Part shown: positions 1-64,000 of the stretch, piece by piece
Layout of the letters: each line of letters opens with the position of its first letter
Numbering within the stretch: position 1 is the first letter of the stretch
DNA from: a virus
Virus record (IMG/VR): IMGVR_UViG_3300042691_020140
Span: 1 to 64,000 of that record
Length of the DNA stretch: 64,000 nucleotides
Reading direction: 5' to 3' (one strand)
Position numbers and translations under genes: made by a program
The notes under the pieces: generated by a model
Told to the model about the DNA's origin: nothing
Databases searched by the model: none
Seen by the model: only the letters and a program-made list of their open reading frames with translations

Positions 1-322
1 ATTCTACCACATCTACATACATATTGTCAAGTATCAGACGAACACCATCACTCTTCACAACTACTGTTGTATCTTCCTCTACAAATACGAGTCTAGCATC
101 ATTCTCAAACAGTAAAGTAAACATCACCGGAGTGTATGACTTACCGTCCTTAGTACGCTTTTCTGGTGCGTTTACCATTTCAGTAAGCTTCTGCTTAGCC
201 ATACCCATAAACACAATCGGCCCAAGTTTGTGAGAAGTAAACCCACCACGTACAACCTCAATAGCGACTTGCTTACCCTTAATGCTGTCGAAAATAGCCT
301 CGTTAAGTTGCAGCTTGTTCAT
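1..322 (-). CDS. Partial hypothetical protein (runs off left edge)
   Basis: An open frame of 107 codons starts at the ATG at 322 and is still open at base 1, so the C-terminus is missing. It begins MNKLQLNEAIFDSIKGK and is a mix of short hydrophobic strands and charged residues, with no signal peptide or membrane segment. The start abuts the stop of the nuclease gene at 323, and the RBS (AAAGGA) lies inside that gene's end, so it is the next gene of the replication operon. I do not recognise the family. DNA metabolism is suggested by position only. Confidence 0.7.
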   Translation of the reverse strand, partial: MNKLQLNEAIFDSIKGKQVAIEVVRGGFTSHKLGPIVFMGMAKQKLTEMVNAPEKRTKDGKSYTPVMFTLLFENDARLVFVEEDTTVVVKSDGVRLILDNMYVDVVE

Positions 323-931
323 CTAGATTCCTTTCAGTAATGACCTATAATATTCTAGGCTCATGTGGTAGTATACCACTTCATTAATCTCAAGTAAAGT
401 GTAGTACGGCGGTTTCTCTGCTAGCTTAGACTTATTTAGATTTGTTACTACTGTCTTAGCCACCGTATTATGTACATACTTCTGAGGCTCAGCATTGCTA
501 AGTGATTCTGGATAAACACCAAGCTTGTTCAAGTCATTGACTGCCACAAGTACATAGTCTCCAGATACGTCATGGTAGTGATAAACCAAGATAGGAAACA
601 AAGCTCTCATAGACTTTGCATCTTTAATCATCTTAGAGATCCAGACCTTAAAGATACGCATCGTTGGTATACCCTTTTGCCGTGCTTCGCTAAGCTTACA
701 TTCAATCATATACTTACCAGGCCGGTTAGTGAAATCGATTAGAATGTCCCCCTTAGCCGAACCTGCCCCAGACTGTGGAGTTTGGGTACCGTCCAAGTAA
801 CGGGCTACTCGCTTTTCCATAGCTTTCGCCCGTTGTCGGTTTAACCGATTAATTTCCTTACGTCGTTCTTCCACTTGTCTAAAGTTCCCCTTGCTGGTTA
901 TTGGTTTGGGTTCTGTAATTCTGTTTCTCAT
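323..931 (-). CDS. PD-(D/E)XK nuclease, Holliday-junction-resolvase-like
   Basis: The 202-aa product has a basic, helical N-terminus (residues 15-45). It is followed by a PD-(D/E)XK-type core: glycine-rich stretch, GD (D62), a strand, then E77-C-K79. This spacing is typical of phage resolvase or recombination nucleases, which cut branched DNA as Mg-dependent enzymes. The start ATG overlaps the helicase stop by four bases, so translation is probably coupled. Its place with helicase, primase and an SSB-like gene supports a role in replication or recombination. The nuclease fold is fairly clear; the exact substrate is inferred. Confidence 0.7.
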   Translation of the reverse strand: MRNRITEPKPITSKGNFRQVEERRKEINRLNRQRAKAMEKRVARYLDGTQTPQSGAGSAKGDILIDFTNRPGKYMIECKLSEARQKGIPTMRIFKVWISKMIKDAKSMRALFPILVYHYHDVSGDYVLVAVNDLNKLGVYPESLSNAEPQKYVHNTVAKTVVTNLNKSKLAEKPPYYTLLEINEVVYYHMSLEYYRSLLKGI

Positions 932-2118
932 GCAGTAAACTTCTGGTAAGCACCGTTAAAGACTGCTGGGGAAGTACCCAAGCGACCATTACGGTTCTTA
1001 TGGAATTTAAGATTGATGGCCCGTAAGCCGTCCATATTAGCGAAGTCGTCGATTGGTGACAGCTCAAGTACAGTGTCCGCAATCTGTGAAATCTCCCCTG
1101 AGTCTCGGATAGCGTCCATACCCTCACCGCCCTTGTTCATTTGCGAGAGAAGCACTACTGCGATACCGTTCTCCTTAGCACTCTCTTTAAGTGCTTGAGC
1201 TACCTCACCTAAGTCGTAGTTGCGAAGTCCAGTACTTACGTGGTTAACAATCTGAATATAGTCTAGGAAGACTACCTTACCACCCTTACCTGCGAAGTCC
1301 TTAATCTCTTTCTTGATTTGGTCTAAGCGAATACTAGGTGTATCGATTACGTAGATTGGTAATTGCTGTAACTTCATAACAGCTTCCTCTACTTGCTTAC
1401 GTTGAGTAGCCGTAATGCGTCCAACTAAAAGTTGAGATGAATCAATCTCAAGCATGTACGATACCCAGCGCATAACCAACTGCTCTTTAGCCATCTCTAG
1501 GCTAAACATAAGCGATGGGATATTGTACTGCAAGGCCATTTCAAGCATAGACTGACCAACTAGGGCAGTTTTTCCTGTGCCCGGCTTAGCCATGATGATT
1601 GAAAGGGTCTTAGGCATCCACTCACCACCTAACATCTGGTCAAGAAACTTTATACCAGTGTGTGTAAACTTATAGTTACCGGCGGTTTTTTGAAACAAGT
1701 CTCCGAGCATCTTCTGGGCCCCGGGAATGATAGTGCTGTCTGCCGCTGGGGCAATCGGGTCAAAGTCCAGTACGCTTGAGATAACTGCCTCGTCTGGTGT
1801 GAACTTCTTACTCTGCTCTTCTAACTCTTTAGCAGCTAAGTAGAGCTGTCGGCGACGTGCAATTAAAACAAGCTCATCTACAAGTGCTTTTTGATTAGCC
1901 ACCACCCCACTCGATAACTGTGGAGGGACATTACCGTCCATAGTCACACGAACACCCTCGTAGCTAAGCTCGCCGTACTTGATGTAAGTGTTTTTCATAG
2001 CATCAAAGACATCCTGACGCTCTTCTGTGAAAATCTGTCGGGTAATCGAGTGCATAATCTCAGGATTGTCCATCAGGGTTGACAAAAGTCGCCACTCAGC
2101 CGTTGTGTCAGTATACAT
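928..2118 (-). CDS. Replicative DNA helicase, DnaB-like
   Basis: The 396-aa protein has an N-terminal helical domain (about 1-110) that resembles the DnaB N-domain. A RecA-type motor follows: Walker A PGTGKT near residue 180, then Walker B FLDYIQIV near 287. The later SQMNKGGEG and SGEISQIADTVLEL segments match the arginine-finger and DNA-loop regions of DnaB/SF4 helicases. It is somewhat shorter than cellular DnaB (about 450-470 aa), which is common in phages. It would unwind DNA at the fork together with the primase directly upstream, with which it overlaps by 11 bases. Confidence 0.92.
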   Translation of the reverse strand: MYTDTTAEWRLLSTLMDNPEIMHSITRQIFTEERQDVFDAMKNTYIKYGELSYEGVRVTMDGNVPPQLSSGVVANQKALVDELVLIARRRQLYLAAKELEEQSKKFTPDEAVISSVLDFDPIAPAADSTIIPGAQKMLGDLFQKTAGNYKFTHTGIKFLDQMLGGEWMPKTLSIIMAKPGTGKTALVGQSMLEMALQYNIPSLMFSLEMAKEQLVMRWVSYMLEIDSSQLLVGRITATQRKQVEEAVMKLQQLPIYVIDTPSIRLDQIKKEIKDFAGKGGKVVFLDYIQIVNHVSTGLRNYDLGEVAQALKESAKENGIAVVLLSQMNKGGEGMDAIRDSGEISQIADTVLELSPIDDFANMDGLRAINLKFHKNRNGRLGTSPAVFNGAYQKFTA

Positions 2119-2992
2119 TGTTTCTCCTTTGTAGTTTAGCCCATTCGCTGTATGGTAGGGCGTTCTTAATTAAATCGTGGTGCTGGGTAGAACTAACGGT
2201 CATAACGAAAGTGTCTAAGTCCATCTCACTTCTACCCAAAAGTGGTAATACAGCTACATAAGGATTATATAGCTTAGTGGCTAGCTTGTCAATAGCCCTG
2301 AACACTGACTCTCGCTTGTGCCTGTCTTTATTAGAATCAAACACAATGACTTGCTTAACATCTGTACCAGAAGTCATCGGTCTCCAAGACGTAATACCCG
2401 GAAGACCTACAGTGGGTACGCCAAAGTTACTCGATATGATAGACTTAATCTCACCCTCTGTAACTAAGTGGTCAGTTTTGTGGTCATCATAATTGTATGG
2501 GAACACTGCCCCTCTAAGCTCAGAAGAACCTAAGGGAGATTTATAGCGAATATCGGCGTGTGGTTCTAAACTGCGACCACGGATGTCAGTTACCACAGTT
2601 CCTACTAGATACGGAAAAGAAACTCGGTTAGCTAAAACACACTTACCATTAACATACAGACCAGAGTCTCTAGCCAACTCTTTGTCAAAATGTTGGGGCA
2701 TATCCTCAGGTACAAAGCCTAGCTGAAATTTTTCAACTAAAGTACCTGAGATACCACGGCTCTCTAGATAAGTAAGTGCGCTTCCAGACATACAACTGTG
2801 ATAGTATCTGGACGCAATTTTGTAGAAGTTACGAATAGACTCGATAGTTGACTTTGGTTTGTAGACCTTTGCCTCACTTGTTGAATCACGTTCGTAATAC
2901 CCACAGTGAAAACAATACCCTACTCCGTTACTCGGAGTTACGTAAAAGTCGTTACCGCCGCAGTTAGGGCAGTCTGTTTTGTAGTTACTCAT
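2108..2992 (-). CDS. DNA primase with zinc ribbon and Toprim domain
   Basis: A 294-aa protein. The N-terminus carries a CPNC...CFHC zinc ribbon (residues 8-30) like the template-binding zinc domain of DnaG and T7 gp4. The Toprim core follows, with the conserved glutamate in VTEGEIKS (about 175) and an acidic VIVFDSN turn (about 220). There is no helicase motor in this protein; the separate DnaB-like gene directly downstream supplies it. It makes RNA primers for lagging-strand synthesis. It is compact compared with bacterial DnaG (about 600 aa), a normal size for phage primases of this type. Confidence 0.88.
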   Translation of the reverse strand: MSNYKTDCPNCGGNDFYVTPSNGVGYCFHCGYYERDSTSEAKVYKPKSTIESIRNFYKIASRYYHSCMSGSALTYLESRGISGTLVEKFQLGFVPEDMPQHFDKELARDSGLYVNGKCVLANRVSFPYLVGTVVTDIRGRSLEPHADIRYKSPLGSSELRGAVFPYNYDDHKTDHLVTEGEIKSIISSNFGVPTVGLPGITSWRPMTSGTDVKQVIVFDSNKDRHKRESVFRAIDKLATKLYNPYVAVLPLLGRSEMDLDTFVMTVSSTQHHDLIKNALPYSEWAKLQRRNNVY

Positions 2993-3002
2993 CTTTCACC
3001 TC

Positions 3003-3037
3003 AAATAAAAAGATTGGGGCGTGATTTCTCACGCCCC
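3003..3037 (-). terminator. Intrinsic terminator after SSB-like gene
   Basis: Read leftward, this is a perfect 9-bp stem, GGGGCGTGA paired with TCACGCCCC around a GAAA loop, followed by CTTTTTATTT. It sits between the SSB-like gene and the primase. It should end most transcripts coming from the abundant single-strand-binding protein gene and lower expression of primase and helicase. Confidence 0.85.
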
Positions 3038-3055
3038 CTACTAACCAGAACTAAC

Positions 3056-3976
3056 CTAGAAAATGTCAGCTGAAACAAGCTTTGGTACGTACTCGTACTT
3101 GTACTGCTTCATAATCTCGCCGTAGTCAACTCCGTCCAACAGGGCACGAATGGCTTCAACATCCCACGGGCGTGTAAACGACTTGAGGTCAAAGAGAGGA
3201 AGCTCCAGAGCCCACTTTGGCAGAGGCTCACGATTGATACCGGCACTCACTGTACGCTTGGTAGCCAAGCCAGTACCACTAGTCTTCATCTCGATGTCAA
3301 CCTCTGTAATCGGCATAAGAACCAACTCAGTGATTGGCATACCCTTGCTGTCGATTGCAGGGATAGAAGTCGGCTTACCATTCTCATCCTTTTCAAACAA
3401 AGGAACTTCTTTCCACACAGTCTTCGACAAGTCATCAATGTCATTCAACAAACCGCCACGACGGTCAGCTCGGGCACTTACACTACCCTCAAGAACCATG
3501 ATGCTGTTATTAGCTTCTGGACGAATGTCCGTAATACGCTTCATACCAGTACCATCTTTCTTCCAGTACTCATTCAGGTGATTTGCATAAACAATATCAC
3601 CCTCTGGAAGCTTAACTACTCGTGAGCGGTCAAACACGTTCAAGAAGAAGCGCAATTTGACCTTACGGCTGAGAGCCTCACGCTCGCCCAACTTAAGGGC
3701 TTGGTCATACTCAGCCAACAACGGACGAACTGAGTCATTGATGAATACACGACGCTCGGTGCGAACACCGTCTTTCATAACCGGAATCCAGACACTCCAG
3801 ACAATCTCGCCCTGCATCGGCTCCGATGGGTTGTTTGGGTCAGGAATACAACGAAATGTACGACTGCCCTCCTTAACATCCAAGAACACATTAGGCATAC
3901 GTGGGCCATTCTGATTGCCCTCACTCACTACAGACTTAGCATTTGACAACATGTTACCGAAACCCATACTGTTCAC
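3056..3976 (-). CDS. Probable single-stranded DNA-binding protein (gp32-like)
   Basis: A 306-aa protein with a flexible Asn/Ser/Gly-rich start, then a beta-rich core. The core contains strands such as KLRFFLNVFDRS and KELVLMPITEVDIEM, suggestive of an OB-fold. The gene is bracketed by primase/helicase on one side and is followed by a strong terminator, as expected for a protein needed in high amounts. T4 gp32-type proteins have this size and position, but I see no clear zinc ligands and the C-terminus is not a strongly acidic tail. The assignment therefore rests on size, fold impression and neighbours. Confidence 0.55.
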   Translation of the reverse strand: MNSMGFGNMLSNAKSVVSEGNQNGPRMPNVFLDVKEGSRTFRCIPDPNNPSEPMQGEIVWSVWIPVMKDGVRTERRVFINDSVRPLLAEYDQALKLGEREALSRKVKLRFFLNVFDRSRVVKLPEGDIVYANHLNEYWKKDGTGMKRITDIRPEANNSIMVLEGSVSARADRRGGLLNDIDDLSKTVWKEVPLFEKDENGKPTSIPAIDSKGMPITELVLMPITEVDIEMKTSGTGLATKRTVSAGINREPLPKWALELPLFDLKSFTRPWDVEAIRALLDGVDYGEIMKQYKYEYVPKLVSADIF

Positions 3977-3983
3977 TACTCCT

Positions 3984-4151
3984 CTACTTACTTTGATTTG
4001 ATTTATTGTCTGAGGAAAGTTCCCGGGCGAGATTATTCATCTCGTCCAGAACATACTTCCTAACAACACTATTAAGTATACCAAGTTGTTCGAGCTTTGT
4101 CAAGAGCCGTCTTGCGTACTTACTTGCAAGCTCTGATGCAAATTTATCCAT
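3984..4151 (-). CDS. Small helical protein, 55 aa
   Basis: A short frame too small for usual ORF cut-offs. It starts at the ATG at 4151 with a good RBS (AAGGA) and ends at TAG 3984. It begins MDKFASELASKYARRL and is predicted helical, amphipathic and basic in the middle. It fits exactly between the glycosyltransferase stop (4157) and the SSB-like start (3976), with gaps of 5 and 7 bases, so it is a genuine operon member. No family recognised. Confidence 0.65.
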   Translation of the reverse strand: MDKFASELASKYARRLLTKLEQLGILNSVVRKYVLDEMNNLARELSSDNKSNQSK

Positions 4152-4156
4152 TATTA

Positions 4157-5353
4157 TTAGTCCTTAATTGAGTCTATCACATTACTAAATTGACCCGCAA
4201 TGTGACCCCAATCAAAACATACGTTTGCCATATGTTTTTCAGAAGCATTTGCTAGCTCTTCTCGAAGCTTTTTGTCACTGTATAAAGTGTACAACGCTTC
4301 TACAGCCTTGTCAACATCGATGATGTGATGAATTGTATTCAAACCCCTATCGGTCAGACTGGGGAACGGGTAACAATCTACCATAACAGCATTACCATTG
4401 GGCCACTCATTGAGTGCTGAGTGAGCCGGAAGAACACAGGGCACACCCACAGCCATCGCCTCTGCGATAGGTAATCCCCAGCCCTCGGCTGCGGTCGTGG
4501 TAAAGAAAATGTCCGCACTATTATAAACCATATTCATTTGTTCATCTGAAAGTCCATTCGATGGTGTGAGATCCGGGCGACTAATCGCAAGTCGGTCTGC
4601 GATACCAAGATAAGTACACCACTGAATAATATCAATACCATAGTCTCTAAGAGCACCGTGATAGTAGACACGAACACTCTTAGGTAAGTTGTACCGCTTA
4701 ACAAACTCTGCGAAGATGTAGAAGAATAGGTCAAGACGCTTACGTGGTTGGTTTCTTGATACATTTAAGATGACAAAGTCATCTGGTTGCATACGCATAG
4801 TCTTCTTGACTTCTGCTTTGTCAAGTCTTTTGAATGTACTGAAGTCAACCCCATGATAAATTACCCACAACTTTTCATAGTCAGCACCAGACTTGACCAA
4901 TTGCTCACGGCCAAATTCTGTGTAAGTTACAATAGCGTCAAACGACTTCTGGACTGGCTCAACAAAGTCAGTCTTAATGTTCTCTGCATCGATAGGGGTA
5001 TAAAGCACAAACTTAGTGTTAGCTTCTGGGAAGTCGGTTTTGTACTCTTCAATCTTTTTTGCATATTCCATAGCAATCCAGATGTCGTTGAGAATAAAAC
5101 ATACTTCGGGCTGTAACTGACAAAGAAGTCTGTATAACTTGTCCATACCATAAATTTCACCGTCACCAGATGATGCCGGAAATACCTTAAGCCCCTCACA
5201 CAACGGGTCATAATCTCCAAAGTGATTAATACCGATAATGTACATGTCATACTGCTCTCTAAAATGTTTAATCAAATTTCGAGAAACAATGCCGAACCCC
5301 GTTGGGACTGGGAAGTCTCCAACATAAATCATCTTTGGTTTACTCACATTCAT
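4157..5353 (-). CDS. Glycosyltransferase, GT4-type (GT-B fold)
   Basis: A 398-aa retaining GT-B glycosyltransferase. The N-terminal half has the acceptor-side glycine motif (TGFGIVSR near 18-25). The C-terminal half has the nucleotide-sugar site with the E-x7-E pair (E290 and E298 within the EGWGLPIAE segment) typical of family GT4. It would transfer a sugar from an activated donor. In a phage the acceptor could be hypermodified DNA bases, virion protein or host envelope; nothing in the sequence decides. It sits between structural genes and replication genes, not in an envelope cluster. Phages often use such enzymes to mask DNA or surfaces. Confidence 0.85.
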   Translation of the reverse strand: MNVSKPKMIYVGDFPVPTGFGIVSRNLIKHFREQYDMYIIGINHFGDYDPLCEGLKVFPASSGDGEIYGMDKLYRLLCQLQPEVCFILNDIWIAMEYAKKIEEYKTDFPEANTKFVLYTPIDAENIKTDFVEPVQKSFDAIVTYTEFGREQLVKSGADYEKLWVIYHGVDFSTFKRLDKAEVKKTMRMQPDDFVILNVSRNQPRKRLDLFFYIFAEFVKRYNLPKSVRVYYHGALRDYGIDIIQWCTYLGIADRLAISRPDLTPSNGLSDEQMNMVYNSADIFFTTTAAEGWGLPIAEAMAVGVPCVLPAHSALNEWPNGNAVMVDCYPFPSLTDRGLNTIHHIIDVDKAVEALYTLYSDKKLREELANASEKHMANVCFDWGHIAGQFSNVIDSIKD

Positions 5354-5363
5354 ACCCTCTCCT

Positions 5364-5942
5364 TTAATATACCTTTGTTCCGGTAATAATATTCACAGGT
5401 TGTCTACTGACTACTGGTTGTGCTATTCTAGTAGCAAAGACAGTATTCAACTCTGTTTGTAATGTCTCTAATACTGCACGCATAGTATTTGCGGCGGTTG
5501 TGTTTGTAAATCTAATGTCCTCAGTTGACCAAGAAACAAATGCTGATGAACTGTTTGTTAGTTTAGCTAAGTGTACAATGTAAGCCGTAGCTAGTACAAT
5601 AGCGTCTTCGTCATTCTGCTCAATAACAGGGGGCGGGTCTTGATTAAATGTGACAAAAGGATTTCTGTATACATCGTTATTTGATAGACCAAATGGGATG
5701 TAGGCGATACCATCAACTGTGGACGCTTGAGCAAATCCGCTGGGTGCTGCACTGTTGTCCCCTGTGTAAGTACCAGATGTTACCACCTGATACTTACTTC
5801 GCCATCTTTTTTGTAGGTACTTAATACCAGAAATTAGTGCGGTTCGTACTAAAGTTTCTGAGTAGATAGTACCATCAAAGTCACCTAACCTAAGACGAAC
5901 TTGGTCTATCATATAATCAATATTTGTGGGTGATGTAATCAT
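5364..5942 (-). CDS. Virion-associated protein, unknown function
   Basis: A 192-aa protein. Its N-terminus (IDYMIDQVRLRLGDFDGT, then a helix ending GIKYLQKRW) resembles the helical start of phage neck/adaptor-type proteins. The middle is Ser/Thr/Asn-rich and the C-terminus helical. It lies at the distal end of the tail-fibre operon. I cannot assign a precise role; an adaptor or minor virion protein is the best guess. Confidence 0.6.
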   Translation of the reverse strand: MITSPTNIDYMIDQVRLRLGDFDGTIYSETLVRTALISGIKYLQKRWRSKYQVVTSGTYTGDNSAAPSGFAQASTVDGIAYIPFGLSNNDVYRNPFVTFNQDPPPVIEQNDEDAIVLATAYIVHLAKLTNSSSAFVSWSTEDIRFTNTTAANTMRAVLETLQTELNTVFATRIAQPVVSRQPVNIITGTKVY

Positions 5943-5969
5943 GCTTCTCCTATTTTAACAAGATTTAAG

Positions 5970-6173
5970 TTACTTGTCAAATGTTATGTTAGGCTGGGCT
6001 ACTTCTATTGCATCTGCTTGAATATTAATTTTAGGTTCATTAATAGCAGCAGTAATTACTTGATACGCTTGAAGAATAAGTTGGTGGTCTTGAAGAGTCC
6101 CTTTAAATTGCCCTGTAACTTGTTGAAGTACATTCAGGGCTTGTTCCACTGTCAATTTAGCAGTCTGTTGCAT
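5970..6173 (-). CDS. Small hypothetical protein, 67 aa
   Basis: Begins MQQTAKLTVEQALNVLQQV. The first 45 residues are helical, followed by a short polar tail. The start overlaps the end of the upstream gene by 17 bases, suggesting translational coupling. No recognisable domain; it is part of the tail-fibre-end operon. Confidence 0.6.
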   Translation of the reverse strand: MQQTAKLTVEQALNVLQQVTGQFKGTLQDHQLILQAYQVITAAINEPKINIQADAIEVAQPNITFDK

Positions 6174-6435
6174 CTTGCCACTCCGGTAATAATTTTAATT
6201 TGTTGTAGATTTGTTCGCTAATGTTATCTGTTAGTGCGAATGTGAAGTTATCTTCTGTGAATTCGTAGTACATAGTAGAGAGCGGTGACTTTTCTTGCTC
6301 TCTAGTGTCCTGATTTAAGTAACTAAAAATGTCCACAAAGCAAGTTCTGAAGTGCCATGAAATGTTGATTGTACCCAGTTTATGGTAGGTAACATCAACC
6401 CCGAAGTTTGTTGGTTTTGTTTTAGATAAAGCCAT
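6157..6435 (-). CDS. Hypothetical protein, 92 aa
   Basis: Begins MALSKTKPTNFGVDVTYHKLG, mostly beta-type with a Cys-containing strand (HFRTCFVDIFSYL). It lies 10 bases after the large fibre gene and has a good RBS (AAAGGAGAG). Small genes directly after a fibre are often chaperones or tip proteins; no family was recognised. Confidence 0.6.
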   Translation of the reverse strand: MALSKTKPTNFGVDVTYHKLGTINISWHFRTCFVDIFSYLNQDTREQEKSPLSTMYYEFTEDNFTFALTDNISEQIYNKLKLLPEWQDATDC

Positions 6436-6445
6436 AGTCTCTCCT

Positions 6446-8992
6446 TTATTGGTAAAATGGAATCCAACGCACTGTACCGTTTATTTGAACTCTAACCTTT
6501 CCTGCATATGCTCCCAGTGCAGAGGTTTGTATTGGGGTACTCGCAGTAACTGTATTAGACACAAAGTTAATGTATGCACTCGCATCATTAAACTGTCTCC
6601 AAGTAGTTACAGTTCGTGCAGTACCATTAGGTACTTCAATAGTTAATTGACCGTTACTGTTAGCTGTTGAAATTAATACTTGACCGGCCGAAGCTGCGGT
6701 GAGAATCTGATTACCACCCGCAGTTAAAGCTACAGAGTTAGCTGCACTACGATACATACCAGTGTCATTATCATTTACAAATGTATATGAGGGTAATGCT
6801 TCTGTACCAGATGCCATTTGAATTTGATTTGTAGAAAATAATCCGGTAAAGTTATTACCTGTTGATATTCTAATTGCATCTGCCTCTGCTTTGTAAAATC
6901 CTGTATCTTGGTCATTAATGAATGATAGTCCGGGCGTACTAACTGTACCATCTGGAATCATAATTCTAGTAGCATCAAAGTAAGCAGACCAAACGCCACC
7001 ACAAGAAAGTCTAACTGCATTAGCCTCAGCCCTATAAAACCCAGTATCTGGGTCATTTAAAAATGATAGTGCAGGATTAGATACTGAATTATCTTGAATA
7101 AGTATCTGACCATCACTTGTAATTCTCATACGCTCTGTTACAGCCCCGCCTGTAGGTGCTGTGTGAAACGCCAAAAATCCTGCATCTGTGTTTGTTAGAG
7201 TCGCGCTGGTTATTCTTGTTATTTCATCATAAGTATTATTAGACTGGTACGCATATGCCCTAATGAGGGAAACTGCGTCTCCGGCAGTTACAGCGGTGGG
7301 AGTTTCTCGTGTGCCTCTAGATTTATAAAACTCTAAAACGTTAGCAAAAGTATTATCACCACTTCTAAACGAACTCAAGGATGTATCGACTGATACTCCT
7401 GTACTAGAGGCACTTAATCTTGTAACTCCGCCTGCTGTTAGACTTATTACATCACTAGACTCTCTAAACAAACCTGTGTTTGTGTCATCTATAAAGGACA
7501 ACGCAGGACTGGCTGATGAACCACCTTGAATAAGTACTTGTGGAGTGCTAGTTATTCTTAATCTTTCTGTAGAGTTTGTAGAAAAGGCAATAATACCGTC
7601 ACCCGGCCCATACATACCACTGTCTGGGTCTGTAGTTATATACGTTGGAGACCCTGCTGAGCCAGTGGTTTGAGTTAGGAATACTGGACTAATTACTGAA
7701 GTAAACTTACCCTCTCCTGTATTTTTTATGTGACTTACAATACTAGTCCCTGTGGAGTTGTATACAAATAAGTCCCCTTTTACTATATCAAGGCCACCAT
7801 CTAAAATTTTAACCTGACCACCATTAGTATTTTCAAAGTCTAATTGAATTACGTTACCGGTTCCGACTCTAGGCATGGATATGCTCAGAACATTAACTGA
7901 ATCTAGTCCCATAGTCGCAACTGGGTCAACTGACGAGTAGTGTCGGTTATACCAAGACATACCGGTAATACCACCAGTAGCACCACTTCCAATAATTCTA
8001 AGTGAATCATTAAGTCCTACGAGACCTGTACTGTCAATATCTATACCATTTGAATCTATTCTAGTAAGTCCTGCGGTAATTACACCGCTAGTAACTGTAA
8101 GCGTACCATTGACACTTAAGTCACCAGTGTTTGCACTCACGGCTTCCAATTTAGTTACATTAAGTTTATCTGCGGTGATAGCACCGGCAGTGATTAAAGC
8201 ACCGCTAATCGTAGCCGCAGCAATTTTATCACCAGTGATAGTACCCGCAGTAATAAGTACACCACTGATTGTGTTCGCTTGAATCTTAGACCCTGTAATA
8301 GTACCGTCAGTTAACAAGATACCACTAAGAGTACCGTCAACAATCTTTCTACCAAGAAGTGTTTTATCGCCAATCATGTCAGGGCCAATAACTATACTGT
8401 CTTGTACTCTTACAGTAACTGCACTGATTACATCAGCCTCTAAATCATCTACTTGAATCAGTGTGCGTGGTAGGAATTGATATAATCTATACTCGCCACT
8501 TACAGTAGTTGCTTGATGATACAGCTTGACAAAATTGATTGTATTAACTTGAGGGAATGTATAAACTGTAGTGTTATCACCCGGCGCAGTAAATGATACA
8601 GCATTAGCTTCAGCAGTAGATTGACCTGAGTATGAAGTCAGTACTGAGTAGTTTCCAGATGTGGTTACAGGACCCGAGTAATAAGTCTCTACTCCGTCTA
8701 CTAGAGATCCAGCAGAGAGATAGAAATTGAATGAGTCTCCTGAGTAAGCCCTAAGAGTAAAGTTTTTGTACCTACCATCTTTTTCCTTACTAACCATGAG
8801 TGACTTCCAAGAGTCACCGCTGTAGGTTATGTAATCTGAATCATAATCATTAAACAGTTGGTTAGCTTGTTGTGGTATCTCATACTCACTCCAAAATAAC
8901 GGCCAGTAAAATGACTTTAACTCAGATTCATTGTTATACACAAACTCAAGATTTGGACTATCCTGAGGTACAAACGAGTTTGGTTCTATCAT
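6446..8992 (-). CDS. Tail fibre protein with internal repeats
   Basis: An 848-aa fibre. The N-terminal 200 residues are mixed. Residues about 205-290 form a ladder of GTITGxKI/TISGxLI units, a repeat seen in phage fibre shafts. The C-terminal half carries five copies of a unit of roughly 55-110 residues, with the core P-x-x-SF-x-ND-x-DTGFYRAEA or a variant (SGMY, TGLF, TGFY, TGFY, TGMY). The repeats probably form the trimeric receptor-binding part. No intramolecular chaperone domain is obvious. It overlaps the upstream gene by four bases (ATGA). The repeats make it a likely site of recombination and host-range change. Confidence 0.85.
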   Translation of the reverse strand: MIEPNSFVPQDSPNLEFVYNNESELKSFYWPLFWSEYEIPQQANQLFNDYDSDYITYSGDSWKSLMVSKEKDGRYKNFTLRAYSGDSFNFYLSAGSLVDGVETYYSGPVTTSGNYSVLTSYSGQSTAEANAVSFTAPGDNTTVYTFPQVNTINFVKLYHQATTVSGEYRLYQFLPRTLIQVDDLEADVISAVTVRVQDSIVIGPDMIGDKTLLGRKIVDGTLSGILLTDGTITGSKIQANTISGVLITAGTITGDKIAAATISGALITAGAITADKLNVTKLEAVSANTGDLSVNGTLTVTSGVITAGLTRIDSNGIDIDSTGLVGLNDSLRIIGSGATGGITGMSWYNRHYSSVDPVATMGLDSVNVLSISMPRVGTGNVIQLDFENTNGGQVKILDGGLDIVKGDLFVYNSTGTSIVSHIKNTGEGKFTSVISPVFLTQTTGSAGSPTYITTDPDSGMYGPGDGIIAFSTNSTERLRITSTPQVLIQGGSSASPALSFIDDTNTGLFRESSDVISLTAGGVTRLSASSTGVSVDTSLSSFRSGDNTFANVLEFYKSRGTRETPTAVTAGDAVSLIRAYAYQSNNTYDEITRITSATLTNTDAGFLAFHTAPTGGAVTERMRITSDGQILIQDNSVSNPALSFLNDPDTGFYRAEANAVRLSCGGVWSAYFDATRIMIPDGTVSTPGLSFINDQDTGFYKAEADAIRISTGNNFTGLFSTNQIQMASGTEALPSYTFVNDNDTGMYRSAANSVALTAGGNQILTAASAGQVLISTANSNGQLTIEVPNGTARTVTTWRQFNDASAYINFVSNTVTASTPIQTSALGAYAGKVRVQINGTVRWIPFYQ

Positions 8993-10929
8993 GTTGCCGT
9001 AAACTCCTCGAAATAAACATAACTTGAGTTTGATACATATTTTATGTATGCTGCTGGGATCACAGGTACTAGCTGGAATCTATACCTAGAGCCCCGTACT
9101 GGTCTAGTCTCTGAATTTATAGCATTTATAGGCTGATCCTTGCTGTCGAATAGACCGTAGTAATTACTAATCACATGATTTCTTCCGACTCTAATTTTAA
9201 AAACTTTGTTCAGCGAGTTTATCCTGAGTAAAGTCCACGAGTTACCTTGACTTAAGTAAACTTCTATTTTTACATCTAGTCTAACTTGAGTTAGTGGTGA
9301 GTATGGTCTAAATGCGTTAGGAGACTGTAGCACTAAGGATTGAGAGTCTCTTATAAACATTTTATTATAGTAACCGCCAAGTAGTGCAGTATTTTCTAGA
9401 TTTCTGCGTAAATCTAATGTAGGGTAATTGTACACAAATGAATTTTGAGATAATCTACCATACCGAGACACAGGTATAAAGTGCACTTTACTTATTCGAT
9501 TAAAATTAGCTAAACCAGCTATATCTATCCTTGATGTGTTTTCCCCACTTCCGAAGAAAAAATCATTAACTGATATATACCTTTTACTGTCCTCTATGTA
9601 GTCTGTGTAAGCAGCTAGTTGACCCGGACTCCTAAATCTTGGTACGAATCTAGTTTGATTATTAATTAAAATCTCGTAAACTACAAGTATACCAGCAAAT
9701 GGGGTAGCACTTGCAGTTGTGAGTAAGTAGTTCCAACTACCATTACTTAAATCTATGATGTGTCTATCGTAAAACATTCGTACAGATTCGTTAAACGCCG
9801 GAGAATCTACAGTATAGTCAGTTGGTACATTGTAATTTGTTGTAATATCATTACCTGTATACGCTACATTTGCGTTTGACTCTACTCTAGTTAACCTTAC
9901 CTGATACCTAGAGTTTAGATTATACAAGTTATTTAAGTTAATCAGTGGGGTTGTAGAAGAACTAAAACCAGAAAATACAGAATTTTGCTTGAAATTAGAA
10001 AATGCTGTAATAGGTATAGATACTACTACTTTAGTGTCACTGAAATCATTAGTACCACTGCTATGTCTAGCGGAGTAGAGTCGGTTAGTCACAGTTGTTG
10101 TATTTGTAGTCGAGATGTCATATATTTCTATATCTAGAGATTTTAATGCTATCTGTCTAAACCTTAGTACAATGTTGTTGTTTTCATAGCTAACTACAAC
10201 ATCAGATATATCTGCGCCCCGTAATTGGTCTGGTGTTAGATAATACGTAGTACTTACTGGAACTCTGAACAAAAATTCTGAGGATGTATTTGAGTTATCT
10301 GGACTTAAGTCCTGATACATGGCTTGACCATATACTCTAAGACTGTACATTGATCCGTAAAACAAGTCTTTTATCTCATCATCAGATAGAGTTCTTAGTT
10401 CAGTTAAGTCAATATCAACCCCAGATGCTCTTAGTATCTCTAAGACAGTGTACTTTAAGAATAAAGCCCTGATATTATTAGTAGCGTCGTATACACCAAC
10501 TGTTCTGTTACTAGGACCTACATGAGTTACTGATGTGGTAACAAATGATGTTATGTTAGGAATTGGGTCTCCGGGTACTTTAAACTCATCATCATCGTAA
10601 TTATCAAACACACCTTTGTCAAAGGATAGGAATACTCTTAATTTGTTTATGTCTACATTAGCATTAATAATGCGGACAGTTAACTTGGGTATTCTTACCG
10701 AGAATGTAATTCTTCTGGCGAAAGTTCTATTATTCTCTGTAAATATAGTAAATGTAGTTTTTACCCAAGACGTAGATGATTGCAGAAAAATTTTGTAACC
10801 AGCTTCTCTTGACTGTCTAATAACACCACCAGTATATGGGTTATACCTAGTTGGTACTGCATTTGGTGGTGGGGTTGTTGATGTGGATTTTTGGTCGATA
10901 ATCCTAAGCGGACTATTTTTATTTGTCAT
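8989..10929 (-). CDS. Tail/baseplate structural protein, 646 aa
   Basis: A beta-rich, Asn/Ser/Tyr-rich 646-aa protein with a disordered start (polar, TTPPPN) and many short alternating strands. No enzymatic motif is visible. Its place between two other large tail proteins, with 4-base overlaps at both ends, marks it as a tail-tip or fibre component. The exact role is not recognisable from sequence. Confidence 0.7.
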   Translation of the reverse strand: MTNKNSPLRIIDQKSTSTTPPPNAVPTRYNPYTGGVIRQSREAGYKIFLQSSTSWVKTTFTIFTENNRTFARRITFSVRIPKLTVRIINANVDINKLRVFLSFDKGVFDNYDDDEFKVPGDPIPNITSFVTTSVTHVGPSNRTVGVYDATNNIRALFLKYTVLEILRASGVDIDLTELRTLSDDEIKDLFYGSMYSLRVYGQAMYQDLSPDNSNTSSEFLFRVPVSTTYYLTPDQLRGADISDVVVSYENNNIVLRFRQIALKSLDIEIYDISTTNTTTVTNRLYSARHSSGTNDFSDTKVVVSIPITAFSNFKQNSVFSGFSSSTTPLINLNNLYNLNSRYQVRLTRVESNANVAYTGNDITTNYNVPTDYTVDSPAFNESVRMFYDRHIIDLSNGSWNYLLTTASATPFAGILVVYEILINNQTRFVPRFRSPGQLAAYTDYIEDSKRYISVNDFFFGSGENTSRIDIAGLANFNRISKVHFIPVSRYGRLSQNSFVYNYPTLDLRRNLENTALLGGYYNKMFIRDSQSLVLQSPNAFRPYSPLTQVRLDVKIEVYLSQGNSWTLLRINSLNKVFKIRVGRNHVISNYYGLFDSKDQPINAINSETRPVRGSRYRFQLVPVIPAAYIKYVSNSSYVYFEEFTAT

Positions 10930-13352
10930 GATGGCTCCTCATAAAACTCTGAGGCATAGATTATAGAATCCCCCTTTAGATAGTAATACTGACCATAGGC
11001 TAAGTCATCTATACTGTCTAAGTGAAATATTACAGTCTGCTCAGCATCCCCAGAAACAATCTGCTGAGATTTAGCAATCTTTATATCAACTGAACCATCG
11101 GGTACTAAGCTACCTTCGGGGTCTGTATCTCTTTTAAGTTCCTCAATTTCACCATAGTACAGAGTAATGTTCTTCCCTCTGGCTATCAGTATATTACCTA
11201 TACGCTGTTTGGCGAAGAAGAAAAACTTTTCGTTGTACTCTTTAAACGTACCCGCATTGTTTAGAATTGAAATAGGTCTGCCCCAAAACATATCATAAAA
11301 CTTAAAGTGTGGATTTACTAAAAACATGTCTGAGTAAACATTAGTAATTTCTGTGTTTATAACATTTAGGTGATTAACTAAACCACTATATGCCATTTGT
11401 GTTGTTGGCTCTAATTTGGTAGGCGCATCATAAATTCTGTTGTCTGGATTACTGACAGTCATACCCAATACTTGGCAATAAGAAATATAGTTTGCTTTAG
11501 TCTGGAGGGTTCTTGAGAAGTGGTCGTATATATTTACATAAATCTGAGAATAACCTTTACTCTTGTTTTTAAATATCCATTTATAATTACTATCATTGTA
11601 TTGAGTAACTTGAGTGTATTGTATATCTTTTTCTTGTTCGGTAGAGCTAACTACGATTTTATTTACATAATCACCCATAGCATCATTTAAAGAAGCATCC
11701 CCAACAAAACCATATTGGATTGTTTCATTGTCACCCTGAGCTTTAAGCAGTCCCCATTTCTCATTTACACCCGACTCTGCCGTCTTTTCAAAAACTATAC
11801 CAACTGAGTCTTCCCACATACCTTGAGTTAAATAAAACTTAGAGTATGTAGCATTGTGATTCAAAGAGTTTTGTTGAAACTCTGGACTAAACACAGGTGT
11901 AGTTGGTGTTGGTATTCTAACACTATACATCTTATTTAGGTAAGTCTTAATATTAGCTGAATTAAACGAGGTGGTTACTGTCTCGTGCTTACCGAATATG
12001 GAACCGTAGATATTTTGAGTTTGATAATGACCTACAATATGACTAGATAATCTTCCGTTTGGGTTCGGCCAGTTTAAGTAAGAACGTCTTGTGCTTGTTT
12101 GAGAAACTGGCTGGTCTGGTAGGTCAAGCATAATAAACTGTCTAGCTTCTGTGTTACCATAAAATCTAAAGTTTAAATAAAGTGTATTGTATACATCAAA
12201 ATAAGGACTCCAAGCAAATGTAGCTAGATTAGTCTGTGCATTAAATGACCGGTTCATATCTAACATTTTACCTACGTCTTCGATGCTGTCCTTATCCTTG
12301 TCTAGTAATGAAGTTCCTTTATTGTCAGTAGGCAACCAATAGTTTTCTATAAAATAGTCCCACTCACCTTTAACAATATCTTGTTCTAGTAGTCTTGATG
12401 AGGCAGTACCACCCCAAGCACTTAGATAAACTATAGATCCTGTAAGTGGCATAGGTCTGTTTCTGAGACGCTCTACAACATATTTTTGTTTTTGAGTTAA
12501 TATAGATAAGTTATTCTGACTTAGTACATTATTTCCTGTAGTGGTAAAAGCGGTTGCGGGCCAGTTAGCAGTGTAAGATAAGTCACCGTCAACCTTTGCA
12601 TAAAGCATTGAGTAAAAAATGTGTGAGTTAGCTACATTAAATCCGCTAAACTTAGCTTTCCAAAAGAACTTGTTAAAGAAGCTATCATAGCCATTACCTC
12701 TAGACGCAGTTATGGTAGGATTAGAGTGTGTAACAAGAACTAACTTAATCTCAACAATCTCACCATCCTGAAGACCCATGTTGTCTAGTGACATTGTTAG
12801 AGTAGACATTCTAGAGTCTCTTTTGATTACCTGTGTTTGTAGTATAGTTTCTCTGTTATTTTCGTCATTGTTTGCATGACCGTCTTTTATATTAAACGCA
12901 TACGATATACCGCTTTTGACTATGGTAGAAGTACCTAATGAACTTAATGGTGTAGCGGCGCAAAATCTACTCAATGAGTTTGAGTAAAGTGTTTTATAGT
13001 CAAAAGATGTGTACTTAACAATAACTGCTATACTTACATCGTTAAATTGTGTGTAGTTATACTCATTAAATACATTATGTAACCCACTATCTAGTTTTAT
13101 ATGAAAGCCCAAGTAGGCGTTCTTCATACCCTCTCGGTACATAAAACTACCTTTCCATATGTCATAGTCAGGACTTTTCCAAGTTAGTGGAAGCACCTTA
13201 GGTGCGTAAGCGTGGCTATCCATAAATAGTGGTTGCGGCGAATTCAACAGGTTCTTGGCAGTAGTGTTATTGTGGTAAAAGTTATTTAAATCTTCTGCTG
13301 CAATAGGTTGTCCAAAAAAGAACTCTGGTACTGCTTGAAAGTCTACATTCAT
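10926..13352 (-). CDS. Tail structural protein, 808 aa
   Basis: Begins MNVDFQAVPEFFFGQPI followed by an LNNFYHN segment that resembles the start of phage baseplate and fibre proteins. The rest is a long beta-rich chain with many aromatic residues and no catalytic motif. It lies between the tail-tip gene (13362) and the 646-aa protein and has a clear RBS. Likely a baseplate or fibre-attachment protein. Confidence 0.7.
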   Translation of the reverse strand: MNVDFQAVPEFFFGQPIAAEDLNNFYHNNTTAKNLLNSPQPLFMDSHAYAPKVLPLTWKSPDYDIWKGSFMYREGMKNAYLGFHIKLDSGLHNVFNEYNYTQFNDVSIAVIVKYTSFDYKTLYSNSLSRFCAATPLSSLGTSTIVKSGISYAFNIKDGHANNDENNRETILQTQVIKRDSRMSTLTMSLDNMGLQDGEIVEIKLVLVTHSNPTITASRGNGYDSFFNKFFWKAKFSGFNVANSHIFYSMLYAKVDGDLSYTANWPATAFTTTGNNVLSQNNLSILTQKQKYVVERLRNRPMPLTGSIVYLSAWGGTASSRLLEQDIVKGEWDYFIENYWLPTDNKGTSLLDKDKDSIEDVGKMLDMNRSFNAQTNLATFAWSPYFDVYNTLYLNFRFYGNTEARQFIMLDLPDQPVSQTSTRRSYLNWPNPNGRLSSHIVGHYQTQNIYGSIFGKHETVTTSFNSANIKTYLNKMYSVRIPTPTTPVFSPEFQQNSLNHNATYSKFYLTQGMWEDSVGIVFEKTAESGVNEKWGLLKAQGDNETIQYGFVGDASLNDAMGDYVNKIVVSSTEQEKDIQYTQVTQYNDSNYKWIFKNKSKGYSQIYVNIYDHFSRTLQTKANYISYCQVLGMTVSNPDNRIYDAPTKLEPTTQMAYSGLVNHLNVINTEITNVYSDMFLVNPHFKFYDMFWGRPISILNNAGTFKEYNEKFFFFAKQRIGNILIARGKNITLYYGEIEELKRDTDPEGSLVPDGSVDIKIAKSQQIVSGDAEQTVIFHLDSIDDLAYGQYYYLKGDSIIYASEFYEEPS

Positions 13353-13361
13353 TAAAACCTC

Positions 13362-15056
13362 CTAGAAAGATAGTACACGCTGGTCGTTAGTGTTGTAAGT
13401 AGTCCCTACTTCAAAAACATCAGATTCTGTGTATAAACCAGAAACTGATATTAACTCTAAGTCTATTGTGTGCATGTTGTTTGATATTATGTAACCGTAT
13501 ACTTTAAATGAATCATTAATACCGTAAGCTGTGCTGTTGACATTAATTACGTCACCTATATTTATACTGTCGCTATAAGGTACCGACTTGACTGATATTT
13601 TTTGCCGGGTGTTCTGCATAAGATTAGCAGCTACATCAGCAAATCTACGGGCCTGACTCTTTGACTGTATGTATGGATTATCCCCCAACTTAAGTTGACG
13701 ATAACCACTGATAGTAGCGAATTGATTTATTTGCTTGATGTAAGATTCTGGTGGACCACCATCTAATGCCCTACCGAACAAAGTAACCTGAGCCATGTAT
13801 ACTGAAGATTGGTCTGGTATGACATCATTAGTTACATGTAGAGTTGTACTCTGACTTGAGCTAACCCCTGTGTCTCTTACTTGCACAAAATTACCTAAAG
13901 CACCAGAAGCTACATATTTAGGGATATAAAAAGTATTGTGTGGGGCTACTCTAGCATTGATGTTTCTCTGTCTACCAAATAAGTCAACCGCAGTTATCTT
14001 GTCCTTTACTACTTTGTTAACTGAAGAAACTATAGTATCAGTGAGTTGTCCTGATATAGTCTTGTTAACCAACTTCCACACAGGTTTTTCAAACTCAACT
14101 CTGCGCTCAAGTGACTCGCCAAACTTTAGGTACTCATCAAAAACTCCACTAAAAACTTCTTGAGAAGCTGACAAGTATCTAGGATTAAATGTGACTACTA
14201 AGTCTTTATAAGGTTCTGTATTATAATCACCTAATTCTATATCTGAGTAGTTAGAGTCGGTAAGAGTTACGCCTGTAGAAGTTTTTCTAATATTAAAAAC
14301 ATTCTCATATACAATCATACCATCTTGGTCTTGAAAAAGCAAACCGCCAGATGCTTTACACAGTAACGACAAGTCATTGAATAAATTCTCGTAGTTAAAC
14401 CAAATCCACTCAGGATTTATAATTGAAGATTGACAGTCATAATAAAATTTAGGTAAGTAATTAACTAAAGCATCCTCAAATGGTAAGTAGATAGTTCTGT
14501 ACTTATGTGGCCTACCACCCATTAACCAAAGTATAGCATTGATTACTCCGACATTAGCTCCCTCGGCTCTTGTGGGGTCTTGAGCTAATGACAGAGTATA
14601 TTTAGTCGCATTATCACCAGCCCCCGGTATGAACGTAGCAACTTTTCTGTTTCTAAATAATGGTGTTTCTAGTAGGGTGATATTAAGTAAGTCTAGGTAA
14701 CCTCTACAAGTAAAGGTTACTGATGTCTTGTCCTCTGAGCGTACAAAAGTTAATCCGTCAAACAATTTAAAGTAACTAACGCCGTTATTTACGCTGTAGT
14801 AAATCTCTACCTTGTTTAATCTCCAGTCAAATGACCTACCTAGAAAGTTAGCTATGGTTGTATCTTGACCAGCTTTAGGTTTGATGATATTTATGACTGT
14901 ATTAGGCGGGTCAGCAACTCCTGTCAGTAACTCAGTGTTTTCTTGAAACTGAACGGATTGAGTAGGCTCGATAGACTGAATTAGTCTAGGCGGTATTACA
15001 AAGCTAGTGCCATCGCCTATAGTAATCTTTATATAGCTATTTGTTTTGTAAATCAT
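13362..15056 (-). CDS. Tail tip/hub protein, 564 aa
   Basis: A 564-aa protein, beta-rich at the start (ITIGDGTSFVIPPRLI) with a helical and mixed middle. It is the second gene after the tape measure, the usual position of distal tail or tail-hub proteins in siphoviruses. A possible hub fold is suggested by ARRFADVAANLMQNTRQK followed by a barrel-like stretch (SINIGDVINVNS), which resembles gp27-like hub proteins. No lysozyme or peptidase motif seen. Role inferred mainly from position. Confidence 0.65.
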   Translation of the reverse strand: MIYKTNSYIKITIGDGTSFVIPPRLIQSIEPTQSVQFQENTELLTGVADPPNTVINIIKPKAGQDTTIANFLGRSFDWRLNKVEIYYSVNNGVSYFKLFDGLTFVRSEDKTSVTFTCRGYLDLLNITLLETPLFRNRKVATFIPGAGDNATKYTLSLAQDPTRAEGANVGVINAILWLMGGRPHKYRTIYLPFEDALVNYLPKFYYDCQSSIINPEWIWFNYENLFNDLSLLCKASGGLLFQDQDGMIVYENVFNIRKTSTGVTLTDSNYSDIELGDYNTEPYKDLVVTFNPRYLSASQEVFSGVFDEYLKFGESLERRVEFEKPVWKLVNKTISGQLTDTIVSSVNKVVKDKITAVDLFGRQRNINARVAPHNTFYIPKYVASGALGNFVQVRDTGVSSSQSTTLHVTNDVIPDQSSVYMAQVTLFGRALDGGPPESYIKQINQFATISGYRQLKLGDNPYIQSKSQARRFADVAANLMQNTRQKISVKSVPYSDSINIGDVINVNSTAYGINDSFKVYGYIISNNMHTIDLELISVSGLYTESDVFEVGTTYNTNDQRVLSF

Positions 15057-15427
15057 ACTTGGATTAACCCTATGTTGACATCGTACACTTTAACGCCACG
15101 TAATGATATTTTAGTAGCTGCTACAGTCTCATCAAACGAGTCTTTTTCTGTTAAAACTGTGTACTTAGTCCCATCTATGTCTTGAAAGACAAATTGATCC
15201 GGAGTAGTAAACACAGTATGTAAGTTAACGGCGGTAGTTTCTGATACATTCTGAAACTTTAGTTTAAATTTCTTTTTAAAGTTTCTATGGAATCTATGGG
15301 TAGTACCGTCTAATGCCACTATGTCGTCACCTATGTTAACAATAGTGGTCTGTATATCATTAGGTTTGATTTCATATTGGAATTGGGTACCTCCTGTGAG
15401 GTACCCACTTATAAAAATTGTAGCCAT
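15053..15427 (-). CDS. Minor tail protein, 124 aa
   Basis: A compact beta-rich protein (124 aa, MATIFISGYLTGG start). It is encoded immediately after the tape measure gene and overlaps the following tip gene by four bases. Siphoviruses commonly have a small distal-tail component here. No diagnostic motif seen. Confidence 0.6.
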   Translation of the reverse strand: MATIFISGYLTGGTQFQYEIKPNDIQTTIVNIGDDIVALDGTTHRFHRNFKKKFKLKFQNVSETTAVNLHTVFTTPDQFVFQDIDGTKYTVLTEKDSFDETVAATKISLRGVKVYDVNIGLIQV

Positions 15428-15435
15428 ATTTCTCC

Positions 15436-18400
15436 TTAAGGAGTGAGTGTCACTCTGAGTCTATTACCTATTACAACTCTACCAAGAGTGTTTACAAGAC
15501 CGGTAAGTGCAGTAGTATTGTCCGAAAGAGCATCAGTGTTATCAGACAGAGACCTGAGTTGCTGTACCACCGCTGGGTCTAAATCCTGAGCTGGACTGGC
15601 ATCAAGAGAATCAAGAGAGTCAAACAATCCTTTAAAGATTGGTTTGAGTTCTGGGCCTGCTTGGTTCATAATCGCACTCTCACTGGTCTCAATTAATTTC
15701 TTTTGGTTTGCTATTGCTTGATCCGATGCGCCCATTGTGTACAGCTTAGCCAGTTGGTTTACTTTTACACGATACATCTCCAAAGAAATTACTAAGTTTC
15801 TGTTAGCTAACTCTTGCTTAGTCGCAGCGTCGTCAGTTTTTGACCTTTCTTCTACTGATTTGTTGTAAGCCTTTTCCATATCCGCAAGTTTGTCTTTAAA
15901 ATCTTGCTCTCTTTTCTCTACTTCTTTTTTGTAATCAGTAGTTATTTGCTCTTCTTTCAGCCTAGCTTGCTCAACTTCCTCACGGTCAGCGTCAGCTCTT
16001 AGTTGTCTCAAGCCCTCAATTTGTTTAATTCTGTTTTCAGCGTCTAATTTATCTTGATTAGCTTTATCAATTTTTCTCTGTATTTCTTCTCGGTCGTCTT
16101 TCTCTTTTGCATCTTTTAAATCTTTCTGTAAATCAATAATCTCTTTATCAGCATCTTTTATTTTCTCTTTGTTATCTATAACTTCAGCATCGTATTTAGC
16201 TTGATTGAGTATTTGTTGACTACCAGTTTCAAGCACTGCTTCGGCGGCTGTGAAGTTACCCTCACCTCTAAGTTTAGTAGCTTCCGCTTCATATCCCTTA
16301 AACTGGTCTATGTAAGTAGCTCTCTGTTCGTTGGTCAAGTCCATGCCAAAAAGACTTTCGTAAAAGTCAGCTTTATTACCACGCTTACTTATTTCGCTTT
16401 CTTGTAAAAGCCTTTTCATATCTTCGTAGTATTCTTCAGCCAGTTCTTTCATGTCTTTTTGATAATCTTTTTCAGCATCTGCTCTGTCTTCCAAGTATTC
16501 TTTCTCAAGCTTAGCTAGTTTGTCAGCATCAGATTCTTTGTCTTCCTTGTCCATCATTTGTTTGGTAAGTCCAATAACTTGACTGGCTATATTAAAAGCT
16601 TCGTCTTGATTTCTTGGACCAGACGAGAAGTTAGCTCTAGTACCTTGAGTAAGTTGTTCCATTCTAAAACTTAACTGGTCTTGCAGTGACGTTAACGGTA
16701 GAATTGTTCCTAAGTTAAAGTTACTCATAGACTTATTGAACTCTAGAGCTAGTTCTACAATCTGTTGCATAGACAAATTAAATCTACCAGCTTCTGAATT
16801 CAAAACCTGCAATACACTAACTGACCTATCAGCTTCAAACGCATACTCAGCTTGGAGTCTTTGTGCTTGACTAAGGGCTTCTAACTGCGCTAATGTACCT
16901 GCCTTAGCTTCGTCTGTAGTATCTACGACGTTTAAAAGCTCAGCGTTCTGCTTGACCATAAGCATGTTAGCATCGCCCAAACCCTTGTTGCGCTCGTACT
17001 GTCTAATAACGGCATCGGCTACTACATCGGATTGTTGTCTTGAAAGCTCATTTAAAAATTCAGTAGCTTTGTTTACTCTGTCTACACCAAAGCTTTGGTC
17101 ATTAGTAAGCTTTACAATCTTTGAAAGTTCTTCAGATATTTGAACATAAGGGTTTACTGGTGGTGTGTAAACAGCCGGTTGTTCTTCTTGAATACCTAGT
17201 AAGTCAATTAAAGTTTGTATGTAATCTGCATACTCAGCTCTACGCTTTTCCGCTGTATCTGCTAAAACTATATCAGCTCTTTGCATCTGCAACATGAGTT
17301 GAGCATCTTGAGTAGCATTTCCAGTCAACATACCAGTACTGTCTAACCGTTCTCTAGCCCCAGACCTAGTTAGGTATCTTTCTATAGCTGCATCAGCATT
17401 ACCAAAGTCTAATTGATAAGTCATCTCTGCTCTAGCTCTATCAGCTGGAGCCATATTAGCTAAGTCCTGTATAGGTCTTTCGAGTAAATCACGTATTTGA
17501 GGCATCAACTCGGTCTCAAGCATTACCATATCCTGAGGAGCTTGCTGCCTACTAGCCATTATCTGCGCTTGAATGTTGCCTCTGGCTAAAGGTCCCTCAA
17601 TACCAAACAACCCAGATTGACCAGTTTCAGCATATTCAATCATGTCAAACAAACGATTAAATCGCCCATCTACATTATTGACAAGCTCTGCAATCTGCAT
17701 CATCTCTTCAGTATTGAGTACGTCGTCAATCCCGCCTTGTAAGTTTTCTGGGTTTACTCTATTCTCTAGAATTCTGTTCGTATCTACACCAAACTGACCA
17801 GCTTGGTTAAGCAGTGTCGCAAAATCTGTCTCGTCTTGTCTAATGGTCGGTATAGCTAGTTCACCCGAGGCTATTCTCGCTTCGTTAATCTGTGCGATAT
17901 ACTCGTTTAATTTTTCAATTAGACTGTCAAGGGCTGATTCGCTACCAGTAATTGACATGTTAATTGCATCGAAGTAATTAGGGCTTACTTCAGTACGTTC
18001 AAACTGTACAGACAACTCTCTGAAAGCGTCTGAAAGACTGGCTATTTGAGTTAAAGCCTCGTTAGTACTTTCTCGTCTGAGTTGTACATCCGCAAGTTCA
18101 TCTGAGTAATTGCTAAGCCAATCGTTAAGTGCCCTAGTGGTTGGTAAGAAAGCGTCCTGAAGACCAGTACCTACAAGCGTAGTGGCGTTCTGTATATTAC
18201 CTGTAAGTCTATCATACTCAGCCGCAGTCGATTGCGCTCTGGCTTCCAAAACAGCATTTGAAATACCTAAATCCGCAAGAACCTCATCAAGCTTCTGCAA
18301 TCTCTCAGTTTCGTCAGCAATATCTTTAACACTGTTAAGTGTTTTTCTATCGATTTCAAAACGTCTAGAAAGAGATGTAATGTCACCTGAAAAGAATTCT

Positions 18401-20811
18401 TTAAGTGCAATAGCAGCACCAGAGAATCCTTGTAAAGGGTCAATGATGGCAAGTCTTCTAGCAACATTATCGAGTTGCTCTAAGTCAACATTATACTTTC
18501 TAGTAATCTGTACTAAGCTTGTAAAACCTTGAAGTTGTTCGTTTAAGCTACCACCGAATTTTTGTTGTTGCGTTACCGCTACATCAACTACCTGTGAAAA
18601 CTTGTCGAACCCACCTGCAACCGCATTAATTGTGGCGGCTGTTCTTTCTAACTCGTTAGCTTGTTCGATAAACTGACGTAAGCTTACTACAACCTGACCA
18701 ATTGTTAACTGAAGAAAACCAAATACAGCACTAGTTCTACCAGCAAAGGCTGAAATACGCTCAAAAGGAGTTCTTCTAGCGTCCTCTTCGGCTTGACGTG
18801 CTCTACGAATTTTCGCATCTCGTCGAGCCGCATCTTCACGGTTGTTGCTAACATCGCCGGTAGCAAATCCAGCGGCTCTGAGTTGGGCATCAGTTAAGTT
18901 ACCCATAGCCATTTGGACGTTGTTAGGTCCTATAGTAGGTTGTAAGTTAGTAGGTACTACACCCGCAACAAACAGTTGACGAGCACGGAGTTCCATCGCA
19001 TCCTGTAGACGACCCTCAGAGATAGCTAACTCTTCAGCAGACCTTAGCTCTGCGAATCTTTGAACGTTTAGCTGTTCTACAGCTTTATCAAGAACTCTAT
19101 ACGATTGTATAAGGTCTTGTATTTGTCTAAAAAGTTGACTAGTTACTGCCTCTAACTGTTCGTCACTAATTCCTGGGGAGGCTGCTCTCACTTGAGCACG
19201 TAAGTTGTCTTGGGTAAACGTGCTAAGTGCCTGTATTCTACCACCAGTAGTTCCCTGATTAAAAAACCCTGTTCTATCTAGTAAATCTCTAAATAAAGTA
19301 TTTGGAAGACCAGTTGGTGTGGCTGTATTTAAAGTAGCTAAAGCGTCTCTAAACTTAACATCAACCAAGTTTCTAATTGCACGGTCTGTTGCATTGCTTA
19401 GTCTTACAAAGTTGTCTACAGTATCGCTTTGACCGCCGGGGCTACCTTTTTGAATGTCAACTTCTCTAGCGAGGTCGGATTCAAAAGAGCGAACAGTTGA
19501 CCTAAATTGAGCCAACGCTAAGTCTTGAGGACTTTTACCTCCGGTTGCTTTTGCGGAGGCTTTCTGAGCTCTGTCTAAAATCTGAGTACGCTCTAGTTGA
19601 AGTTGTCTATTTAAATCAGCAATACTTTGGTTAACTGCTGATTCCAATAATTGAACTGACCTAGATAAATCGTTATCTCCCGATACTATTGCAAAATCCC
19701 TCAACTGCTGTAACTGAAGAGTAACCATTGATATACGGTCTTGTACCGCTTGGTCTACTCTGTCAAGTTCAGTTATTAAAGCTGTGCTAGAAAAACCTGC
19801 TCCACCAGCACCAGCAGCCATTTTCTTAGCATCGGAGAATTCTCCCCTACGTATTTTTAATGACTTACCAGTGTCTTTCTCAAAACCTGCCAAAAGCTGT
19901 TGTCTAAGTGCACCGGCTACAGTTTGGTCAACTATACCCGATGTAGGTGAAAGTCCTTGAGGTATTAAAGTAGAGTAAACCTTTTCAAAAGCTTGTGCGT
20001 AATCCCCAGCGTTCTCTTTAACGGCTACTTTAAATAGATTCTCAGCGTTCTTTTGAGCAGTGTTTACAATTTTAGTAGCTTCTCCAGCTAGCTGAGCTAT
20101 ACCAGTTTGAAATCCTCTAGGGGTGATTCGTTCCTCTAACAAACTCTGTTCGTAAAGGTCTAAGTTCTCCCGTAAAGATACGTTAGTTTGACCAACGCCC
20201 CTGATAAACTGAGTTACAGTTTCTAAGTAGCTACCAGCAGGAGAAAATCCACGACTGCGAAGTTCTGCTCCAAATGCTTCAATTTGTCTCTGAGCTTTTG
20301 AAGCCGCATTGTTCTCTTTAAGAACACTCTCAGGAACTAAGCTAGCTCTAACTTTGTCCCGAAGTTCTTGAGCTCTTTTTATCTGTGTAGTAAGCGAGTC
20401 AAGTGTCGGTGCATTAGCTGGGTCGTCAGCATCTAAAGTGCTTTTTACCTTAGAGTAAAATCTAATTAAGTCAGTTAGTGGCCTAGCCCCTTGTGCAGTT
20501 ACACTACTAGCACCGGCTTCTAATTTACGAAGTAATTCCTCACCGTTAAATTGTTTGTAAAACTGACCGAGTAACCCTCTTGATTGTTGATTGATAAAAC
20601 TTTGAAGTTCACGGTCGGTCTCTACTGGTAATCTACTGGACGGGTTTCGTGCCTGTCTTACAGCAGTAGGCGGTGTTTGTAAACTCCTATTATTAGCGTT
20701 TCGGATTACTTCGCCTTGACGCTCAATCTCATTAAATATTCTTGATAACTGTGATTGGGCTTGCGGTATACCACTGGTACTTAAATTAATACCAATGTTT
20801 AGTTCAGCCAT
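15436..20811 (-). CDS. Tape measure protein
   Basis: At 1791 aa this is the largest gene in the window. The sequence is helical and Gln/Ala/Leu-rich throughout. It has a hydrophobic segment near residues 695-720 (GFLQLTIGQVVVSL) and a highly charged coiled coil at about 1440-1680 (repeated KEKDDREE-type heptads). This is the classic layout of a tail-length ruler that also helps DNA enter the cell. It follows the two tail-chaperone genes. By the usual proportionality of ruler length to tail length, a tail well over 200 nm would be expected (inference). No peptidoglycan hydrolase domain is recognisable. Confidence 0.9.
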   Translation of the reverse strand: MAELNIGINLSTSGIPQAQSQLSRIFNEIERQGEVIRNANNRSLQTPPTAVRQARNPSSRLPVETDRELQSFINQQSRGLLGQFYKQFNGEELLRKLEAGASSVTAQGARPLTDLIRFYSKVKSTLDADDPANAPTLDSLTTQIKRAQELRDKVRASLVPESVLKENNAASKAQRQIEAFGAELRSRGFSPAGSYLETVTQFIRGVGQTNVSLRENLDLYEQSLLEERITPRGFQTGIAQLAGEATKIVNTAQKNAENLFKVAVKENAGDYAQAFEKVYSTLIPQGLSPTSGIVDQTVAGALRQQLLAGFEKDTGKSLKIRRGEFSDAKKMAAGAGGAGFSSTALITELDRVDQAVQDRISMVTLQLQQLRDFAIVSGDNDLSRSVQLLESAVNQSIADLNRQLQLERTQILDRAQKASAKATGGKSPQDLALAQFRSTVRSFESDLAREVDIQKGSPGGQSDTVDNFVRLSNATDRAIRNLVDVKFRDALATLNTATPTGLPNTLFRDLLDRTGFFNQGTTGGRIQALSTFTQDNLRAQVRAASPGISDEQLEAVTSQLFRQIQDLIQSYRVLDKAVEQLNVQRFAELRSAEELAISEGRLQDAMELRARQLFVAGVVPTNLQPTIGPNNVQMAMGNLTDAQLRAAGFATGDVSNNREDAARRDAKIRRARQAEEDARRTPFERISAFAGRTSAVFGFLQLTIGQVVVSLRQFIEQANELERTAATINAVAGGFDKFSQVVDVAVTQQQKFGGSLNEQLQGFTSLVQITRKYNVDLEQLDNVARRLAIIDPLQGFSGAAIALKEFFSGDITSLSRRFEIDRKTLNSVKDIADETERLQKLDEVLADLGISNAVLEARAQSTAAEYDRLTGNIQNATTLVGTGLQDAFLPTTRALNDWLSNYSDELADVQLRRESTNEALTQIASLSDAFRELSVQFERTEVSPNYFDAINMSITGSESALDSLIEKLNEYIAQINEARIASGELAIPTIRQDETDFATLLNQAGQFGVDTNRILENRVNPENLQGGIDDVLNTEEMMQIAELVNNVDGRFNRLFDMIEYAETGQSGLFGIEGPLARGNIQAQIMASRQQAPQDMVMLETELMPQIRDLLERPIQDLANMAPADRARAEMTYQLDFGNADAAIERYLTRSGARERLDSTGMLTGNATQDAQLMLQMQRADIVLADTAEKRRAEYADYIQTLIDLLGIQEEQPAVYTPPVNPYVQISEELSKIVKLTNDQSFGVDRVNKATEFLNELSRQQSDVVADAVIRQYERNKGLGDANMLMVKQNAELLNVVDTTDEAKAGTLAQLEALSQAQRLQAEYAFEADRSVSVLQVLNSEAGRFNLSMQQIVELALEFNKSMSNFNLGTILPLTSLQDQLSFRMEQLTQGTRANFSSGPRNQDEAFNIASQVIGLTKQMMDKEDKESDADKLAKLEKEYLEDRADAEKDYQKDMKELAEEYYEDMKRLLQESEISKRGNKADFYESLFGMDLTNEQRATYIDQFKGYEAEATKLRGEGNFTAAEAVLETGSQQILNQAKYDAEVIDNKEKIKDADKEIIDLQKDLKDAKEKDDREEIQRKIDKANQDKLDAENRIKQIEGLRQLRADADREEVEQARLKEEQITTDYKKEVEKREQDFKDKLADMEKAYNKSVEERSKTDDAATKQELANRNLVISLEMYRVKVNQLAKLYTMGASDQAIANQKKLIETSESAIMNQAGPELKPIFKGLFDSLDSLDASPAQDLDPAVVQQLRSLSDNTDALSDNTTALTGLVNTLGRVVIGNRLRVTLTP

Positions 20812-20812
20812 G

Positions 20813-21190
20813 TTATTGCTCCAATAAAAGAGAGCGGACTATCGCTTCTTCTGCCTGTATTTCTTCCTTTTCTTTTTTAGCTATTTCTTCCTTACGTCTT
20901 GAGATTTCGCCTAGCTTATCTTTTGTAAGCACTCTAAATAAAATGTCAAAATCTAAAGATGTAGCGTTTCTCATTGACTTTACGTGTAACAAATTTATTT
21001 TATCACTTGGTACTAGATAAGATGTCCAATAAGCAACCTCATCTAATACCAAGTTGGCTATTTCTATGGTATGGTGTATTCCTACATAATTACTCAGGCT
21101 TTGGTAAATCTCTAAGTTCCTGTAGTGTCTTGATGTAGTCATCGAAAGTTCTCTTGTTAATTCGTCCAAGCTTCCAAATGTGTTCTGCAA
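20813..21190 (-). CDS. Tail assembly chaperone, second reading frame
   Basis: A frame that overlaps the upstream chaperone by about 100 bases and ends one base before the tape measure start. This is the position of lambda gpT. The nominal start is TTG (21190) without a good RBS, and there is a TGA three codons earlier. It may therefore be made as a frameshift extension of the upstream gene rather than on its own. The geometry requires +1 (or -2), not -1. A CTT-AGA-G sequence at 21110-21116 is a possible +1 slip site. An internal ATG (MTTSRHYRN) could also start a separate protein. The tail end is rich in Glu/Lys. Confidence 0.7.
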   Translation of the reverse strand: MQNTFGSLDELTRELSMTTSRHYRNLEIYQSLSNYVGIHHTIEIANLVLDEVAYWTSYLVPSDKINLLHVKSMRNATSLDFDILFRVLTKDKLGEISRRKEEIAKKEKEEIQAEEAIVRSLLLEQ

Positions 21191-21485
21191 GTTCTTTCAC
21201 CGTTTCTCCGTGTCCATCTAAAAGCTTACGGGCTTGCACCGGGTTAAGCTTAGGACGAACCACGCCCTCAATTAGTGTATTCAATACAAACTCTGAGTTA
21301 TCTACTGTCCCGTCCTTTTGAGAGAGTTTATTAATCTTCTCCATTTGGGCGAAAGATAGTGCTCTGATTCTAAGCCTCTTTGTCATACCCTGTAACTGAA
21401 CATCAATTTCAATGGTTTGGTCTTCTTTAAGGAAATCATCTACGTCCTCGTAGTAATCCCCACTTCCCGTCATAAAATCAAGCAT
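21090..21485 (-). CDS. Tail assembly chaperone, first reading frame
   Basis: A 131-aa acidic/helical protein (MLDFMTGSGDYYEDVDDFL) located between the tail tube and the tape measure, the position of lambda gpG and HK97 gp14-like chaperones. These proteins coat the tape measure during tail assembly and are absent from virions. It has a strong RBS (AAAGGAG) and follows a terminator that separates it from the tail tube gene. The overlapping second frame suggests a G/GT-type pair. Confidence 0.75.
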   Translation of the reverse strand: MLDFMTGSGDYYEDVDDFLKEDQTIEIDVQLQGMTKRLRIRALSFAQMEKINKLSQKDGTVDNSEFVLNTLIEGVVRPKLNPVQARKLLDGHGETVKELAEHIWKLGRINKRTFDDYIKTLQELRDLPKPE

Positions 21486-21498
21486 GTGTTTCTCCTTT

Positions 21499-21531
21499 AA
21501 ATAAAAACACCCCCCACGCTTTGCATGGGGG
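21499..21531 (-). terminator. Terminator between tail tube and chaperone genes
   Basis: Read leftward, this is a 9-bp stem, CCCCCATGC paired with GCGTGGGGG (one T-G pair) and an AAA loop, followed by GTTTTTATTT. It lies just after the tail tube gene. It probably lowers transcription of the low-copy tail genes relative to the tube protein. Confidence 0.8.
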
Positions 21532-21544
21532 ATGTTGGTTTAAT

Positions 21545-21988
21545 TTACGCTTCGCCACTCGAAGTGGTCGTTGTGCTAGCATACAAATTAAATCCGCCGT
21601 TATCCGTAAAGTCGAATGACATTGTAACAGCGTCCCCTGCACTATTCGTAACGTTATAGCCAGTAATAATTCCTGATGGAACTTCCCAAGTGTAACCGCC
21701 TTTAGAAATCAATCTAAGGCCTACCTCGATACCGCTATTTGCGGCGTTAATCAACGATGTATGTACATCGGTTCGGTTGATTGGCAGAGTAACATCGAAG
21801 CTACCCGTGATTCTCTTTGTGGTGGTAAACGTGTAAATCTTTCCGTCGTCGTTAAGAAATGGACCTTGATCCACCTGCGACGTATTCAAAGTTGCTTGCC
21901 ACTGAGAGATGAATCTAGCATTAACGTACTCGTTGCTGCCAGAAGCCTTAATCTTCAGCCAACCATCAAGACCTTTGATAATGGTCAT
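21545..21988 (-). CDS. Major tail (tube) protein
   Basis: A 147-aa beta-rich protein. Features typical of tail tube proteins are a short start (MTIIKGLDGWLKIK), a central FTTTKRITGSFDVTLPI strand pair, and a C-terminal VTMSFDFTDNGGFNLY segment. It sits between the tail-completion genes and the chaperone pair, and has a good RBS and its own downstream terminator, as expected for an abundant structural protein. The short size matches lambda gpV-core-like tubes. Confidence 0.8.
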   Translation of the reverse strand: MTIIKGLDGWLKIKASGSNEYVNARFISQWQATLNTSQVDQGPFLNDDGKIYTFTTTKRITGSFDVTLPINRTDVHTSLINAANSGIEVGLRLISKGGYTWEVPSGIITGYNVTNSAGDAVTMSFDFTDNGGFNLYASTTTTSSGEA

Positions 21989-22002
21989 GTCTGTTTTTTC
22001 TC

Positions 22003-22434
22003 CTAATAATCAGTTGGAAATATATAAGTTTCCATAGTAACGGCGGCCGTATAAATGTAACCATCCGTCAACCGCTCTACAGGAAAACTTGGAACTTCGT
22101 AAACACAGTATCTGACACTGTGGGGAACGTGCACTCCACTAACCGTAATGGTTTTTGTAGTAGAAATTTCAGTAATTACTTCTGCTAGTCTATCTTGAGC
22201 TTCACTAAACGTATTAGCCATAGAACGAAATGTAATCAGTCCCTCCCAATAGCTGTCGTTAAGCATAAGATTAGCATAAGACTGGTTAACTACTGGCTGG
22301 TACACTAAAACAGGAAATACTGAGTTAACTGGAGCTACTTGATAGTAAACACGACCGCTGTATGTAGGCATAATACCGCTTAAGGAACGGGCTATAAATT
22401 TCCAAATATTTGCGTAAAGTAGCGGGTCGTACAT
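22003..22434 (-). CDS. Tail terminator-like protein
   Basis: A 143-aa protein (MYDPLLYANIWKFIARSL start) with alternating strands and helices (SEAQDRLAEVITEIST). Position directly upstream of the tail tube gene, plus size, match the tail terminator/tail-completion group (lambda gpU-like), which caps the tail tube and joins it to the head. No catalytic motif is expected. Assigned mainly by synteny. Confidence 0.6.
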   Translation of the reverse strand: MYDPLLYANIWKFIARSLSGIMPTYSGRVYYQVAPVNSVFPVLVYQPVVNQSYANLMLNDSYWEGLITFRSMANTFSEAQDRLAEVITEISTTKTITVSGVHVPHSVRYCVYEVPSFPVERLTDGYIYTAAVTMETYIFPTDY

Positions 22435-22435
22435 C

Positions 22436-23191
22436 TTATCTCCTAATTCTCAGTCCACCTAACGGTCGTCTACTGTACAGAAGACTATCGTCTATTCCAG
22501 CTTTTATAGGTATTTTTACTGTGCTGAAAGATCCTATTCTGGAAGTAAACTTACTAACTACTGGTTCGCTTGGGAAAACTACCTGCTTACTCATATACGA
22601 GGGAACAAGCGTTTTTTGGTTTTTTGAGTATGCTAAAGTAAATTTAGCTACTGCTTGTTGTAATCTAGCGGTAACTTCCTTACGGTAATCGTTAACTCTA
22701 CCGATAGGCGGTGATTTATCTGGGTTAAACCTGTCACTAAGCATTGCATCAGCAGCAAGAAGAATACCTACTCTTAAGTAACCTACTCCTTTTATTCGTG
22801 AGCCCGGTTTTCCTGCATATTCTTTTTTTCTTTTAGGATTTGGTCTGTACGGGGCTTTCCATAGGGGGTTTTCTTCTTTGTAACCAAATTCTTGTACAAT
22901 TGCTTTAGGTGAGTCATTTTCTACATTAACTACAAGACCGTCTTCATCATAATAACTTTCTATGGATTGTTTAAGAGTCGTTCCCCGATAATCATACCCA
23001 GCAGGACTATTAAGACCACGGTCTCCATAGTTAAAAGGGGCAATAGTAATAATAGCTTTACTTGCACGAGACCCGAATTTTTTTACAATATTATCAACGC
23101 CTTTAAAGTATTGGTCAATATAAAATTTAGGATTTATTGTACCCTTTGTTATTGCTATTTCTAATTTGGGAGGTATATAACGTACAGCCAT
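22436..23191 (-). CDS. HK97 gp10-like tail-completion protein
   Basis: A 251-aa protein. The central part (PAGYDYRGTTLKQSI, then VNVENDSPKAIVQEFGYKEE, then KAPYRPNP) follows the pattern of HK97 gp10-like neck proteins. These show a GxLR/S-type strand, a Y-A-x-x-x-E-F-G-like segment and a P-x-R-P-x-like end. It is longer than usual (typical about 120-160 aa), with a basic C-terminal extension. Located between head-closure and terminator-like genes, it most likely helps join head and tail. Confidence 0.6.
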   Translation of the reverse strand: MAVRYIPPKLEIAITKGTINPKFYIDQYFKGVDNIVKKFGSRASKAIITIAPFNYGDRGLNSPAGYDYRGTTLKQSIESYYDEDGLVVNVENDSPKAIVQEFGYKEENPLWKAPYRPNPKRKKEYAGKPGSRIKGVGYLRVGILLAADAMLSDRFNPDKSPPIGRVNDYRKEVTARLQQAVAKFTLAYSKNQKTLVPSYMSKQVVFPSEPVVSKFTSRIGSFSTVKIPIKAGIDDSLLYSRRPLGGLRIRR

Positions 23192-23572
23192 TTAATCAAG
23201 TTCCTCCACAAAAATAATTTGGGCCCCCATCATCTCGTGCTTAATGGGTACATACTTAATGTCGTATTGCTTTCCGTTATAAATAATTCTATCTCTAATA
23301 GTAACAGTTAAACTGTAAGGAATCTGTATTCTATAAAGTTGTCTAGTTGACGATTGTTGTAGTGCTCTAAACTGAGCAGCTACTGAGGAGGTAACGTCTC
23401 CAGAACGATTAATAATACGGCACATTATATTTTCAGGAGGTGCGTAGCTTTGTACTATACCACCATCTTCTGTAGTTGTACCTAAAAATCTTCTTAGTTG
23501 TGCGGGGCTTTTTAAAAACTCTTCGGCTTTCTGACGTATAAGTAGTACGTCGTTTAAATTAACTATTGTCAT
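23192..23572 (-). CDS. Head closure/head-tail joining protein
   Basis: A 126-aa beta-rich protein with the pattern TIRDRIIYNGKQYDIKYV near the end. This pattern (DRI-x-YNGKxYxI) is typical of head-tail joining/stopper proteins of the SPP1 gp16 type. It is encoded between the adaptor-like gene and the gp10-like gene and overlaps the former by 14 bases. It probably closes the connector after packaging. Confidence 0.65.
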   Translation of the reverse strand: MTIVNLNDVLLIRQKAEEFLKSPAQLRRFLGTTTEDGGIVQSYAPPENIMCRIINRSGDVTSSVAAQFRALQQSSTRQLYRIQIPYSLTVTIRDRIIYNGKQYDIKYVPIKHEMMGAQIIFVEELD

Positions 23573-24065
23573 TTAATTGTTTAATGCGGTCTTCGAGTAA
23601 CTGTACTCGTTTAACTGACTTGTTCAAATCAACTGCAAGTTGCTTCAACCGCACAAGAGTGAATGAGCTTGAGAGTTTAGTAACCTCAGATGCAAAGTCA
23701 TCATTACTGCGGATTGACAAGATTTGTACAAGTTGGTCATCACTCATTGTGTTAGTCTCATCAACTGACTCACCTGCACCAGTGTAAACTTTGAGCAAAC
23801 CTCTTTCAATAAGACGTTTATTCAAACGAACAAAAGCGTCGGCTTCGTATTGCGAGTAAAGCTCGATTACCTCATCCTCATAGTTGAACTTCAGCTCTTT
23901 GTTTACCGTGTCGTAATTATCAGGGTCTGTGGCTAAAATCCAGCTGACTGTATTTTTATGGTCGTAAGGATCAATTCTGTTTCCTGATACCATATGCACA
24001 GGTACTTTAGCGTATCTGCGGAAAACTTTATCTGATAGTTCGTGGTAAATGTTTTGTTTAGACAT
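23559..24065 (-). CDS. Head-tail adaptor-like protein, 168 aa
   Basis: A helical, charged 168-aa protein encoded directly after the major capsid gene. The C-terminus (SVKRVQLLEDRIKQLNDN) is coiled-coil-like. Position corresponds to connector/adaptor genes in HK97-like modules, but no family is recognisable from sequence. The neighbours support a neck role. Confidence 0.5.
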   Translation of the reverse strand: MSKQNIYHELSDKVFRRYAKVPVHMVSGNRIDPYDHKNTVSWILATDPDNYDTVNKELKFNYEDEVIELYSQYEADAFVRLNKRLIERGLLKVYTGAGESVDETNTMSDDQLVQILSIRSNDDFASEVTKLSSSFTLVRLKQLAVDLNKSVKRVQLLEDRIKQLNDNS

Positions 24066-24075
24066 AATCCTCTAA

Positions 24076-24093
24076 GGGGGAATTTCTTCCCCC
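24076..24093 (-). other. Intergenic hairpin after major capsid gene
   Basis: A 7-bp stem, GGGGGAA/TTCCCCC with a 4-base loop, lies between the capsid and adaptor genes, without a following T-run. It could stabilise the capsid mRNA 3' end or act as a weak attenuator. Confidence 0.5.
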
Positions 24094-24110
24094 ATCCTTT
24101 CTATAGTTTA

Positions 24111-25085
24111 TTAGGCAGTGAGCTTAATCACGCCGAGGTTCTCAGCAGCATCAACAACCATACCGTACTGCATCCAAGCATTGAGAACATAGTCAGCCGG
24201 TTGCATCGTCATATCAGTGTAATCCTGATACTCAACACCACCATACATCATAATCTCACCAGCGTTAGCACCGACAACAAGAATCTTGTCATCAGGAATC
24301 AAACGCTGTCTCATCTGTGGAAGTTGGTTAGCGAACACCTGTGGCAACTCAACAAGGGTAATACCCTTATAGGCTGAAACTCTGTTGGTGTTCAAGTACT
24401 CAAGCAACTTAGGAGTTACTGGGTAGGCCAAGTTGTTAATCGTGTTGTCCATGTATTGATACTCACGCCAACCAGCGAACTGGTAAATTGGCATAAGTGC
24501 TCTACGGGTACCGATAATCGCTCTGACCTGACCAGCGTAATCGAGAACGTTCTCAATCATCGTGTCCAAAGTCGTATAGGTGAGCGAAGCAGTCTCGACG
24601 TAGTTCGATGGGGTATCAGTGTTGTTCCAAACTGACGAAAGGAGATTGAAGACCTTAGTGACCAAGTTGTCGGTCAAGTCGAGCTGCATTTGCTGACGCA
24701 TACGCTCCACACTGGTCAAATCGCCGTTACGTAGATTCCACGTTGACTCACGAGCACCGGTAATAAGCCGGTCGAACATGTACGTGTGGAAGTCCTGTAC
24801 GTCGGTTGGTTGGCTAACCAAGTGGTTAGTGCCCGGAACCATGCTTTGAACGCCATAACGTCCACGACGTACACGCTTGATGATAGTGTCACCAAGAGTA
24901 GCCTGTCGTACAGGCATAAAAGTTGAGAAGAGGTCAAGTGTCAGATGGTTTGGCTCAACCAACTGAATGATAATCTCGGCAAAGGCAGACTTACCATTAG
25001 GACCCTGACCTGCGGTCTTAGCGGCCTCCGCCAAAGCACGCATAATTTCTTGCTTATTTTCCATTATTTTTTCTATTTTCTCCAA
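24111..25085 (-). CDS. Major capsid protein (HK97 fold)
   Basis: A 324-aa protein. An N-terminal helical arm precedes strands and the long spine-helix region. The C-terminal half has the pattern ALMPIYQFAGW, RVSAYKGITLVELPQ, and then the DDKILVVGANAGEIMMYGG segment typical of HK97-fold capsid proteins (axial domain plus conserved strand). The gene lies between the accessory capsid genes and the connector genes, as expected. The N-terminus is short, without an obvious scaffold domain; the upstream 405-aa gene probably supplies scaffold and protease. Confidence 0.88.
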   Translation of the reverse strand: MEKIEKIMENKQEIMRALAEAAKTAGQGPNGKSAFAEIIIQLVEPNHLTLDLFSTFMPVRQATLGDTIIKRVRRGRYGVQSMVPGTNHLVSQPTDVQDFHTYMFDRLITGARESTWNLRNGDLTSVERMRQQMQLDLTDNLVTKVFNLLSSVWNNTDTPSNYVETASLTYTTLDTMIENVLDYAGQVRAIIGTRRALMPIYQFAGWREYQYMDNTINNLAYPVTPKLLEYLNTNRVSAYKGITLVELPQVFANQLPQMRQRLIPDDKILVVGANAGEIMMYGGVEYQDYTDMTMQPADYVLNAWMQYGMVVDAAENLGVIKLTA

Positions 25086-25613
25086 TTAGTAAAGAATGAT
25101 ATAAAGGGTTTCGGTCAGAGCGTCGTATCTATCAATTTCACCAACAGCATTAGCTGAAGCGGTGTACTCGAACATACCACTGGCGGCAACCTTAATCTTA
25201 TTTCCGGGAATCTTAATGTTAGCACTATCTACAAAACAACCAGTCGTAATACCAATCTTACCCCAGTGAAGACCAATTAACTCACCACTAAAGGCAGATG
25301 GCTCTTTCCATTGTGAGCGTGGGACAAGGTACTGAGTCTGAGTAAGCGTTGGATTACCGTAGATGCTTGCATCATTAATGTTGTACTGCTGTAAGAATGG
25401 AGCAGTGTACATATCGGCAATCGTCGGTCTTGGAAAATTGTCGGGTGGAAAGAAAGCCACGTAAACACCTTGAGTGGTGTTAGCGGCGGCGTAGGTCACA
25501 TTGGGCAAGTCGTATCGAACACCCGAGGCACCTACAACAACAGCACGACCCTCGACGATAGTCGTAGCCGCCACGCCCTGACGAGAGCGCATTGAAGTAA
25601 CAAGTACAGCCAT
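25086..25613 (-). CDS. Capsid accessory/decoration protein, copy 1
   Basis: A 175-aa protein beginning MAVLVTSMRSRQGVAAT. It is clearly related to the next gene (25656-26192). Both share the VEGRAV start block, a DLPNVTY/DLPSVEY block, the PPDNFPxPTxxDxYTA block, and the Y-x-L/I-x-D-A-x-IYxNP block. The genes lie between the protease-scaffold candidate and the capsid protein, where decoration or cement proteins are usual. Nothing enzymatic is visible. The RBS is weak (only AATAAAA visible near the ATG). Confidence 0.65.
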   Translation of the reverse strand: MAVLVTSMRSRQGVAATTIVEGRAVVVGASGVRYDLPNVTYAAANTTQGVYVAFFPPDNFPRPTIADMYTAPFLQQYNINDASIYGNPTLTQTQYLVPRSQWKEPSAFSGELIGLHWGKIGITTGCFVDSANIKIPGNKIKVAASGMFEYTASANAVGEIDRYDALTETLYIILY

Positions 25614-25655
25614 GTTTTATTTTTACCTCTTTGATTTTAGACTTCCGTCTAATTT

Positions 25656-26192
25656 TTAAAATACATTTATAAACAGCATCCCAGTAGAGTGAATGTAATC
25701 AATCGTCTCTGCTACTGCAGTGGGATGGTTTTTGTCTACATTTAGAAATCTTCCATTGTTTGAAACAGCTAAGCTAGTACCGTGCTGAATTATCTGTGAT
25801 GTATGTTGATAACATTCTTCAGTTATTCCTATGATACCTTTGTATAAAGCTAATTTTTCATATCTATTAATAGTAGGAGCTTTCATTGTTGAATGTTTCA
25901 CTAACCAATACTCTTCAGAAAATATAGGATTATCATAAATAGCTGCATCTTCTAGATTATATATTGCTTTATATGTAGCTGTGTACAAATCTCTGGGTGT
26001 TGGTAGGGGAAAGTTATCTGGTGGATGTAAAGCTACCCAAACTTTTTTTGTGTTGTTGTTACTAGGGTATTCTACACTAGGTAAATCATCTACAAATTGG
26101 TTTACTTCAAAAATAACTGCCCTACCTTCAACCACATTATGTTTACCCGCAACCGCTTGAATACTGTAGCGAGGGTTTACAACTACAGCCAC
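25656..26192 (-). CDS. Capsid accessory/decoration protein, copy 2
   Basis: A 178-aa paralogue of the adjacent gene, with the same blocks in the same order (VEGRAVIF, DLPSVEY, PPDNFPLPTPRDLYTA, AAIYDNP). It differs most in the last third and is more Asn/His-rich. Tandem duplication and divergence is the simplest explanation. The two may occupy different capsid sites or form a heteromer. Confidence 0.62.
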   Translation of the reverse strand: MAVVVNPRYSIQAVAGKHNVVEGRAVIFEVNQFVDDLPSVEYPSNNNTKKVWVALHPPDNFPLPTPRDLYTATYKAIYNLEDAAIYDNPIFSEEYWLVKHSTMKAPTINRYEKLALYKGIIGITEECYQHTSQIIQHGTSLAVSNNGRFLNVDKNHPTAVAETIDYIHSTGMLFINVF

Positions 26193-26410
26193 CTAGAGCG
26201 ATTTTCCTTAAAAAGTTGTTTAACTTTTTGTGCGAGTTCTTTAGCTTCAGCAGTTGCTTCGGAAAAAAGTTGTTCTCCAATGGTCAATCCCATCCAGTAA
26301 GCTTGGGCCTCCTCAGGAGTCTCGAAACACTGCATAGGTTCCGTATCTCCCTCTCGGTAAACACAGTAGTTGTGAACTCTATTTCCACCCTCTTTGTATT
26401 CAAACGGCAT
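26183..26410 (-). CDS. Small hypothetical protein, 75 aa
   Basis: Begins MPFEYKEGGNRVHNYCVYREGD. It has a short beta part followed by a basic helix (EATAEAKELAQKVKQLFKENRS). The stop overlaps the start of the decoration paralogue by 10 bases. No family recognised; a capsid-module accessory by position. Confidence 0.6.
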   Translation of the reverse strand: MPFEYKEGGNRVHNYCVYREGDTEPMQCFETPEEAQAYWMGLTIGEQLFSEATAEAKELAQKVKQLFKENRSRWL

Positions 26411-26415
26411 AGTTA

Positions 26416-27633
26416 TTAACCCTTCTTGATTTTCTTAATTGCGTCCACTAATTTAGCCACGTCACTTACGTTACTTTGTGGGACTCTGGGTTCTGGAATA
26501 ACAGGGTCATCTTGATTCTTTGAGGCTTGAGTTCTCTTTGAAGCAAAATCTTTGATAACATACTCAAGTGACTCTTCGTCAAGCTTAGCGTAAAACTCTA
26601 CCTTTTCCTCGGCTTCTGACTGATTAAAACCAGCCTGAATAAGACGGTTGATTACATTCTGCCGCTTTTCGGCTTCGACCCGCTTTGCTTCGGCTTCTTT
26701 GTAGGTTTCATTTTCTTTCCGTACTGCATCAAGTTCTGACTCCTTTTCTGTGAGGGATGCTTTAAGCATCTCAATTTCTTTTTGTAATTCTTCCATTTTT
26801 TGTTTTTCTGCAACCTTTAGTAATTTAGTTCGGTTTCCATAAGCTGGTGTATCTACGATACAAGTACCAGCAAAAGTGACATTCCTCAGCCAGTTTACTC
26901 CATCGACCTCATCGGCTTGTGTGTAATAAACTTCCCAAGAAGTGCCAATGTACTCACGCTCCTCAGCGACTGACTTAAGGAGTTTGTATACATCTGAAAA
27001 TTCGTCTCCCCAAATCATAGCCTCTGCTTTAATTACGTCTCGTCCCTCATGAACATCCTCGTAAACAGATGTAATCGGTCCGATAGGTACTGCATTAGCA
27101 TGACCACCGTAGGATGACTCTGACATTGCAATTTTAATAGGCATATTAAGCGCAGTCTTGATAATGTTCTGCTTTTCCTCTAAAGGAATACCCTCATTGT
27201 TTGCATTTGGTTCAAAGTCGGTTAAGATAAGTTCTATCTTTCTAAGTAACGGATTGTTTACGTCAGTCTCTGCTAACTTTAACTTTCCGGGGAGAGTGGC
27301 TGAAGTTGATTTTTTATCTGCGCTATCCATTTGCCTCACTAAGCTAGAGAACCATGCTTTACCAGCACCGCCACCCCAGAGTAACCAACTCACCCAAGCA
27401 GGTGAGTCCTTAGGGGCATTTGCAAAACGAGCATTGCGCCCGAAGAATCTGTTACCCATTCGTGCACGTTCTGGTGAAACGTTGTCTCCGCTGACATATT
27501 TTCTAGCCCAAGCAACGGTAGCTGGCTCTAGACCGCTACCGCTTAGACCTTTCTCATGAAGTTCAAGACCTCTCCGTGCAGCACTTTTAACGCCGTCTGG
27601 AGGGCTGAAGTTAATATTTGAATACTTAGACAA
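26416..27633 (-). CDS. Putative prohead protease-scaffold fusion
   Basis: A 405-aa protein with three parts. Residues 1-95 (GVKSAARRGLELHEKG... followed by RMGNRFFGRNARF) form a small helical domain often found in phage head proteins. Residues about 115-270 look like a capsid maturation protease core, with a candidate catalytic His near 171 (GGHANAVPIG) and a Ser-containing IGTSWEVYY strand near 230. Residues 280-345 are a charged coiled coil typical of scaffolds, and the end (about 390-405) is a basic helix. It is encoded before the capsid gene. Catalytic residues are inferred from pattern, not from alignment. Confidence 0.6.
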   Translation of the reverse strand: MSKYSNINFSPPDGVKSAARRGLELHEKGLSGSGLEPATVAWARKYVSGDNVSPERARMGNRFFGRNARFANAPKDSPAWVSWLLWGGGAGKAWFSSLVRQMDSADKKSTSATLPGKLKLAETDVNNPLLRKIELILTDFEPNANNEGIPLEEKQNIIKTALNMPIKIAMSESSYGGHANAVPIGPITSVYEDVHEGRDVIKAEAMIWGDEFSDVYKLLKSVAEEREYIGTSWEVYYTQADEVDGVNWLRNVTFAGTCIVDTPAYGNRTKLLKVAEKQKMEELQKEIEMLKASLTEKESELDAVRKENETYKEAEAKRVEAEKRQNVINRLIQAGFNQSEAEEKVEFYAKLDEESLEYVIKDFASKRTQASKNQDDPVIPEPRVPQSNVSDVAKLVDAIKKIKKG

Positions 27634-28183
27634 GGTAGGTTTCCTCTTCTTCTTCGTCTGGTTCTTCCATTTGGTTGAGTCCTAAATACTCTTCCTCAAT
27701 TATCCATAGCTTACATGCAGCGTCCTCTTCAATGTCACCACTGACAATAGCACATGCGCCGGAATCTTCAGCGAAGAAAACACAATTTTTACAGGCGATC
27801 CCCTCAGATGCAAAGACATTTTTCTCTGCTGGTATGTAGTGTGCACCGTTAGCACCTACGCCTTTATCAAACATACCCATATACTCGACTGAGGTAATAT
27901 AGGAACTAATAAGAAACTGTTGTCTATCATTAAGTTCTTCATCCTCAGCAAGTGATTTAATACCCCTAAGTTCTGTAAGCTTGTGACCTACAAAAACATC
28001 GGTGGCTTCGTAATTTCCATCTGAATCTTTTCTGTATACTTGAATACGAGCAGCAGGTTCATCTGGAGTTCCGGTGACTTTAGCGTCAATACCGGGGACT
28101 GTACCATTTCTAACGATACGTACAATCTTACCTCTGGCAGTACCGCCTGAAGAGTCCCATTCAACAAATTGACCTGATTTCAT
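27626..28183 (-). CDS. Protein with Tudor-like N-domain and four-Cys C-domain
   Basis: A 185-aa protein. The N-terminus, GQFVEWDSSGGTARGKIVRI followed by a VYRKDSDGNYEATDVFVGHK segment, matches the small beta-barrel found in DUF2945/hypervirulence-type Tudor domains. The C-terminal third holds a C-x2-C-x9-C-x13-C cluster ending in C-K-L-W, like HiPIP-type or metal-binding modules seen next to phage head proteins. A very acidic tail closes the protein. It overlaps the protease-scaffold start by 8 bases. A virion or head-assembly role is likely; metal content is unknown. Confidence 0.55.
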   Translation of the reverse strand: MKSGQFVEWDSSGGTARGKIVRIVRNGTVPGIDAKVTGTPDEPAARIQVYRKDSDGNYEATDVFVGHKLTELRGIKSLAEDEELNDRQQFLISSYITSVEYMGMFDKGVGANGAHYIPAEKNVFASEGIACKNCVFFAEDSGACAIVSGDIEEDAACKLWIIEEEYLGLNQMEEPDEEEEETYLV

Positions 28184-28969
28184 TTAAGCTCCCTTACTAG
28201 CGTATATTTCAAAAGAACCGGTTACAGGTTGGGTCGGGCTAATAGCTATAAAAATACCTGCGAGTGGGCTATCTAGTGCAGGTATGTAGCTAAAAGCAGT
28301 ACCAGAAGTAGTCGGGTTATAACAAACAAATGCTCTAGTAGCGTCTTGACCGGCGATACCACTAAGTGTACCTGAGTACAACTCAAAATCAACATCAAAC
28401 TGACCAAAGTCGCCGAAGATTGAAATAGGTAAAGCATGACCTGTAGCATCAGTGTCGTTGGTTAACGTATGCTTGAAAAACACTGATACTCTTCTAAAAC
28501 CAGAGCGAGATAGTGGTATGTACACCTGCTTAGCTGTATTATTTGACGAGTAGTTAAAGAACGTCGAGTATGCAGAAACCACAGTACCGTTAAACGAACC
28601 AGAAGAAACAACTACGTCGTGGTAATTGCTAGTTTGGGATGAGTTGAGTACAGTTACTTGACCGTCAGAAGCAGCCATAATAGCTCTTCGGTTGTTTAGT
28701 CTAATTGTACCCATTTCACCATCAACCATTTCGGTAAAATCACCGCCGGTTAAATCATTTATGTAAACACCGCCAATAGGAACTACAGTTCCTTGATACG
28801 ATGCTGATATACTAGAGTAACCAGAGAGCGATACGTTAACTGGAATTGGGTTTGCGTAATCAATTAAAGCACCAGTACTATCCGCAAAAGTAAAGGTTTG
28901 ATAATATTCTGAATTAGATTCAACTGCCGCTATTGTAATCGGCGTAGAACTCGGGACTGGTATTCCCAT
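28184..28969 (-). CDS. First gene of leftward late operon, structural protein
   Basis: A 261-aa beta-rich, Ser/Thr/Gly-rich protein (start MGIPVPSSTPITIAAVE) with jelly-roll-like alternation and no Cys clusters apart from one. It has an excellent RBS (AAGGAGG) and sits directly downstream of the candidate late promoter. It is probably a head decoration or fibre-like structural protein. Not recognised at family level. Confidence 0.6.
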   Translation of the reverse strand: MGIPVPSSTPITIAAVESNSEYYQTFTFADSTGALIDYANPIPVNVSLSGYSSISASYQGTVVPIGGVYINDLTGGDFTEMVDGEMGTIRLNNRRAIMAASDGQVTVLNSSQTSNYHDVVVSSGSFNGTVVSAYSTFFNYSSNNTAKQVYIPLSRSGFRRVSVFFKHTLTNDTDATGHALPISIFGDFGQFDVDFELYSGTLSGIAGQDATRAFVCYNPTTSGTAFSYIPALDSPLAGIFIAISPTQPVTGSFEIYASKGA

Positions 28970-28996
28970 AGGACCTCCTTAACATAAAATATGTCC

Positions 28997-29025
28997 TCTA
29001 TTATTATATACTATTTTTGTGTCAG
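28997..29025 (-). promoter_or_regulatory. Candidate leftward late promoter
   Basis: Read leftward, the motif CTGACACAAAAATAG is followed by TATATAATAATAGAG. The same 15-base block followed by a TATA element and a TAGTAGAG end occurs rightward at 33633-33662 in front of the packaging genes. Both overlap the end of an unrelated gene. The leftward copy precedes the whole capsid-tail operon. Confidence 0.65.
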
Positions 29026-29379
29026 AATTCTTCTTACGGTTTCTCTAGATATAATTATGTCGCTCTTTTTACACATTTCTTCTATTTCCCTGATTGAAAT
29101 CTGGGGAAAGTCTCTCTTTATGTTTTTAATTAACTCGATTACAACTAACGATACTTTAGGTCTACCTTTGTTTCTATTTCTGTAATAGTTACTGTTAGCG
29201 GATTGGTCGTATATAGAAAATCTTTCCCTATAATCAATTTGACGCTGTTGTTTCATAAGCGCAGTTAACTCTACAAACCACGGTTCTTTCTCTACACCAT
29301 TATAGATAATTTCACAATCTTTACAAAATATAGAATTGCTGCTAGAGTAATTATCACAGACAGCGCACAATTTATTCAT
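29011..29379 (-). CDS. Zn-ribbon/HTH transcriptional regulator
   Basis: A 122-aa protein. The N-terminus has a four-Cys zinc knuckle (LCAVC, then FCKDCE, residues 4-22). The C-terminal 50 residues form a helix-turn-helix (SIREIEEMCKKSDIIISRETVRRIL) of resolvase/homeodomain-like type. It stands alone at the divergence between the leftward and rightward transcription units and has its own promoter with a perfect palindrome at the start site, so autoregulation is likely. It could control the switch to late transcription. RBS AGGAGG is strong. Confidence 0.7.
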   Translation of the reverse strand: MNKLCAVCDNYSSSNSIFCKDCEIIYNGVEKEPWFVELTALMKQQRQIDYRERFSIYDQSANSNYYRNRNKGRPKVSLVVIELIKNIKRDFPQISIREIEEMCKKSDIIISRETVRRILTQK

Positions 29380-29401
29380 GTCTTCCTCCTGACAACTTAA
29401 T

Positions 29402-29452
29402 GGGTATATTAATACCCAGTAATATTTTAGCAGATTGAGCTAAAAATAGCAA
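29402..29452 (-). promoter_or_regulatory. Promoter and operator of the HTH regulator
   Basis: Read leftward: -35 TTGCTA (29452-29447), 17-base spacer, -10 TAAAAT (29429-29424). The palindrome GGGTATTAATATACCC (29417-29402) lies at the expected start of transcription, between the promoter and the RBS. The arrangement fits repression by a dimeric regulator, most simply the downstream HTH protein. Confidence 0.7.
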
Positions 29453-29530
29453 ATTTGACAAGAACTAAATTATGTGTTATATTTGGGGGGTAAGGGGGGC
29501 TAGGCCCCAAGTACCATATAATTAATATAT

Positions 29531-29559
29531 TTGATTATTTATAATAACTATGATATAAT
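29531..29559 (+). promoter_or_regulatory. Sigma70-like promoter of the methyltransferase/RNR operon
   Basis: TTGATT at 29531, 17-base spacer, TATAAT at 29554-29559, in a strongly AT-rich stretch. An AAGGAG RBS and the methyltransferase ATG follow 20 bases later. Confidence 0.75.
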
Positions 29560-29579
29560 TAATTATATTAAGGAGTTAT

Positions 29580-30515
29580 ATGAGAGTTTTAAGTTTATTT
29601 AGCGGTATTGGTGGTTTTGATTTAGGACTTATGCGCTCTGGTATGGAAATTGTAGCTACTTGCGAAATTGACAAACATTGTCAAAAAGTACTCAAGACTC
29701 AGTTTCCTAATGTACCCATTTATTCTGACGTTAAGGAGATTAAATTTGAACGACACTCAGTTGACCTTGTTTGTGGAGGATTCCCTTGCCAAGACCTCTC
29801 AGTCGCTGGAAGACGACGTGGGCTTGATGGAGAACGCTCTGGCCTCTGGTTTGAGTATCAGCGAATTATCGACGAAATTGAGCCTAAGTGGGTCATCATC
29901 GAAAACGTTCCGGGTCTACTCTATTCCGCCAAAGGAGAAGACTTTACCGTCATCATTCGCTGGTTGGCAGACAGGGGGTATGGCGTGGGCTGGAGAGTGC
30001 TTGACAGTCAAGGTTTTGGACTTGCCCAAAGACGCAAGAGAGTCTTCATTGTCGCAAGTTTTGGAAGTCCAAGCGGATGCACGTTACTTCTTGAGCCCGA
30101 AAGCCTGCGCCGGGATTCTCTACCGAGCAAAGAAGAAGGGGAAGAACATCCCAGAACCATTGCGAAGTGCCTTAGCACGCACGGCTGGAGAAACGACGCT
30201 TCAGTAGAAACCTATGTAGAGTATGTACTGTGGGAAGCTTCTCATGGTTACGATCCGGCTAGAGTAAGTCCTGACCCTGAGTTAGTTCCTACTTTATCAG
30301 CTAAAATGGGCACTGGTGGTAACAATGTTCCGCTAGTTGGCTTACGTAGGCTAACCCCAGTCGAGTGTGAGAGGTTGCAGGGATTTCCCGACAACTGGAC
30401 AGCCGGTAATTCTGACACACAGCGTTATAAACAATTAGGTAATGCTGTTTCAGTTCCGGTTATTGAATGGATAGGTAATAAAATTATGGGAGTATCGAAT
30501 GGACAACAAGGCTAA
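29580..30515 (+). CDS. C5 cytosine DNA methyltransferase
   Basis: A 311-aa enzyme with all the main C5-MTase motifs in order. These are motif I SLFSGIGGFDLGL near the start, motif IV GGFPCQDLS (catalytic Cys near residue 71), motif VI ENVPGLL, motif VIII QRRKRVF, a variable target-recognition region (about 190-255), motif IX RLTPVECERLQGFPDNW, and motif X QLGNAVSVPV. It transfers a methyl group from SAM to cytosine. No cognate restriction nuclease is next to it, so protection of phage DNA from host restriction is the likely role. It starts the rightward operon. Confidence 0.95.
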   Translation: MRVLSLFSGIGGFDLGLMRSGMEIVATCEIDKHCQKVLKTQFPNVPIYSDVKEIKFERHSVDLVCGGFPCQDLSVAGRRRGLDGERSGLWFEYQRIIDEIEPKWVIIENVPGLLYSAKGEDFTVIIRWLADRGYGVGWRVLDSQGFGLAQRRKRVFIVASFGSPSGCTLLLEPESLRRDSLPSKEEGEEHPRTIAKCLSTHGWRNDASVETYVEYVLWEASHGYDPARVSPDPELVPTLSAKMGTGGNNVPLVGLRRLTPVECERLQGFPDNWTAGNSDTQRYKQLGNAVSVPVIEWIGNKIMGVSNGQQG

Positions 30516-30825
30516 TGGGTACGTTAAGTACCCTGAACAGACAAAGGAGTTGGAGGAGATTCTTGAGACTATGCGGCACATTCTTATTGTTAAGAATCAA
30601 GATTACTCTCCGTGGAACATGCTGGGAACTGGTGATATTGGTTCTGTAGTACGTATTTGGGATAAGACAGCCCGTCTTATGAACCTTTATGGTTTTGATA
30701 TTGCTACAGGGACGTTTACCGGTAAGAGAAGTCCTAAGAACGAGAGCATTGAGGACAATTTGCTTGATTTGGCGAATTATGCTATAATTTCATTATTACT
30801 TTTAAGGGGGAAGTGGGGAAAATGA
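30499..30825 (+). CDS. Nmad1-like (DUF1599) nucleotide-modification-associated protein
   Basis: A 108-aa helical protein with the pattern KNQDYSPWN...IGSVVRIWDKTARL...ESIEDNLLDLANYAIISLLL. This is characteristic of the nucleotide modification associated domain 1 (DUF1599) family, which is common in phages with modified DNA and is distantly related to MazG-type all-alpha NTP pyrophosphohydrolases. It overlaps the methyltransferase gene by 17 bases and the MazG-like gene by four. It probably acts on free nucleotides. Confidence 0.8.
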   Translation: MDNKANGYVKYPEQTKELEEILETMRHILIVKNQDYSPWNMLGTGDIGSVVRIWDKTARLMNLYGFDIATGTFTGKRSPKNESIEDNLLDLANYAIISLLLLRGKWGK

Positions 30826-31199
30826 CAATGGACATTAATCCAGAGACTGGTGAAGTAGCGGAAATTAACATGGACACTCTTGAGGGTTATCAAGCTTTCG
30901 TTCGTTCGACTAAGGCGTATGACCCTGAGTACCAGTTAGTTTATCCTATTCTTGGTTTGGCTAACGAGGCTGGTGAAGTTGCTGGTAAGCTCAAGAAAAT
31001 TATGCGTGACGAAAATGGGCAGTTATCACAGGAATCGTTCAAGGCTCTTGTAGCCGAGTTGGGTGATGTTTTGTGGTACGTTACAGCCACAGCCGACGAT
31101 TTGGGTATTACTATTTCGGATATTTTCTACGAGAATTATCAGAAGCTTAGCAGTCGAAAAGCCCGTGGTGTAATTAAGGGTAGTGGAGACAATCGATGA
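30822..31199 (+). CDS. MazG-like nucleotide pyrophosphohydrolase
   Basis: A 125-aa all-alpha protein. GLANEAGEVAGKLKKIMRD supplies the first E-x-x-E half of the metal site, and LVAELGDVLWYVTATAD supplies the E-x-x-D half. This is the MazG fold, which hydrolyses (d)NTPs to monophosphates and may also lower alarmone levels in phage-infected cells. The ATG at 30822 is chosen over an upstream GTG because GGGGA precedes it at good spacing. It is part of a nucleotide-metabolism operon with Nmad1 and ribonucleotide reductase. Confidence 0.85.
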   Translation: MTMDINPETGEVAEINMDTLEGYQAFVRSTKAYDPEYQLVYPILGLANEAGEVAGKLKKIMRDENGQLSQESFKALVAELGDVLWYVTATADDLGITISDIFYENYQKLSSRKARGVIKGSGDNR

Positions 31200-31471
31200 C
31201 TGACTCCGGTTACGGCTTTAGAGCCAAATTCAGCGTAACTGAGTGGTCTTACAACGAGGACAACAAGACTTTTCGTATTAAGTTGATTGTTGCTCCTCAG
31301 GGTACTGATGAGTATGATTACATCGAGATTGTAGTTAATGACTACAATGAAAGTCACCATGACTTTGCACTACGTGTGACCACGTTAGCTTCTATAGCGT
31401 ACACCGACATTCTAAAACTTCGGGAGAAGAAGCGTGTTCTCACCGATTTAACATTCTACGCTAAAATATAA
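31196..31471 (+). CDS. Hypothetical protein, 91 aa
   Basis: Start ATG overlaps the MazG-like stop (ATGA). The protein is beta-rich at first (VTEWSYNEDNKTFRIKLIVAP), then has a short helix. No known domain. Its place between MazG-like and ribonucleotide reductase genes suggests a link with nucleotide supply, but nothing in the sequence shows it. Confidence 0.65.
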   Translation: MTDSGYGFRAKFSVTEWSYNEDNKTFRIKLIVAPQGTDEYDYIEIVVNDYNESHHDFALRVTTLASIAYTDILKLREKKRVLTDLTFYAKI

Positions 31472-31485
31472 TATAAGAGGTAATA

Positions 31486-33636
31486 ATGTATCTTAAGCCT
31501 GAGTTTTTGAATAAGTACCCTGATAACCCCCAATGGAACTCTCTGTTGGGGCAGTTTGTTTATCTTCGCACGTATTCACGATTTGACCACATCAAAGGTC
31601 GCCGTGAGCACTGGAAAGAGACCTGTGCTCGTGTGGTTAACTACAGTATGAGTTTGTACGAGGGTCCAGCTGACACCGCTGAGTTGCGGGATGAGGCTGA
31701 GAAGTTGTTTCACGAGATGTTTAATCTCCGTTTGTTCACTGCCGGTCGTACAATGTGGATTGGCGGTACTGAAGCTGCACGTAAGTTCCCTTTGTCGAAC
31801 TTTAACTGTTCGTTCACGGTAGTGGACTCGTACCGTGCGTTTGTCGATGCCTTTTATCTTATGATGCTCGGTACTGGGGTTGGTTTCCGCGTTCTTCAGA
31901 ACGACGTTAGTCAGCTTAAGGCTATCAAAACTAACGTAGTTGTAGCCCACAAGCCTTACCATCCTAAGATGCAGGAAAACCGTGTGGATAATACCACTGT
32001 TTATGAAGACAGTGGTGGCGTGTACATTATCGTAGGCGACTCAAAAGAGGGTTGGGTAGATGCACTTAATATTTACTTTGACGTTCTGACTAGTAATAAG
32101 CAGATTGAATCAATCATGATTAACTACGATAATGTTCGTCAGCAGGGTGAGATTCTTAAGACTTTCGGCGGTCGTGCCTCTGGTCATACTGCTTTGCGTG
32201 ACATGTTTAAGCAAATTCATAAGGTTGTTTGTCGTGGTACTAACAAGTTGTCAACAGTTCAAGCTATGGACATTATGAACATCATCGGTTCATGTGTTGT
32301 CGTAGGTGGAGTGCGCCGTTCGTCGGAGATTACTCTTTTTGATATTGGTGACAAGGAAGTTATGGATGCTAAGGTGGACTTGTGGTCGGATCCGGCTAAG
32401 GCTGACTTCTACTACCGTGGTATGAGTAATAACTCAATCTACTTTACCTCGAAGCCGACCAAAGCGCAGCTTGAGGATATTTTTAAGCGTGTCCTTAATA
32501 ACGGCGAGCCGGGCTTCATTAACGCAACTGCCGCAGCTAAACGACGGCCCAACTATGCGGGCACTAACCCATGTGCTGAAATCTTGCTTGCTGACAACGG
32601 TGTTTGTAACTTGTCCGAGGTTAACGTGGCCGGTTTTGTTGGTTATGACGCCAGTAAACGTCCGTACATCGACTTTAACAAGTTAGCAGATGCTATCAAG
32701 CTTGCTACCCGTGTTGGTCTCCGTATGACTAATGTTGAGCTTGAACTTGCTCACTGGGACGTGGTTCAGAAGCGTGACCGCTTGACTGGTGTTTCGTTGA
32801 CTGGTTTTGTCGAGGCTATGGACGCTGTAGGTGTCGATAGTTCAGACCCGAACTCTTTTGTACCAATCACTACAGAGGACGGTTCGTACTATTCATTGTT
32901 GTTGGGTGACTTCTTGCGGACTCTCAATATTACGGCTAACGAGGAGGCGAATATTTACGCAAAAGAAATGCGTATTCCAGCCCCGTTGTTGGTCACGACC
33001 GTAAAGCCGTCGGGTACGATTTCTCAGCTCCCGACTGTATCATCAGGCGGTCATAGTTCATATGCACCATACTACATCCGCCGTGTTCGTATTTCGTCTT
33101 TTGACCCATTGGCAAAGACTATGTTGGCTGTTGGCTATCCAGTATACCCAGAAGCTACTACCATGCGTCCGGAAGAGTTTGTCAAATTGTCAAACTTCGA
33201 GCGTATGAAAGTGTTGGATAGTGCTCAGACTTGGGTAATTGAATTCCCAATTAAGACCAGTGCTAAGCGTTCTGCTAACTCAGAATCAGCCGTTGAGCAA
33301 CTCAGTCGCTATTTTACTTTGCAGGAGTACTGGACTGACCATAACACTTCAATTACAATCACTTTCTCACCTGAGGAGGTTGATGAGATTATTGAAATGA
33401 TTCTGGAGAATTGGGACCATTATATCGGCGTATCATTCCTGCCAAAGAACACCACTGCTTACCCTCTTCTTCCTTACGAAGAGATTAATGCAGAAGAGTT
33501 TGCAAAGCGACGTAACCAAGTCGAGCATATCACTTGGGAAAACATCGTAGCTGAGTTGGTTCAGCGTGAGTCTAAGCAGACTGAAGAAGACGAGTTTGAC
33601 CCAGATTGTGTCGGTGGCGCATGCCCTGTGCGCTGA
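31486..33636 (+). CDS. nrdJ: Adenosylcobalamin-dependent ribonucleotide reductase (class II)
   Basis: A 716-aa monomeric class II enzyme. Visible features are the first redox cysteine in FNCSF (about 108), the GTGVGFRVLQ segment, the active-site loop NPCAEILLADNGVCNLSEVN (about 361-380) and KPSGTISQLP. The C-terminal CVGGAC pair has the same Cys-x4-Cys spacing as the Lactobacillus leichmannii triphosphate reductase. It reduces ribonucleotides to deoxyribonucleotides with a B12 radical and needs no oxygen and no second subunit. The host must therefore make or take up cobalamin. No intein or intron is seen. Confidence 0.95.
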   Translation: MYLKPEFLNKYPDNPQWNSLLGQFVYLRTYSRFDHIKGRREHWKETCARVVNYSMSLYEGPADTAELRDEAEKLFHEMFNLRLFTAGRTMWIGGTEAARKFPLSNFNCSFTVVDSYRAFVDAFYLMMLGTGVGFRVLQNDVSQLKAIKTNVVVAHKPYHPKMQENRVDNTTVYEDSGGVYIIVGDSKEGWVDALNIYFDVLTSNKQIESIMINYDNVRQQGEILKTFGGRASGHTALRDMFKQIHKVVCRGTNKLSTVQAMDIMNIIGSCVVVGGVRRSSEITLFDIGDKEVMDAKVDLWSDPAKADFYYRGMSNNSIYFTSKPTKAQLEDIFKRVLNNGEPGFINATAAAKRRPNYAGTNPCAEILLADNGVCNLSEVNVAGFVGYDASKRPYIDFNKLADAIKLATRVGLRMTNVELELAHWDVVQKRDRLTGVSLTGFVEAMDAVGVDSSDPNSFVPITTEDGSYYSLLLGDFLRTLNITANEEANIYAKEMRIPAPLLVTTVKPSGTISQLPTVSSGGHSSYAPYYIRRVRISSFDPLAKTMLAVGYPVYPEATTMRPEEFVKLSNFERMKVLDSAQTWVIEFPIKTSAKRSANSESAVEQLSRYFTLQEYWTDHNTSITITFSPEEVDEIIEMILENWDHYIGVSFLPKNTTAYPLLPYEEINAEEFAKRRNQVEHITWENIVAELVQRESKQTEEDEFDPDCVGGACPVR

Positions 33637-33655
33637 CACAAAAATAGGGTATATT
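33633..33655 (+). promoter_or_regulatory. Candidate rightward late promoter
   Basis: CTGACACAAAAATAG at 33633-33647, two bases, then TATATTAGTAGAG. It shares the 15-base block with the leftward element at 29025-28997. It overlaps the stop codon of the reductase gene and precedes the terminase/portal genes. Confidence 0.62.
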
Positions 33656-33661
33656 AGTAGA

Positions 33662-33735
33662 GAGGTAGTTTTACAGGAGTTTCATCCACCTAAAAGTGGG
33701 TTTACTTCTCTAAAACTACCTCGATTTTTTATTTT
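33662..33735 (+). terminator. Long hairpin with T-run: terminator or attenuator
   Basis: A perfect 12-bp stem, GAGGTAGTTTTA paired with TAAAACTACCTC (33662-33673 and 33711-33722), encloses a smaller hairpin (CCAC/GTGG) and is followed by GATTTTTTATTTT. It ends transcription from the reductase gene. Because the candidate late promoter lies just upstream of it, it could also attenuate late transcription of the packaging genes. Confidence 0.72.
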
Positions 33736-33745
33736 AGGGGTACTT

Positions 33746-34393
33746 ATGGCTAAGAAATCAAGGTTTCAAGAAATATTAGAGGAATATAGCCTTAAATACG
33801 ACTTAGAGACGTTAAATTCTCCTAACGACCGAGCTAATTTGGAAATGTTGATTAACAACCAAGTGCTTGTGGAACGTCTTCAGGGGGAGTTGCTTCAGTT
33901 AACAGAAGAATCCGCAGTTGACAATATCGATGACATAAAAAACATCAGTAACGCTATGCGTGATATTATTGAAAGAAACTTGCAGATTGAGCGTGCTCTC
34001 GCTTTAGACCGCAAGACACGTAAGTCAGAAAACAGTGACAGTATAGCATCGTACATTACTAATCTTAAAGTTGTAGCTCAAAACTTTCTCGAAAAAAGGT
34101 TAATTAAAGTCTACTGCCCGGACTGTAAAGTTCTTGTGGCTAGATTTGCCCCAGTTATGGACCACACGGCGTTTCATTTCGAGACTCAGTGTAGTCAGTG
34201 CGGACAGCGTGTTATAATGGGGCGTAAAGCCGAGGCTGAGGGCGTATTCTTCGACATCAAAGACTACCGCTGGAGAAAGCAATATCTCTATGAGGTAGTG
34301 CAGCCGGATATGGCTAAAGATACTCCAGAGTTAGACAGCGAAGAGGAGTTATTTATTATAGAGGACGAAGATGGCACTACAGAAAAAGATTGA
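33746..34393 (+). CDS. Zn-ribbon protein upstream of terminase, possible small terminase
   Basis: A 215-aa protein from the ATG at 33746 (MAKKSRFQEI), which has AGGGG as RBS; an open frame extends upstream but crosses the terminator. The N-terminal two thirds are helical and charged. A zinc ribbon (CPDC, then CSQCG) is at about 131-156 and the tail is very acidic. It overlaps TerL by 23 bases. Position suggests a DNA-recognition subunit (TerS analogue), but the zinc ribbon is not typical of TerS, so the call is tentative. Confidence 0.5.
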   Translation: MAKKSRFQEILEEYSLKYDLETLNSPNDRANLEMLINNQVLVERLQGELLQLTEESAVDNIDDIKNISNAMRDIIERNLQIERALALDRKTRKSENSDSIASYITNLKVVAQNFLEKRLIKVYCPDCKVLVARFAPVMDHTAFHFETQCSQCGQRVIMGRKAEAEGVFFDIKDYRWRKQYLYEVVQPDMAKDTPELDSEEELFIIEDEDGTTEKD

Positions 34394-36974
34394 AGAAGCT
34401 GAGATAGCCCTACTCGAAGTTATTGAGGATCCAATATGGTTCAGTGAGTTTCTACGCTCGACCAATCAGGGTGACATGAACAAAAACAACTGGCCGTCGG
34501 ACGAGTTTAAGCACAGACCGTACCAGAAAGAAATCCTGACCGACCAAAATAAACATATTGTAATTACTGGTGGACGTTCAATCGGTAAATGTCAGCCGCT
34601 AAGCTCTAGAGTGTTTACAACCGAGGGCTACAAAACTGTAGGACAGCTAGTCAGACTAAAAGGTAGAGCGTTTATGGCTTATGCCTACGGTACTGATGGT
34701 AAATTTAGACCCAGAAGAGCTGTAGTTACTAAAGATAAGTGGAAAAAGCTAGTAAAACTCTACATGCCTAACAACATTGAGCTCGAGTGTACTGAAAACC
34801 ACCCTATCCTAACCACAGAGGGATTTAAACTAGCCGGTGATATAAAAATAGGCGAGTTAGTTGCCGTTACAAATATTCTCCCGTCAGTGCACTGTGTGAA
34901 TGATAGCTTTTCTTGGTTTGAACTTAGACTTTTAGGTTACTCAGCACTAAATCGCTTAAAGCTTGTAGGTTATGTGGGTATTAAACCTAAGTTTAACCAA
35001 ATTGCAGAAGAGCTAGAACTTATCGCAAAAGAAACCTACTGTAACTTACGTGTAGAAGACGGTGCATACTTCCTAGATAGAATAAAGACTGGTCAGAACA
35101 GACACTACCTAAGAAACTTGTGGCACGAAATTGGTATGTATGCTGTAGATAAGCGAAGAATTACCAAACTTACTTTCCTGAAAAAGGAGAAGTTAGACAA
35201 CATTAAAGTATTTCTCGAAGCGGTGTTTGCTCAGTATGCTACCCTCTCCAGAGACAAGATTACTTTAGAAGTGTTCAACAAAGAGTACGTTAAAGACTTT
35301 CAGGAGTTGTTGATGTACTTTGGAGTTAACACAGTCATAACTAAGACAGAACGGCGATTCAAGGACACAGTTAGCTTCCCCATCGACGACCGCATCTACA
35401 TCCTAGAAACTATCGATAAGGAAAACGCTCACAGATTCTGGTCTATTTTTAAGTTACCCGGTGTTAAAACTAATTTCCAACCAACCACTTTGGAAGAAGT
35501 GGAACCCTTGCGATGGGAGCCAGTATTACGTAAAACTAAAAAGGACTATGAGACGGTTACCTACGCTGTGTCGGTTTACACAGATGAGACCTACATCTCA
35601 GAACACGTAGTTGTTCATAATTCTGTAATTATCGAAGACTTATTAACATACCAAATTGTAAACAACGACGTAGAATTCCCAAAGACATCTGAGCAAGTTC
35701 TTGTTACACCAAATACCAGTCAAATGACTCCGCTGTTAGATAGGTTAATTCTTAAGTTTACAACCTCACCCCTACTTAGTGAGTTTCTAGGCAATAATGT
35801 AAATAGGTCTAAAGGAACTCTTGACTTTAAGTTTGGCGGTAGAAATCATAGATTTTACGCCCGTATTGCAGGCTCTAAAGAATCGAATAACTTGGTAGGT
35901 TTACACATTCCTAAAATTGCTGGTGATGAAATGCAATTGTTCCCAATGACCGCATTTAATCAGTTACAACCAACGTTAAACACATGGGAGCCTAAAGTTC
36001 AGGAAGTATATTGCGGAGTTCCTAATGGGTTAAGAAATTCGGCTCTGTACGACCTAGATATTCGTAGACCTAAGTACAAAAAATACAGAATACCATCACC
36101 CAATAATCCTTACTTTACACTAGATGATTGGAACGATGCCCTGCGAAAGTACGGTGGTATTGAGGAGGACATTTTCCAGCAACTAGTTTTAGGTAGACAC
36201 GGATCTGCTAGTTTTCAAGTTATTCCAAGAGATTCAATCGTTACTGAGGCTTTCGACTTCTATGCGTATAGATTTTCAAATAACGACAAACTTAAGGGTA
36301 AGAAATTTGAAGACGTACTTAAACTACACCAGTTAAAGGGTCAGGATGCGATACTCTTTGCTATAGACACTGGGTTTTCAGACCCGACTATCATCCAAGT
36401 AATAGGGATGAAAGATAATAAATACAGAACTTTTGTACGGTATAGACTAACTAAAATAGACTATCCAGAACAAGAGAGAATTATTCACTATCTATCAAAG
36501 CATTACAATCCAAGTAGAATAGCAATCGACGTAGGTGCTGGTGGTGGTGGTGCAGGTATGTACCAATCACTGTCTTCACGAGAAGAATATGCTTCAGGAA
36601 AATATAATGAACGAATTATTACTGTTCTCTTTAATGAGCGTGTACCAGTCGGCAGAACCGACGATGATACAGAACTTACTGAGGTTTTTCGTTCTTGGGG
36701 CTCGAAAGAGCTTGCAAGGATGGTCACAGAGGGTGACATGATTTTCTCAGAAATTGACGTTGAGGGTATTTCTCAGCTAGAGCGATTAACCCGACAGAAA
36801 AGAATGACTGGTAATGACCATTACTTTGTCATGGGAGAAAGGGGCAACGGCGCATCGGACGATGACCACATATTTGCGTCGTACTTATGTTTTATCTACG
36901 CATTACGAGGTAAGACACAAACAATAACTAGCGTTGGTCTGGGTAGACCAGTTTCCAACACAACATCGAGGTAA
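34371..36974 (+). CDS. terL: Terminase large subunit, interrupted in its P-loop by an intein
   Basis: An 867-aa precursor. Removing residues 74-417 leaves a 523-aa terminase. The joined sequence GGRSIGK-SVIIED restores a Walker A loop. Walker B/catalytic Glu is KIAGDE (about 515-520). The C-terminal nuclease has acidic residues in AIDTGFSDPT, RIAIDVGAGG and SDDDHIF. It packages phage DNA by ATP-driven translocation and cuts concatemers. Because the intein splits the ATP-binding loop, the precursor cannot be an active motor before splicing. It overlaps the upstream gene and is followed one base later by portal. Confidence 0.93.
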   Translation: MALQKKIEEAEIALLEVIEDPIWFSEFLRSTNQGDMNKNNWPSDEFKHRPYQKEILTDQNKHIVITGGRSIGKCQPLSSRVFTTEGYKTVGQLVRLKGRAFMAYAYGTDGKFRPRRAVVTKDKWKKLVKLYMPNNIELECTENHPILTTEGFKLAGDIKIGELVAVTNILPSVHCVNDSFSWFELRLLGYSALNRLKLVGYVGIKPKFNQIAEELELIAKETYCNLRVEDGAYFLDRIKTGQNRHYLRNLWHEIGMYAVDKRRITKLTFLKKEKLDNIKVFLEAVFAQYATLSRDKITLEVFNKEYVKDFQELLMYFGVNTVITKTERRFKDTVSFPIDDRIYILETIDKENAHRFWSIFKLPGVKTNFQPTTLEEVEPLRWEPVLRKTKKDYETVTYAVSVYTDETYISEHVVVHNSVIIEDLLTYQIVNNDVEFPKTSEQVLVTPNTSQMTPLLDRLILKFTTSPLLSEFLGNNVNRSKGTLDFKFGGRNHRFYARIAGSKESNNLVGLHIPKIAGDEMQLFPMTAFNQLQPTLNTWEPKVQEVYCGVPNGLRNSALYDLDIRRPKYKKYRIPSPNNPYFTLDDWNDALRKYGGIEEDIFQQLVLGRHGSASFQVIPRDSIVTEAFDFYAYRFSNNDKLKGKKFEDVLKLHQLKGQDAILFAIDTGFSDPTIIQVIGMKDNKYRTFVRYRLTKIDYPEQERIIHYLSKHYNPSRIAIDVGAGGGGAGMYQSLSSREEYASGKYNERIITVLFNERVPVGRTDDDTELTEVFRSWGSKELARMVTEGDMIFSEIDVEGISQLERLTRQKRMTGNDHYFVMGERGNGASDDDHIFASYLCFIYALRGKTQTITSVGLGRPVSNTTSR
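34590..35621 (+). other. Intein in TerL with decayed LAGLIDADG endonuclease domain
   Basis: 344 residues, from Cys74 to Asn417 of the TerL precursor, followed by Ser418 as +1 nucleophile. Splicing block A starts CQPLSSRVFTTEG. Block B is the T-x-x-H-type TENHPILT, and the end is a His-Asn pair (VVVHN). The central about 200 residues have the layout of a two-motif LAGLIDADG endonuclease. In both motif positions (LLGYSALNRLKLVG and FLEAVFAQYATLS) the catalytic acidic residue and the glycine partner are absent, so the nuclease is probably dead. Splicing residues look intact. Confidence 0.9.
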
Positions 36975-36975
36975 A

Positions 36976-38463
36976 ATGAGTAATAGTTTAGCAAAGTCCA
37001 CCGCCGCTTACCAACCATCCCCGTTTATGGTTAACGGACAGTTCGTAGCTGGTTACTACGACCCAACTATGCTTCCGTTCGATAACTCGAAGAAGTATAA
37101 GTACCACGACATTATCAAGTTCTGTAGATTTTACTACGATAATGACACAATCGTGGGTACGGTAATTGACCGTATGGTAGACATGGCAATCACCAAACTT
37201 AGAAATAGAAAAGACCGTGATAATCCAGACGTTGCTGTAGAGTACTACAACGCTGTAGCAGAATATCTGCAACCATACCTGAAGTTAATGGCACTTGACT
37301 ATTTTTTGCACGGCATGGCTATTCCTGAGTATACCTACGAGACTATCATGGGTAACAAAGTAGATCCTACTTTGGGTAGGAAGCGTGTGCAATTTCCCAC
37401 AAACTTTTGGGTAAGAAACGCTGAGTACATTGAGCTTCGTAGAAGACCATTAGGAACTGAGCGTGCGGTGTTTATGAAAATCCCAGATGCTGAAGTCAAC
37501 TTCATTCTTACTAAAGGTATGCGAGATGATGGTTCTAGTGATAAAGCCGGTTATCAGGAATTGGTACGTGAGTACCCTAATTATGTAAAAGCGATTGTCA
37601 GTGGTCAGCGTATTTTTCCGTTACCAGATGCACGCCCAATCTACAGAAAGCTTCGTTCTTACGACGATTATCCAAAACCATTCTTACAAAACGCTCTGTA
37701 CGCTCTTCAACACAAGTACTACTTAAAGCTTATGGATAGAAGTATTGCAGCCAGAGCTAGCGAGCTTCTCCGCCACGTAAAAATTGGTAGCGATACTTTT
37801 CCAGCTACAGATGACGACATTAAGTCAACTGAAACTGTACTTGCGACTGCCAGTGTTACTGGTGATAGAGTATTTAATCTTTTTACTAATCACACAGTAG
37901 ATATTAGTTGGGTTACTCCGCCTATGGATGCCCTACTTAATGAAGCTAAGTACATTGAGCCCAACGCTGACATTTTCTTAGCTCTTGGATTTCCTAGAAT
38001 CCTCGCAGTAGGCGAAACTATGCGTAGTAACGCTACAGACAACAAGACGGCTTCTCTTGGACCTATCAGTACCCTAAATGACCTACGTGAGGCCATAGTA
38101 AATTGGGTAGAAAGAACCTACGAAGAGTTAGCAGAAAGAAATGGGTTCACTTGGTACCCAAAGCCGTTCTTTAGTCCTATTGCACTTCAAGACATCACTG
38201 CATTGACCCAGCTTGCTATCCAAGCTCAGCAGATTGGGGCAATTAGCAAGGACACGATTGCTCAGTTGTATGGTACGACCTACGAGGAGGAGCAGGAAAA
38301 AATCGAGACAGAATATCAAGAGGTTCCGCAAGATGATACTAACCAAACCAGAGCTCCAGAAGAACAGTCACCTCCCGCCGGGGATGGGATACAGCCTGAG
38401 GAGCCCGAATCTACCACACAACAGTCTAGTAATTCATACAACAAACGGAAGAGTAGGGACTAA
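36976..38463 (+). CDS. Portal protein
   Basis: A 495-aa protein from the ATG at 36976, preceded by GAGG and one base after the TerL stop. The N-terminal part (DNDTIVGTVIDRMVDMAI) and the central stretch match tailed-phage portal proteins. The C-terminal 50 residues are acidic, Gln/Pro-rich and probably disordered. The dodecameric portal is the channel for DNA packaging and tail attachment. It directly follows the motor gene, which is the usual order. Confidence 0.85.
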   Translation: MSNSLAKSTAAYQPSPFMVNGQFVAGYYDPTMLPFDNSKKYKYHDIIKFCRFYYDNDTIVGTVIDRMVDMAITKLRNRKDRDNPDVAVEYYNAVAEYLQPYLKLMALDYFLHGMAIPEYTYETIMGNKVDPTLGRKRVQFPTNFWVRNAEYIELRRRPLGTERAVFMKIPDAEVNFILTKGMRDDGSSDKAGYQELVREYPNYVKAIVSGQRIFPLPDARPIYRKLRSYDDYPKPFLQNALYALQHKYYLKLMDRSIAARASELLRHVKIGSDTFPATDDDIKSTETVLATASVTGDRVFNLFTNHTVDISWVTPPMDALLNEAKYIEPNADIFLALGFPRILAVGETMRSNATDNKTASLGPISTLNDLREAIVNWVERTYEELAERNGFTWYPKPFFSPIALQDITALTQLAIQAQQIGAISKDTIAQLYGTTYEEEQEKIETEYQEVPQDDTNQTRAPEEQSPPAGDGIQPEEPESTTQQSSNSYNKRKSRD

Positions 38464-39040
38464 GTTCGAGAATGAGCTTCGGTTCTTAATTAATTCCCAG
38501 AATGTCAGTGCACATTATTTAGTAAGTAAACAAGGCGTAATTGTACAGATGTTAGACCCATTTAGGTATACAGCGTGGCACGCTGGTAATGTGTCTAATG
38601 TTAAGTACTCGAACGCACACTCGGTCGGTGTTGAAGTCCACTACACACCGGGTGAGGGAGTATGGACTGGTGAGATGTGGGAAGCTATAACACATTTAGC
38701 TAGATTATACTCTTCCCTTGAAGTCGTAACTCATAGGGGTATTGCAGTACCTAGAGGTAGGAAAATTGACCCGTCTGGTGTTTCAGATGCTGAGTTTGCT
38801 TACTGGAAACTTAATTTAAATAGAGCAAACAGTATCTACAAAACTAGTTTTAGGTCTAATTTACGTGAAGCACCCACTACTCAGTCTAAGATTGTCTCGA
38901 CAATCCCAGAAAACAGTACCTTGTTTAGTTTTGTGGACGATGTAGTAGAGGGTCAAACGGTTTCTGGTACGAACAGATGGCGTAAAGTGAATAACGGTGC
39001 TTTTATTTTAGAGAGCTTAATTACTAAAGTGGAGAAGTGA
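38333..39040 (+). CDS. N-acetylmuramoyl-L-alanine amidase (endolysin) with C-terminal SH3-like domain
   Basis: A 235-aa protein from the ATG at 38333 (RBS AAGAGG), which overlaps the portal gene's end by 131 bases in another frame. Residues about 30-175 form an Amidase_2/T7-lysozyme fold. VIHTTNG gives the first zinc His, SVGVEVHY the core strand, and THRGIAVPRGRKIDPSG the second His and the Asp/Gly. The last 65 residues look like an SH3-type cell-wall binding domain (RSNLREAPTTQSKIV). It cleaves the peptide from the glycan at lysis. No signal peptide, so a holin is needed; two membrane-protein genes follow. Confidence 0.85.
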   Translation: MILTKPELQKNSHLPPGMGYSLRSPNLPHNSLVIHTTNGRVGTKFENELRFLINSQNVSAHYLVSKQGVIVQMLDPFRYTAWHAGNVSNVKYSNAHSVGVEVHYTPGEGVWTGEMWEAITHLARLYSSLEVVTHRGIAVPRGRKIDPSGVSDAEFAYWKLNLNRANSIYKTSFRSNLREAPTTQSKIVSTIPENSTLFSFVDDVVEGQTVSGTNRWRKVNNGAFILESLITKVEK

Positions 39041-39429
39041 TGTCAGACCAGATGGACAATAATAGTGTAATAGGAATCATAGCCGGATTAGTTACCGGTA
39101 TTATTGGCTCGTTCGTTGCGTTTAAAAACAACAAGGCATCAGCTGAGGCTAAGTTTAGAGAAGACCTGCTCTTGCTAATTAAGCAACATTCTGATAGAAT
39201 AAGTGCATTGGAGGAAGAGAACCGAGAATTGCTCCACACAAACCAAGAGCTAGCTCACGCTAATGTAGATGAGCACAGGAAGCAGCAAGAGATGATGAAA
39301 AAGATTGCAGACTTGGAGCAAGAGCGGAGTCGGATGGCGAGTAGAATCGAGTATTTGGAAAACCGCCTCCAAGAAGTTAACACACATTTAGAGAGGATTT
39401 TGAATGAACGAAGAAATCAAGGCAGTTGA
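39040..39429 (+). CDS. Membrane-anchored coiled-coil protein of lysis cassette
   Basis: A 129-aa protein. One N-terminal membrane segment (VIGIIAGLVTGIIGSFVAF) is followed by about 95 residues of charged coiled coil. The ATG overlaps the amidase stop (TGATG type). An N-in anchor with a long helix is reminiscent of i-spanins or of gp-type lysis regulators. Placement between endolysin and a multi-TM protein supports a lysis role. Confidence 0.65.
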   Translation: MSDQMDNNSVIGIIAGLVTGIIGSFVAFKNNKASAEAKFREDLLLLIKQHSDRISALEEENRELLHTNQELAHANVDEHRKQQEMMKKIADLEQERSRMASRIEYLENRLQEVNTHLERILNERRNQGS

Positions 39430-39832
39430 GATGTTGTATACACTACTTACGGGTACCATCATTCCCGTAGTTGTTTTGTGGTTGCAGAGAGTTAGTTGGC
39501 CCGGGTACTATAAGTTCGGTCTTGCGGTTATGTTGAGTGTTATTGCAGCTACTATGCTCTCTCTTATTGACGGTAAACTGACACCTGCTAATACTATTGA
39601 AAACTTTGTAACTCTGTTTACTATTTCACAAACGGTTTACTTTACGTTCTTTAGGGCACTTAACCTGCACGCATTTTTGTACCCTGATGATGTTTTGGTT
39701 AATAAGACCAAAGATATTGTAGCCAAGTCGATTGAACAAGCTATCTCACCGGAGTTAGCAAGGAACATTCTGGATGACGAGCAACCAGAGGAGCTTACAG
39801 TTAAGATTGACGTATCTGAAGCGCAAGGTTAA
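39404..39832 (+). CDS. Holin candidate, three membrane segments
   Basis: A 142-aa protein with hydrophobic segments near residues 9-27 (TLLTGTIIPVVVLWLQ), 36-53 (FGLAVMLSVIAATMLSL) and 67-90 (VTLFTISQTVYFTFF), then a polar, acidic C-terminus. Overlaps the upstream gene by 26 bases. Location after the amidase and before a strong terminator fits a holin that forms pores for endolysin release. Confidence 0.6.
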   Translation: MNEEIKAVEMLYTLLTGTIIPVVVLWLQRVSWPGYYKFGLAVMLSVIAATMLSLIDGKLTPANTIENFVTLFTISQTVYFTFFRALNLHAFLYPDDVLVNKTKDIVAKSIEQAISPELARNILDDEQPEELTVKIDVSEAQG

Positions 39833-39838
39833 TACAAA

Positions 39839-39869
39839 GCACCCCCTCTGAGAGGGGGTGCACTTTTTT
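39839..39869 (+). terminator. Terminator of the packaging/lysis operon
   Basis: A perfect 10-bp stem, GCACCCCCTC/GAGGGGGTGC with a 3-base TGA loop, followed by ACTTTTTTA. Ends the rightward late operon after the holin candidate. Confidence 0.9.
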
Positions 39870-39882
39870 ATTGGAGAAAAAT

Positions 39883-41199
39883 ATGAACACAATTTTGAAT
39901 AATGATTGTATGGAAGAGCTTAAGAACTTTCCGGACAATATTCTAGACAGCGTAGTCACCGACCCGCCTTATGGTCTTAGTGACTTATCGCCAGAGAAGA
40001 TTACTACAACTATGATGGAGTGGGCTAGTGGTAATCACTCGTTTATTCCTAAGGGTAGAGGATTTATGAATAAAGATTGGGACTCTTTTGTACCACCACC
40101 GGCAGTTTGGAAAGAAGTTTTGAGAGTACTTAAACCCGGTGGGCATATTCTTTGTTTTGCTGGGTCAAGAACTGTTGACTTAATGACTATCAGTCTTCGC
40201 ATTGCTGGATTTGAGATTAGAGATACGCTCATGTGGATATACGGTTCTGGATTCCCTAAGTCTATGAGTGTCGGTAAAGCTATCGACAAGCACACTGGGG
40301 ACGCTCCTGAAAGCCCTAATAAAGGAAAATGGAGACCCGGGCCTCAGGGCAGCGCACCAACTCACCAAGAGGGATGGGGTACTACAGAGGTATTTGATTG
40401 GGACTTAGTTAATGAGGAAGCTCAGAAATGGGTTGGGTGGGGTACTGCTCTTAAACCAGCCGTTGAACCAATTATCTTAGCTAGAAAACCGTTAGACGGT
40501 AATGTAGCCAACAATGTACTTAAGTGGGGAGTTGGTGGAATAAACGTGGATGAGTGTAGAGTTGGTAGTGAGTCATTGCCCGAGAAGAAATCCGGTATAA
40601 ATTCTCTGATGGGTGGATTGAAAAATAAAACTAGCAATACTACCGGTATAACGCCTGAGCGCTCCGGTCGTTGGCCCGCAAACGTAATTTTTGATGAGGA
40701 TGCCGCAGTTATACTTGATAAACAGACGGGTCAGCTGAGTATGCGATTTAGTGAATCGTCTGGTTCTGAGGGCTTCTTTGGCGGTGGTAGGGCATTTAAA
40801 AGTTACGACGACGGTGATAACATGGGGGCTTCCAGATTTTTCTACGTGGCTAAGACTTCTAAGAAAGAGCGTGAAGCTGGTTTAGACGGAATGGAGGTAC
40901 GACAAACTGGTGCTATGCAGGGTAATGTCACTGGCGGGAGGCTTGGTGGAGACGGCTCAGAAATCAAGCCGATACATCGAGCTAACCACCATCCGACTGT
41001 TAAACCAGTTAAGTTGATGACATACTTATGTAGATTGATTACCCCACCCGGAGGGACTGTACTAGATCCGTTTGTAGGCTCTGGTTCAACGGGTATTGCC
41101 GCAGTATTAGAGGGCTTTAATTTTATCGGCATAGAGCAAAACCAAGAGTACGCAGAAATCGCACGCAAACGAATTGACTACCATTTGACAAGTAAATAA
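39883..41199 (+). CDS. Beta-class DNA (N4/N6) methyltransferase
   Basis: A 438-aa protein. The ATG at 39883 is preferred to the in-frame TTG at 39871, because TTGGAGA there is the RBS. Motif IV is near the N-terminus (TDPPYGL, about residue 32) and the SAM-binding motif I is at the C-terminus (DPFVGSGSTG...IGIEQNQEY). This order defines the beta class. The 200-residue middle, longer than minimal, should hold the target recognition region. It modifies adenine-N6 or cytosine-N4, giving a second DNA methylation specificity. No restriction partner nearby. Confidence 0.88.
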   Translation: MNTILNNDCMEELKNFPDNILDSVVTDPPYGLSDLSPEKITTTMMEWASGNHSFIPKGRGFMNKDWDSFVPPPAVWKEVLRVLKPGGHILCFAGSRTVDLMTISLRIAGFEIRDTLMWIYGSGFPKSMSVGKAIDKHTGDAPESPNKGKWRPGPQGSAPTHQEGWGTTEVFDWDLVNEEAQKWVGWGTALKPAVEPIILARKPLDGNVANNVLKWGVGGINVDECRVGSESLPEKKSGINSLMGGLKNKTSNTTGITPERSGRWPANVIFDEDAAVILDKQTGQLSMRFSESSGSEGFFGGGRAFKSYDDGDNMGASRFFYVAKTSKKEREAGLDGMEVRQTGAMQGNVTGGRLGGDGSEIKPIHRANHHPTVKPVKLMTYLCRLITPPGGTVLDPFVGSGSTGIAAVLEGFNFIGIEQNQEYAEIARKRIDYHLTSK

Positions 41200-41213
41200 A
41201 CTTGTGCTATACT
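41185..41213 (+). promoter_or_regulatory. Consensus sigma70-type promoter for the BMP operon
   Basis: A perfect -35 TTGACA (41185-41190), exactly 17 bases, then TATACT (41208-41213). The -35 lies inside the end of the methyltransferase gene. Initiation near 41220 would give a leader of about 195 bases before the lipoprotein ATG. Confidence 0.85.
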
Positions 41214-41219
41214 ACTTGC

Positions 41220-41415
41220 ATAGGTTGAGCGTAGTTTCTACTCTTCTTGGTAGCCCTAGTGAGGCTGGGGCGTGCATGATAACGAAGTACTAGCCATACT
41301 GGTTATTATCATGGCTGTATGAAAGAGCAGTTAGACGAACCTCAGTTGGCTACTGAAACGGTGAAAGTGGCACACCACTACGCATTAAGCCACGCCATTA
41401 AATTTAGGAGAGTAT
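41220..41415 (+). ncRNA. Structured 5' leader, candidate riboswitch or regulatory RNA
   Basis: The leader of the BMP gene has several possible stems. A closing helix pairs GGCGTG (41269-41274) with CACGCC (41391-41396). Inside it is a perfect 8-bp hairpin, CATGATAA/TTATCATG (41275-41282/41306-41313). Another is AGTGG/CCACT (41366-41370/41375-41379); its GTGG could instead pair with GCCAC just downstream. Upstream is GTAG/CTAC. Together they suggest a multi-branch junction ending just before the RBS. It does not match purine, TPP, cobalamin or c-di-GMP consensus elements that I know. Confidence 0.45.
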
Positions 41416-42570
41416 ATGTTGCGAAAAGTCTTGTTGATGCTGGTTGCTTTGGTTTTGGTCTCGTGTGCAGTTGCTCCTGCTGAGACCGGTAACACCACAA
41501 TCGGTATGGTTCTGGTCGGTCCAATTAATGATGGCGGTTGGAGCCAGTCACACTACGACGCAATGAAGCGTGTGGAAAAGGACGCTGGTATCAAGTTTGT
41601 CTACGTAGACAAGGTAAACCCAGCTGACCGTCCGAATGTGAAAGTCGAGCAGGTAATTGAGGAGTTGATTGGTCAAGGTGCTACCATGATTATCACCAAC
41701 TCAGACGATTTCAAGGACGGCACTCGTAATGCCGCACTCAGTCACCCAGAGATTAAGTTTGTACACGCATCTGGTGATGACCGCATTACAGGTAAGGCAC
41801 CGGATAACTTGGGTAATGTAATGGGTAAGATGGAGTATGGGAAGATGATTGCCGGTTGTGCAGCAGCACTGACAACCAAGACCGGTAAGATTGGGTATGT
41901 CGGGCCACTCATCAATGACGAGACCCGGCGGTTGGTTAACTCCGCTTACTTGGGTGCGAACTACTGTTGGACTGCTCTTCGTGGGGAAACTACTCCACTT
42001 GAGTTCAACGTGGTCTGGGTAGGTTTCTGGTTTAACATTCCGGGAGTAACGCTTGACCCAGTTAACATCATTGGTGACTTCGTATCAACCAATCATGACG
42101 TAATCATGGGTGGTATTGACACTCCAGATGTCGCTACTCAGGTTGGCAAGCATCGTGCTGATGGTAAGGACGTGTACTCACTCCCTTATGACCATCCAGA
42201 AGCTTGTGAAAAGGGTCCGGAAGCTTGTTTGGGTGTTCCCTACTTCAACTGGTACCCAGAGTACATGAAGTTGGCCGAAGCACATAAGACCAACAGCTAC
42301 AAGCCGGATTTTGTTTGGTACGGTCCAGATTGGGATAACTTCGCTAATATGGACACAAACGGTATTGGTTTCAAGCGTGGGCAAGCGTTTACAGAAAATG
42401 CAGCACTTGACCAGTTCATCGGGGTTCTTTCAAGCGGTACTAGCCTTTGGAAAGGTCCGCTGGAGTATCAAGATGGAAGCGTATTCCTCGAAGCTGAGGT
42501 GGTAGCTTCAACGGAGCAAATCTGGTATCAGAAGAAGTTGCTCAAGGGTATTACCGGAAAGTCTGAGTGA
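41416..42570 (+). CDS. BMP-family substrate-binding lipoprotein
   Basis: A 384-aa protein with a lipoprotein signal (MLRKVLLMLVALVLVSC, lipobox LVSC, mature from Cys17). The rest is a periplasmic-binding fold of the basic membrane protein/PnrA type (IGMVLVGPINDGGWSQ near 29, KIGYVGPLINDE near 157). Family members bind nucleosides or related compounds outside the cell and deliver them to an ABC permease. No permease is encoded nearby, so it would work with host subunits. It is a host-type gene rarely seen in phages. It has a dedicated consensus promoter and a structured leader. Uptake of nucleosides during infection is a reasonable inference. Confidence 0.88.
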   Translation: MLRKVLLMLVALVLVSCAVAPAETGNTTIGMVLVGPINDGGWSQSHYDAMKRVEKDAGIKFVYVDKVNPADRPNVKVEQVIEELIGQGATMIITNSDDFKDGTRNAALSHPEIKFVHASGDDRITGKAPDNLGNVMGKMEYGKMIAGCAAALTTKTGKIGYVGPLINDETRRLVNSAYLGANYCWTALRGETTPLEFNVVWVGFWFNIPGVTLDPVNIIGDFVSTNHDVIMGGIDTPDVATQVGKHRADGKDVYSLPYDHPEACEKGPEACLGVPYFNWYPEYMKLAEAHKTNSYKPDFVWYGPDWDNFANMDTNGIGFKRGQAFTENAALDQFIGVLSSGTSLWKGPLEYQDGSVFLEAEVVASTEQIWYQKKLLKGITGKSE

Positions 42571-42971
42571 CAAAGTTAATTTGTTATTTCGATGGGGGGA
42601 CGCAACATGGTAGCTATGTTATCTATGTTGATAACGTCTCCCCAAAGACTATTTTATACCACCATAAATTTGACATGGACGGAATTGGCGATAGTAATCA
42701 GGGTGAGTTTACTATGCTCTTACGCATGTTACGCCGACTCCATATCCATTATGAAGATACAAGCGACATCTACTTAGACATCTACGGAGATAACACCCTA
42801 GTACCGAAGATGATTGGGAAACGAGTAGATGGGAACTGGAAAGGTGAGCTGCACACGAATGAAGCATTTACTTACCTAACAGGGAAAATCAGAGAGCGTC
42901 TGGAACGCTTCAAGGGGTTTCACTGCTACACGGTGAAACGAAAGGAGATTGCAGCACGTCTTGGACACTAA
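42567..42971 (+). CDS. RNase H-like protein
   Basis: A 134-aa protein starting at GTG that overlaps the lipoprotein stop (GTGA). CYFDGGTQHGSY gives D9, NQGEF gives E47 and DIYGDN gives D75. The order and spacing correspond to the first three catalytic acids of RNase HI, followed by the usual basic helix. The fourth acidic residue near the C-terminus is not clear. It could remove RNA primers or act on RNA-DNA hybrids; function is inferred from fold pattern. Confidence 0.6.
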   Translation: MTKLICYFDGGTQHGSYVIYVDNVSPKTILYHHKFDMDGIGDSNQGEFTMLLRMLRRLHIHYEDTSDIYLDIYGDNTLVPKMIGKRVDGNWKGELHTNEAFTYLTGKIRERLERFKGFHCYTVKRKEIAARLGH

Positions 42972-43251
42972 CAAGTATTATGACTTAGATATTCCTGCTA
43001 TCTATAAGTGTGTAAGTCTAGACCAGTTAGCTTCGTATGGTTATATCTTCAATAACAAAGAGTGTTATGAGGAACCTGCACCAGATGTTAATATTCTGGA
43101 CGTTGGTCTTAATAATGCCATCTTCGGGTTTCTCTACCGCTTCTTAGGTAATGGGACAGTTAACCTAAGACAAAACGGTAAGGAACTGCTGATTTATTAT
43201 AAGATGTTCGCCGGTAATAGAATTAAAGTTACTCATGTGGAGGAAGCATGA
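42949..43251 (+). CDS. Hypothetical protein, paralogue of next gene
   Basis: A 100-aa protein from TTG 42949 (AAAGGAGA four bases upstream), overlapping the RNase H-like gene by 23 bases. Its SLDQLASYG block and its C-terminal strand pair NGKELLIYYKM...IKVTHVEE correspond to SLDELREYG and DGKYLITYQQD...IIITQIEK in the following gene. The two look like diverged duplicates. No known domain recognised. Confidence 0.6.
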   Translation: MQHVLDTNKYYDLDIPAIYKCVSLDQLASYGYIFNNKECYEEPAPDVNILDVGLNNAIFGFLYRFLGNGTVNLRQNGKELLIYYKMFAGNRIKVTHVEEA

Positions 43252-43508
43252 ACATACACTTACTTATGCACGTAGGCAGTCTTGATGAACTACGTGAGTA
43301 CGGCACAGTCTCCGACGTTACCTATGTCCACACTCACAAGGCTTTTCATAATGGTGGTGACGGTGTAGACTTCTGGTACGAACTCTACAAACTATACCCA
43401 AATGAGTACACGGTTACATTCGAGGACAGCGACGGTAAGTACTTAATCACTTACCAACAAGATGCACCAGATGAGGGAATTATAATTACACAGATTGAGA
43501 AGCTATGA
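43248..43508 (+). CDS. Hypothetical protein, paralogue of previous gene
   Basis: An 86-aa acidic protein; ATG overlaps the previous stop (ATGA). Shares the SLDxLxxYG block and the two C-terminal strands with the upstream gene. Mixed alpha/beta. Operon partner of the lipoprotein and RNase H-like genes; function unknown. Confidence 0.6.
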   Translation: MNIHLLMHVGSLDELREYGTVSDVTYVHTHKAFHNGGDGVDFWYELYKLYPNEYTVTFEDSDGKYLITYQQDAPDEGIIITQIEKL

Positions 43509-43559
43509 GGTCATAAAAATACAGGAGGTAAAAACACACAGTGTTGTAAATATAAATTA

Positions 43560-44093
43560 ATGAGAAAAATTAAATGGAGATTTGTGATTGTCTATTGGCT
43601 ACTCGCCAGTCTTATGTTCATACCAAACAGAGTGGAGATAATCTCCTCGCCGCTACCGTCTGGTACAGCTATAGAACATAATATTCAGCAGATCCTCCCA
43701 GTGCTAGAGGAGTTTACGATATACCCCGGAGAAACATGGTCTTTTAACGAAGCCGTGGGCCATCCGGATAAATACCAGTTGGAAACAGTCTACGGAATCT
43801 ACGGCGGCGGTTGGTGCGACCTAGCATCCAGATACGCCGAGGTTGCAAGAAAACATGGTCTATTACTTGAGTTTAAATTACACTCCACACCGCTTCTTGG
43901 TGTAGAAAGGCAGGATAACGTATCAATATGGAACGAAGATGGTTCAGGCACGCAAGAGCAAGACTTGAGGATTACAAACAACAAATCCTATCCTATCAGC
44001 TTCCGGGTGAGCTTAGAGGACAAGAACTACCTAGTACAATCGTCCTACTCTCAGCCATTGTTCTTGCGGGGGTCTCTTTTTACTATGCCCTAA
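43560..44093 (+). CDS. VanW-like protein
   Basis: A 177-aa protein with one N-terminal membrane segment (FVIVYWLLASLMFIP, 8-22). The core shows the VanW hallmarks: YPGETWSFNEAVG (55-67), a GGGWCDLASRYAEVA segment (82-96) in place of GGGICQVSTTLY, and the DLRITNNKSYPISFRV strand (about 140-155). VanW-family proteins are bacterial envelope proteins of uncertain biochemistry, first known from vancomycin-resistance clusters. A phage copy is odd and could alter the host envelope. The start has only a weak RBS; AGGAGG at 43523-43528 lies too far upstream. Confidence 0.72.
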   Translation: MRKIKWRFVIVYWLLASLMFIPNRVEIISSPLPSGTAIEHNIQQILPVLEEFTIYPGETWSFNEAVGHPDKYQLETVYGIYGGGWCDLASRYAEVARKHGLLLEFKLHSTPLLGVERQDNVSIWNEDGSGTQEQDLRITNNKSYPISFRVSLEDKNYLVQSSYSQPLFLRGSLFTMP

Positions 44094-44317
44094 TCTATGA
44101 CTGGCTTCCTGACCTATACAATAACCCAATCTATCTTCTAGCAATTCCTATGATTTTCTGGAAGTATACATGGTCAGCCGCCGCTATCCTGTTGTTACTG
44201 GATAATACTAACTTCTTCCCGGCGGAGTTCACGCTTATCCTGTCACTAGCCTATATCTACGAAATCTACAGCTATTACATTCAGGGGGTTGTCTATGAAA
44301 CTAGTGAACAAGTTTGA
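43928..44317 (+). CDS. Membrane protein overlapping VanW-like gene
   Basis: Open frame of 129 aa. The first 50 residues overlap the VanW-like gene in another frame. The rest has three hydrophobic segments (STIVLLSAIVLAGVSFYY, YLLAIPMIFWKYTWSAAAILLLL, FTLILSLAYIYEIYSYY). No better start is visible downstream, so the long overlap may be real. Function unknown; it may act with the VanW-like protein at the membrane. Confidence 0.5.
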   Translation: MERRWFRHARARLEDYKQQILSYQLPGELRGQELPSTIVLLSAIVLAGVSFYYALIYDWLPDLYNNPIYLLAIPMIFWKYTWSAAAILLLLDNTNFFPAEFTLILSLAYIYEIYSYYIQGVVYETSEQV

Positions 44318-44555
44318 CGAGGAGATTCCACCGCTTAACCTCCTGACCGTTCGTCTTAAACTTAAGGAATGGCCCGAGTACGCAAAGATACACAAGTTAA
44401 TCAGAGAGATTGAGTCGCACACCGGCTGTCCTGCATTTACCATCAATGACTCTACGATGTTCCTGATTCAGGTGCATGTCCAGCATGTAGACCAGAAGTT
44501 CTGGAAGTCTATCGAGAACATCGAAGTCTTCGTGGTAGATATGCGAAAAATCTAA
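44295..44555 (+). CDS. Hypothetical protein, 86 aa
   Basis: ATG at 44295, preceded by CAGGGGG at good spacing (an in-frame TTG at 44289 is inside this spacing). Starts MKLVNKFDEEIPPLNLL and is mixed alpha/beta. Last gene of the BMP operon, followed by a terminator. No family recognised. Confidence 0.62.
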   Translation: MKLVNKFDEEIPPLNLLTVRLKLKEWPEYAKIHKLIREIESHTGCPAFTINDSTMFLIQVHVQHVDQKFWKSIENIEVFVVDMRKI

Positions 44556-44560
44556 TCGTT

Positions 44561-44592
44561 CCCCTAGAGAAATCTAGGGGAATTTTTTTTTT
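44561..44592 (+). terminator. Terminator of the BMP/VanW operon
   Basis: CCCCTAGA/TCTAGGGG stem with a 4-base GAAA loop followed by AATTTTTTTTTTT. Clear intrinsic terminator. Confidence 0.9.
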
Positions 44593-44593
44593 T

Positions 44594-44870
44594 ACAAGTG
44601 GAAACAAGTGGAGACCAAGTGGGAACCCTAAAACCAAAAGGGACCTTTTAAAATTTTGTGAGGGTCAGTGTACCGGTCTGGGCGATTTGAGGTGCCTGAT
44701 TTTTTCTACCCTATACGACGCTCGGAAAAAATGGCGCCGTCGATTCTGAGCAATCCTAGCTATGCTAGCGACGATTATTTACGCACTCGGTCTATACGTA
44801 TGCGTATGCTAGCATGGTATATACCCGATCGTGCGTTAAAAATTGATACAAAATTGATTGTATTTTGCTA
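44594..44870. other. Gene-free spacer with short direct repeats
   Basis: No convincing gene. Three tandem CAAGTGG copies lie 10-11 bases apart at 44595-44625, an iteron-like pattern. The remainder is palindrome-rich (for example GTATGCGTATGC). An open frame of 68 codons in this stretch has no RBS and is not supported. Confidence 0.5.
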
Positions 44871-44900
44871 TTGACACGGTATGAATATTCATGCTACTAT
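44871..44900 (+). promoter_or_regulatory. Promoter with palindromic operator for the HNH gene
   Basis: TTGACA at 44871-44876, 18-base spacer, TACTAT at 44895-44900. The spacer contains the perfect 12-bp palindrome ATGAATATTCAT (44881-44892), a likely repressor site. CGCCTGACC occurs at 44922 and 44977 in the leader. Confidence 0.65.
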
Positions 44901-44969
44901 GCGTCTCGTTGACACAACACACGCCTGACCCATACGTCATATGGCAAGTGTCAATAGCACCTTCACAAG

Positions 44970-44989
44970 TGAATAACGCCTGACCTATC
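44970..44989 (+). repeat. Inverted repeat, left copy, flanking HNH gene
   Basis: TGAATAACGCCTGACCTATC. Its exact 20-base reverse complement lies at 45628-45647, on the other side of the HNH gene. A shorter related site (CGCCTGACC) is at 44922-44930. Confidence 0.9.
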
Positions 44990-45011
44990 GCACATGATAG
45001 GATTGATGATT

Positions 45012-45620
45012 ATGGCTAAGGCTAAAAGTAGCGTATCAGGCGTCGCAATGCGACGCACCATGTCAGGCAAGGACGTACTATACAAGGTTATGACCTTGAA
45101 ACTTGACTATGGTATCAATTACGAGGCGCTTAAGATGGATGCCGAGTTTATCGCATTGCAATCGATAATGCGCCTCAACGACGAGCAGGACATGACATAC
45201 GACGGGTTAAAATACGTCGTTGCAGGTCCGGATGCCGGACGGGATAACCCGTCAAAAGGACTAGAGGTCCTCATTGCAAGTGTAAAAGGCGAGCTATTAT
45301 CGCCGACAGGACGCCTTGTGAAGGCACCTGCCGGATGGGAGAACTTGCAATGGATAACGCCTGAGGATGCAACGGTATGTCCTGTATGTAATGCACCTGT
45401 AGGACGCAACGTTAAGATAACTAAGGATGACGGAACTATAGGTACGTCGCCTTCGTTATCACTATCGCATGCAGTACCGAGCATCATGTTTGGAGCTACA
45501 CATGACGGCAACGTGTATGTGGAGTGTCGTAAATGCAACGCACGCCGAGGCGATAGGATGCCAAAAGTGGTGCGTGCATGGTACGAATCACTAAAATTCA
45601 CGGTATACAAGGTTAAGTAA
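45012..45620 (+). CDS. HNH-type endonuclease-like protein
   Basis: A 202-aa protein. Start ATG 45012 is chosen because AGGA lies about 9 bases upstream; ATGs at 44994 and 45006 are in frame. The C-terminal half has a CPVC pair (about 126-129), LSHAVPSIMFG (about 152), a strand with Asn (GNVYVEC), and CRKCNARRGDR (about 175-186). Together these form the Cys4-type HNH core with the usual C-x2-C-N-x-R-K/R-G-D ending. The first His is in the expected place. The N-terminal half is lysine-rich and possibly DNA-binding. Flanking inverted repeats and a freestanding position suggest a homing-type or mobile nuclease. Confidence 0.72.
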   Translation: MAKAKSSVSGVAMRRTMSGKDVLYKVMTLKLDYGINYEALKMDAEFIALQSIMRLNDEQDMTYDGLKYVVAGPDAGRDNPSKGLEVLIASVKGELLSPTGRLVKAPAGWENLQWITPEDATVCPVCNAPVGRNVKITKDDGTIGTSPSLSLSHAVPSIMFGATHDGNVYVECRKCNARRGDRMPKVVRAWYESLKFTVYKVK

Positions 45621-45627
45621 TAGCATA

Positions 45628-45647
45628 GATAGGTCAGGCGTTATTCA
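45628..45647 (-). repeat. Inverted repeat, right copy, flanking HNH gene
   Basis: Exact reverse complement of 44970-44989. It lies 8 bases after the HNH stop and upstream of the next gene. Separation of the two copies is 638 bases. Confidence 0.9.
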
Positions 45648-45687
45648 ATAGGTACGATTAATCGATTTTAGTATGAGGATGATTACA

Positions 45688-45936
45688 ATGGGTATTAACC
45701 TGCACTACGATGCAAAATATTCACGGGTTGACGAATACACGCACTCACGCATCAACGAAATGTTAATTGCAACGGTATACAATAACTACGGGCGCACTCT
45801 TAACCCGATAACATTCACTATGGTTGACGTTGACACGGAATGGTTGCGCTACGCCTGCTACTGGTTGACACGACGGCAATTCACGGCAACCGAGGTTATT
45901 GCAATGGCAATAATAAGTGCGAAATTCTCACGATAA
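45688..45936 (+). CDS. Hypothetical protein, 82 aa
   Basis: ATG 45688 has GAGGA about 8 bases upstream. In-frame ATGs at 45673 and 45679 overlap this RBS. The protein (MGINLHYDAKYSRVDEY...) ends with a helix ATEVIAMAIISAKF. Probably cotranscribed with the HNH gene. No family recognised. Confidence 0.6.
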   Translation: MGINLHYDAKYSRVDEYTHSRINEMLIATVYNNYGRTLNPITFTMVDVDTEWLRYACYWLTRRQFTATEVIAMAIISAKFSR

Positions 45937-45950
45937 CACACACACACAAA

Positions 45951-45983
45951 ATACCGCAGGCGTCGCCTGCGGTATTTTTTTTT
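45951..45983 (+). terminator. Terminator after HNH operon
   Basis: Stem ATACCGCAGGCG/CGCCTGCGGTAT (with TC in the loop) followed by nine Ts. Strong intrinsic terminator that separates this operon from the cassette array. Confidence 0.93.
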
Positions 45984-46346
45984 GTTGCTCATCCGTATCG
46001 AAATTGAAAATTGAAAATTGCAAAATTCAAAATTCAAAATTCAAAATACACGCACGATCGGGGATGCAGCGTAGCTTAACATAATTTTTTGGGGAGTCTG
46101 CGAGTCCCCCATTTTTTATGTCAACGTGGCCAACCCGCCCACCCCCGCCGTCCCCCAAGCCCAACCGCACGCGATTAGGGTTAAGCCCCTGACACTTTTT
46201 ATGATAGGGCCAGAGAGCATTTGGAAAATTCAGAATTTGAAAATAAAATCTGAAATTTTTAGGGGACTCTACGAGTCCCCCATTTTTAAAGTCAGGGGTG
46301 TCCGGCAGTCCCCCAAAAACTCGTCAAAAATTGCTCAAAATTGCTA
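45984..46346. other. Intergenic module: short repeats, hairpins, element D
   Basis: A gene-free 360-base stretch. It holds a tract of AAAATTCAA-type 9-mers (46000-46047), a hairpin GGGGAGTC...GAGTCCCC with T-run (46091-46118), a C-rich stretch, and a degenerate copy of the GACACTTT...GAGCATT element (46191-46221). Two more hairpins follow (46262-46280; 46295-46314). The open frame here (46126-46377) simply translates these repeats. Confidence 0.65.
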
Positions 46347-46375
46347 TTGCATTTTAGTTTTAAGTGTGCTAAAAT
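46347..46375 (+). promoter_or_regulatory. Promoter of 55-aa membrane protein gene
   Basis: TTGCAT, 17-base spacer, TAAAAT with a TGTGC in front of the -10. This unit has a classical -35 and no heptamer boxes. Confidence 0.6.
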
Positions 46376-46425
46376 GAAAATATCAAAAAGTAATTCGACT
46401 TTTTGACTTTTGCGGAGATTTTGCC

Positions 46426-46593
46426 ATGACTATGCTGATTTTGGGCGTGATGACGGTGTTTGTGATTCTTTTGGGCGCAGCTACTCTGATAATAGCTAAC
46501 GAGTACGGCGCAAGTCAGAAAATGGTTACGCTATGGTTGTGGGCGATTTTGTTGTGGGCGATTATGTGCAAAATCATAATTGACATTATCTAA
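46426..46593 (+). CDS. Two-TM small membrane protein, 55 aa (family member 1)
   Basis: ATG 46426 (GGAG 11 bases upstream). Two hydrophobic segments (about 4-24 and 36-54) are separated by a polar turn (NEYGASQK). It has the same length as the minus-strand gene at 48541-48708, with M-x-M, LGV at 6-8, T10 and E26-Y27 aligning, so the two are paralogues. Size and shape suit a holin-like or membrane-signalling peptide; function unknown. Confidence 0.7.
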   Translation: MTMLILGVMTVFVILLGAATLIIANEYGASQKMVTLWLWAILLWAIMCKIIIDII

Positions 46594-46610
46594 AATCAAA
46601 ACCCAAAATT

Positions 46611-46713
46611 TGGGGGAGTCGCAGCTCCCCCATTTTTTATGTAAATGAGTTTTTGGGGGAGTCGAAGAGTCCCCTATTATTTTTCAATTTTAGGGGTGTC
46701 CGGCAGTCCCCCA
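46611..46713 (+). repeat. Hairpin block (3 hairpins)
   Basis: Type A GGGGGAGTCGCAGCTCCCCC with T-run and ATG-TAA spacer, type B GGGGGAGTCGAAGAGTCCCC, type C GGGGTGTCCGGCAGTCCCCC. Terminates the 46426 unit. Confidence 0.85.
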
Positions 46714-46760
46714 AAAATCAGCATCTGGCCTGGCTGCCGTCAAAATCTAAAAATTCGTTA

Positions 46761-46789
46761 TTGACATTATTTTCAATCTGTGCTAAAAT
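46761..46789 (+). promoter_or_regulatory. Sigma70-like promoter
   Basis: TTGACA, 17-base spacer, TAAAAT, in front of the 46838 gene. No heptamer boxes. Confidence 0.75.
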
Positions 46790-46837
46790 TCTTTTGTGGG
46801 GCTACTCTTGCCTTGCGTCTATAGCGGAGATTTTATT

Positions 46838-47131
46838 ATGTCAATCATTACGCCTGAAAACACAATCGCCGTCTTTACCGGCGAAATTGCCGGTATCATC
46901 GTGTACACGGTAAAGCATTGGACCTTTGCCGAAATTGTCGCCCGTGTTTCTGAAAATGAGTTTTCGGAATACCGCACCGGCACAATGACCGCCATGCCGG
47001 ACGATTTGTCGGTTATCGATTGGACGGTATACTACGCAGAATCGTGGCAGATGCAAGAAATACCGGTAAATAAATTTTTCGCCGAAAATAAAATTTACGC
47101 TACAAATCAATACAATGAAATAATTTTCTAA
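46838..47131 (+). CDS. Cassette gene, hypothetical 97 aa
   Basis: ATG 46838 with GCGGAGA upstream. An open frame extends upstream through the leader but is not translated by this RBS. Beta-rich first half (IAVFTGEIAGIIVYTVKHW), then acidic/polar. No known domain. Confidence 0.65.
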   Translation: MSIITPENTIAVFTGEIAGIIVYTVKHWTFAEIVARVSENEFSEYRTGTMTAMPDDLSVIDWTVYYAESWQMQEIPVNKFFAENKIYATNQYNEIIF

Positions 47132-47162
47132 AATTCAAAATTCAAATTTCAAAATTCAAATT

Positions 47163-47261
47163 TGGGGGAGCCACAGCTCCCCTAAAAATGTGTGGATTTT
47201 TGGGGGGCTCGAAGAGTCCCCCATTTTTGATAGATTTTAGGGGTGTCCCGCAGTCCCCCAT
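47163..47261 (+). repeat. Hairpin block (3 hairpins)
   Basis: Type A (GGGGGAGCCACAGCTCCCC), B (GGGGGGCTCGAAGAGTCCCCC) and C (GGGGTGTCCCGCAGTCCCCC) in order after the 46838 gene. Confidence 0.85.
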
Positions 47262-47264
47262 TTT

Positions 47265-47331
47265 CTCTCATCTGGCTCTCATCTAATTCTCATCTAAATC
47301 TATTGCTTTCGCAGCTGACATCTGCTAGAAT
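47265..47331 (+). promoter_or_regulatory. Heptamer-box promoter
   Basis: Boxes CTCTCAT (47265), CTCTCAT (47276), TTCTCAT (47287), ATCTATT (47298), each 11 bases apart, then 21 bases to TAGAAT (47326-47331). No -35. Confidence 0.75.
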
Positions 47332-47392
47332 ACCCTCATAGGCTAATTTAATACGTGGGCTCGCCTATGCCCTATTTTCGGAGGCTACTCTT

Positions 47393-47713
47393 ATGTCAAG
47401 CGCAAATCTCTTGGTGACCGTGACCGTCCTGACCGCTTACGAGGCTAGCAGCAAGGTCCTGACTCTGACCGCCATTGACGAGGTCCTGTATGAGCATCGT
47501 CAGCTCATCGTGCCGGTTATCGATGCGGTCAAGGGTACGAAAGCGTACAACACCTTGCCGGTCTTGACTTTCGGTACTGTTATCGTAGTAGCGTCATGGC
47601 GTGATGAGTGCTATACGCTCAAGACCGATACCCATGCGATGTATAGCCACGTCGAAGAATTCTTTCAAGGTCTCTGCTACGACGAGGACGTGCGAAAGAT
47701 ACGGGTAATCTAA
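47393..47713 (+). CDS. Cassette gene, hypothetical 106 aa
   Basis: ATG 47393, RBS CGGAGG. Starts MSSANLLVTVTVLTAYEASS; alternating strands and a helix-rich acidic end (EEFFQGLCYDEDVRKIRVI). More GC-rich codon use than the structural genes. Function unknown. Confidence 0.65.
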   Translation: MSSANLLVTVTVLTAYEASSKVLTLTAIDEVLYEHRQLIVPVIDAVKGTKAYNTLPVLTFGTVIVVASWRDECYTLKTDTHAMYSHVEEFFQGLCYDEDVRKIRVI

Positions 47714-47962
47714 AATAGCCCGAAAAATGGGGGAGTCGCAGCTCCCCTATTTTTTATGTCTACAATTTTTGGGGGACTGCGGGAGTCCCCTATTTTTAAT
47801 TTTGGGGGAGTCTTCGAGTCCCCTATTTTTTATGTCAATTTCTCCCTCCGTCCCGCCCCCGTCTCCCCCAAGCCCCCTATTCCTGCGACATCATCAAACC
47901 CATCGCACTTATACACTAAGGGAGCTCGTGAGCATTTTTTGGGGGACTCCAGCAGTCCCCCA
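47714..47962 (+). repeat. Hairpin block with C-rich module and element D
   Basis: Hairpins at 47729-47747, 47769-47789, 47803-47823, a C-rich stretch (47845-47880), element D GCACTTATACACTAAGGGAG (47905-47936, copy in this order), and hairpin 47940-47961. A 370-base gap without a gene. Long open frames here are translations of the repeats. Confidence 0.8.
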
Positions 47963-47973
47963 AATTTTTTTCT

Positions 47974-48030
47974 TTCTCATAATCTTCTCATCTAACTCTC
48001 ATTTTCGCAGCGGTGTTTTTATGGTATTAT
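47974..48030 (+). promoter_or_regulatory. Heptamer-box promoter
   Basis: TTCTCAT (47974), TTCTCAT (47985), CTCTCAT (47996), GCAGCGG (48007, degenerate) in 11-base register, then 11 bases to TATTAT (48025-48030). Confidence 0.7.
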
Positions 48031-48083
48031 ATAAGTGTAGACAAAACCGGCGGACGAGCTACACCGCCACCCTGGGGGATGCC

Positions 48084-48377
48084 ATGAAGCATCAACGCAA
48101 ACCGGTTAAGCCGATTTATGCCATCGTGTTTATCAACGAGGATGGCACCGGCGGTATGTATTTTGATGACTATCTGCATGTTGTCCGTGGACTGCACGGT
48201 ATACGCAAAGATAGTCCTGAAATGAAGCTCGGTATCGTCAAGTTTGACCTGTATCGTCGCCGTGTATCGTTGCTCAAAGTGCATAATTATGGTATAGATA
48301 CCATAGACGATACGCAACCATTTTGGACAAAAGAGACTATGGTAAAATTACTCTGCTTCACACCACCGACGTACTAA
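48084..48377 (+). CDS. Cassette gene, hypothetical 97 aa
   Basis: ATG 48084 with GGGGG 5 bases upstream. The open frame continues upstream through the promoter and hairpins, but that part cannot be coding. MKHQRKPVKPIYAIVFINEDGTGG start, basic and beta-rich, with a helical middle (YLHVVRGLHGIRKDSPEMK). Not recognised. Confidence 0.65.
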   Translation: MKHQRKPVKPIYAIVFINEDGTGGMYFDDYLHVVRGLHGIRKDSPEMKLGIVKFDLYRRRVSLLKVHNYGIDTIDDTQPFWTKETMVKLLCFTPPTY

Positions 48378-48390
48378 AACGACCACAGAA

Positions 48391-48491
48391 ATGGGGGAGC
48401 TACGGCTCCCCCATTTTTTATGTCTACAATTTTTGGGGGACTCGAAGAGTCCCCTATTTTCTAGTTTTAGGGGTGTCCCGCAGTCCCCCAT
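48391..48491 (+). repeat. Hairpin block (3 hairpins)
   Basis: Type A GGGGGAGCTACGGCTCCCCC with T-run, B GGGGGACTCGAAGAGTCCCC, C GGGGTGTCCCGCAGTCCCCC after the 48084 gene. Confidence 0.85.
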
Positions 48492-48506
48492 TTTTTGCTA
48501 TGATTT

Positions 48507-48527
48507 TAGGGGAGCCGTAGCTCCCCC
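48507..48527 (-). terminator. Hairpin terminating the leftward cassette
   Basis: GGGGGAGCTACGGCTCCCC read leftward, followed by TAAAATC. It has the type A arrangement, placed after the leftward gene. Confidence 0.6.
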
Positions 48528-48540
48528 AAAACCGTGTCGG

Positions 48541-48708
48541 TTACATAGTACCGATTACTACGAACACAAACAACGCCCACATCAAAAGAAACGCCAAGTA
48601 CCCATGACGCACACGGCTATCCACATCGTACTCGATGACAATTGACCAGGACCACACGACGATACCCATGATTACGATAGTAGCCACACCCAAAGATGCC
48701 ATCAACAT
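48541..48708 (-). CDS. Two-TM small membrane protein, 55 aa (family member 2)
   Basis: A leftward gene within the otherwise rightward array. ATG 48708, stop TAA 48541, RBS AAAGG. Sequence MLMASLGVATIVIMGIVV then a polar turn (EYDVDSRVRHG) and a second hydrophobic stretch (AFLLMWALFVFVVIG). It aligns end to end with the 46426 gene. A full heptamer-box promoter facing left lies upstream. Confidence 0.75.
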   Translation of the reverse strand: MLMASLGVATIVIMGIVVWSWSIVIEYDVDSRVRHGYLAFLLMWALFVFVVIGTM

Positions 48709-48742
48709 GTCCGTAGCCTTTCTGTTAACTTAATCCTCTTAC

Positions 48743-48809
48743 AGTATACACTATGTCGGCTGCCGATACAAGGGATTTAGATGAGAGTTAGATGAGAGAA
48801 AAATGAGAG
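48743..48809 (-). promoter_or_regulatory. Heptamer-box promoter, leftward
   Basis: Read leftward: CTCTCAT (48809), CTCTCAT (48798), CTCTCAT (48787), ATCCCTT (48776), then 21 bases to TATACT (48748-48743). It is an exact mirror of the rightward promoters and shows that the promoter travels with its gene. Confidence 0.82.
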
Positions 48810-48813
48810 AAAA

Positions 48814-48836
48814 TGGGGGACTCGGGCAGTCCCCCA
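48814..48836. repeat. Single hairpin between divergent units
   Basis: GGGGGACTCGGGCAGTCCCCC. Separates the leftward unit's promoter from the next rightward unit. It is followed by AAAATT-type short repeats (48841-48880). Confidence 0.7.
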
Positions 48837-48881
48837 AAAATCAAAAATCTAAAATTGAAAATTCAGAATTCATTAATCAAA

Positions 48882-48926
48882 TTCTAATCTAAAATGCTTG
48901 TATTGTATACTTGCATATGGTACAAT
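48882..48926 (+). promoter_or_regulatory. Heptamer-box promoter
   Basis: TTCTAAT (48882), AATGCTT (48893), then 21 bases to TACAAT (48921-48926). The palindrome GTAATCAAATGATTAC (48933-48948) lies at the transcript start. Confidence 0.65.
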
Positions 48927-48970
48927 TCTAGTGTAATCAAATGATTACATGCTAGTAGCGGAGGTCGGCT

Positions 48971-49105
48971 ATGGTGTGCGATATTTGCGGCGGCGATGTT
49001 TCGAGCGACAACGTCCACGAGGAGTCCTGGTCGCCATTTTTCGTCTGTTGCTCAGAGTGCGGCGGCGCAGCTGAGGACGTGCTAGACGACGACAACGCCG
49101 AGTAG
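48971..49105 (+). CDS. Small zinc-ribbon protein, 44 aa
   Basis: A short frame missed by length cut-offs. ATG 48971, RBS GGAGG, stop TAG 49103. Two Cys pairs (CDIC at 3-6, then CC..EC, 27-31) enclose an acidic loop, and the tail is strongly acidic (EDVLDDDNAE). Probably a zinc-binding mini-protein acting on a host target; unproven. Confidence 0.65.
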   Translation: MVCDICGGDVSSDNVHEESWSPFFVCCSECGGAAEDVLDDDNAE

Positions 49106-49118
49106 TACAATCAAGCGG

Positions 49119-49253
49119 AATGGGGGAGTTACGGCTCCCCCATTTTTTATGTCAATAAATTTTTGGGGGACTGTGGGAGTCCCCTATTTTTGATAGATTT
49201 TGGGGGTGTCCCACACTCCCCTAAAAATTTTAGGGGAGACCCAGCTCCCCCAT
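49119..49253 (+). repeat. Hairpin block (4 hairpins)
   Basis: GGGGGAGTTACGGCTCCCCC, GGGGGACTGTGGGAGTCCCC, GGGGGTGTCCCACACTCCCC and GGGGAGACCCAGCTCCCCC after the zinc-ribbon gene. Confidence 0.85.
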
Positions 49254-49256
49254 TTT

Positions 49257-49345
49257 CTCTCATAATTCTCTCATCTAATTCTAATCTAATTTGCTTGCGT
49301 GTGACCTGGTTATAGTGTATACTAGTATTGTAATCAAATGATTAC
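49257..49345 (+). promoter_or_regulatory. Heptamer-box promoter and leader palindrome
   Basis: CTCTCAT (49257), CTCTCAT (49268), TTCTAAT (49279), TTTGCTT (49290), then 21 bases to TATACT (49318-49323). GTAATCAAATGATTAC at 49330-49345. Confidence 0.8.
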
Positions 49346-49366
49346 ATCGCAGCGACGGAGGATGTC

Positions 49367-49582
49367 ATGGGTGAGTATACTGTAGTAGTGGTGAGTGCCA
49401 TCGAGGGTGTCGTGTGGGTGCGTGAGAGTGTGACGATAGCACATCCTCACATGGTAGACGCTGTCAAGATTGCCTACGAGGAATCACTTGCATCTGAGTG
49501 TCAGTGCGTTGTGCATGTGTATCGCAATCGTCACTTGCAGCGGTCAATAACGATTAGTCATCCTGAGTTAGAAAAAGAGTAA
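49367..49582 (+). CDS. Cassette gene, hypothetical 71 aa
   Basis: ATG 49367, RBS GGAGG. MGEYTVVVVSAIEGVVWVRES: beta strand, then helix (MVDAVKIAYEESLASE), then strand. A small alpha/beta protein with two Cys. Unknown. Confidence 0.62.
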   Translation: MGEYTVVVVSAIEGVVWVRESVTIAHPHMVDAVKIAYEESLASECQCVVHVYRNRHLQRSITISHPELEKE

Positions 49583-49885
49583 GAAAATGGGGGAGTCGCA
49601 GCTCCCCCAAATTCTAAAAATGGGGGAGTCCCAGCTCCCCTATTTTTTATGTCTATTAAATTTTAGGGGACTGCGGGAGTCCCCTATTTTTAATTTTGGG
49701 GGAGTCTTCGAGTCCCCTATTTTTTATGTCAATTCCTCCCTCCTACCCCAACCCCCCGCAAGCCCCCCTAGCGTTGGATAACGTGAACGCCCTAGCACTT
49801 ATACACTAAGGGAGCTTCAGAGCATTTTAGGGGACTCTTCGACTCCCCCATTTTTTGCAATTTTTGGGGGAGCTGCACTTCCCCT
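49583..49885 (+). repeat. Hairpin block (6 hairpins), C-rich module, element D
   Basis: Hairpins near 49589, 49622, 49663, 49697, 49829 and 49866. A C-rich stretch (49733-49770) precedes element D GCACTTATACACTAAGGGAG (49795-49826), which shares its first 22 bases with the 47905 copy. Gap of 406 bases without a gene; open frames here are translations of the repeats. Confidence 0.8.
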
Positions 49886-49890
49886 ATTTT

Positions 49891-49968
49891 CTCTCATCTT
49901 TCTCTAATCTAAATTACTACTATTCGCAGCGAACATAGTGTATAATACTATTGTAATCAGATGATTAC
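49891..49968 (+). promoter_or_regulatory. Heptamer-box promoter and leader palindrome
   Basis: CTCTCAT (49891), CTCTAAT (49902), ATTACTA (49913), then 21 bases to TATAAT (49941-49946). GTAATCAGATGATTAC at 49953-49968. Confidence 0.8.
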
Positions 49969-49988
49969 ACGATAGCTAAGGAGACGGT

Positions 49989-50216
49989 ATGTATACTCTC
50001 AAAGTGGATGGCTACACGCTCGGTCAATGGAACACGATAGCAGAAGTGGAAGTTATTTTCAACGTGTTACCGTTAATGCTCAACAAAATGACCGCCGGTG
50101 ATGGCTACTTTGCCGGTATCTATGCGGCGGACAATTCTTTGGTCAAGTGGGATACGATACACGCCCCTAAGACCAACGACGACGACGCAGAAGATTTGAT
50201 GCTCGAATTCAACTAA
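49989..50216 (+). CDS. Cassette gene, hypothetical 75 aa
   Basis: ATG 49989, RBS AAGGAG. MYTLKVDGYTLGQW start, alpha/beta with an acidic tail (DDDAEDLMLEFN). The DNA-mimic-like acidity is only in the last 15 residues. Unknown function. Confidence 0.62.
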   Translation: MYTLKVDGYTLGQWNTIAEVEVIFNVLPLMLNKMTAGDGYFAGIYAADNSLVKWDTIHAPKTNDDDAEDLMLEFN

Positions 50217-50227
50217 GCACGGCAAGA

Positions 50228-50323
50228 ATGGGGGAGTCGCAGCTCCCCCATTTTTTATGTCTACAAAATTTTGGGGGAGTCGAAGAGTCCCCTAAAAACT
50301 TAGGGGTGTCCGGCAGTCCCCCA
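50228..50323 (+). repeat. Hairpin block (3 hairpins)
   Basis: Type A GGGGGAGTCGCAGCTCCCCC plus T-run, B GGGGGAGTCGAAGAGTCCCC, C GGGGTGTCCGGCAGTCCCCC. Confidence 0.85.
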
Positions 50324-50339
50324 TTTTAGCTGCACAGAT

Positions 50340-50396
50340 TACTCATAATTCTCTCATCATTTACTCATACTATTGCGTATGAATGTAGTGTATACT
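50340..50396 (+). promoter_or_regulatory. Heptamer-box promoter
   Basis: TACTCAT (50340), CTCTCAT (50351), TACTCAT (50362), TTGCGTA (50373), then 11 bases to TATACT (50391-50396). A GTAAGTTAG-type leader follows. Confidence 0.75.
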
Positions 50397-50432
50397 TAGT
50401 ATTGTAAGTTAGCTTAGATATGGAGGTTACCG

Positions 50433-50621
50433 ATGGCGACGGCACAAGTTAAGCGCATCCGCATAGATGGGGTGCATGTATCAATGTGGCGGTATGGTAG
50501 CAAAGAATGGTCATTCACCATCTACGGACCTCGTGAGACGCAAGAGCTGTTGGTTAAGCGTATGGACTATTGGAAAGCTTACCGTACTGCTAAATTGATG
50601 ATTAACCTCTATCACAAGTAG
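50433..50621 (+). CDS. Cassette gene, basic protein 62 aa
   Basis: ATG 50433, RBS GGAGG. MATAQVKRIRIDGVHVSMWRYG: strands then a basic helix (LLVKRMDYWKAYRTAKLM). Net positive charge; may bind nucleic acid. Unknown. Confidence 0.62.
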   Translation: MATAQVKRIRIDGVHVSMWRYGSKEWSFTIYGPRETQELLVKRMDYWKAYRTAKLMINLYHK

Positions 50622-50637
50622 TACACCGGCGGTTTTT

Positions 50638-50731
50638 TAGGGGAGCTACAACTCCCCTATTTTTTATGTCTATCAAATTTGGGGGTCTCGAAGAGTCCCC
50701 TAAAAATTTAGGGGTGTCCCGCAGTCCCCCA
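50638..50731 (+). repeat. Hairpin block (3 hairpins)
   Basis: GGGGAGCTACAACTCCCC plus T-run, GGGGGTCTCGAAGAGTCCCC, GGGGTGTCCCGCAGTCCCCC, then AAAATTGAA-type short repeats. Confidence 0.8.
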
Positions 50732-50765
50732 AAAATCAAAAATACAAAATCGAAAATTGAAAATT

Positions 50766-50843
50766 CATTAATCTAATTTTAATCTAAAATGCTTGCATCT
50801 GCTATATACACATGTTATAATGACTATGTAATCAAATGATTAC
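50766..50843 (+). promoter_or_regulatory. Heptamer-box promoter and leader palindrome
   Basis: CATTAAT (50766), TTTTAAT (50777), AATGCTT (50788), then 21 bases to TATAAT (50816-50821). GTAATCAAATGATTAC at 50828-50843. Confidence 0.65.
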
Positions 50844-50862
50844 ACGATATACGGAGGCTACG

Positions 50863-51141
50863 ATGTACAACGTTACAATTCACGGCGACTGTCGCACTAG
50901 CGACGATGGTTCGGGCTACTCATTCGTATTCGACTTTCAAGAGGAACGCCTCGGTATGACTTGGGTCGTCGCCGGTATGAAAATTCGTGAAACTATGACG
51001 TGGCAAGAAATTCCTAGCGGATCCGTCGTCAACGTGGAAATGCGTGTGTGGACGTTGGAAAAAGGCACTATCGCTAGCGTGCCTGGCAAGATGATAAAAT
51101 TGCCGAACGGTGAAAAATCGTACCTAGAATTAATCGGCTAG
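50863..51141 (+). CDS. Cassette gene, hypothetical 92 aa
   Basis: ATG 50863 with CGGAGG upstream; the upstream in-frame ATG lies in the leader palindrome. Beta-rich protein (MYNVTIHGDCRTSDDGSGYSF...) without membrane segments. Unknown. Confidence 0.63.
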   Translation: MYNVTIHGDCRTSDDGSGYSFVFDFQEERLGMTWVVAGMKIRETMTWQEIPSGSVVNVEMRVWTLEKGTIASVPGKMIKLPNGEKSYLELIG

Positions 51142-51152
51142 GTATCAAAGAA

Positions 51153-51221
51153 AATGGGGGAGTCGCAGCTCCCCTATTTTTTGTGGTCGTCGTTTTTGGG
51201 GGAGTCGAAGAGTCCCCCATT
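51153..51221 (+). repeat. Hairpin block (2 hairpins)
   Basis: GGGGGAGTCGCAGCTCCCC plus T-run and GGGGGAGTCGAAGAGTCCCCC plus T-run. Confidence 0.85.
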
Positions 51222-51223
51222 TT

Positions 51224-51294
51224 TTCTCATCTTTCTCTAATGTTGGCTGCAAGTTTTTCATGGTACAATACTTGTGTAGGGTCAATCTTGACCC
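51224..51294 (+). promoter_or_regulatory. Heptamer-box promoter and leader palindrome
   Basis: TTCTCAT (51224), CTCTAAT (51235), GCTGCAA (51246), then 11 bases to TACAAT (51264-51269). GGGTCAATCTTGACCC at 51279-51294. Confidence 0.72.
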
Positions 51295-51306
51295 GTGGAG
51301 GATGTC

Positions 51307-51552
51307 ATGAACCGCCAAAAATTCGCTCAGTTCCTAGAGGACACCCGTTGCCACTTGTCCGGCAAGGCACACAATCTGACCGACCACCGGCTAGGTGAAA
51401 TCGACCGGATGCTCGACAATGCCCACAATCTGATTTTCGCCAACGATGCCGGTTATTCTCGGGCGGACATGGACACCGCCGTTGCTATGGTTCGGTATGT
51501 CCGTCGCCGTCTTGACCCGTTGCCGTGGGTAACTCTCGACGACATAATGTAA
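51307..51552 (+). CDS. Cassette gene, helical protein 81 aa
   Basis: ATG 51307, RBS GGAGG; a GTG further upstream lies before the RBS. Mostly helical (FAQFLEDTRCHLSGKAHNLTD), His/Arg-rich with an acidic end. Unknown. Confidence 0.62.
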   Translation: MNRQKFAQFLEDTRCHLSGKAHNLTDHRLGEIDRMLDNAHNLIFANDAGYSRADMDTAVAMVRYVRRRLDPLPWVTLDDIM

Positions 51553-51563
51553 TCTAGGTACTT

Positions 51564-51625
51564 TTGGGGGAGCTACGGCTCCCCTAAAAGATGTGAAATT
51601 TTTGGGGGACTCTTCGAGTCCCCTA
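51564..51625 (+). repeat. Hairpin block (2 hairpins)
   Basis: GGGGGAGCTACGGCTCCCC and GGGGGACTCTTCGAGTCCCC plus T-run. Confidence 0.83.
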
Positions 51626-51629
51626 TTTT

Positions 51630-51694
51630 TCCTCATCGTTCTCTAATGTTGGGGCTTTCGCCCTATGATATAATACAAATAGGTCAAGTTGACC
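51630..51694 (+). promoter_or_regulatory. Heptamer-box promoter and leader palindrome
   Basis: TCCTCAT (51630), CTCTAAT (51641), GGGCTTT (51652), then 10 bases to TATAAT (51669-51674). GGTCAAGTTGACC at 51682-51694. A partial element D follows (51698-51720). Confidence 0.75.
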
Positions 51695-51723
51695 CTAGCA
51701 CTTATCAGTATAAGGAGCATAAG

Positions 51724-51966
51724 ATGTATCAGGTAGTTATCGAATTCCGTGATGCGTACATTGAGACTGAGATGGAAAAGTTGACAGATTTGCGTGACAT
51801 AATATCAGAGACTATTCCGAATTATATTCAGTATGCTGAGCTGTATCTCGGCGAGCCCGTCCGTAAGGCACACGCTACAATATCGTCTAATGGTGTACTT
51901 ATCGGCGTTAAGTTGTTTTCATTCTATCGTCAAAAGTTATCTGAAAAGTTGGAGGTCTTCATCTAG
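51724..51966 (+). CDS. Cassette gene, hypothetical 80 aa
   Basis: ATG 51724, RBS AAGGAG. MYQVVIEFRDAYIETEMEKL; alpha/beta. The longer open frame upstream covers the promoter and is not coding. Unknown. Confidence 0.62.
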   Translation: MYQVVIEFRDAYIETEMEKLTDLRDIISETIPNYIQYAELYLGEPVRKAHATISSNGVLIGVKLFSFYRQKLSEKLEVFI

Positions 51967-52028
51967 TGATTACCCTACCCCTAATGGTTGCAGCTATCCT
52001 ACTGGTAGTAGTACTCGATACTAAATAG
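51966..52028 (+). CDS. Possible 20-aa hydrophobic leader-like peptide
   Basis: GTG at 51966 overlaps the previous stop (TAGTG). The frame reads a single hydrophobic stretch (LMVAAILLVVVL) and ends at TAG 52026, just before a terminator. Translation by re-initiation is possible. Low certainty. Confidence 0.3.
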   Translation: MITLPLMVAAILLVVVLDTK

Positions 52029-52033
52029 TCCCT

Positions 52034-52066
52034 AGACCCTCGCTAGTAGCTAGCGGGGGTCTTTTA
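52034..52066 (+). terminator. Terminator
   Basis: GACCCTCGCTAG/CTAGCGGGGGTC stem (one T-G pair) with TAG loop, then TTTTATT. This is a different, non-repeat terminator, followed by the recurrent TTATTGTCAAGT sequence. Confidence 0.85.
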
Positions 52067-52079
52067 TTGTCAAGTAGAT

Positions 52080-52102
52080 TTGGGGGTCTCTTCGAGTCCC
52101 CT
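52080..52102 (+). repeat. Single type B hairpin
   Basis: GGGGGTCTCTTCGAGTCCCC followed by TATTTTC. Confidence 0.75.
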
Positions 52103-52107
52103 ATTTT

Positions 52108-52163
52108 CTCTCATCTAGCTCTAATCTAATTCGTGCATAGACGTGTGATATGTTTGTTATAAT
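52108..52163 (+). promoter_or_regulatory. Heptamer-box promoter
   Basis: CTCTCAT (52108), CTCTAAT (52119), TTCGTGC (52130), then 21 bases to TATAAT (52158-52163). GTAAGTTAG-type leader. Confidence 0.77.
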
Positions 52164-52201
52164 AAGTATGTAAGTTAGTTTAGTAGACAGGATGGTAACA
52201 G

Positions 52202-52558
52202 ATGCGAATACGCAAGCCAAAGTACTATTACGTGATTCTGAATGAGCAACGTGCTAACGTTGACAGTAGCGTAGAGGCGTATGAGGATTTTTCAGAGCGT
52301 GTAAAAAGTGTGCCTATTCTTGTGTGGAAACGCACGCCGTTTACTATTGAGCAGCTTAGCCGTCTCGAGTGTGAATTAAACGGTATTGATATGTGGCAAT
52401 TTACGCAAATTGACGAGAATTTTTACGGCAATGAATTGCCACGTCATATCCATCAAAAGTGGCAATACGGCGAATATATCAGAGAAGAGGAAAAATTCCG
52501 TAAGGCGGTACGCAAGCAATTAGCAGACTATAAGAAAAAACATCCTATAGTCAAATAA
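52202..52558 (+). CDS. Cassette gene, basic protein 118 aa
   Basis: ATG 52202; only a weak RBS (AGGATGG) is visible. Start MRIRKPKYYYVILNEQRANV; ends in a highly basic helix (REEEKFRKAVRKQLADYKKK). One Cys, no metal cluster. May bind nucleic acid. Unknown family. Confidence 0.6.
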   Translation: MRIRKPKYYYVILNEQRANVDSSVEAYEDFSERVKSVPILVWKRTPFTIEQLSRLECELNGIDMWQFTQIDENFYGNELPRHIHQKWQYGEYIREEEKFRKAVRKQLADYKKKHPIVK

Positions 52559-52571
52559 TCACCGGCGGTAT

Positions 52572-52635
52572 TTTTGGGGGAGCTAAGGCTCCCCTAAAAA
52601 ATTACGAAAAAATTGGGGGACTCTTCGAGCCCCCT
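52572..52635 (+). repeat. Hairpin block (2 hairpins)
   Basis: GGGGGAGCTAAGGCTCCCC and GGGGGACTCTTCGAGCCCC, then AAAATCTAA/AAATTCAA short repeats. Confidence 0.8.
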
Positions 52636-52660
52636 AAAATCCAAAATCTAAAATTCAATT

Positions 52661-52714
52661 TTCTAATCTTGCTCTCATAATTATGTACTATAATACAAAT
52701 AGGTCAAATTGACC
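52661..52714 (+). promoter_or_regulatory. Heptamer-box promoter and leader palindrome
   Basis: TTCTAAT (52661), CTCTCAT (52672), then 10 bases to TATAAT (52689-52694). GGTCAAATTGACC at 52702-52714. Confidence 0.8.
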
Positions 52715-52734
52715 ATATGGAAAGGCGAACGGCG

Positions 52735-53076
52735 ATGAAGATGATACTAATCTATGTACAGGATGAGCATGACATTTTTAATCTTGTGTATAGCACACAC
52801 AATGACACAATGCCGGACGAAACAATACACGATATTGCACGCACACACGCACGGCACGCATGTACTGAGAATCGTTGGGATTGGACTATGATACGTATTG
52901 TTAAGGCACACGTCTCGCCGTCCACGCAAGAATTACCTACATTGTCAGTAACATTCATGATAGACGTTGAATATACGCTAGATTACAGCGACGGCGAGGA
53001 AACAATGGAATTAGCAGACTACATAAAACAAGTACGGCGTGATTATTCAGACGGTATAGGTAATCCATTTAAGTAA
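52735..53076 (+). CDS. Cassette gene, hypothetical 113 aa
   Basis: Start ATG 52735 chosen by analogy with the next cassette, where GAAAGGCGG precedes the start by the same distance; an ATG at 52717 overlaps this RBS. MKMILIYVQDEHDIFNLVYS, His-rich helix (DIARTHARHACTENRWD), then strands. Unknown. Confidence 0.62.
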   Translation: MKMILIYVQDEHDIFNLVYSTHNDTMPDETIHDIARTHARHACTENRWDWTMIRIVKAHVSPSTQELPTLSVTFMIDVEYTLDYSDGEETMELADYIKQVRRDYSDGIGNPFK

Positions 53077-53091
53077 ATATCGGCGGAATTT

Positions 53092-53153
53092 AGGGGAGTC
53101 GCAGCTCCCCTAAAAAATTACTCAAAATTTAGGGGACTCTTCGAGCCCCCCAT
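53092..53153 (+). repeat. Hairpin block (2 hairpins)
   Basis: GGGGAGTCGCAGCTCCCC and GGGGACTCTTCGAGCCCCC. Confidence 0.82.
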
Positions 53154-53156
53154 TTT

Positions 53157-53211
53157 CTCTCATCTGGCTCTCATAATTATTGTTTATAATACAGATAGGT
53201 CAAAATTGACC
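53157..53211 (+). promoter_or_regulatory. Heptamer-box promoter and leader palindrome (clearest example)
   Basis: CTCTCAT-CTGG-CTCTCAT (53157-53174), then 10 bases to TATAAT (53185-53190). GGTCAAAATTGACC at 53198-53211. Confidence 0.85.
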
Positions 53212-53230
53212 ACACAGAAAGGCGGACGGT

Positions 53231-53437
53231 ATGAAAATTGCACAAATGCTACTGAATGACGCATCATTCACGCAACAGGATGTCGAGGAATTCTACGCAG
53301 ACTACCAACCAACCGAGCAAGATATTGCCGACATGCAACGTGGATGGGACGAGATTGAGACCAACTTGTCAGAGGTCGATTATGTCGAGCAATTCGAGAA
53401 CGCCCTGCTCTATGGTGATGGCGATTTGCCGTGGTAA
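53231..53437 (+). CDS. Cassette gene, acidic protein 68 aa
   Basis: ATG 53231, RBS AAAGGCGG. A strongly acidic helical protein (QDVEEFYADYQPTEQDIADM). High negative charge is compatible with a DNA-mimic type inhibitor; only the composition supports this. Confidence 0.62.
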   Translation: MKIAQMLLNDASFTQQDVEEFYADYQPTEQDIADMQRGWDEIETNLSEVDYVEQFENALLYGDGDLPW

Positions 53438-53453
53438 TCTAACCGCCGGACTT

Positions 53454-53513
53454 TTGGGGGAGCTGCGGCTCCCCTAAAAAATTTGCAAATTTGGGGGGCT
53501 CGAAGAGTCCCCC
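53454..53513 (+). repeat. Hairpin block (2 hairpins)
   Basis: GGGGGAGCTGCGGCTCCCC and GGGGGGCTCGAAGAGTCCCCC with T-run. Confidence 0.84.
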
Positions 53514-53520
53514 ATTTTTT

Positions 53521-53554
53521 TTCTCATCTGGCTCTCATAATTATCGTGTATACT
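53521..53554 (+). promoter_or_regulatory. Heptamer-box promoter
   Basis: TTCTCAT-CTGG-CTCTCAT (53521-53538), then 10 bases to TATACT (53549-53554). Leader begins ATGGTTAGATAACAG. Confidence 0.83.
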
Positions 53555-53587
53555 ATAAATGGTTAGATAACAGTATAGGAGGTTAGC

Positions 53588-53848
53588 ATGTTTGGTATGA
53601 TGGATTTGGTAAGTTTGGCAAAAGATGCGATTGTAGGCATTAATCAATTAGGGACGTATGGCGAGCGACGTTATGAGGCAAATACGCCTGAGGCTATCAT
53701 GGCTATTCACCACTTTTTTGAGAATCGTATGTTTGGCGGTTATGCTACGGTATACCTGACGTGTGGATGTCAGTACATGTTCAACGCCCGTGATAGTCTG
53801 ACTAGTGAAAGCTTGTGCGAGGGTCACGCAGAAACATTAGACATGTAA
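53588..53848 (+). CDS. Cassette gene, hypothetical 86 aa
   Basis: ATG 53588, RBS AGGAGG. N-terminal helix (MFGMMDLVSLAKDAIVG), C-terminal part with three Cys (YLTCGCQY...SLCEGH) that may bind metal. Unknown. Confidence 0.62.
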   Translation: MFGMMDLVSLAKDAIVGINQLGTYGERRYEANTPEAIMAIHHFFENRMFGGYATVYLTCGCQYMFNARDSLTSESLCEGHAETLDM

Positions 53849-53862
53849 ACGACCACGATTTT

Positions 53863-53924
53863 TGGGGGAGCTGCGGCTCCCCTAAAAAATATGCAAAATT
53901 TGGGGGACTCTTCGAGACCCCCAT
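53863..53924 (+). repeat. Hairpin block (2 hairpins)
   Basis: GGGGGAGCTGCGGCTCCCC and GGGGGACTCTTCGAGACCCCC. Confidence 0.82.
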
Positions 53925-53927
53925 TTT

Positions 53928-53972
53928 CTCTCATCTGATTCTTATCTAATTAGCTTTTTGCTATGATATAAT
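53928..53972 (+). promoter_or_regulatory. Heptamer-box promoter
   Basis: CTCTCAT (53928), TTCTTAT (53939), TTAGCTT (53950), then 10 bases to TATAAT (53967-53972). Confidence 0.78.
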
Positions 53973-54006
53973 TACAGTGTAGTCAAGTTATACGGAGGTA
54001 GCACTT

Positions 54007-54294
54007 ATGAAGTATGCGAACAAACAATTTTCCCACGGAACGCTCAACCCTCGGCACTTGCTAGTAATTTCCTTAGATTTTATTAAGGATGTTGCTGACC
54101 TGCTGAGTGAAGTTAAGGATGTGTTACGTAAGGCGGCGTATCTTTCACATGCTGACGAGTGGCACGAGCTGACTGAGATGTGGATGACTGTGTTTGAGTA
54201 TCTCGAAACACTTGCAGAAGATGGCTATTACTTCGGGTGTACTGAGGGTGATGGTAGCGACATCGGATGGTGGCAAGTGGTGGGGGAGGACTAG
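54007..54294 (+). CDS. Cassette gene, helical acidic protein 95 aa
   Basis: ATG 54007, RBS CGGAGG. Helices IKDVADLLSEVKDVLRKAAY and DEWHELTEMWMTVFEYLETL, acidic end. Unknown. Confidence 0.62.
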   Translation: MKYANKQFSHGTLNPRHLLVISLDFIKDVADLLSEVKDVLRKAAYLSHADEWHELTEMWMTVFEYLETLAEDGYYFGCTEGDGSDIGWWQVVGED

Positions 54295-54313
54295 CTCCAA
54301 CCCCACGTCGTTT

Positions 54314-54339
54314 TTGGGGGACTCGAAGAGACCCCCATT
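54314..54339 (+). repeat. Single type B hairpin
   Basis: GGGGGACTCGAAGAGACCCCC right after the gene's stop. Confidence 0.75.
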
Positions 54340-54341
54340 TT

Positions 54342-54375
54342 CTCTAATCTGGTTCTCATAAATGTGTTGTATAAT
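54342..54375 (+). promoter_or_regulatory. Heptamer-box promoter
   Basis: CTCTAAT-CTGG-TTCTCAT (54342-54359), then 10 bases to TATAAT (54370-54375). Confidence 0.82.
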
Positions 54376-54420
54376 AAGAATGTAGTCAAGTTGTGGCTAC
54401 TTACATGATGGAGGTTTGAG

Positions 54421-54837
54421 ATGGGATTAGACATGTACGCATGGGCAGTGCCGACCGAGATTCGTGATGGTTTGTTGGGCGAGGATGGTTTCGATTTGGA
54501 TGCCGTGGATTTGTCAGCAGCGGGCGTTAACACCGATTTGGCGTATTGGCGAAAACATCATCACTTGCACGGATGGATGCAACGCCTGTATGCTGAAAAG
54601 ACCGGCAACGAGGACGAGTCAGCGTTTAATTGTGTGTATGTGGAATTGACCGCCGATGATTTGGACCGATTAGAAGAGGCAATTACCAACGATGAATTAA
54701 CACCGACCGAGGGATTTTTCTTTGGCAGTCATACTGATATTTGCGACGACGACCGAGAGTCTGACTTGAAGTTTTTAGTAGACGCACGAGAAGCAATCGC
54801 AGACGGCTATCACGTACTCTATCATTCATGGTGGTAG
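54421..54837 (+). CDS. MGLDMY/YWRK family protein, 138 aa
   Basis: ATG 54421, RBS GGAGG. MGLDMYAWAV start and the LAYWRKHHHLHGWMQRLY segment are the signature of a family that is widespread in phages and some bacteria. It has no established function, and some members are labelled phosphoglycerate kinase-like without basis. Acidic C-terminal half with C/D-rich turn (HTDICDDDRESD). Confidence 0.7.
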   Translation: MGLDMYAWAVPTEIRDGLLGEDGFDLDAVDLSAAGVNTDLAYWRKHHHLHGWMQRLYAEKTGNEDESAFNCVYVELTADDLDRLEEAITNDELTPTEGFFFGSHTDICDDDRESDLKFLVDAREAIADGYHVLYHSWW

Positions 54838-54849
54838 ATTAGAGTAGGA

Positions 54850-54885
54850 TAAGAACCGCTCTCATAATCGGGGGCGGTTTCTTAT
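54850..54885 (+). terminator. Terminator
   Basis: GAACCGCT...GGGCGGTTTC stem followed by TTATT and the recurrent GTCAAGTGG sequence. Confidence 0.7.
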
Positions 54886-54896
54886 TGTCAAGTGGA

Positions 54897-54924
54897 AATG
54901 GGGGAGTCGAAGAGCCCCCCATTT
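54897..54924 (+). repeat. Type B hairpin followed by AAAATTCAA repeats
   Basis: GGGGGAGTCGAAGAGCCCCCC, then a run of AAAATTCAA/AGAATTCAA units (54940-54975). Confidence 0.78.
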
Positions 54925-54980
54925 TTAGATTAATAGAAAATTAAAATTCAAAATTCAGAATTCAAAATTCAATTTTCATA

Positions 54981-55009
54981 TTGACACCGGCTAGAATCTA
55001 GTGTACAAT
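54981..55009 (+). promoter_or_regulatory. Promoter with classical -35
   Basis: TTGACA (54981), 17 bases, TACAAT (55004-55009). No heptamer boxes. GTAAGTTAG-type leader. Confidence 0.72.
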
Positions 55010-55040
55010 ATAGATGTAAGTTAGATAGAGAGGATTTTAC

Positions 55041-55244
55041 ATGGCATCTTTTGACCGGTCCGTAGATTCACGCAAGTTTGGGGCAGAGATTGAGTATTAT
55101 GAGTATCATCTACTCGCATCCGTTGACGATGGTACTTTTAATGCAAAAGACGCATTACGCATCAAAGACCGTCTTGACCAATTGTTGGAAGTTATCGGCG
55201 TACTTGTAAGTGAGGAGCTAGACCATGACCAAAGTGACGATTAA
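55041..55244 (+). CDS. Cassette gene, acidic 67 aa
   Basis: ATG 55041, RBS AGAGAGG. Helical, acidic end (GVLVSEELDHDQSDD). Overlaps the next gene by 20 bases. Unknown. Confidence 0.6.
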   Translation: MASFDRSVDSRKFGAEIEYYEYHLLASVDDGTFNAKDALRIKDRLDQLLEVIGVLVSEELDHDQSDD

Positions 55245-55527
55245 ACCTGCCGTGTATGATGATAAGATTTATGACTATAAGGAAGTTTCACCGCTTGACT
55301 TTGTGGATGGTACAGAGGATAATTATCGCTCGCTATGTGCTAACTATGCTATCAAGTATCTTAAGAAGCGTGGCCTGCGTAGTGCGATGTTCCAATTTTG
55401 GATTATCATGGATGAGACAGGTGAGCTGCTAGATGTAGTAGAATATACTTACATGATTGACCGAGCCACGTATAACAAAACCGATGTTTCTTGCCCATCC
55501 TCGTGTATGTTTCATCCCGACCGATAG
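55225..55527 (+). CDS. Cassette gene ending in a CPSSCMFHP motif, 100 aa
   Basis: ATG 55225 with GAGG 10 bases upstream. N-terminal 75 residues are mixed and unlike known families. The last 20 residues (ATYNKTDVSCPSSCMFHPDR) match residues 20-39 of the 57872 gene almost exactly and then stop. The product is either a truncated relative or a chimera formed by recombination in the array. Confidence 0.62.
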   Translation: MTKVTIKPAVYDDKIYDYKEVSPLDFVDGTEDNYRSLCANYAIKYLKKRGLRSAMFQFWIIMDETGELLDVVEYTYMIDRATYNKTDVSCPSSCMFHPDR

Positions 55528-55529
55528 CG

Positions 55530-55605
55530 TAGAAATCCCCAAAGAGTAAAATCGGCGGGGATTTTTATTGTCAAGTAAAAATAGGGGACTCTTCGAGCCC
55601 CCCAA
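55530..55605 (+). terminator. Terminator and type B hairpin
   Basis: ATCCCC...GGGGAT stem with T-run and TTATTGTCAAGT, then GGGGACTCTTCGAGCCCCCC (55583-55602). Confidence 0.75.
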
Positions 55606-55608
55606 CTT

Positions 55609-55664
55609 CTCTCATTTTTCTCTCATCATTCTCTAACGTTACGGCGTATGTGGTATGCTATAAT
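55609..55664 (+). promoter_or_regulatory. Heptamer-box promoter
   Basis: CTCTCAT (55609), CTCTCAT (55620), CTCTAAC (55631), CGGCGTA (55642), then 10 bases to TATAAT (55659-55664). Leader GGTTAGGAAAGCAGTAG. Confidence 0.8.
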
Positions 55665-55708
55665 AAAGATGGTTAGGAAAGCAGTAGTAATAACGAAAGG
55701 TCAAGACA

Positions 55709-56308
55709 ATGAGCAAGAAACATGTGGTGCGTGAGATGGATTTCGGTTTCAAGACTGACGTGCAATTGATTTGTGCCGTCACCGGTGCGAGTGCTGACAA
55801 AGTGACAAAGCCACTTGCGTACCTGTCTGAGGCTAGTGAAGCAGAATTGTCACAATGGTTTACGCCTACGCAAATCACACGCCTCAAGTCTGCTTTTGAG
55901 CTGTCTAAGCGTCGTGCCGTATCGTTGCCCACGCAAATCCGTGCCCCTGCTGATGCAGCTACGTACCTGATGGCTAACTATCAAGACAAGATGCAAGAGC
56001 ATTTTATCGTGTTGTGTCTGAATACGAAAAATCGCATCATCTCGACGGTAGAATTGTACAAAGGTGCATTGAACACTAGCGTAGTACGCACCGGCGAAGT
56101 ATTCCGTGAGGCTATCAAAGTTAACGCATGTGCTATCATCATCGCACATAATCATCCGAGTGGTGATATTACGCCGTCTGCTGAGGATGTCAGTACTACC
56201 CGAGATATTGCAAGTGCCGGTAAATTGTTAGACATCGATTTACTAGACCACTTGATTATCGGGCATGGTCAATGGACTAGTCTGCGTGAGCGTGGCTTAG
56301 GATTCTAG
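55709..56308 (+). CDS. RadC-like JAMM-domain protein
   Basis: A 199-aa protein. Residues 1-95 include a helical region similar to the helix-hairpin-helix-type N-terminal part of RadC. Residues 96-199 are the JAB1/MPN-type RadC domain: LCLNTKNRIISTVELYKGALN, then IIIAHNHPSGDITPSAED with the H-x-H-P-S-G-D metal motif. The E in the VEL strand is also present. RadC proteins occur widely in mobile elements and phages but their activity is not settled. The only array gene with a clear family assignment besides the YWRK one. Confidence 0.88.
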   Translation: MSKKHVVREMDFGFKTDVQLICAVTGASADKVTKPLAYLSEASEAELSQWFTPTQITRLKSAFELSKRRAVSLPTQIRAPADAATYLMANYQDKMQEHFIVLCLNTKNRIISTVELYKGALNTSVVRTGEVFREAIKVNACAIIIAHNHPSGDITPSAEDVSTTRDIASAGKLLDIDLLDHLIIGHGQWTSLRERGLGF

Positions 56309-56321
56309 ACCACGCCGGTTT

Positions 56322-56384
56322 TTGGGGGAGCTACGGCTCCCCTAAAAATTTCGGCAAAGTTGGGGGGCTCGAAGAGTCCCCCAT
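56322..56384 (+). repeat. Hairpin block (2 hairpins)
   Basis: GGGGGAGCTACGGCTCCCC and GGGGGGCTCGAAGAGTCCCCC. Confidence 0.84.
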
Positions 56385-56387
56385 TTT

Positions 56388-56433
56388 CTCTCATCATTCT
56401 CTCATACTATTCTGTTTGTAGACATGCTATACT
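56388..56433 (+). promoter_or_regulatory. Heptamer-box promoter
   Basis: CTCTCAT (56388), CTCTCAT (56399), TTCTGTT (56410), then 11 bases to TATACT (56428-56433). The leader GGTTAGGAAAGCAGTAG is almost identical to that of the RadC-like unit. Confidence 0.8.
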
Positions 56434-56475
56434 ATAAATGGTTAGGAAAGCAGTAGCAGTAATAAGGAGACAAAC

Positions 56476-56667
56476 ATGAAGCAGGTACAGGACATGGAGC
56501 AGACCATTAATCGCAAGGTTATCAATCCGTTTAAGACGATTTTGGACCTTATGACGATGGGGCACTCGTATCGTGACGGCGCAATCATGCGTGTGATGCT
56601 CGCCGGTTATCTCATCAACTGGTTAGAGGGGTATCGCCGATACTGGGATAGCCAAATCGGGCGGTAA
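56476..56667 (+). CDS. Cassette gene, helical 63 aa
   Basis: ATG 56476, RBS AAGGAG. MKQVQDMEQTINRKVINPF, then a basic/amphipathic helix (AIMRVMLAGYLINWLEGYRR). Might associate with membranes. Unknown. Confidence 0.62.
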   Translation: MKQVQDMEQTINRKVINPFKTILDLMTMGHSYRDGAIMRVMLAGYLINWLEGYRRYWDSQIGR

Positions 56668-56677
56668 ATTCCACAGG

Positions 56678-56741
56678 ATTTGGGGGAGCTGCGGCTCCCC
56701 TAAATTCATCGCCAAAAATGGGGGGCTCGAAGAGTCCCCCA
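56678..56741 (+). repeat. Hairpin block (2 hairpins)
   Basis: GGGGGAGCTGCGGCTCCCC and GGGGGGCTCGAAGAGTCCCCC. Confidence 0.84.
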
Positions 56742-56745
56742 AATC

Positions 56746-56791
56746 CTCTCATTATTCTCTAATGTAGCACACACTTTTTGTATGCTATACT
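56746..56791 (+). promoter_or_regulatory. Heptamer-box promoter
   Basis: CTCTCAT (56746), CTCTAAT (56757), CACACAC (56768), then 11 bases to TATACT (56786-56791). GTAAGTTAGTTAG leader. Confidence 0.78.
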
Positions 56792-56822
56792 ATAGATGTA
56801 AGTTAGTTAGATAGGAGATTTT

Positions 56823-57038
56823 ATGAAGGCTAAACTTCGTATCGGTGATGATGGTCGGTTAGAAAGATACTACGCTACACATTGTCAGACATGTGGGATT
56901 GAGCAACGTCACTTGCGTGCGTTTGGCTTCCCACTAAAGTTTTATGACTTTTATCACTACTGCTTCTTCGATGGTCACAGAGGTACTAAACATATTTGCA
57001 AAGTGTGTGAACACAAGTATTCGCAATATCAGCCATAG
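56823..57038 (+). CDS. Small zinc-finger protein, 71 aa
   Basis: ATG 56823, RBS AGGAG. Cys pairs C-Q-T-C (about 21-24) and C-K-V-C (about 61-64) enclose an aromatic loop. HNH-like spacing is not complete (no N-x-x-K/R-G). Probably a zinc-binding protein. Confidence 0.65.
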   Translation: MKAKLRIGDDGRLERYYATHCQTCGIEQRHLRAFGFPLKFYDFYHYCFFDGHRGTKHICKVCEHKYSQYQP

Positions 57039-57048
57039 GAGTTACAGA

Positions 57049-57252
57049 ATGAGTACAAGATTTCGTATAGGGCGTGAATTGTTTGTGGTGGAATCTCCTA
57101 GCAAAAAATGGATAGTACTAATTGTGCTTGAAGTACCGAACAAAGGATGGGTAGTTAATATTACTAGGGATATGGAAATTGTGGAATCTCAATATTGGTT
57201 TGACTCTCAAGAGCAAGCCGGCGAATTCGCCGAGAAGTGGATGCCCACGTAG
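57049..57252 (+). CDS. Cassette gene, hypothetical 67 aa
   Basis: ATG 57049, RBS TAGGAG, 10 bases after the zinc-finger stop, so cotranscribed. MSTRFRIGRELFVVESPSKK; beta-rich then helix. Unknown. Confidence 0.62.
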   Translation: MSTRFRIGRELFVVESPSKKWIVLIVLEVPNKGWVVNITRDMEIVESQYWFDSQEQAGEFAEKWMPT

Positions 57253-57263
57253 TCTTTGAGGCT

Positions 57264-57332
57264 TAAATCAATACCCGATGCAGCTTAGGCTACGTCGGGT
57301 ACGATTTTTAGGGGACTCTTCGAGCCCCCCAA
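57264..57332 (+). terminator. Terminator and type B hairpin
   Basis: TACCCGA...TCGGGTA stem (57271-57301) with ATTTTTA following, then GGGGACTCTTCGAGCCCCCC. Confidence 0.75.
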
Positions 57333-57335
57333 TTT

Positions 57336-57381
57336 CTCTCATCTTTCTCTAATGTTTCTAAGCATATACGCATGGTATACT
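57336..57381 (+). promoter_or_regulatory. Heptamer-box promoter
   Basis: CTCTCAT (57336), CTCTAAT (57347), CTAAGCA (57358), then 11 bases to TATACT (57376-57381). GTAAGTTAG leader. Confidence 0.78.
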
Positions 57382-57411
57382 AAGTATGTAAGTTAGTTAT
57401 AGGAGGTAGTG

Positions 57412-57660
57412 ATGATTAGCGTTTTGATTGTCGGTGGTGACCGCTCGAGCATGGTAGACGGTTTGGCGTATGACTTGCATAAGGGTATCATTTTCTTGCG
57501 ATTCAAGACGACGCAAAAATGGTACGCAAAGCATGTCGGTTTGGAATACATCATGGAAGCTATTGACGTGTGGATGGATGAGAATCAGTCATTTGGCAAG
57601 TGGGCAAATCAGAATCACATTACTAAGAATATGACATTTTTTAGTGATGTAGACCTGTAA
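57412..57660 (+). CDS. Cassette gene, hypothetical 82 aa
   Basis: ATG 57412, RBS AGGAGG; a GTG directly before it is also possible. MISVLIVGGDRSSMVDGLAY start resembles a small alpha/beta fold; aromatic middle (FLRFKTTQKWYAKH). Unknown. Confidence 0.62.
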   Translation: MISVLIVGGDRSSMVDGLAYDLHKGIIFLRFKTTQKWYAKHVGLEYIMEAIDVWMDENQSFGKWANQNHITKNMTFFSDVDL

Positions 57661-57672
57661 GCACCACGGAGT

Positions 57673-57738
57673 TTTGGGGGAGCTGCGGCTCCCCTAAAAT
57701 TTTTGTCGATTTTTGGGGGACTCTTCGAGACCCCCATT
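57673..57738 (+). repeat. Hairpin block (2 hairpins)
   Basis: GGGGGAGCTGCGGCTCCCC and GGGGGACTCTTCGAGACCCCC. Confidence 0.83.
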
Positions 57739-57771
57739 TTCCTACCCGAGCTGCCAGCTGGCCCACGGCCA

Positions 57772-57838
57772 CTCTCATCTGTCTCTCATTTAATTCTAAG
57801 CACTTATTAATATAGGGCGGTCGTGAGCATGTTATACT
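57772..57838 (+). promoter_or_regulatory. Heptamer-box promoter overlapping element D
   Basis: CTCTCAT (57772), CTCTCAT (57783), TTCTAAG (57794), then degenerate boxes in the same 11-base register (TATTAAT, GGCGGTC) and 10 bases to TATACT (57833-57838). Element D (GCACTTATTAATATAGGGCG, 57800-57830) lies between boxes and -10. Confidence 0.72.
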
Positions 57839-57871
57839 ATGAATGTAAGTTAATTATATGTGAGGTGTGAG

Positions 57872-58576
57872 ATGCGTTTTGTAGTAGCTTCAAAAAATGA
57901 CAAATTGTCCCGTGGTAAAAATGTCATTGCCACGTATAGCCGGACCGGTGTTTCTTGTCCGTCGTCGTGTATGTTTCATCCCGAGCCCGATGCGTATGCC
58001 GTTGAGAAGCGTAATGCTTTCGGACGTGTCACAACGTGCTACACGTTGAAAGGCAACACACGCTATCATCAAAAGAGTCTTACATCTATCGATGCTCTTA
58101 AGGTGCGTGTAAGTGTTAAGAAGTTTCTTGATTTACGTAATGCTAAACGTGGTAAAGGTGTCACGCAAGCTAAACGTATTGATACAATCCGGTGGAATGT
58201 GTCCGGCGATGTTTTTGACGGCAATCTACCTAACGTTGAGTATATTGACGCAATTGTTTGGGCGTGTCAACAATTAGATAACGCAGGCATTAAATCGTTA
58301 GGTTATACACACGGATGGCACTTGCCTGAATTGCAAGCCCTTAAACAATGGTTTATGGCTTCATGTGATACAAAAGAAGAGGTATTGCAAGCTCAAGAGA
58401 TGGGATGGATGACCGCCCTCGTTATCGGCGATAATACAGACGTTAGCGGTCTTAAAATCGGTAAGTGTCCAAATCAGCTGACAAAAGGCAAAATTAAATG
58501 TGATGAGTGTATGCTATGCTCGCCCTCAAGCTTGCCAAAGTTTAGCTCTCGTGTGGTAGGTTTAAGCTATCACTAG
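57872..58576 (+). CDS. Phage protein with CPSSC and C-terminal Cys cluster, 234 aa
   Basis: ATG 57872 with GAGG upstream. Residues about 20-40 (TGVSCPSSCMFHP) and the C-terminal C-x-x-C motifs (KCDECMLC near 215-222) suggest a Cys-rich metal-binding protein. The family is one I have seen in other phages, without function (small radical-like or Zn domain cannot be decided). The middle is mixed alpha/beta (DAIVWACQQLDNAGIKSLGY). The 55225 gene carries only its start motif. Confidence 0.66.
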   Translation: MRFVVASKNDKLSRGKNVIATYSRTGVSCPSSCMFHPEPDAYAVEKRNAFGRVTTCYTLKGNTRYHQKSLTSIDALKVRVSVKKFLDLRNAKRGKGVTQAKRIDTIRWNVSGDVFDGNLPNVEYIDAIVWACQQLDNAGIKSLGYTHGWHLPELQALKQWFMASCDTKEEVLQAQEMGWMTALVIGDNTDVSGLKIGKCPNQLTKGKIKCDECMLCSPSSLPKFSSRVVGLSYH

Positions 58577-58592
58577 ACGGTATATCCTCGTG

Positions 58593-58659
58593 ATACCCCT
58601 AACGCCAGTTAGGGGTATTTTTATTGTCAAGTGGAATTGGGGGGCTCGAAGAGTCCCCT
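58593..58659 (+). terminator. Terminator and type B hairpin
   Basis: Perfect TACCCCTAAC/GTTAGGGGTA stem with GCCA loop and TTTTTATT, then the TTGTCAAGTGG sequence and GGGGGGCTCGAAGAGTCCCC (58638-58658). Confidence 0.9.
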
Positions 58660-58852
58660 AAAACTACGGATCTACTCTATTTTATACTACAATAGATAGT
58701 AGTAAATTATTCAAAAGTAGAAAAGAAAAATTCTCAAAAATTCAAAATTCAAAATCCAAAATCTAAAATTCAAATCTCAAACTTCGCTGCACTTGTACAC
58801 TAAGGGACTTAAGGAGCATTGGAATTTTTTAGATCCGTAATTTAGGCACAGA
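58660..58852. other. Gene-free spacer with short repeats and element D
   Basis: After an AT-rich stretch come AAAATTCAA-type units (58730-58778), then element D GCACTTGTACACTAAGGGAC (58789-58820). No gene seen on either strand. It separates the rightward array from a leftward gene pair. Confidence 0.6.
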
Positions 58853-58872
58853 AAAGCCCCAGACTTGGGGCC
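58852..58872 (-). terminator. Terminator of leftward gene pair
   Basis: Read leftward, GGCCCCAAGTCTGGGGC hairpin (GCCCCA/TGGGGC) followed by TTTTC. Confidence 0.75.
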
Positions 58873-58891
58873 GTTCTGTAAAATTCAAATT

Positions 58892-59137
58892 CTAATCTTC
58901 GCTTACGTAGATTGAGCCTACCTTTTTAAACGTACTAGGATTATATTCCTTACCGACATCCCATGTAGCGTATTGCTTCTCAATCATGGTAATAAGTACG
59001 TATGTGTATAACTCCGGCGGGGTTTCTTTTCGGAACATCTCCGCCCTACGTTCTGCATAGTAAGAAGAGCTACAACGACTGTACCAATACCGTTTATAAT
59101 CGGGCCCGATAATCCAAATGTTAAATTCAAACTTCAC
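58892..59137 (-). CDS. Leftward cassette gene, hypothetical 81 aa
   Basis: MKFEFNIWIIGPDYKRYWYS start, aromatic and basic, mixed alpha/beta. It begins one base after the stop of the upstream gene, so the two are cotranscribed. Unknown. Confidence 0.6.
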   Translation of the reverse strand: MKFEFNIWIIGPDYKRYWYSRCSSSYYAERRAEMFRKETPPELYTYVLITMIEKQYATWDVGKEYNPSTFKKVGSIYVSED

Positions 59138-59138
59138 T

Positions 59139-59762
59139 CTAGTATTCCTCCTCTTTACTTCGGTATTCCTCTAATAAGTCATGAATAGCAAACTCAATCC
59201 CCTTAGCGATAACTGTACGACAGATGTTAGATACTAAGTCTGTTGTGTTGACCGCCTTAACAGCATGGCTCTCTAACTCAAGTGCATCGAATGATTCTAC
59301 ACCTGCATATAAGTGCGGCATATATACACCGCCGAGTAATCTATGCAGTAGAATCTTACGCTGTCCCTCTGTAATACACTCCCAGACAGACATGAATCTA
59401 AGCTCTGCAAATTCGTACACTAGGTCAACATCAAGCCATTCACGCTGATTATCGTTTCGCCACCGTAATCGCTTAGATAAGTTGTGTAAGAATTCATAGG
59501 CGATACCCTGTAAGTTTCTTGGCGTAAACTCTACACAGTACATATTAGCATCTGTAATAACAAACTTAATACCCAAGTCACCAAACGCATTAGCAAATGA
59601 CTCCAACTCACGGACAAAGAACGCCTTGTTAGCTTTCTCTACAACTGAAGCGTTGTAGTAAGGACAAACTTTGATAGAATACTTAGCGTCTGAAATCCAA
59701 GTCTCCCTCTGAATACAAAACTTCTGCAAATCCAAAATTGAAAATTCAAAATTCACTTCCAT
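59139..59762 (-). CDS. Leftward cassette gene, hypothetical 207 aa
   Basis: ATG 59762 with AGGAGG upstream and a leftward heptamer-box promoter. MEVNFEFSILDLQKFCIQRE; mostly helical with a strand-rich centre. It shares no motif with other genes here. Unknown. Confidence 0.65.
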   Translation of the reverse strand: MEVNFEFSILDLQKFCIQRETWISDAKYSIKVCPYYNASVVEKANKAFFVRELESFANAFGDLGIKFVITDANMYCVEFTPRNLQGIAYEFLHNLSKRLRWRNDNQREWLDVDLVYEFAELRFMSVWECITEGQRKILLHRLLGGVYMPHLYAGVESFDALELESHAVKAVNTTDLVSNICRTVIAKGIEFAIHDLLEEYRSKEEEY

Positions 59763-59794
59763 AACTACCTCCTATAAATCTCGACTACACGTTT

Positions 59795-59840
59795 AGTATA
59801 GCACAGATAATCACCAGATTACATTAGAGCCACGTTAGAA
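59795..59840 (-). promoter_or_regulatory. Heptamer-box promoter, leftward
   Basis: Read leftward: TTCTAAC (59840), CTCTAAT (59829), TCTGGTG (59818), then 11 bases to TATACT (59800-59795). Second leftward promoter of this class. Confidence 0.78.
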
Positions 59841-59844
59841 TTAA

Positions 59845-59869
59845 TAGGGGACTCTTCGATACCCCCATT
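59845..59869. repeat. Type B hairpin between divergent units
   Basis: GGGGACTCTTCGATACCCCC, between a leftward and a rightward promoter. Confidence 0.7.
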
Positions 59870-59873
59870 CTCT

Positions 59874-59918
59874 CTCTCATCTAATTCTAATGTTGACATT
59901 TCTAATGTATGCTATAAT
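59874..59918 (+). promoter_or_regulatory. Heptamer-box promoter
   Basis: CTCTCAT (59874), TTCTAAT (59885), ACATTTC (59896), then 10 bases to TATAAT (59913-59918). Confidence 0.77.
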
Positions 59919-59950
59919 ACAAATGGGTTAAGTTTTAGTAGGAGTTAGTG

Positions 59951-60796
59951 ATGATTACTAAGTTTGTGTTCACCTCAAATGGTGCGGGCGGGATGAATGT
60001 TGTCGTCAATGGTGAGAATGTCGGTGCTATGTACCCTGATACGACTGGCATGTACGAGCTTTATCAAATCACCGATGTTGACACCGAAAACGAGAGTTTG
60101 AAAGTCAGCTACAACGCTATTGATTTGCGTAAGCGTATGACTACTAAACAGGCTGTCGAAGAAATGCTTAAGTGGAACACTGGACGGCATATGTTAGATA
60201 GTGGCGGTTATGGTAATCGTGGATGGGAGCGTTTGCAGGGCGTTGATTTAATGGCACGTCCTGAAGCTGTTATCGATGAACATGGTTATACGCAAGACTT
60301 GTTTCACTACCTGATTGAGCGTGTACACTTCTGTCAAGAAGCACAAGAATACTTCGATAAGGTGGACGCTGAGAATCCTGACTTGTCATATGCTGAGATT
60401 CTTAAGAAGCTCTATGATGAAGATGTGATTATCCACAACTGCTCGGGCTTGACTGCTAATGAAGATAATACCCTGTCACAGGACTTCATTTGGCATAGCG
60501 TAGAAGTCAAGTTGCCACAGTGGGATGATTATGAGACTATGACTATTATTCAATCGCACAATGGTGCAGATATTCGGGGCGGTTATTCTAAGCCATTCTT
60601 CTTTATGACTGAGTACGAAAACATCTTGTTAGATATTAATCGTGCTTGTGTATACTGTGATAGCTGTCATACTAACTGGTACAGTGATGATGGTTCTAAC
60701 ACATGGGAGAGTGATGACGATGGGGCGTGTGATTGGACTAACAACTGGAATGGCACAAACTTTGTATGTGCATGTGGCGGAGTAATTAAGGCATGA
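59951..60796 (+). CDS. Cassette gene, 281 aa with C-terminal zinc ribbon
   Basis: ATG 59951, RBS AGGAG. The largest array gene. Acidic and mixed alpha/beta; N-terminus MITKFVFTSNGAGGMNVVVN. The C-terminal 60 residues hold a C-x2-C-x2-C pattern (CVYCDSCHTNWYSDDG) and a final CACGG, likely a zinc ribbon. First gene of a three-gene unit. Unknown function. Confidence 0.68.
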   Translation: MITKFVFTSNGAGGMNVVVNGENVGAMYPDTTGMYELYQITDVDTENESLKVSYNAIDLRKRMTTKQAVEEMLKWNTGRHMLDSGGYGNRGWERLQGVDLMARPEAVIDEHGYTQDLFHYLIERVHFCQEAQEYFDKVDAENPDLSYAEILKKLYDEDVIIHNCSGLTANEDNTLSQDFIWHSVEVKLPQWDDYETMTIIQSHNGADIRGGYSKPFFFMTEYENILLDINRACVYCDSCHTNWYSDDGSNTWESDDDGACDWTNNWNGTNFVCACGGVIKA

Positions 60797-61149
60797 AAAT
60801 CACGGAATATGTAGCGAAGCTAGTAGACGGTCGTATTGACGGATGGTATCTCGAAAATCCCTATGTAGTGCTTCGCTACATAGGGTATGAGGGGGAAGAC
60901 CAAGACCCTTTTATTATGGAGACTGACTGGTATAGCATGGCTTGGTGTGCGTTGATTCAAATTTTGCCCGACGATGTTATTGTTAATATCATGTGCGAGC
61001 CTAACTGGTTTATGAAAGCTGCACACCAAAAGTACTATGAAGTGGTAGCAGAGGTTGAATTAATCTCTGGCGTGTGTTATAATGTAGATGTGTTCGATGG
61101 TGATATTATTCTAGTGAAGAAAGGTGATGTAGATGAATGTACCGATTAA
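60793..61149 (+). CDS. Hypothetical protein, 118 aa
   Basis: ATG overlaps the previous stop by four bases. MKITEYVAKLVDGRIDGWYL; alternating strands and a helix around the Cys in WCALIQILPDDVI. Acidic end. Cotranscribed with the neighbours. Unknown. Confidence 0.62.
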   Translation: MKITEYVAKLVDGRIDGWYLENPYVVLRYIGYEGEDQDPFIMETDWYSMAWCALIQILPDDVIVNIMCEPNWFMKAAHQKYYEVVAEVELISGVCYNVDVFDGDIILVKKGDVDECTD

Positions 61150-61435
61150 CGTGTCAGCAATGACAAAGACAGAGCGCAAAGCTCTAATCAAGATTTTGCA
61201 GGGCAATTTCACAGACCGTCTGATTATCCAACTTGGTGATACTATGGTGACTGCTCACGGTTGGGAGTACGCCGAGAATCCATCATGGTACACTCTGTAC
61301 TACAAAGACAAGATGGTACACCAAGACGCTACGTTGGATGAGTTGTTTGATACCGATAACTATATCACGAACGTGGATGATGATGAATTAGATGCAATTC
61401 GAAAATGGTTTGATACATTCCAACCTGAATGGTAA
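61133..61435 (+). CDS. Hypothetical protein, 100 aa
   Basis: Overlaps the previous gene by 17 bases. MNVPINVSAMTKTERKALIK; helical start then beta and an acidic helical end (DDDELDAIRKWFDTFQPEW). Unknown. Confidence 0.62.
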   Translation: MNVPINVSAMTKTERKALIKILQGNFTDRLIIQLGDTMVTAHGWEYAENPSWYTLYYKDKMVHQDATLDELFDTDNYITNVDDDELDAIRKWFDTFQPEW

Positions 61436-61439
61436 GCAG

Positions 61440-61509
61440 TGGCCCTCGGTGCTAGCATCGGGGGCCATCTCTTTGGCTTAGAAAATAGGGGAGTCGAAGA
61501 GTCCCCCAT
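61440..61509 (+). terminator. Terminator and type B hairpin
   Basis: TGGCCCTCG/CGGGGGCCA stem (61440-61467) with TCTCTTT, then GGGGAGTCGAAGAGTCCCCC (61487-61507). Confidence 0.75.
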
Positions 61510-61512
61510 TCT

Positions 61513-61581
61513 CACTCATCAAATTCTCATTTTACTTTTGCCTAAAGTAGTGTATAATAAAGATGTTAGCAAATGACTAAC
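61513..61581 (+). promoter_or_regulatory. Heptamer-box promoter and leader palindrome
   Basis: CACTCAT (61513), TTCTCAT (61524), CTTTTGC (61535), then 11 bases to TATAAT (61553-61558). GTTAGCAAATGACTAAC at 61565-61581. Confidence 0.77.
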
Positions 61582-61608
61582 ACAGATTCGATTAGAGGAG
61601 TTAGACAG

Positions 61609-62058
61609 ATGGACATCAAGCAGTTTATTCAGGAGATGCAGGCGTTCGAGCGTACACTTAACAACGTGTACGACGAGATTGATTCAAGCGTGGTAGACAG
61701 TTTGGAAAACGAGATTGACGGATTGCGTGATTCTCTCCGTGACATCGAGAGTACTGTCAGCGATTGGTCAAATCAGCTTGACGAGGTGCGTGACGAATTC
61801 AACGCCCTCAAAGGGATGGTCAATGACATCGAGGATGAGCCGGTCAAGACTGAGATTGTGCTTATGTCAGATTGGCAGATGCAACAAAAGAAGACCTTTG
61901 TCCGCAACAACTTGCGTAACACAGAGCTTCTGACATCAATGCTCAAAGCAGACCCACAATCATTTTGGGTGACTATCGCTACCTGTATCGTAGAAGACCC
62001 ATTCCATTGTTCGGACCTCGCTGATTTTGTGGTGAATTATGAGCAGTACATTAAGTGA
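61609..62058 (+). CDS. Coiled-coil protein, 149 aa
   Basis: ATG 61609 with GAGGAG upstream (an in-frame ATG at 61573 lies in the leader palindrome). MDIKQFIQEMQAFERTLNNV; residues 5-95 form an acidic coiled coil, then a helical C-terminus. Overlaps the next gene by 20 bases. Unknown; could be a scaffolding or inhibitor protein. Confidence 0.65.
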   Translation: MDIKQFIQEMQAFERTLNNVYDEIDSSVVDSLENEIDGLRDSLRDIESTVSDWSNQLDEVRDEFNALKGMVNDIEDEPVKTEIVLMSDWQMQQKKTFVRNNLRNTELLTSMLKADPQSFWVTIATCIVEDPFHCSDLADFVVNYEQYIK

Positions 62059-62320
62059 TTTGGTGCTGAGCTATCGTGGGACCCCTACCCTTTGTGTGGT
62101 AGGGGACTCCCTCCCACGGGAGCAATGGCTATGGAAGAATTACAGTTTCTTGTCTAAGTTTGCTACGCCTGTCGGGCCACTACCCGAGAATGAAGCTAAC
62201 TTCACAGACAATCTAGCGTTTGTCGTACACGAAATGTTTTGGGATGTCAATGCACAGTTAGAGAAGTATAAGTTGCAGCTAGAATATGCCGGCGGTAATC
62301 TTTATCTAGTCCGTATGTAG
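62039..62320 (+). CDS. Hypothetical protein, 93 aa
   Basis: ATG 62039. MSSTLSDLVLSYRGTPTLCV; mixed, helical in the second half. Cotranscribed with the coiled-coil gene. Last gene of the array in rightward direction. Unknown. Confidence 0.62.
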   Translation: MSSTLSDLVLSYRGTPTLCVVGDSLPREQWLWKNYSFLSKFATPVGPLPENEANFTDNLAFVVHEMFWDVNAQLEKYKLQLEYAGGNLYLVRM

Positions 62321-62324
62321 GCCC

Positions 62325-62393
62325 GAAGCATCCCTAGAAATAGGGGTGCTTCTTTTTGGTGCAAATATTAGGGGACTCTTCGAGTCCCCCATT
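62325..62393 (+). terminator. Terminator and type B hairpin
   Basis: GAAGCATCCCTA/TAGGGGTGCTTC stem with GAAA loop and TTTTT (62325-62357), then GGGGACTCTTCGAGTCCCCC (62371-62390). Confidence 0.9.
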
Positions 62394-62418
62394 TCTTACG
62401 TCAAGCTGCACCGGCCAA

Positions 62419-62449
62419 CAAAAAACCCCTCCCTTTGTGGGGGAGGGGC
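62419..62449 (-). terminator. Terminator of leftward gene
   Basis: Read leftward, CCCCTCCC/GGGAGGGG stem followed by TTTTTTG. Faces the rightward terminator of the array. Confidence 0.88.
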
Positions 62450-62464
62450 TTGGGTAGGGCTAGC

Positions 62465-62743
62465 CTACCATTCTAACTTGTTGTTCTGATAGGCGTACAC
62501 GAGAACAGAGCCCTCGGCTTCTGTGATGTGCCCCTTATCTACTGCCAGCTTAACAGCAAGGTCAATGAAAGCACCATCAACAACCACGTCACCATCAAGC
62601 GAGATGTCAAAGTACATTGGCTCTGGATAGTTCTCATAACCGTTGCCCCACAAAGTGATTTCCGAATCACCACGGATGATGTTGTACACAGCCTTAACCA
62701 CAAACTTACCACGGATTTGCTCAATTTGCTCACGAATAGTCAT
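62465..62743 (-). CDS. Hypothetical protein, 92 aa
   Basis: ATG 62743, RBS AAGGAG, behind a consensus promoter. MTIREQIEQIRGKFVVKAVY, an amphipathic helix followed by a beta sheet and a helix (LAVDKGHITEAEG). Acidic. Different promoter class from the array, so probably expressed at another time. Unknown. Confidence 0.65.
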   Translation of the reverse strand: MTIREQIEQIRGKFVVKAVYNIIRGDSEITLWGNGYENYPEPMYFDISLDGDVVVDGAFIDLAVKLAVDKGHITEAEGSVLVYAYQNNKLEW

Positions 62744-62777
62744 AGCTCACATACTCCTTAATTAAGATTACTCAGTC

Positions 62778-62806
62778 AGTATAACACACATTCAGTCATT
62801 TGTCAA
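62778..62806 (-). promoter_or_regulatory. Sigma70-type promoter, leftward
   Basis: Read leftward: TTGACA (62806-62801), 17 bases, TATACT (62783-62778), in front of the 92-aa gene. The -35 lies in the end of the 48-aa gene. Confidence 0.83.
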
Positions 62807-62949
62807 CGTCGGCGATTATCTCGCTCGATTGCGTCGAACAGTCCCAAGATACCGATAACTCCCACCACGATACGAACAACCGGAATGAACAACATGATAG
62901 CCAACAATTCCATAACCATGCGTTCACCCTCTGGGCTAAGATAACTCAA
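62803..62949 (-). CDS. Small membrane-active protein, 48 aa
   Basis: TTG start at 62949 preceded by AGGAGG; stop TGA 62803. One hydrophobic stretch (MELLAIMLFIPVVRIVVGVIGILGLF) and a basic end (RDNRRR). Short and easily missed. Promoter TTGCAT-17-TAGAAT upstream (63015-62987). Could be a membrane peptide; unknown. Confidence 0.6.
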   Translation of the reverse strand: MSYLSPEGERMVMELLAIMLFIPVVRIVVGVIGILGLFDAIERDNRRR

Positions 62950-62986
62950 TACTTAGCACCTCCTTTCTTGATTACATATGTATTCT

Positions 62987-63015
62987 ACCATATATATAAG
63001 CGATATGCAAGTAAA
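62987..63015 (-). promoter_or_regulatory. Promoter of 48-aa gene, leftward
   Basis: Read leftward: TTGCAT, 17-base spacer, TAGAAT, followed by AGGAGG and the TTG start. Divergent from the heptamer-box element at 63024. Confidence 0.6.
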
Positions 63016-63023
63016 TAGCGGCG

Positions 63024-63057
63024 CTCTCATCTTACTCTCATTTTCGGTATATATACA
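63024..63057 (+). promoter_or_regulatory. Heptamer-box promoter pointing into origin region
   Basis: CTCTCAT-CTTA-CTCTCAT (63024-63041), then 10 bases to TATACA (63052-63057). No gene follows within 350 bases, so the transcript may serve another purpose such as origin activation or priming. Confidence 0.65.
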
Positions 63058-63365
63058 TATATAACATAATACATATATACATATATACACATATATAGAT
63101 TTAGCCCTGCACTTGTATATTATGGCCCCCTCGAGAGTTCCTGAGCGGGCACTTTAATGCGTTTTTGGGGAGTTTTGCCCTGTTTTGAGGGTTTTGAGTG
63201 CACAAATGTGGACAAGTGTATTGGGAGAGTTACATCCTCTCCCTTATTTTTATCCACATTCTCTCCACATTCCAGCATTAATCTGTGGAAAACTCTAGGG
63301 TATAGGTTAGGGTGGTAGGTTACTGGGGTTGATTACCTACCTTTATATATTGTTTGTTTATATAT
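63042..63365. other. Candidate replication origin
   Basis: A gene-free stretch of over 320 bases. A 60-base AT tract (TATACATATATAACATAAT and similar repeats, 63049-63105) is followed by an element D variant (63109). Four DnaA-box-like sites follow: TGTGGACAA (63207-63215), TTATCCACA (63250-63258, consensus), CTCTCCACA (63261-63269) and TGTGGAAAA (63284-63292). A second AT-rich tract lies at 63340-63385. This is the layout of a DnaA-type origin with an unwinding element. Confidence 0.6.
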
Positions 63366-63381
63366 TTGTAGATAGAAATAA

Positions 63382-63453
63382 AAATAGAGCGGCGGAACTT
63401 TTTCTGAAAATCTAAAATCTAAATTTCAAATTTCATTTCTGCTCCACCGCTCT
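63382..63453 (-). terminator. Terminator with long loop
   Basis: Read leftward, AGAGCGGTGGAGC pairs with GTTCCGCCGCTCT (with two G-T-type pairs), with a 42-base loop of AAATTT-type repeats, followed by ATTTTTATTT. Ends the leftward 63458 gene before the origin region. Confidence 0.65.
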
Positions 63454-63457
63454 GGTT

Positions 63458-63982
63458 CTACAACAATGGGATTTTATCTCCATAGTTATCTTTGAGTAGG
63501 CTTATATAATAAGTTAGTGTATTATCCCAAGATTTAAGCCACGGGTATTTATCTTGGTCATGTCCGTAATCTATCTTATCTTTATAGTATTTAAGAACGT
63601 AGTATGTAGTTTGGGCGGGCAACTTTTTATCTAGGAAGTTATCAAGTACTAGACTTAAGTAGCTACGTTCCCAGTGAGTAGTTCCGCCGGAATATGTTGG
63701 TACCAGCTCATACATAATTATTGGGTTATCAATAATAGCACCAGCTGTCTGGGGTCTGGCATCTACCCAAACCCGACATTCAAATCTGTCATAAGAAGCT
63801 GTGGTAAAGTTGTTCACCAACTTCATAACATAGAAAACAGGAATTCGTGAGTGATCCTCTAGAACTTGCACAGTCTCAAATCCAAGACGAATAAAATCGT
63901 TCATTGTCCTAAGGCCAACTGTAGCATAGTGGTAAATAGAGCCAGTCATTAGGTGCGGAGCACCGTAATCAGTACTTGACAT
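63458..63982 (-). CDS. Hypothetical protein, 174 aa
   Basis: A 174-aa protein, start ATG 63982 close to the window edge with no visible RBS in the sequence available. MSSTDYGAPHLMTGSIYHYA; Tyr-rich, mixed alpha/beta, helical end (YYISLLKDNYGDKI). No membrane segment, no known motif. Probably the last gene of a leftward unit that continues beyond the window. Confidence 0.6.
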   Translation of the reverse strand: MSSTDYGAPHLMTGSIYHYATVGLRTMNDFIRLGFETVQVLEDHSRIPVFYVMKLVNNFTTASYDRFECRVWVDARPQTAGAIIDNPIIMYELVPTYSGGTTHWERSYLSLVLDNFLDKKLPAQTTYYVLKYYKDKIDYGHDQDKYPWLKSWDNTLTYYISLLKDNYGDKIPLL

Positions 63983-64000
63983 AATATATAAAAACCCTTT

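Follow-up and report, generated by a model that had tools for sequence, protein, structure and literature searches.

A clade-wide intein in the P-loop of a viral large terminase keeps, under purifying selection, a LAGLIDADG domain without its catalytic acids

Inteins in the ATPase domain of the phage large terminase (TerL) are known from mycobacteriophages and actinobacterial prophages, in which the TerL1-a inteins lie, as does the intein studied here, between the invariant Lys of the P-loop and the next hydroxyl residue (PMC5050341). The mycobacteriophage and prophage TerL inteins are sporadic among close relatives, whereas the intein described here was present in every relative found, and active endonucleases have been shown for TerL1-b and TerL1-c, whereas the endonuclease of our clade lacks the catalytic acids (PMC5050341). 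Also unlike the TerL1-a setting, tblastn of a phage collection found no isolated-phage relative of our intein, of the C-extein or of the neighboring portal protein.

Several inteins and introns of other genes offer closer parallels to the domain at issue. PhoVMA (7QST) resembles our intein in joining a HINT domain to a LAGLIDADG domain, in having lost the active-site residues of both motifs and in having an Asn at motif 1; its motif-2 helix is shortened, whereas that of the clade is complete and has a mostly aromatic residue at the acid position (PMC8966425). The best structural match to our intein, TliVMA (7QSS, 7QSU), retains the catalytic acids that the clade does not, and sequence identity to it is just 13–14%. 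The homing endonuclease (HEN) domain of TliVMA is active, supports splicing and is required for it to be efficient; PhoVMA, in contrast, splices without its HEN and close PhoVMA-like dead inteins can do so, so that dependence of splicing on the HEN is not a rule (PMC8966425). The yeast VMA1 inteins likewise include full-length, inactive relatives of PI-SceI, and no mini-inteins occur at their site (PMC1508164). In addition, intron endonucleases that turned into maturases illustrate a neutral path to complexity through dependence, the endonuclease being kept since its element needs it for splicing (PMC1654191). Maturases act in RNA splicing, whereas an analogous step in our clade would be one of protein splicing. 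Lastly, DnaBi1, a P-loop intein of Mycobacterium smegmatis, is under redox control through a second cysteine (PMC6195587).

The window, meaning the whole stretch of DNA analyzed here, comprised the first 64,000 nucleotides of a 76,099-base virus record (IMG/VR IMGVR_UViG_3300042691_020140). The features of its TerL gene were as follows:

34371..36974, plus strand: TerL precursor ORF, 867 aa, predicted to be 523 aa after splicing (ORF call)
34371..34589, plus strand: N-extein, ending in the Walker A segment GGRSIGK (translation; outgroup with uninterrupted P-loop)
34590..35621, plus strand: intein, 344 aa, Cys1 to Asn344 (TerL Cys74 to Asn417), an insertion common to 83 contigs
34590..34880, plus strand: HINT N-terminal part, residues 1–97, with Cys1 and the TENHP block B (AlphaFold2 model; splicing-domain matches in the PDB)
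34881..35498, plus strand: predicted LAGLIDADG domain without acids, residues 98–303, limits approximate, from the AlphaFold2 model
34914..34952, plus strand: motif 1 helix, residues 109–121, WFELRLLGYSALN; acid position N121
35193..35240, plus strand: motif 2 helix, residues 202–217, LDNIKVFLEAVFAQYA; acid position Y216
35499..35621, plus strand: HINT C-terminal part, residues 304–344, last letters VVVHN
35622–35624, plus strand: predicted +1 nucleophile, the P-loop Ser
35622..36971, plus strand: C-extein, with the remaining ATPase (Walker B region IAGDEMQLF) and the nuclease domain

The assignment of the gene to the large terminases was supported by several lines of evidence. The C-extein matched Pfam Terminase_6C (32.1 bits) as well as terminase PHROGs, and residues D102, E103, D249, D303 and D415 of the C-extein were invariant in the clade alignment. 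The protein has a Walker A motif (GGRSIGK/S), the Walker B DE pair at residues 102–103 of the C-extein and the Asp residues of the nuclease. The translation has the intein starting with TGT (Cys1) directly after GGRSIGK and ending in VVVHN ahead of Ser+1. Homologues with a natural uninterrupted P-loop, CCGRAVGK|TVTLTD (L259–L262, L264 and L267), fixed the exact insertion point, so that the proposal of a preliminary description, that the Walker A motif is split exactly between K and S, was borne out by both translation and homologues. A second contig (L007), identical over its 387 C-extein residues and with an intein differing by one residue, carries the same insertion, and the intein of the window is therefore not an assembly chimera.

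The splicing signals of the insertion are intact. Pfam Intein_splicing matched the window intein at 37.7 bits (cut-off 35.8) and was found in 46 of 46 clade members. TENHP occupies intein residues 68–72, and across 48 non-redundant inteins C1, H71, P72, H343 and N344 were invariant, which indicates that the signature of the insertion is not due to chance. The block B Thr (T68) was present in 47 of these 48, and the +1 residue was Ser in 42 and Thr in six. Cys1, the Thr-x-x-His of block B, the terminal His-Asn, a hydroxyl residue at +1 and the HINT profile and fold are all features of class 1 inteins, and class 1 splicing is predicted from these residues together with established intein chemistry. 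The splicing signals named in the preliminary description (Cys1, TENHP, His-Asn and Ser at +1) stood, and its argument that splicing must persist, TerL being essential, presumably holds. Besides Cys1, the window intein has cysteines at positions 67, 102 and 151, of which C102 was found in 30 and C67 in 15 of 46 inteins. The preliminary description had also put forward splicing as a possible control point, dependent for example on redox or ATP. As Cys1 is the sole invariant cysteine, the alignment gives no indication of a disulfide switch of the M. smegmatis DnaBi1 type conserved across the clade.

The central part of the intein is modeled as a complete LAGLIDADG domain that has lost its catalytic acids. 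An AlphaFold2 model built from 46 clade inteins (pLDDT 93.5, pTM 0.91; an earlier model from 14 sequences, with pLDDT 61, was not used) consisted of HINT and LAGLIDADG domains, and a Foldseek search of the PDB with it gave TliVMA as the best match (7QSU and 7QSS, TM 0.75 and 0.73), followed by PhoVMA and PI-SceI, with I-DmoI also among the matches. At the level of sequence, Pfam LAGLIDADG_3 fell slightly under its cut-off in the window intein. The model has the two motif helices of LAGLIDADG homing endonucleases, and no acid stands at the end of either: in its place, motif 1 (LLGYSALN) has N121 and motif 2 (FLEAVFAQY) has Y216. Weak HMM alignments of the clade's central domain (E 0.02–0.3) set Y216 against the Asp in the VCDG motif of TliVMA and N121 against the Asn in motif 1 of PhoVMA (LGYLMANG), and they agreed with the motif register on both acid positions. 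Among the 48 non-redundant inteins, Asp or Glu occurred at position 216 in none and an acid at position 121 in only four.

The preliminary description had proposed the intein, its site, its splicing signals, a LAGLIDADG fold and the loss of both catalytic acids, all of which stood, the last by motif register and TliVMA alignment and the fold by the structure prediction. Its term "decayed" did not. The domain was complete in 48 of 48 inteins, which were 328–368 residues long and included no mini-intein without a HEN, and the purifying selection on it was close to that on the splicing domain (below). A homing enzyme acting in trans was considered and rejected: the sole LAGLIDADG_3 match on the 76-kb contig was the intein itself, and no HNH or GIY-YIG match was found on the contig, a record that may be incomplete.

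To find relatives, IMG/VR was searched with the C-extein alone, a query free of the intein, so that relatives with the intein were not favored over those without it. All 83 contigs that had the P-loop on the contig, the window counted, carried the intein at the same site, and these intein-bearing relatives reached down to approximately 33% TerL identity to the query. A search of viral_contigs for empty junctions of the clade type gave no matches, with a pattern that spans only motifs near those of the clade itself; the outgroup, picked up by a protein search, falls outside this pattern. One P-loop pattern match (L018:1971) was discarded, as it was out of frame inside a portal gene. The first uninterrupted P-loops appeared at 29–30% TerL identity, in the six homologues named above, several of which are near-identical. 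The intein-free TerL group (L259–L264 and L267), of which one contig is 96 kb, is a usable outgroup and a natural source of empty sites. The distribution may reflect a single gain by the clade or a single loss by the outgroup, both of which fit the one outgroup at hand. No cellular or prophage TerL relatives were found in genome_contigs, and no TerL relatives were found by sequence among solved structures.

Comparison of the intein and extein trees pointed to common descent. The trees shared 12 strongly supported splits and had no conflicts at SH-aLRT >=95; at a support level of 80, six intein splits conflicted with the extein tree. Pairwise distances of inteins and exteins had a correlation of 0.93, a value reached in none of 2000 permutations. 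Congruence of this kind indicates vertical descent as opposed to homing. Mobile inteins would be recognized by patchy distribution, empty sites and discordant trees; here the clade had no empty site and the trees were congruent.

The acid-less domain is under purifying selection. Over close pairs of branches, pN/pS was 0.143 (0.105–0.187) for the HEN, 0.132 for the N-terminal and 0.122 for the C-terminal part of HINT, and 0.080 for the C-extein. Because most pairs of sequences were synonymously saturated, seven close pairs were also taken (L034/L076, L052/L053, L040/L074, L067/L079, L009/L019, L049/L050 and L014/L086). Summed over these, the LAGLIDADG domain had 23 non-synonymous and 227 synonymous changes and the splicing domain eight and 128, and dS/dN for the LAGLIDADG domain was 28–92 where finite. 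Inactive yeast VMA endonucleases are relaxed by comparison, with dS/dN <4 in 70 of 74 comparisons (Butler et al., PMC1508164). By that yardstick the HENs of the clade would count as active, yet their acids are absent. In distant, saturated pairs dS/dN was approximately 1.5–4 for the LAGLIDADG domain, mostly below HINT, and 3–6 for the splicing domain; the ratio falls in distant pairs, and so long-term constraint on the HEN is weaker. The automatic pooled values (2.4 for HEN and 3.1 for HINT) mix in saturated distant pairs and were not used for the claim of selection; in them, both domains lose signal with distance.

Constraint is unevenly distributed within the domain. The two LAGLIDADG helices were its most conserved elements (mean entropy 1.07 and 1.24 bits; pN/pS 0.096) and the saddle strands, which hold the DNA in active LAGLIDADG enzymes, its least conserved (2.1–2.7 bits; pN/pS 0.199). 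Position 121 varied freely, with 21 changes on the extein tree and 12 residue types. Position 216 was aromatic (Y, H, F or W) in 43 of 48 inteins, and only three of its 13 changes on the tree were between aromatic and other residues. E111, R113 and E210 were almost invariant. Together, these patterns suggest a scaffold retained for packing and not for DNA recognition.

In our best reading, this is an old, fixed, vertically inherited intein in which the dead nuclease fold would by now serve the splicing element as part of its structure, and we consider it probable that the acid-less domain has been retained as a support for splicing or folding. A full-length class 1 intein would have entered the TerL P-loop of the ancestor of the clade and become fixed, homing activity would have been lost once empty target alleles were exhausted, and inheritance would since have been vertical, alongside TerL. 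The LAGLIDADG domain would have been kept without its acids as its fold came to aid HINT folding or splicing, and we propose that, if the domain is needed for splicing of an essential motor, neither it nor the intein could be lost easily. After translation, splicing would start with attack of Cys1 on the bond between Lys73 and Cys74; the N-extein would pass to the P-loop Ser (Ser+1), and Asn344 would cyclize, leaving a TerL of 523 aa whose Walker A motif is intact. With the P-loop interrupted between K and S, normal ATP binding is not expected of the precursor.

Much of this pattern might also be expected of a remnant of the homing cycle, a dead endonuclease that is passively tolerated, with constraint arising because any insert must fold and stay in frame, and with precise loss rare where no intein-free allele is nearby to recombine. 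We regard this as possible, if rather unlikely. The loss of both acids and the lack of empty sites match the phase of fixation and degeneration (PMC1654191, PMC8966425), the route to precise loss is closed without empty alleles, and the HEN is under less constraint than the C-extein. Set against this are a constraint on the HEN similar to that on the splicing domain and well above that of the inactive yeast VMA HENs (PMC1508164), the lack of mini-inteins in the 48 non-redundant inteins, and the rarity of crossings between aromatic and other residues at the motif-2 position. Avoidance of misfolding, with an insert of 200 aa in an essential precursor, could account for part of the selection signal without an active role in splicing.

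Another reading is that TerL splicing is conditional, on redox state, ATP, DNA ends or lytic timing, the dead LAGLIDADG domain being a sensor or DNA-binding module that delays or localizes assembly of the motor. Clade-wide retention under purifying selection would be expected of a function, a precursor interrupted in the P-loop cannot have a normal Walker A motif, DnaB of M. smegmatis has a P-loop intein that splices conditionally (PMC6195587), and Kelley et al. argued that TerL inteins are retained for regulation (PMC5050341). Yet the tested mycobacteriophage TerL inteins spliced readily (PMC5050341), and the saddle strands are the most variable part of a domain whose net charge ranges from -6 to +7. 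We consider a switch unlikely and, as no second cysteine is conserved clade-wide, treat it only as a rival. That splicing is a required, regulated packaging step, with the acid-less domain sensing a signal or DNA to time motor assembly, appears quite unlikely to us. Continued activity of the endonuclease, through non-canonical acids or as a nickase, is highly improbable. Selection on the HEN is as strong as on active enzymes, four of 48 inteins have a motif-1 acid, and E111 and E210 are nearly invariant; these two Glu residues, however, precede the acid positions by 10 and six residues and belong to the N-terminal portion of the helices, the motif-2 acid is missing in all 48 inteins, and the clade has neither an empty target nor a sign of horizontal spread in its trees.

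None of the elements is new by itself: inteins in the TerL P-loop, HEN domains that have lost activity, and dependence between HINT and HEN are all known. A limited literature search did not find a description of their combination as here, with clade-wide fixation, acids absent throughout and strong selection. This clade-wide, vertically inherited state is beyond the reach of a reading of a single sequence. The homing-cycle model has the endonuclease drift and then be lost after fixation, whereas this clade keeps the acid-less domain under selection, which suggests that the phages now depend on the intein. What becomes of "dead" selfish elements can thereby be put to the test. The clade is also a warning that dS/dN alone is a poor basis for calling an intein endonuclease active. 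A large set of viral inteins with dead-HEN members and an intein-free outgroup forms a natural test series, which could be used to test dead homing endonucleases as partners or regulators of splicing in the gene of an essential packaging motor.

One relative had a further interruption of TerL. In L078 (IMG/VR 3300011102_000283), a stop-rich insert of approximately 1 kb (positions ~1500–2420) splits the C-extein between VFCCGV and PNG; it matched no Rfam family and could be an unrecognized intron or other mobile element.

In the window, the TerL ORF overlaps both neighbors, an upstream ORF of unknown family (33566–34393) and the downstream portal ORF (36934–38463), so that the three genes are tightly packed. 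Further upstream lies a class II ribonucleotide reductase (31486–33636) whose nearest isolates are the Thermus phages TSP4, P23-45 and P74-26 at approximately 39% identity, unlike TerL and portal, which have no isolate match. DNA methyltransferase genes (29580–30515 and 39871–41199) lie on either side of the packaging region.

Follow-up and report, generated by a model that had tools for sequence, protein, structure and literature searches.

How is a set of small, fast-changing accessory genes in a virus brought under common control? The question is raised by a 64,000-nucleotide stretch of viral DNA (the window; positions 1 to 64,000 of IMG/VR record IMGVR_UViG_3300042691_020140), since almost every gene of the accessory array, in this virus and in its relatives, is behind the same switch of 11-bp repeats. 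Heptamer pairs at 11-bp spacing occur 36 times in 47.0–63.1 kb, compared with an average of 0.32 in shuffled sequence (no more than 2 in any of 100 shuffles) and a single pair in the 44-kb structural region. On the + strand, the spacing profile has a sharp peak at 11 bp (20 pairs), with 0–1 pairs at nearly all other spacings and 3 further pairs spaced 22 bp. Pairs followed by a -10 element within 4–39 bp gave 37 matches, against 0.14 in shuffled sequence and 0 in the structural region, and a separate scan with 1 mismatch permitted returned 37 box matches where 1.9 were expected. An earlier note on this DNA had claimed that such heptamers exceed chance and had named beforehand equal frequencies in shuffled sequence or in the structural region as a possible refutation; as the array counts lie far above both, this attempt at refutation fails.

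Under strict rules, the array contains 22 promoters (20 on the + strand, 2 on the - strand; Table 1), in which tandem direct repeats with an 11-bp pitch stand upstream of a -10 element of sigma70 type. The boxes follow the heptamer YTCTMAT with the conserved core TCTCAT, and the distance from the end of the last box to the -10 is 10, 21–22 or 32 bp, in steps of one helical turn. The helical phase between box and -10 is fixed, and the -35 is weakened or missing where the boxes are near. When the core elements of the three classes were compared in a de-duplicated promoter set from six related phages, the -35 was absent from the 10-bp class, an extended -10 was present in 40 of 42 promoters of the 21/22-bp class, and a TTG-type -35 was kept in 8 of 17 promoters of the 32-bp class, against a background of 6%. 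Transcription would be predicted to begin about 6 nt past the -10, at a conserved GTARKY.

The earlier description is therefore in part retained and in part revised. Its figure of about 25 promoters is reduced to the strict 22, with a few extra degenerate sites (50772, 63025), and its two to five box copies become two or three in most promoters. The -10 does lie 10 or 21–22 bp after the last box in two of the classes, but the 32-bp class had been overlooked; likewise, the stated lack of a -35 is true for the 10-bp and 21/22-bp classes and not for the whole 32-bp class. Sites do occur on both strands, the - strand holding only two promoters. Boxes had been placed before almost every array gene, but the promoters of the first array genes (near 45.0, 46.4 and 46.8 kb) are, as read by eye, box-free and of the ordinary sigma70 type.

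Table 1. Box-containing promoters of the array (window coordinates; gap, last box to -10; ext., extended -10).
Promoter	Position	Strand	Boxes	Gap (bp)	-35	-10	Gene or remark
1	47265..47331	+	3 + extra partial	32	TTGCTT	TAGAAT (47326-47331)	47393-47713
2	47974..48030	+	3	22		TATTAT (48025-48030)	~48084-48377, start by eye
3	48743..48809	-	3	32	TTGTAT	TATACT (48748-48743)	small ORF from 48708
4	49257..49323	+	3	32	TTGCGT	TATACT	49367-49582
5	49891..49946	+	2	32		TATAAT	49989-50216
6	50340..50396	+	3	22		TATACT	50433-50621
7	51224..51269	+	2	22		ext. TACAAT	51307-51552
8	51630..51674	+	2	21		ext. TATAAT	51724-51966
9	52108..52163	+	2	32		ext. TATAAT	52202-52558
10	52661..52694	+	2	10 (PhoB-like geometry)		TATAAT	52735-53076
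11	53157..53190	+	2	10		TATAAT	53231-53437
12	53521..53554	+	2	10		TATACT	53588-53848
13	53928..53972	+	2	21		ext. TATAAT	54007-54294
14	54342..54375	+	2	10		TATAAT	54421-54837
15	55609..55664	+	2 + 1 further copy	32 (21 from last copy)		ext. TATAAT	55709-56308, RadC-domain
16	56388..56433	+	2	22		ext. TATACT	56476-56667
17	56746..56791	+	2	22		ext. TATACT	56823-57038
18	57336..57381	+	2	22		ext. TATACT	57409-57660
19	57772..57838	+	3	32		ext. TATACT	57872-58576, DUF7227/GP88-like
20	59795..59840	-	2	22		ext. TATACT (59800-59795)	59762-59139
21	59874..59918	+	2	21		ext. TATAAT	59948/59951-60796, two more ORFs downstream
22	61513..61558	+	2	22		TATAAT	61609-62058
Degenerate candidate, outside strict set	50772..50823	+	weak boxes			TATAAT	50836/50863-51141
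Candidate box pair, outside strict set	63024..63060	+					TATATA-rich stretch, array end

Five relatives in the same phage group (G001–G005) have the same promoters, though most array genes are unrelated; identities between core proteins are mostly 30–95%, and the majority of array ORFs are not shared. No useful cultured relative of the phage was found: a capsid-region protein gave one match at 25% identity (Microcystis phage MaeS), and the putative terminase gave none. The matches of the DNA polymerase and of TROVE were distant and widespread.

The same box is also present in cellular genomes, where the gap to the -10 peaks at 10 bp (26 of ~130 sites). Orthologous genes for OmpR-family regulators in a Dehalococcoidia MAG, another Chloroflexota genome and two Actinomycetota genomes have TTCTCAT-N4-TTCTCAT-N10/11-TATAAT upstream, its end 1–6 nt from the ATG, and similar sites lie ahead of regulator genes in Paenibacillus and Sporolactobacillus. 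Such placement would be consistent with autoregulation. The regulators associated with the TTCTCAT box have a common recognition-helix pattern, N[IV]x[ED]xYx[RK]YLR. Patescibacteria, considered as another lineage carrying the box, had it in 0 of 172 genomes, and a literature search for TTCTCAT as a regulator box returned nothing usable.

A Chloroflexota bacterium is the predicted host of the phage, mainly on the basis of one gene, that of a BMP lipoprotein with 55–59% identity to its best Chloroflexota homologues. In the class with the best BMP matches, the gap-10 geometry was found in 0 of 150 genomes; a later free-gap scan (8–38 bp, 158 genomes) placed 8 of 9 sites at exactly 32 bp, with 0 for the reversed-pattern control, so this class uses gap 32. 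Five of these eight sites precede orthologous sigma70-family genes and three precede a small membrane protein gene, and in one BMP-bearing genome the exact phage pair, TCTCATCTGGCTCTCAT, stands before its copy of the sigma70-family gene. The phage box thus recurs in promoters of the predicted host class, which suggests a Chloroflexota response-regulator regulon, one for which we found no description and which has a sigma factor gene among its members. Across BMP-bearing genomes overall, plain box pairs are no commoner than the reversed control, and the GC content of box-carrying loci in the predicted host class is 58–67% versus 42% in the phage. As for the candidate regulator, a conserved one in BMP-bearing Chloroflexota also has the helix pattern given above; the genes of the closest regulators in these bacteria are not preceded by a TTCTCAT pair, and two other regulators there have TTCCAAT repeats with the same pitch.

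Taken together, the heptamer arrays are predicted to be sites of a host-made OmpR/PhoB-family response regulator co-opted by the phage, a reading to which we assign a probability of roughly 0.7. That the boxes are operators of the OmpR/PhoB type, as had been proposed, is well supported, because the same pair in PhoB geometry adjoins cellular OmpR-family genes and cellular gaps peak at 10 bp. The choice between a host regulator and the phage's own factor, previously left open, is narrowed towards the host, since Pfam and profile searches detected no response regulator in six phage records (best E in the profile search 0.11; PhoB positive control 3e-30). Bacteria have the same switch ahead of their own sigma-factor and two-component regulator genes, and a whole gene set of the virus is therefore probably turned on through a borrowed host sensor system. 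Mechanistically, regulator dimers, arranged head-to-tail, would occupy two 11-bp repeats that lie upstream of the -10 by one, two or three helical turns, and would recruit the host sigma70-type RNA polymerase; judged from the DNA, a host protein would thus both bind the boxes and activate the phage promoters. In the 10-bp class, the boxes would touch the core promoter and stand in for the -35, in the 21/22-bp class the extended -10 may take over, and in the 32-bp class a weak -35 would often be retained. The whole array of small accessory genes could thereby be controlled by one host signalling system.

It is also conceivable, though unlikely, that the boxes are bound by a phage-encoded activator of unknown fold, similar to a middle-promoter factor, which mimics a response-regulator operator. 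Such an activator retains some credibility because most array proteins, and many conserved phage proteins as well, have no domain match, and the box-free sigma70-type promoters of the first array genes could drive it early. However, the same box and spacings precede regulator and sigma genes in cellular genomes, the regulator profile search was negative in all six phages, and the relatives lack homologues of the genes that follow the box-free promoters at 45.7 and 46.8 kb. The missing -35 consensus in two of the three classes might instead point to an alternative sigma factor, from phage or host, that takes TCTCAT as its -35 element. This requires one fixed spacing, but the distances to the -10 are three and lie 11 bp apart, by which the idea is largely refuted; moreover, the boxes are tandem, the -10 is of sigma70 type, and Pfam detected no sigma factor in the phage, so that little credence is left for it.

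The helical phasing relative to the -10 would also suit UP-element-like or bent DNA touched by the alpha subunits of RNA polymerase, but the boxes have a conserved TCTCAT core and no A/T tract. Moreover, those of the 10-bp class lie inside the core promoter, at about -40 to -23, a region that the alpha subunits do not contact, and this explanation is accordingly highly improbable. OmpR-family proteins can also act as repressors, and operators near the -10 can block the polymerase, so the boxes might be repressor operators through which a regulator, from host or phage, keeps the array silent and from which a signal frees it. Against this very unlikely alternative, the -35 is absent exactly where the boxes are near and the helical phase with the -10 is held over three positions, both of which fit activation.

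A broader and more tentative proposal, to which we would give somewhat less than even odds, is that one host response regulator is the master switch of the accessory arsenal across the whole phage group. In each genome, about 10–25 promoters would hold their helical register relative to the -10 even as the genes that they drive are exchanged. If this is true, the sensory state of the host decides how the phage takes over the cell. In addition, three predicted activator positions could be compared within a single genome, and the promoter class serves as a sequence tag by which small accessory genes can be found when their proteins have diverged beyond recognition.

E. coli promoters activated by PhoB lack a -35 and have 10 bp between the last heptamer and the -10. 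The Pho box is formed by two or more 11-bp direct repeats, each with 7 conserved and 4 variable bases (PMC4415409). The phage promoters resemble it in their 11-bp direct repeats and, in the 10-bp class, in the same spacing and lack of a -35, but differ in the heptamer (CTGTCAT in E. coli, YTCTMAT in the phage) and in adding the 21/22-bp and 32-bp classes. A search of the window for the E. coli pair, as TGTCATN5TGTCAT with up to one mismatch, gave no match, so that a specific connection with PhoB or with phosphate is unsupported. Sites of Staphylococcus aureus ArlR have the form TTTTCTCAT-N4-TTTTAATAA, and would agree with the phage boxes in heptamer and repeat pitch, which we treat as a lead only; the relatives of the Dehalococcoidia regulator with solved structures include the ArlR receiver domain. 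The cellular OmpR-family regulator genes of Chloroflexota, Actinomycetota and Bacilli have the same box, 11-bp pitch and a gap of 10–11 or 32 bp, but one or a few sites per genome against about 20 in the phage. The exploitation of host two-component systems by phages is already known for a few cyanophage genes: pstS of P-SSM2 is under host PhoBR (Zeng and Chisholm 2012, as cited in PMC10976474), as are genes of S-PM2d, in which putative boxes accompany 7 of 14 up-regulated genes and gel shifts showed binding of PhoB to 3 promoters (PMC10976474). Here, too, phage genes are predicted, from sequence alone, to be placed under a PhoB-type host two-component regulator that the phage does not appear to encode. 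The difference is one of scale, as 22 strict promoters of a single phage share one architecture over nearly the whole accessory array, and the accessory array of an uncultured phage group is apparently wired to one predicted host regulator.

The window makes up bases 1-64000 of a virus record 76,099 bp long, the remainder of which is L001. When both strands of the window were scanned for the box, the heptamer YTCTMAT (CTCTCAT/TTCTAAT type) that stands in tandem upstream of -10 elements, the spacing within pairs peaked at exactly 11 bp, and other spacings were almost empty. The region from 47.0 to 63.1 kb, within the fast-changing array of small accessory genes, contains 36 pairs versus 1 in the 44-kb structural part, and first-order shuffles of that region gave a mean of 0.32 and a maximum of 2; the claim of the earlier note that 11-bp-spaced heptamers are commoner in the array than in shuffled or structural sequence, a comparison set in advance, is borne out by these counts. 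With one mismatch allowed, 37 pairs were observed against 1.9 expected, 36 of them within 47.2-63.1 kb.

Strict rules yielded 22 promoters in the window, 20 on the plus strand and 2 on the minus strand. An ORF follows every one of them, including the second promoter (48025), whose ORF start at 48084 was set by eye, the automatic start search having given none. The gap between the last box of a pair and the first -10 base measures 10, 21, 22 or 32 bp, and the boxes therefore lie on about the same helix face relative to the -10, shifting by single turns. The same promoter class, following the same rules, is present in all five related phages (records G001-G005), each of which has 10 to 25 such promoters, and the 22-bp class predominates in some of them. 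The relatives were found through a pattern scan of a viral collection and through searches with proteins. Most of their structural and replication proteins share 30-95% identity with those of the window phage, and most array ORFs have no homologue beyond the closest relative; the promoters are therefore kept while the cargo turns over.

For class comparison, the promoters of the six phages were pooled with near-duplicates removed (n = 69), the class sizes depending on a calling consensus taken from the same data. None of the nine promoters of the 10-bp class, one of which is counted in the 22-bp class too, has TTG at -35, and 3 of 9 have an extended -10, indicating that this element is not needed. 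The extended -10 TGn is carried by 40 of the 42 promoters in the 21/22-bp class, with TTG at -35 in 1, and by 13 of the 17 in the 32-bp class, where a TTG-type -35 is found in 8 (versus a 6% background) and a full TTGACA in two. Such a pattern would be expected for an activator that replaces the -35 element when near and spares it when farther away.

A shared element, GTARKY, is located at the predicted transcript start (GTAAGTTAG, GTAGTCAAG and GTAATCAAG; window 47.3-61.6 kb and G001-G005), most often at 11-12 bases from the start of the -10, a zone in which it occurs in 33 of 74 promoters versus a 2.3% background. Hairpins are found at the very start of several predicted leaders in the window, such as GTAATCAAATGATTAC and GGTCAAATTGACC. 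Downstream of nearly all array genes (window 46.6-62.4 kb) stand GC-rich hairpins of GGGGGAGTCGCAGCTCCCC type, in many cases two that differ in the loop (GTCGAAGAGTC, TCTTCGA), which gives each gene the look of an insulated transcription unit. The first array genes (44.9-46.8 kb) have ordinary sigma70-type promoters without boxes, an internal contrast that may represent an earlier expression class. In the array regions of G002 and G003 (L234 and L235), several promoters bear an extra palindrome of TTTACAC-N1-GTGTAAA type immediately ahead of the boxes, which may be a second operator. In the rest of the same virus record (L001), a TROVE/Ro-like protein is 40-45% identical to proteins of many unrelated large phages.

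Positions of individual features in the window and in L001
Feature	Position	Remark
Box-free promoter TTGACA-17-TAAAAT	46761-46789	first array genes
BMP/PnrA-type substrate-binding lipoprotein	41416-42570	phage-encoded
Protein with DUF2828/DUF7788 domains (TROVE/Ro-like)	L001 4463-5884	

A regulator encoded by the phages themselves was detectable neither by Pfam, which among 100 protein entries covering the predicted genes identified nucleases, polymerase, RecA, ribonucleotide reductase, methylases and others, with no response regulator or sigma factor and a weak HTH_32 match in one structural-region protein, nor by a 26-regulator profile, which gave no match better than E = 0.11 in all six-frame ORFs of the six phages and E = 3e-30 for the positive control, E. 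coli PhoB.

The box is shared with cellular promoters. In bacterial and archaeal genomes scanned with the gap left free at 5-35 bp, the matches listed peak at a gap of 10 (at least 26 sites), with at least 8 at 11 and about 3 at a typical other gap. In four genomes, one a Dehalococcoidia MAG, another also from Chloroflexota and two from Actinomycetota, only 1-6 nt separate the end of TTCTCAT-N4-TTCTCAT-N10/11-TATAAT from the start codon of an OmpR-family regulator gene, these genes being orthologous. One of the four has a second site before the adjoining ABC-transporter ATPase gene, and sites in Bacilli precede two regulator genes as well as PepSY-like and DedA-like membrane proteins (the latter judged by eye). 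Among the matches listed, the site adjoins a regulator gene in 4 of 6 genomes, which a chance site would do only rarely, and sites so placed have the look of autoregulated OmpR-family systems. Two Chloroflexota OmpR-family regulator genes (L288 and L292) have an upstream TTCCAAT-type repeat with 11-bp pitch and 10 bp to the -10; judged by sequence, this is a sister box type, its regulators differing in the predicted recognition helix.

The host is likely a Chloroflexota bacterium, as indicated mainly by one gene, that of the phage BMP lipoprotein. This protein, a candidate nucleoside-uptake helper present in 4 of the 5 relatives, shares 55-59% identity with its best homologues in Chloroflexota; matches at E < 1e-40 occur in 16 of 121 sampled Chloroflexota genomes versus 1 of 81 Actinomycetota genomes, and the top six all fall in one Chloroflexota class, probably Chloroflexia. 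Across all 158 genomes of the predicted host class, with the gap free at 8-38 bp, nine sites were found, eight at exactly 32 bp, and the reversed-pattern control gave none. Of the eight, five lie before sigma70-family genes that are orthologous to one another and the other three before a gene for a small membrane protein; since the sequences are related within each group, they represent two independent promoter families, not eight events. In another genome of the class, the copy of the sigma gene is preceded by TCTCATCTGGCTCTCAT, a pair identical to that of the phage, and the -10-like CATACT follows at 32 bp. The arrangement TCTCATN5TCTCAT-N32-TATACT before a sigma70-family gene in this class (L195, L306, L317 and L328-L332) suggests that the host may have a regulon with a sigma factor under response-regulator control.

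The helix pattern N[IV]x[ED]xYx[RK]YLR is common to the regulators with TTCTCAT boxes and the conserved regulators of BMP-bearing Chloroflexota, and is absent from two regulators with TTCCAAT repeats. Because of this shared pattern, the conserved Chloroflexota regulator is a candidate for the phage promoters; upstream of its own gene, no TTCTCAT pair was found. In the proposed mechanism, two regulator molecules, presumably responding to a signal, would occupy two 11-bp units in head-to-tail arrangement; from there, one, two or three helical turns ahead of the -10, they would contact the polymerase and activate transcription.

PhoB, the structural precedent for two regulators on the 11-bp repeats, has a box defined as two direct repeat units of 11 nt, in each of which seven bases are conserved and four less so (PMC4415409). 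The phage promoters would be PhoB-type in working but by sequence are no Pho regulon. The nearest functional precedent is found in cyanophages, whose genes can be controlled by PhoBR of the host, as proved by gel shift for some promoters (PMC10976474). The same study warns against relying, without binding tests, on boxes predicted in phage genomes, which applies to the present array too, although its architecture is far more regular. In our view, its scale is unusual.
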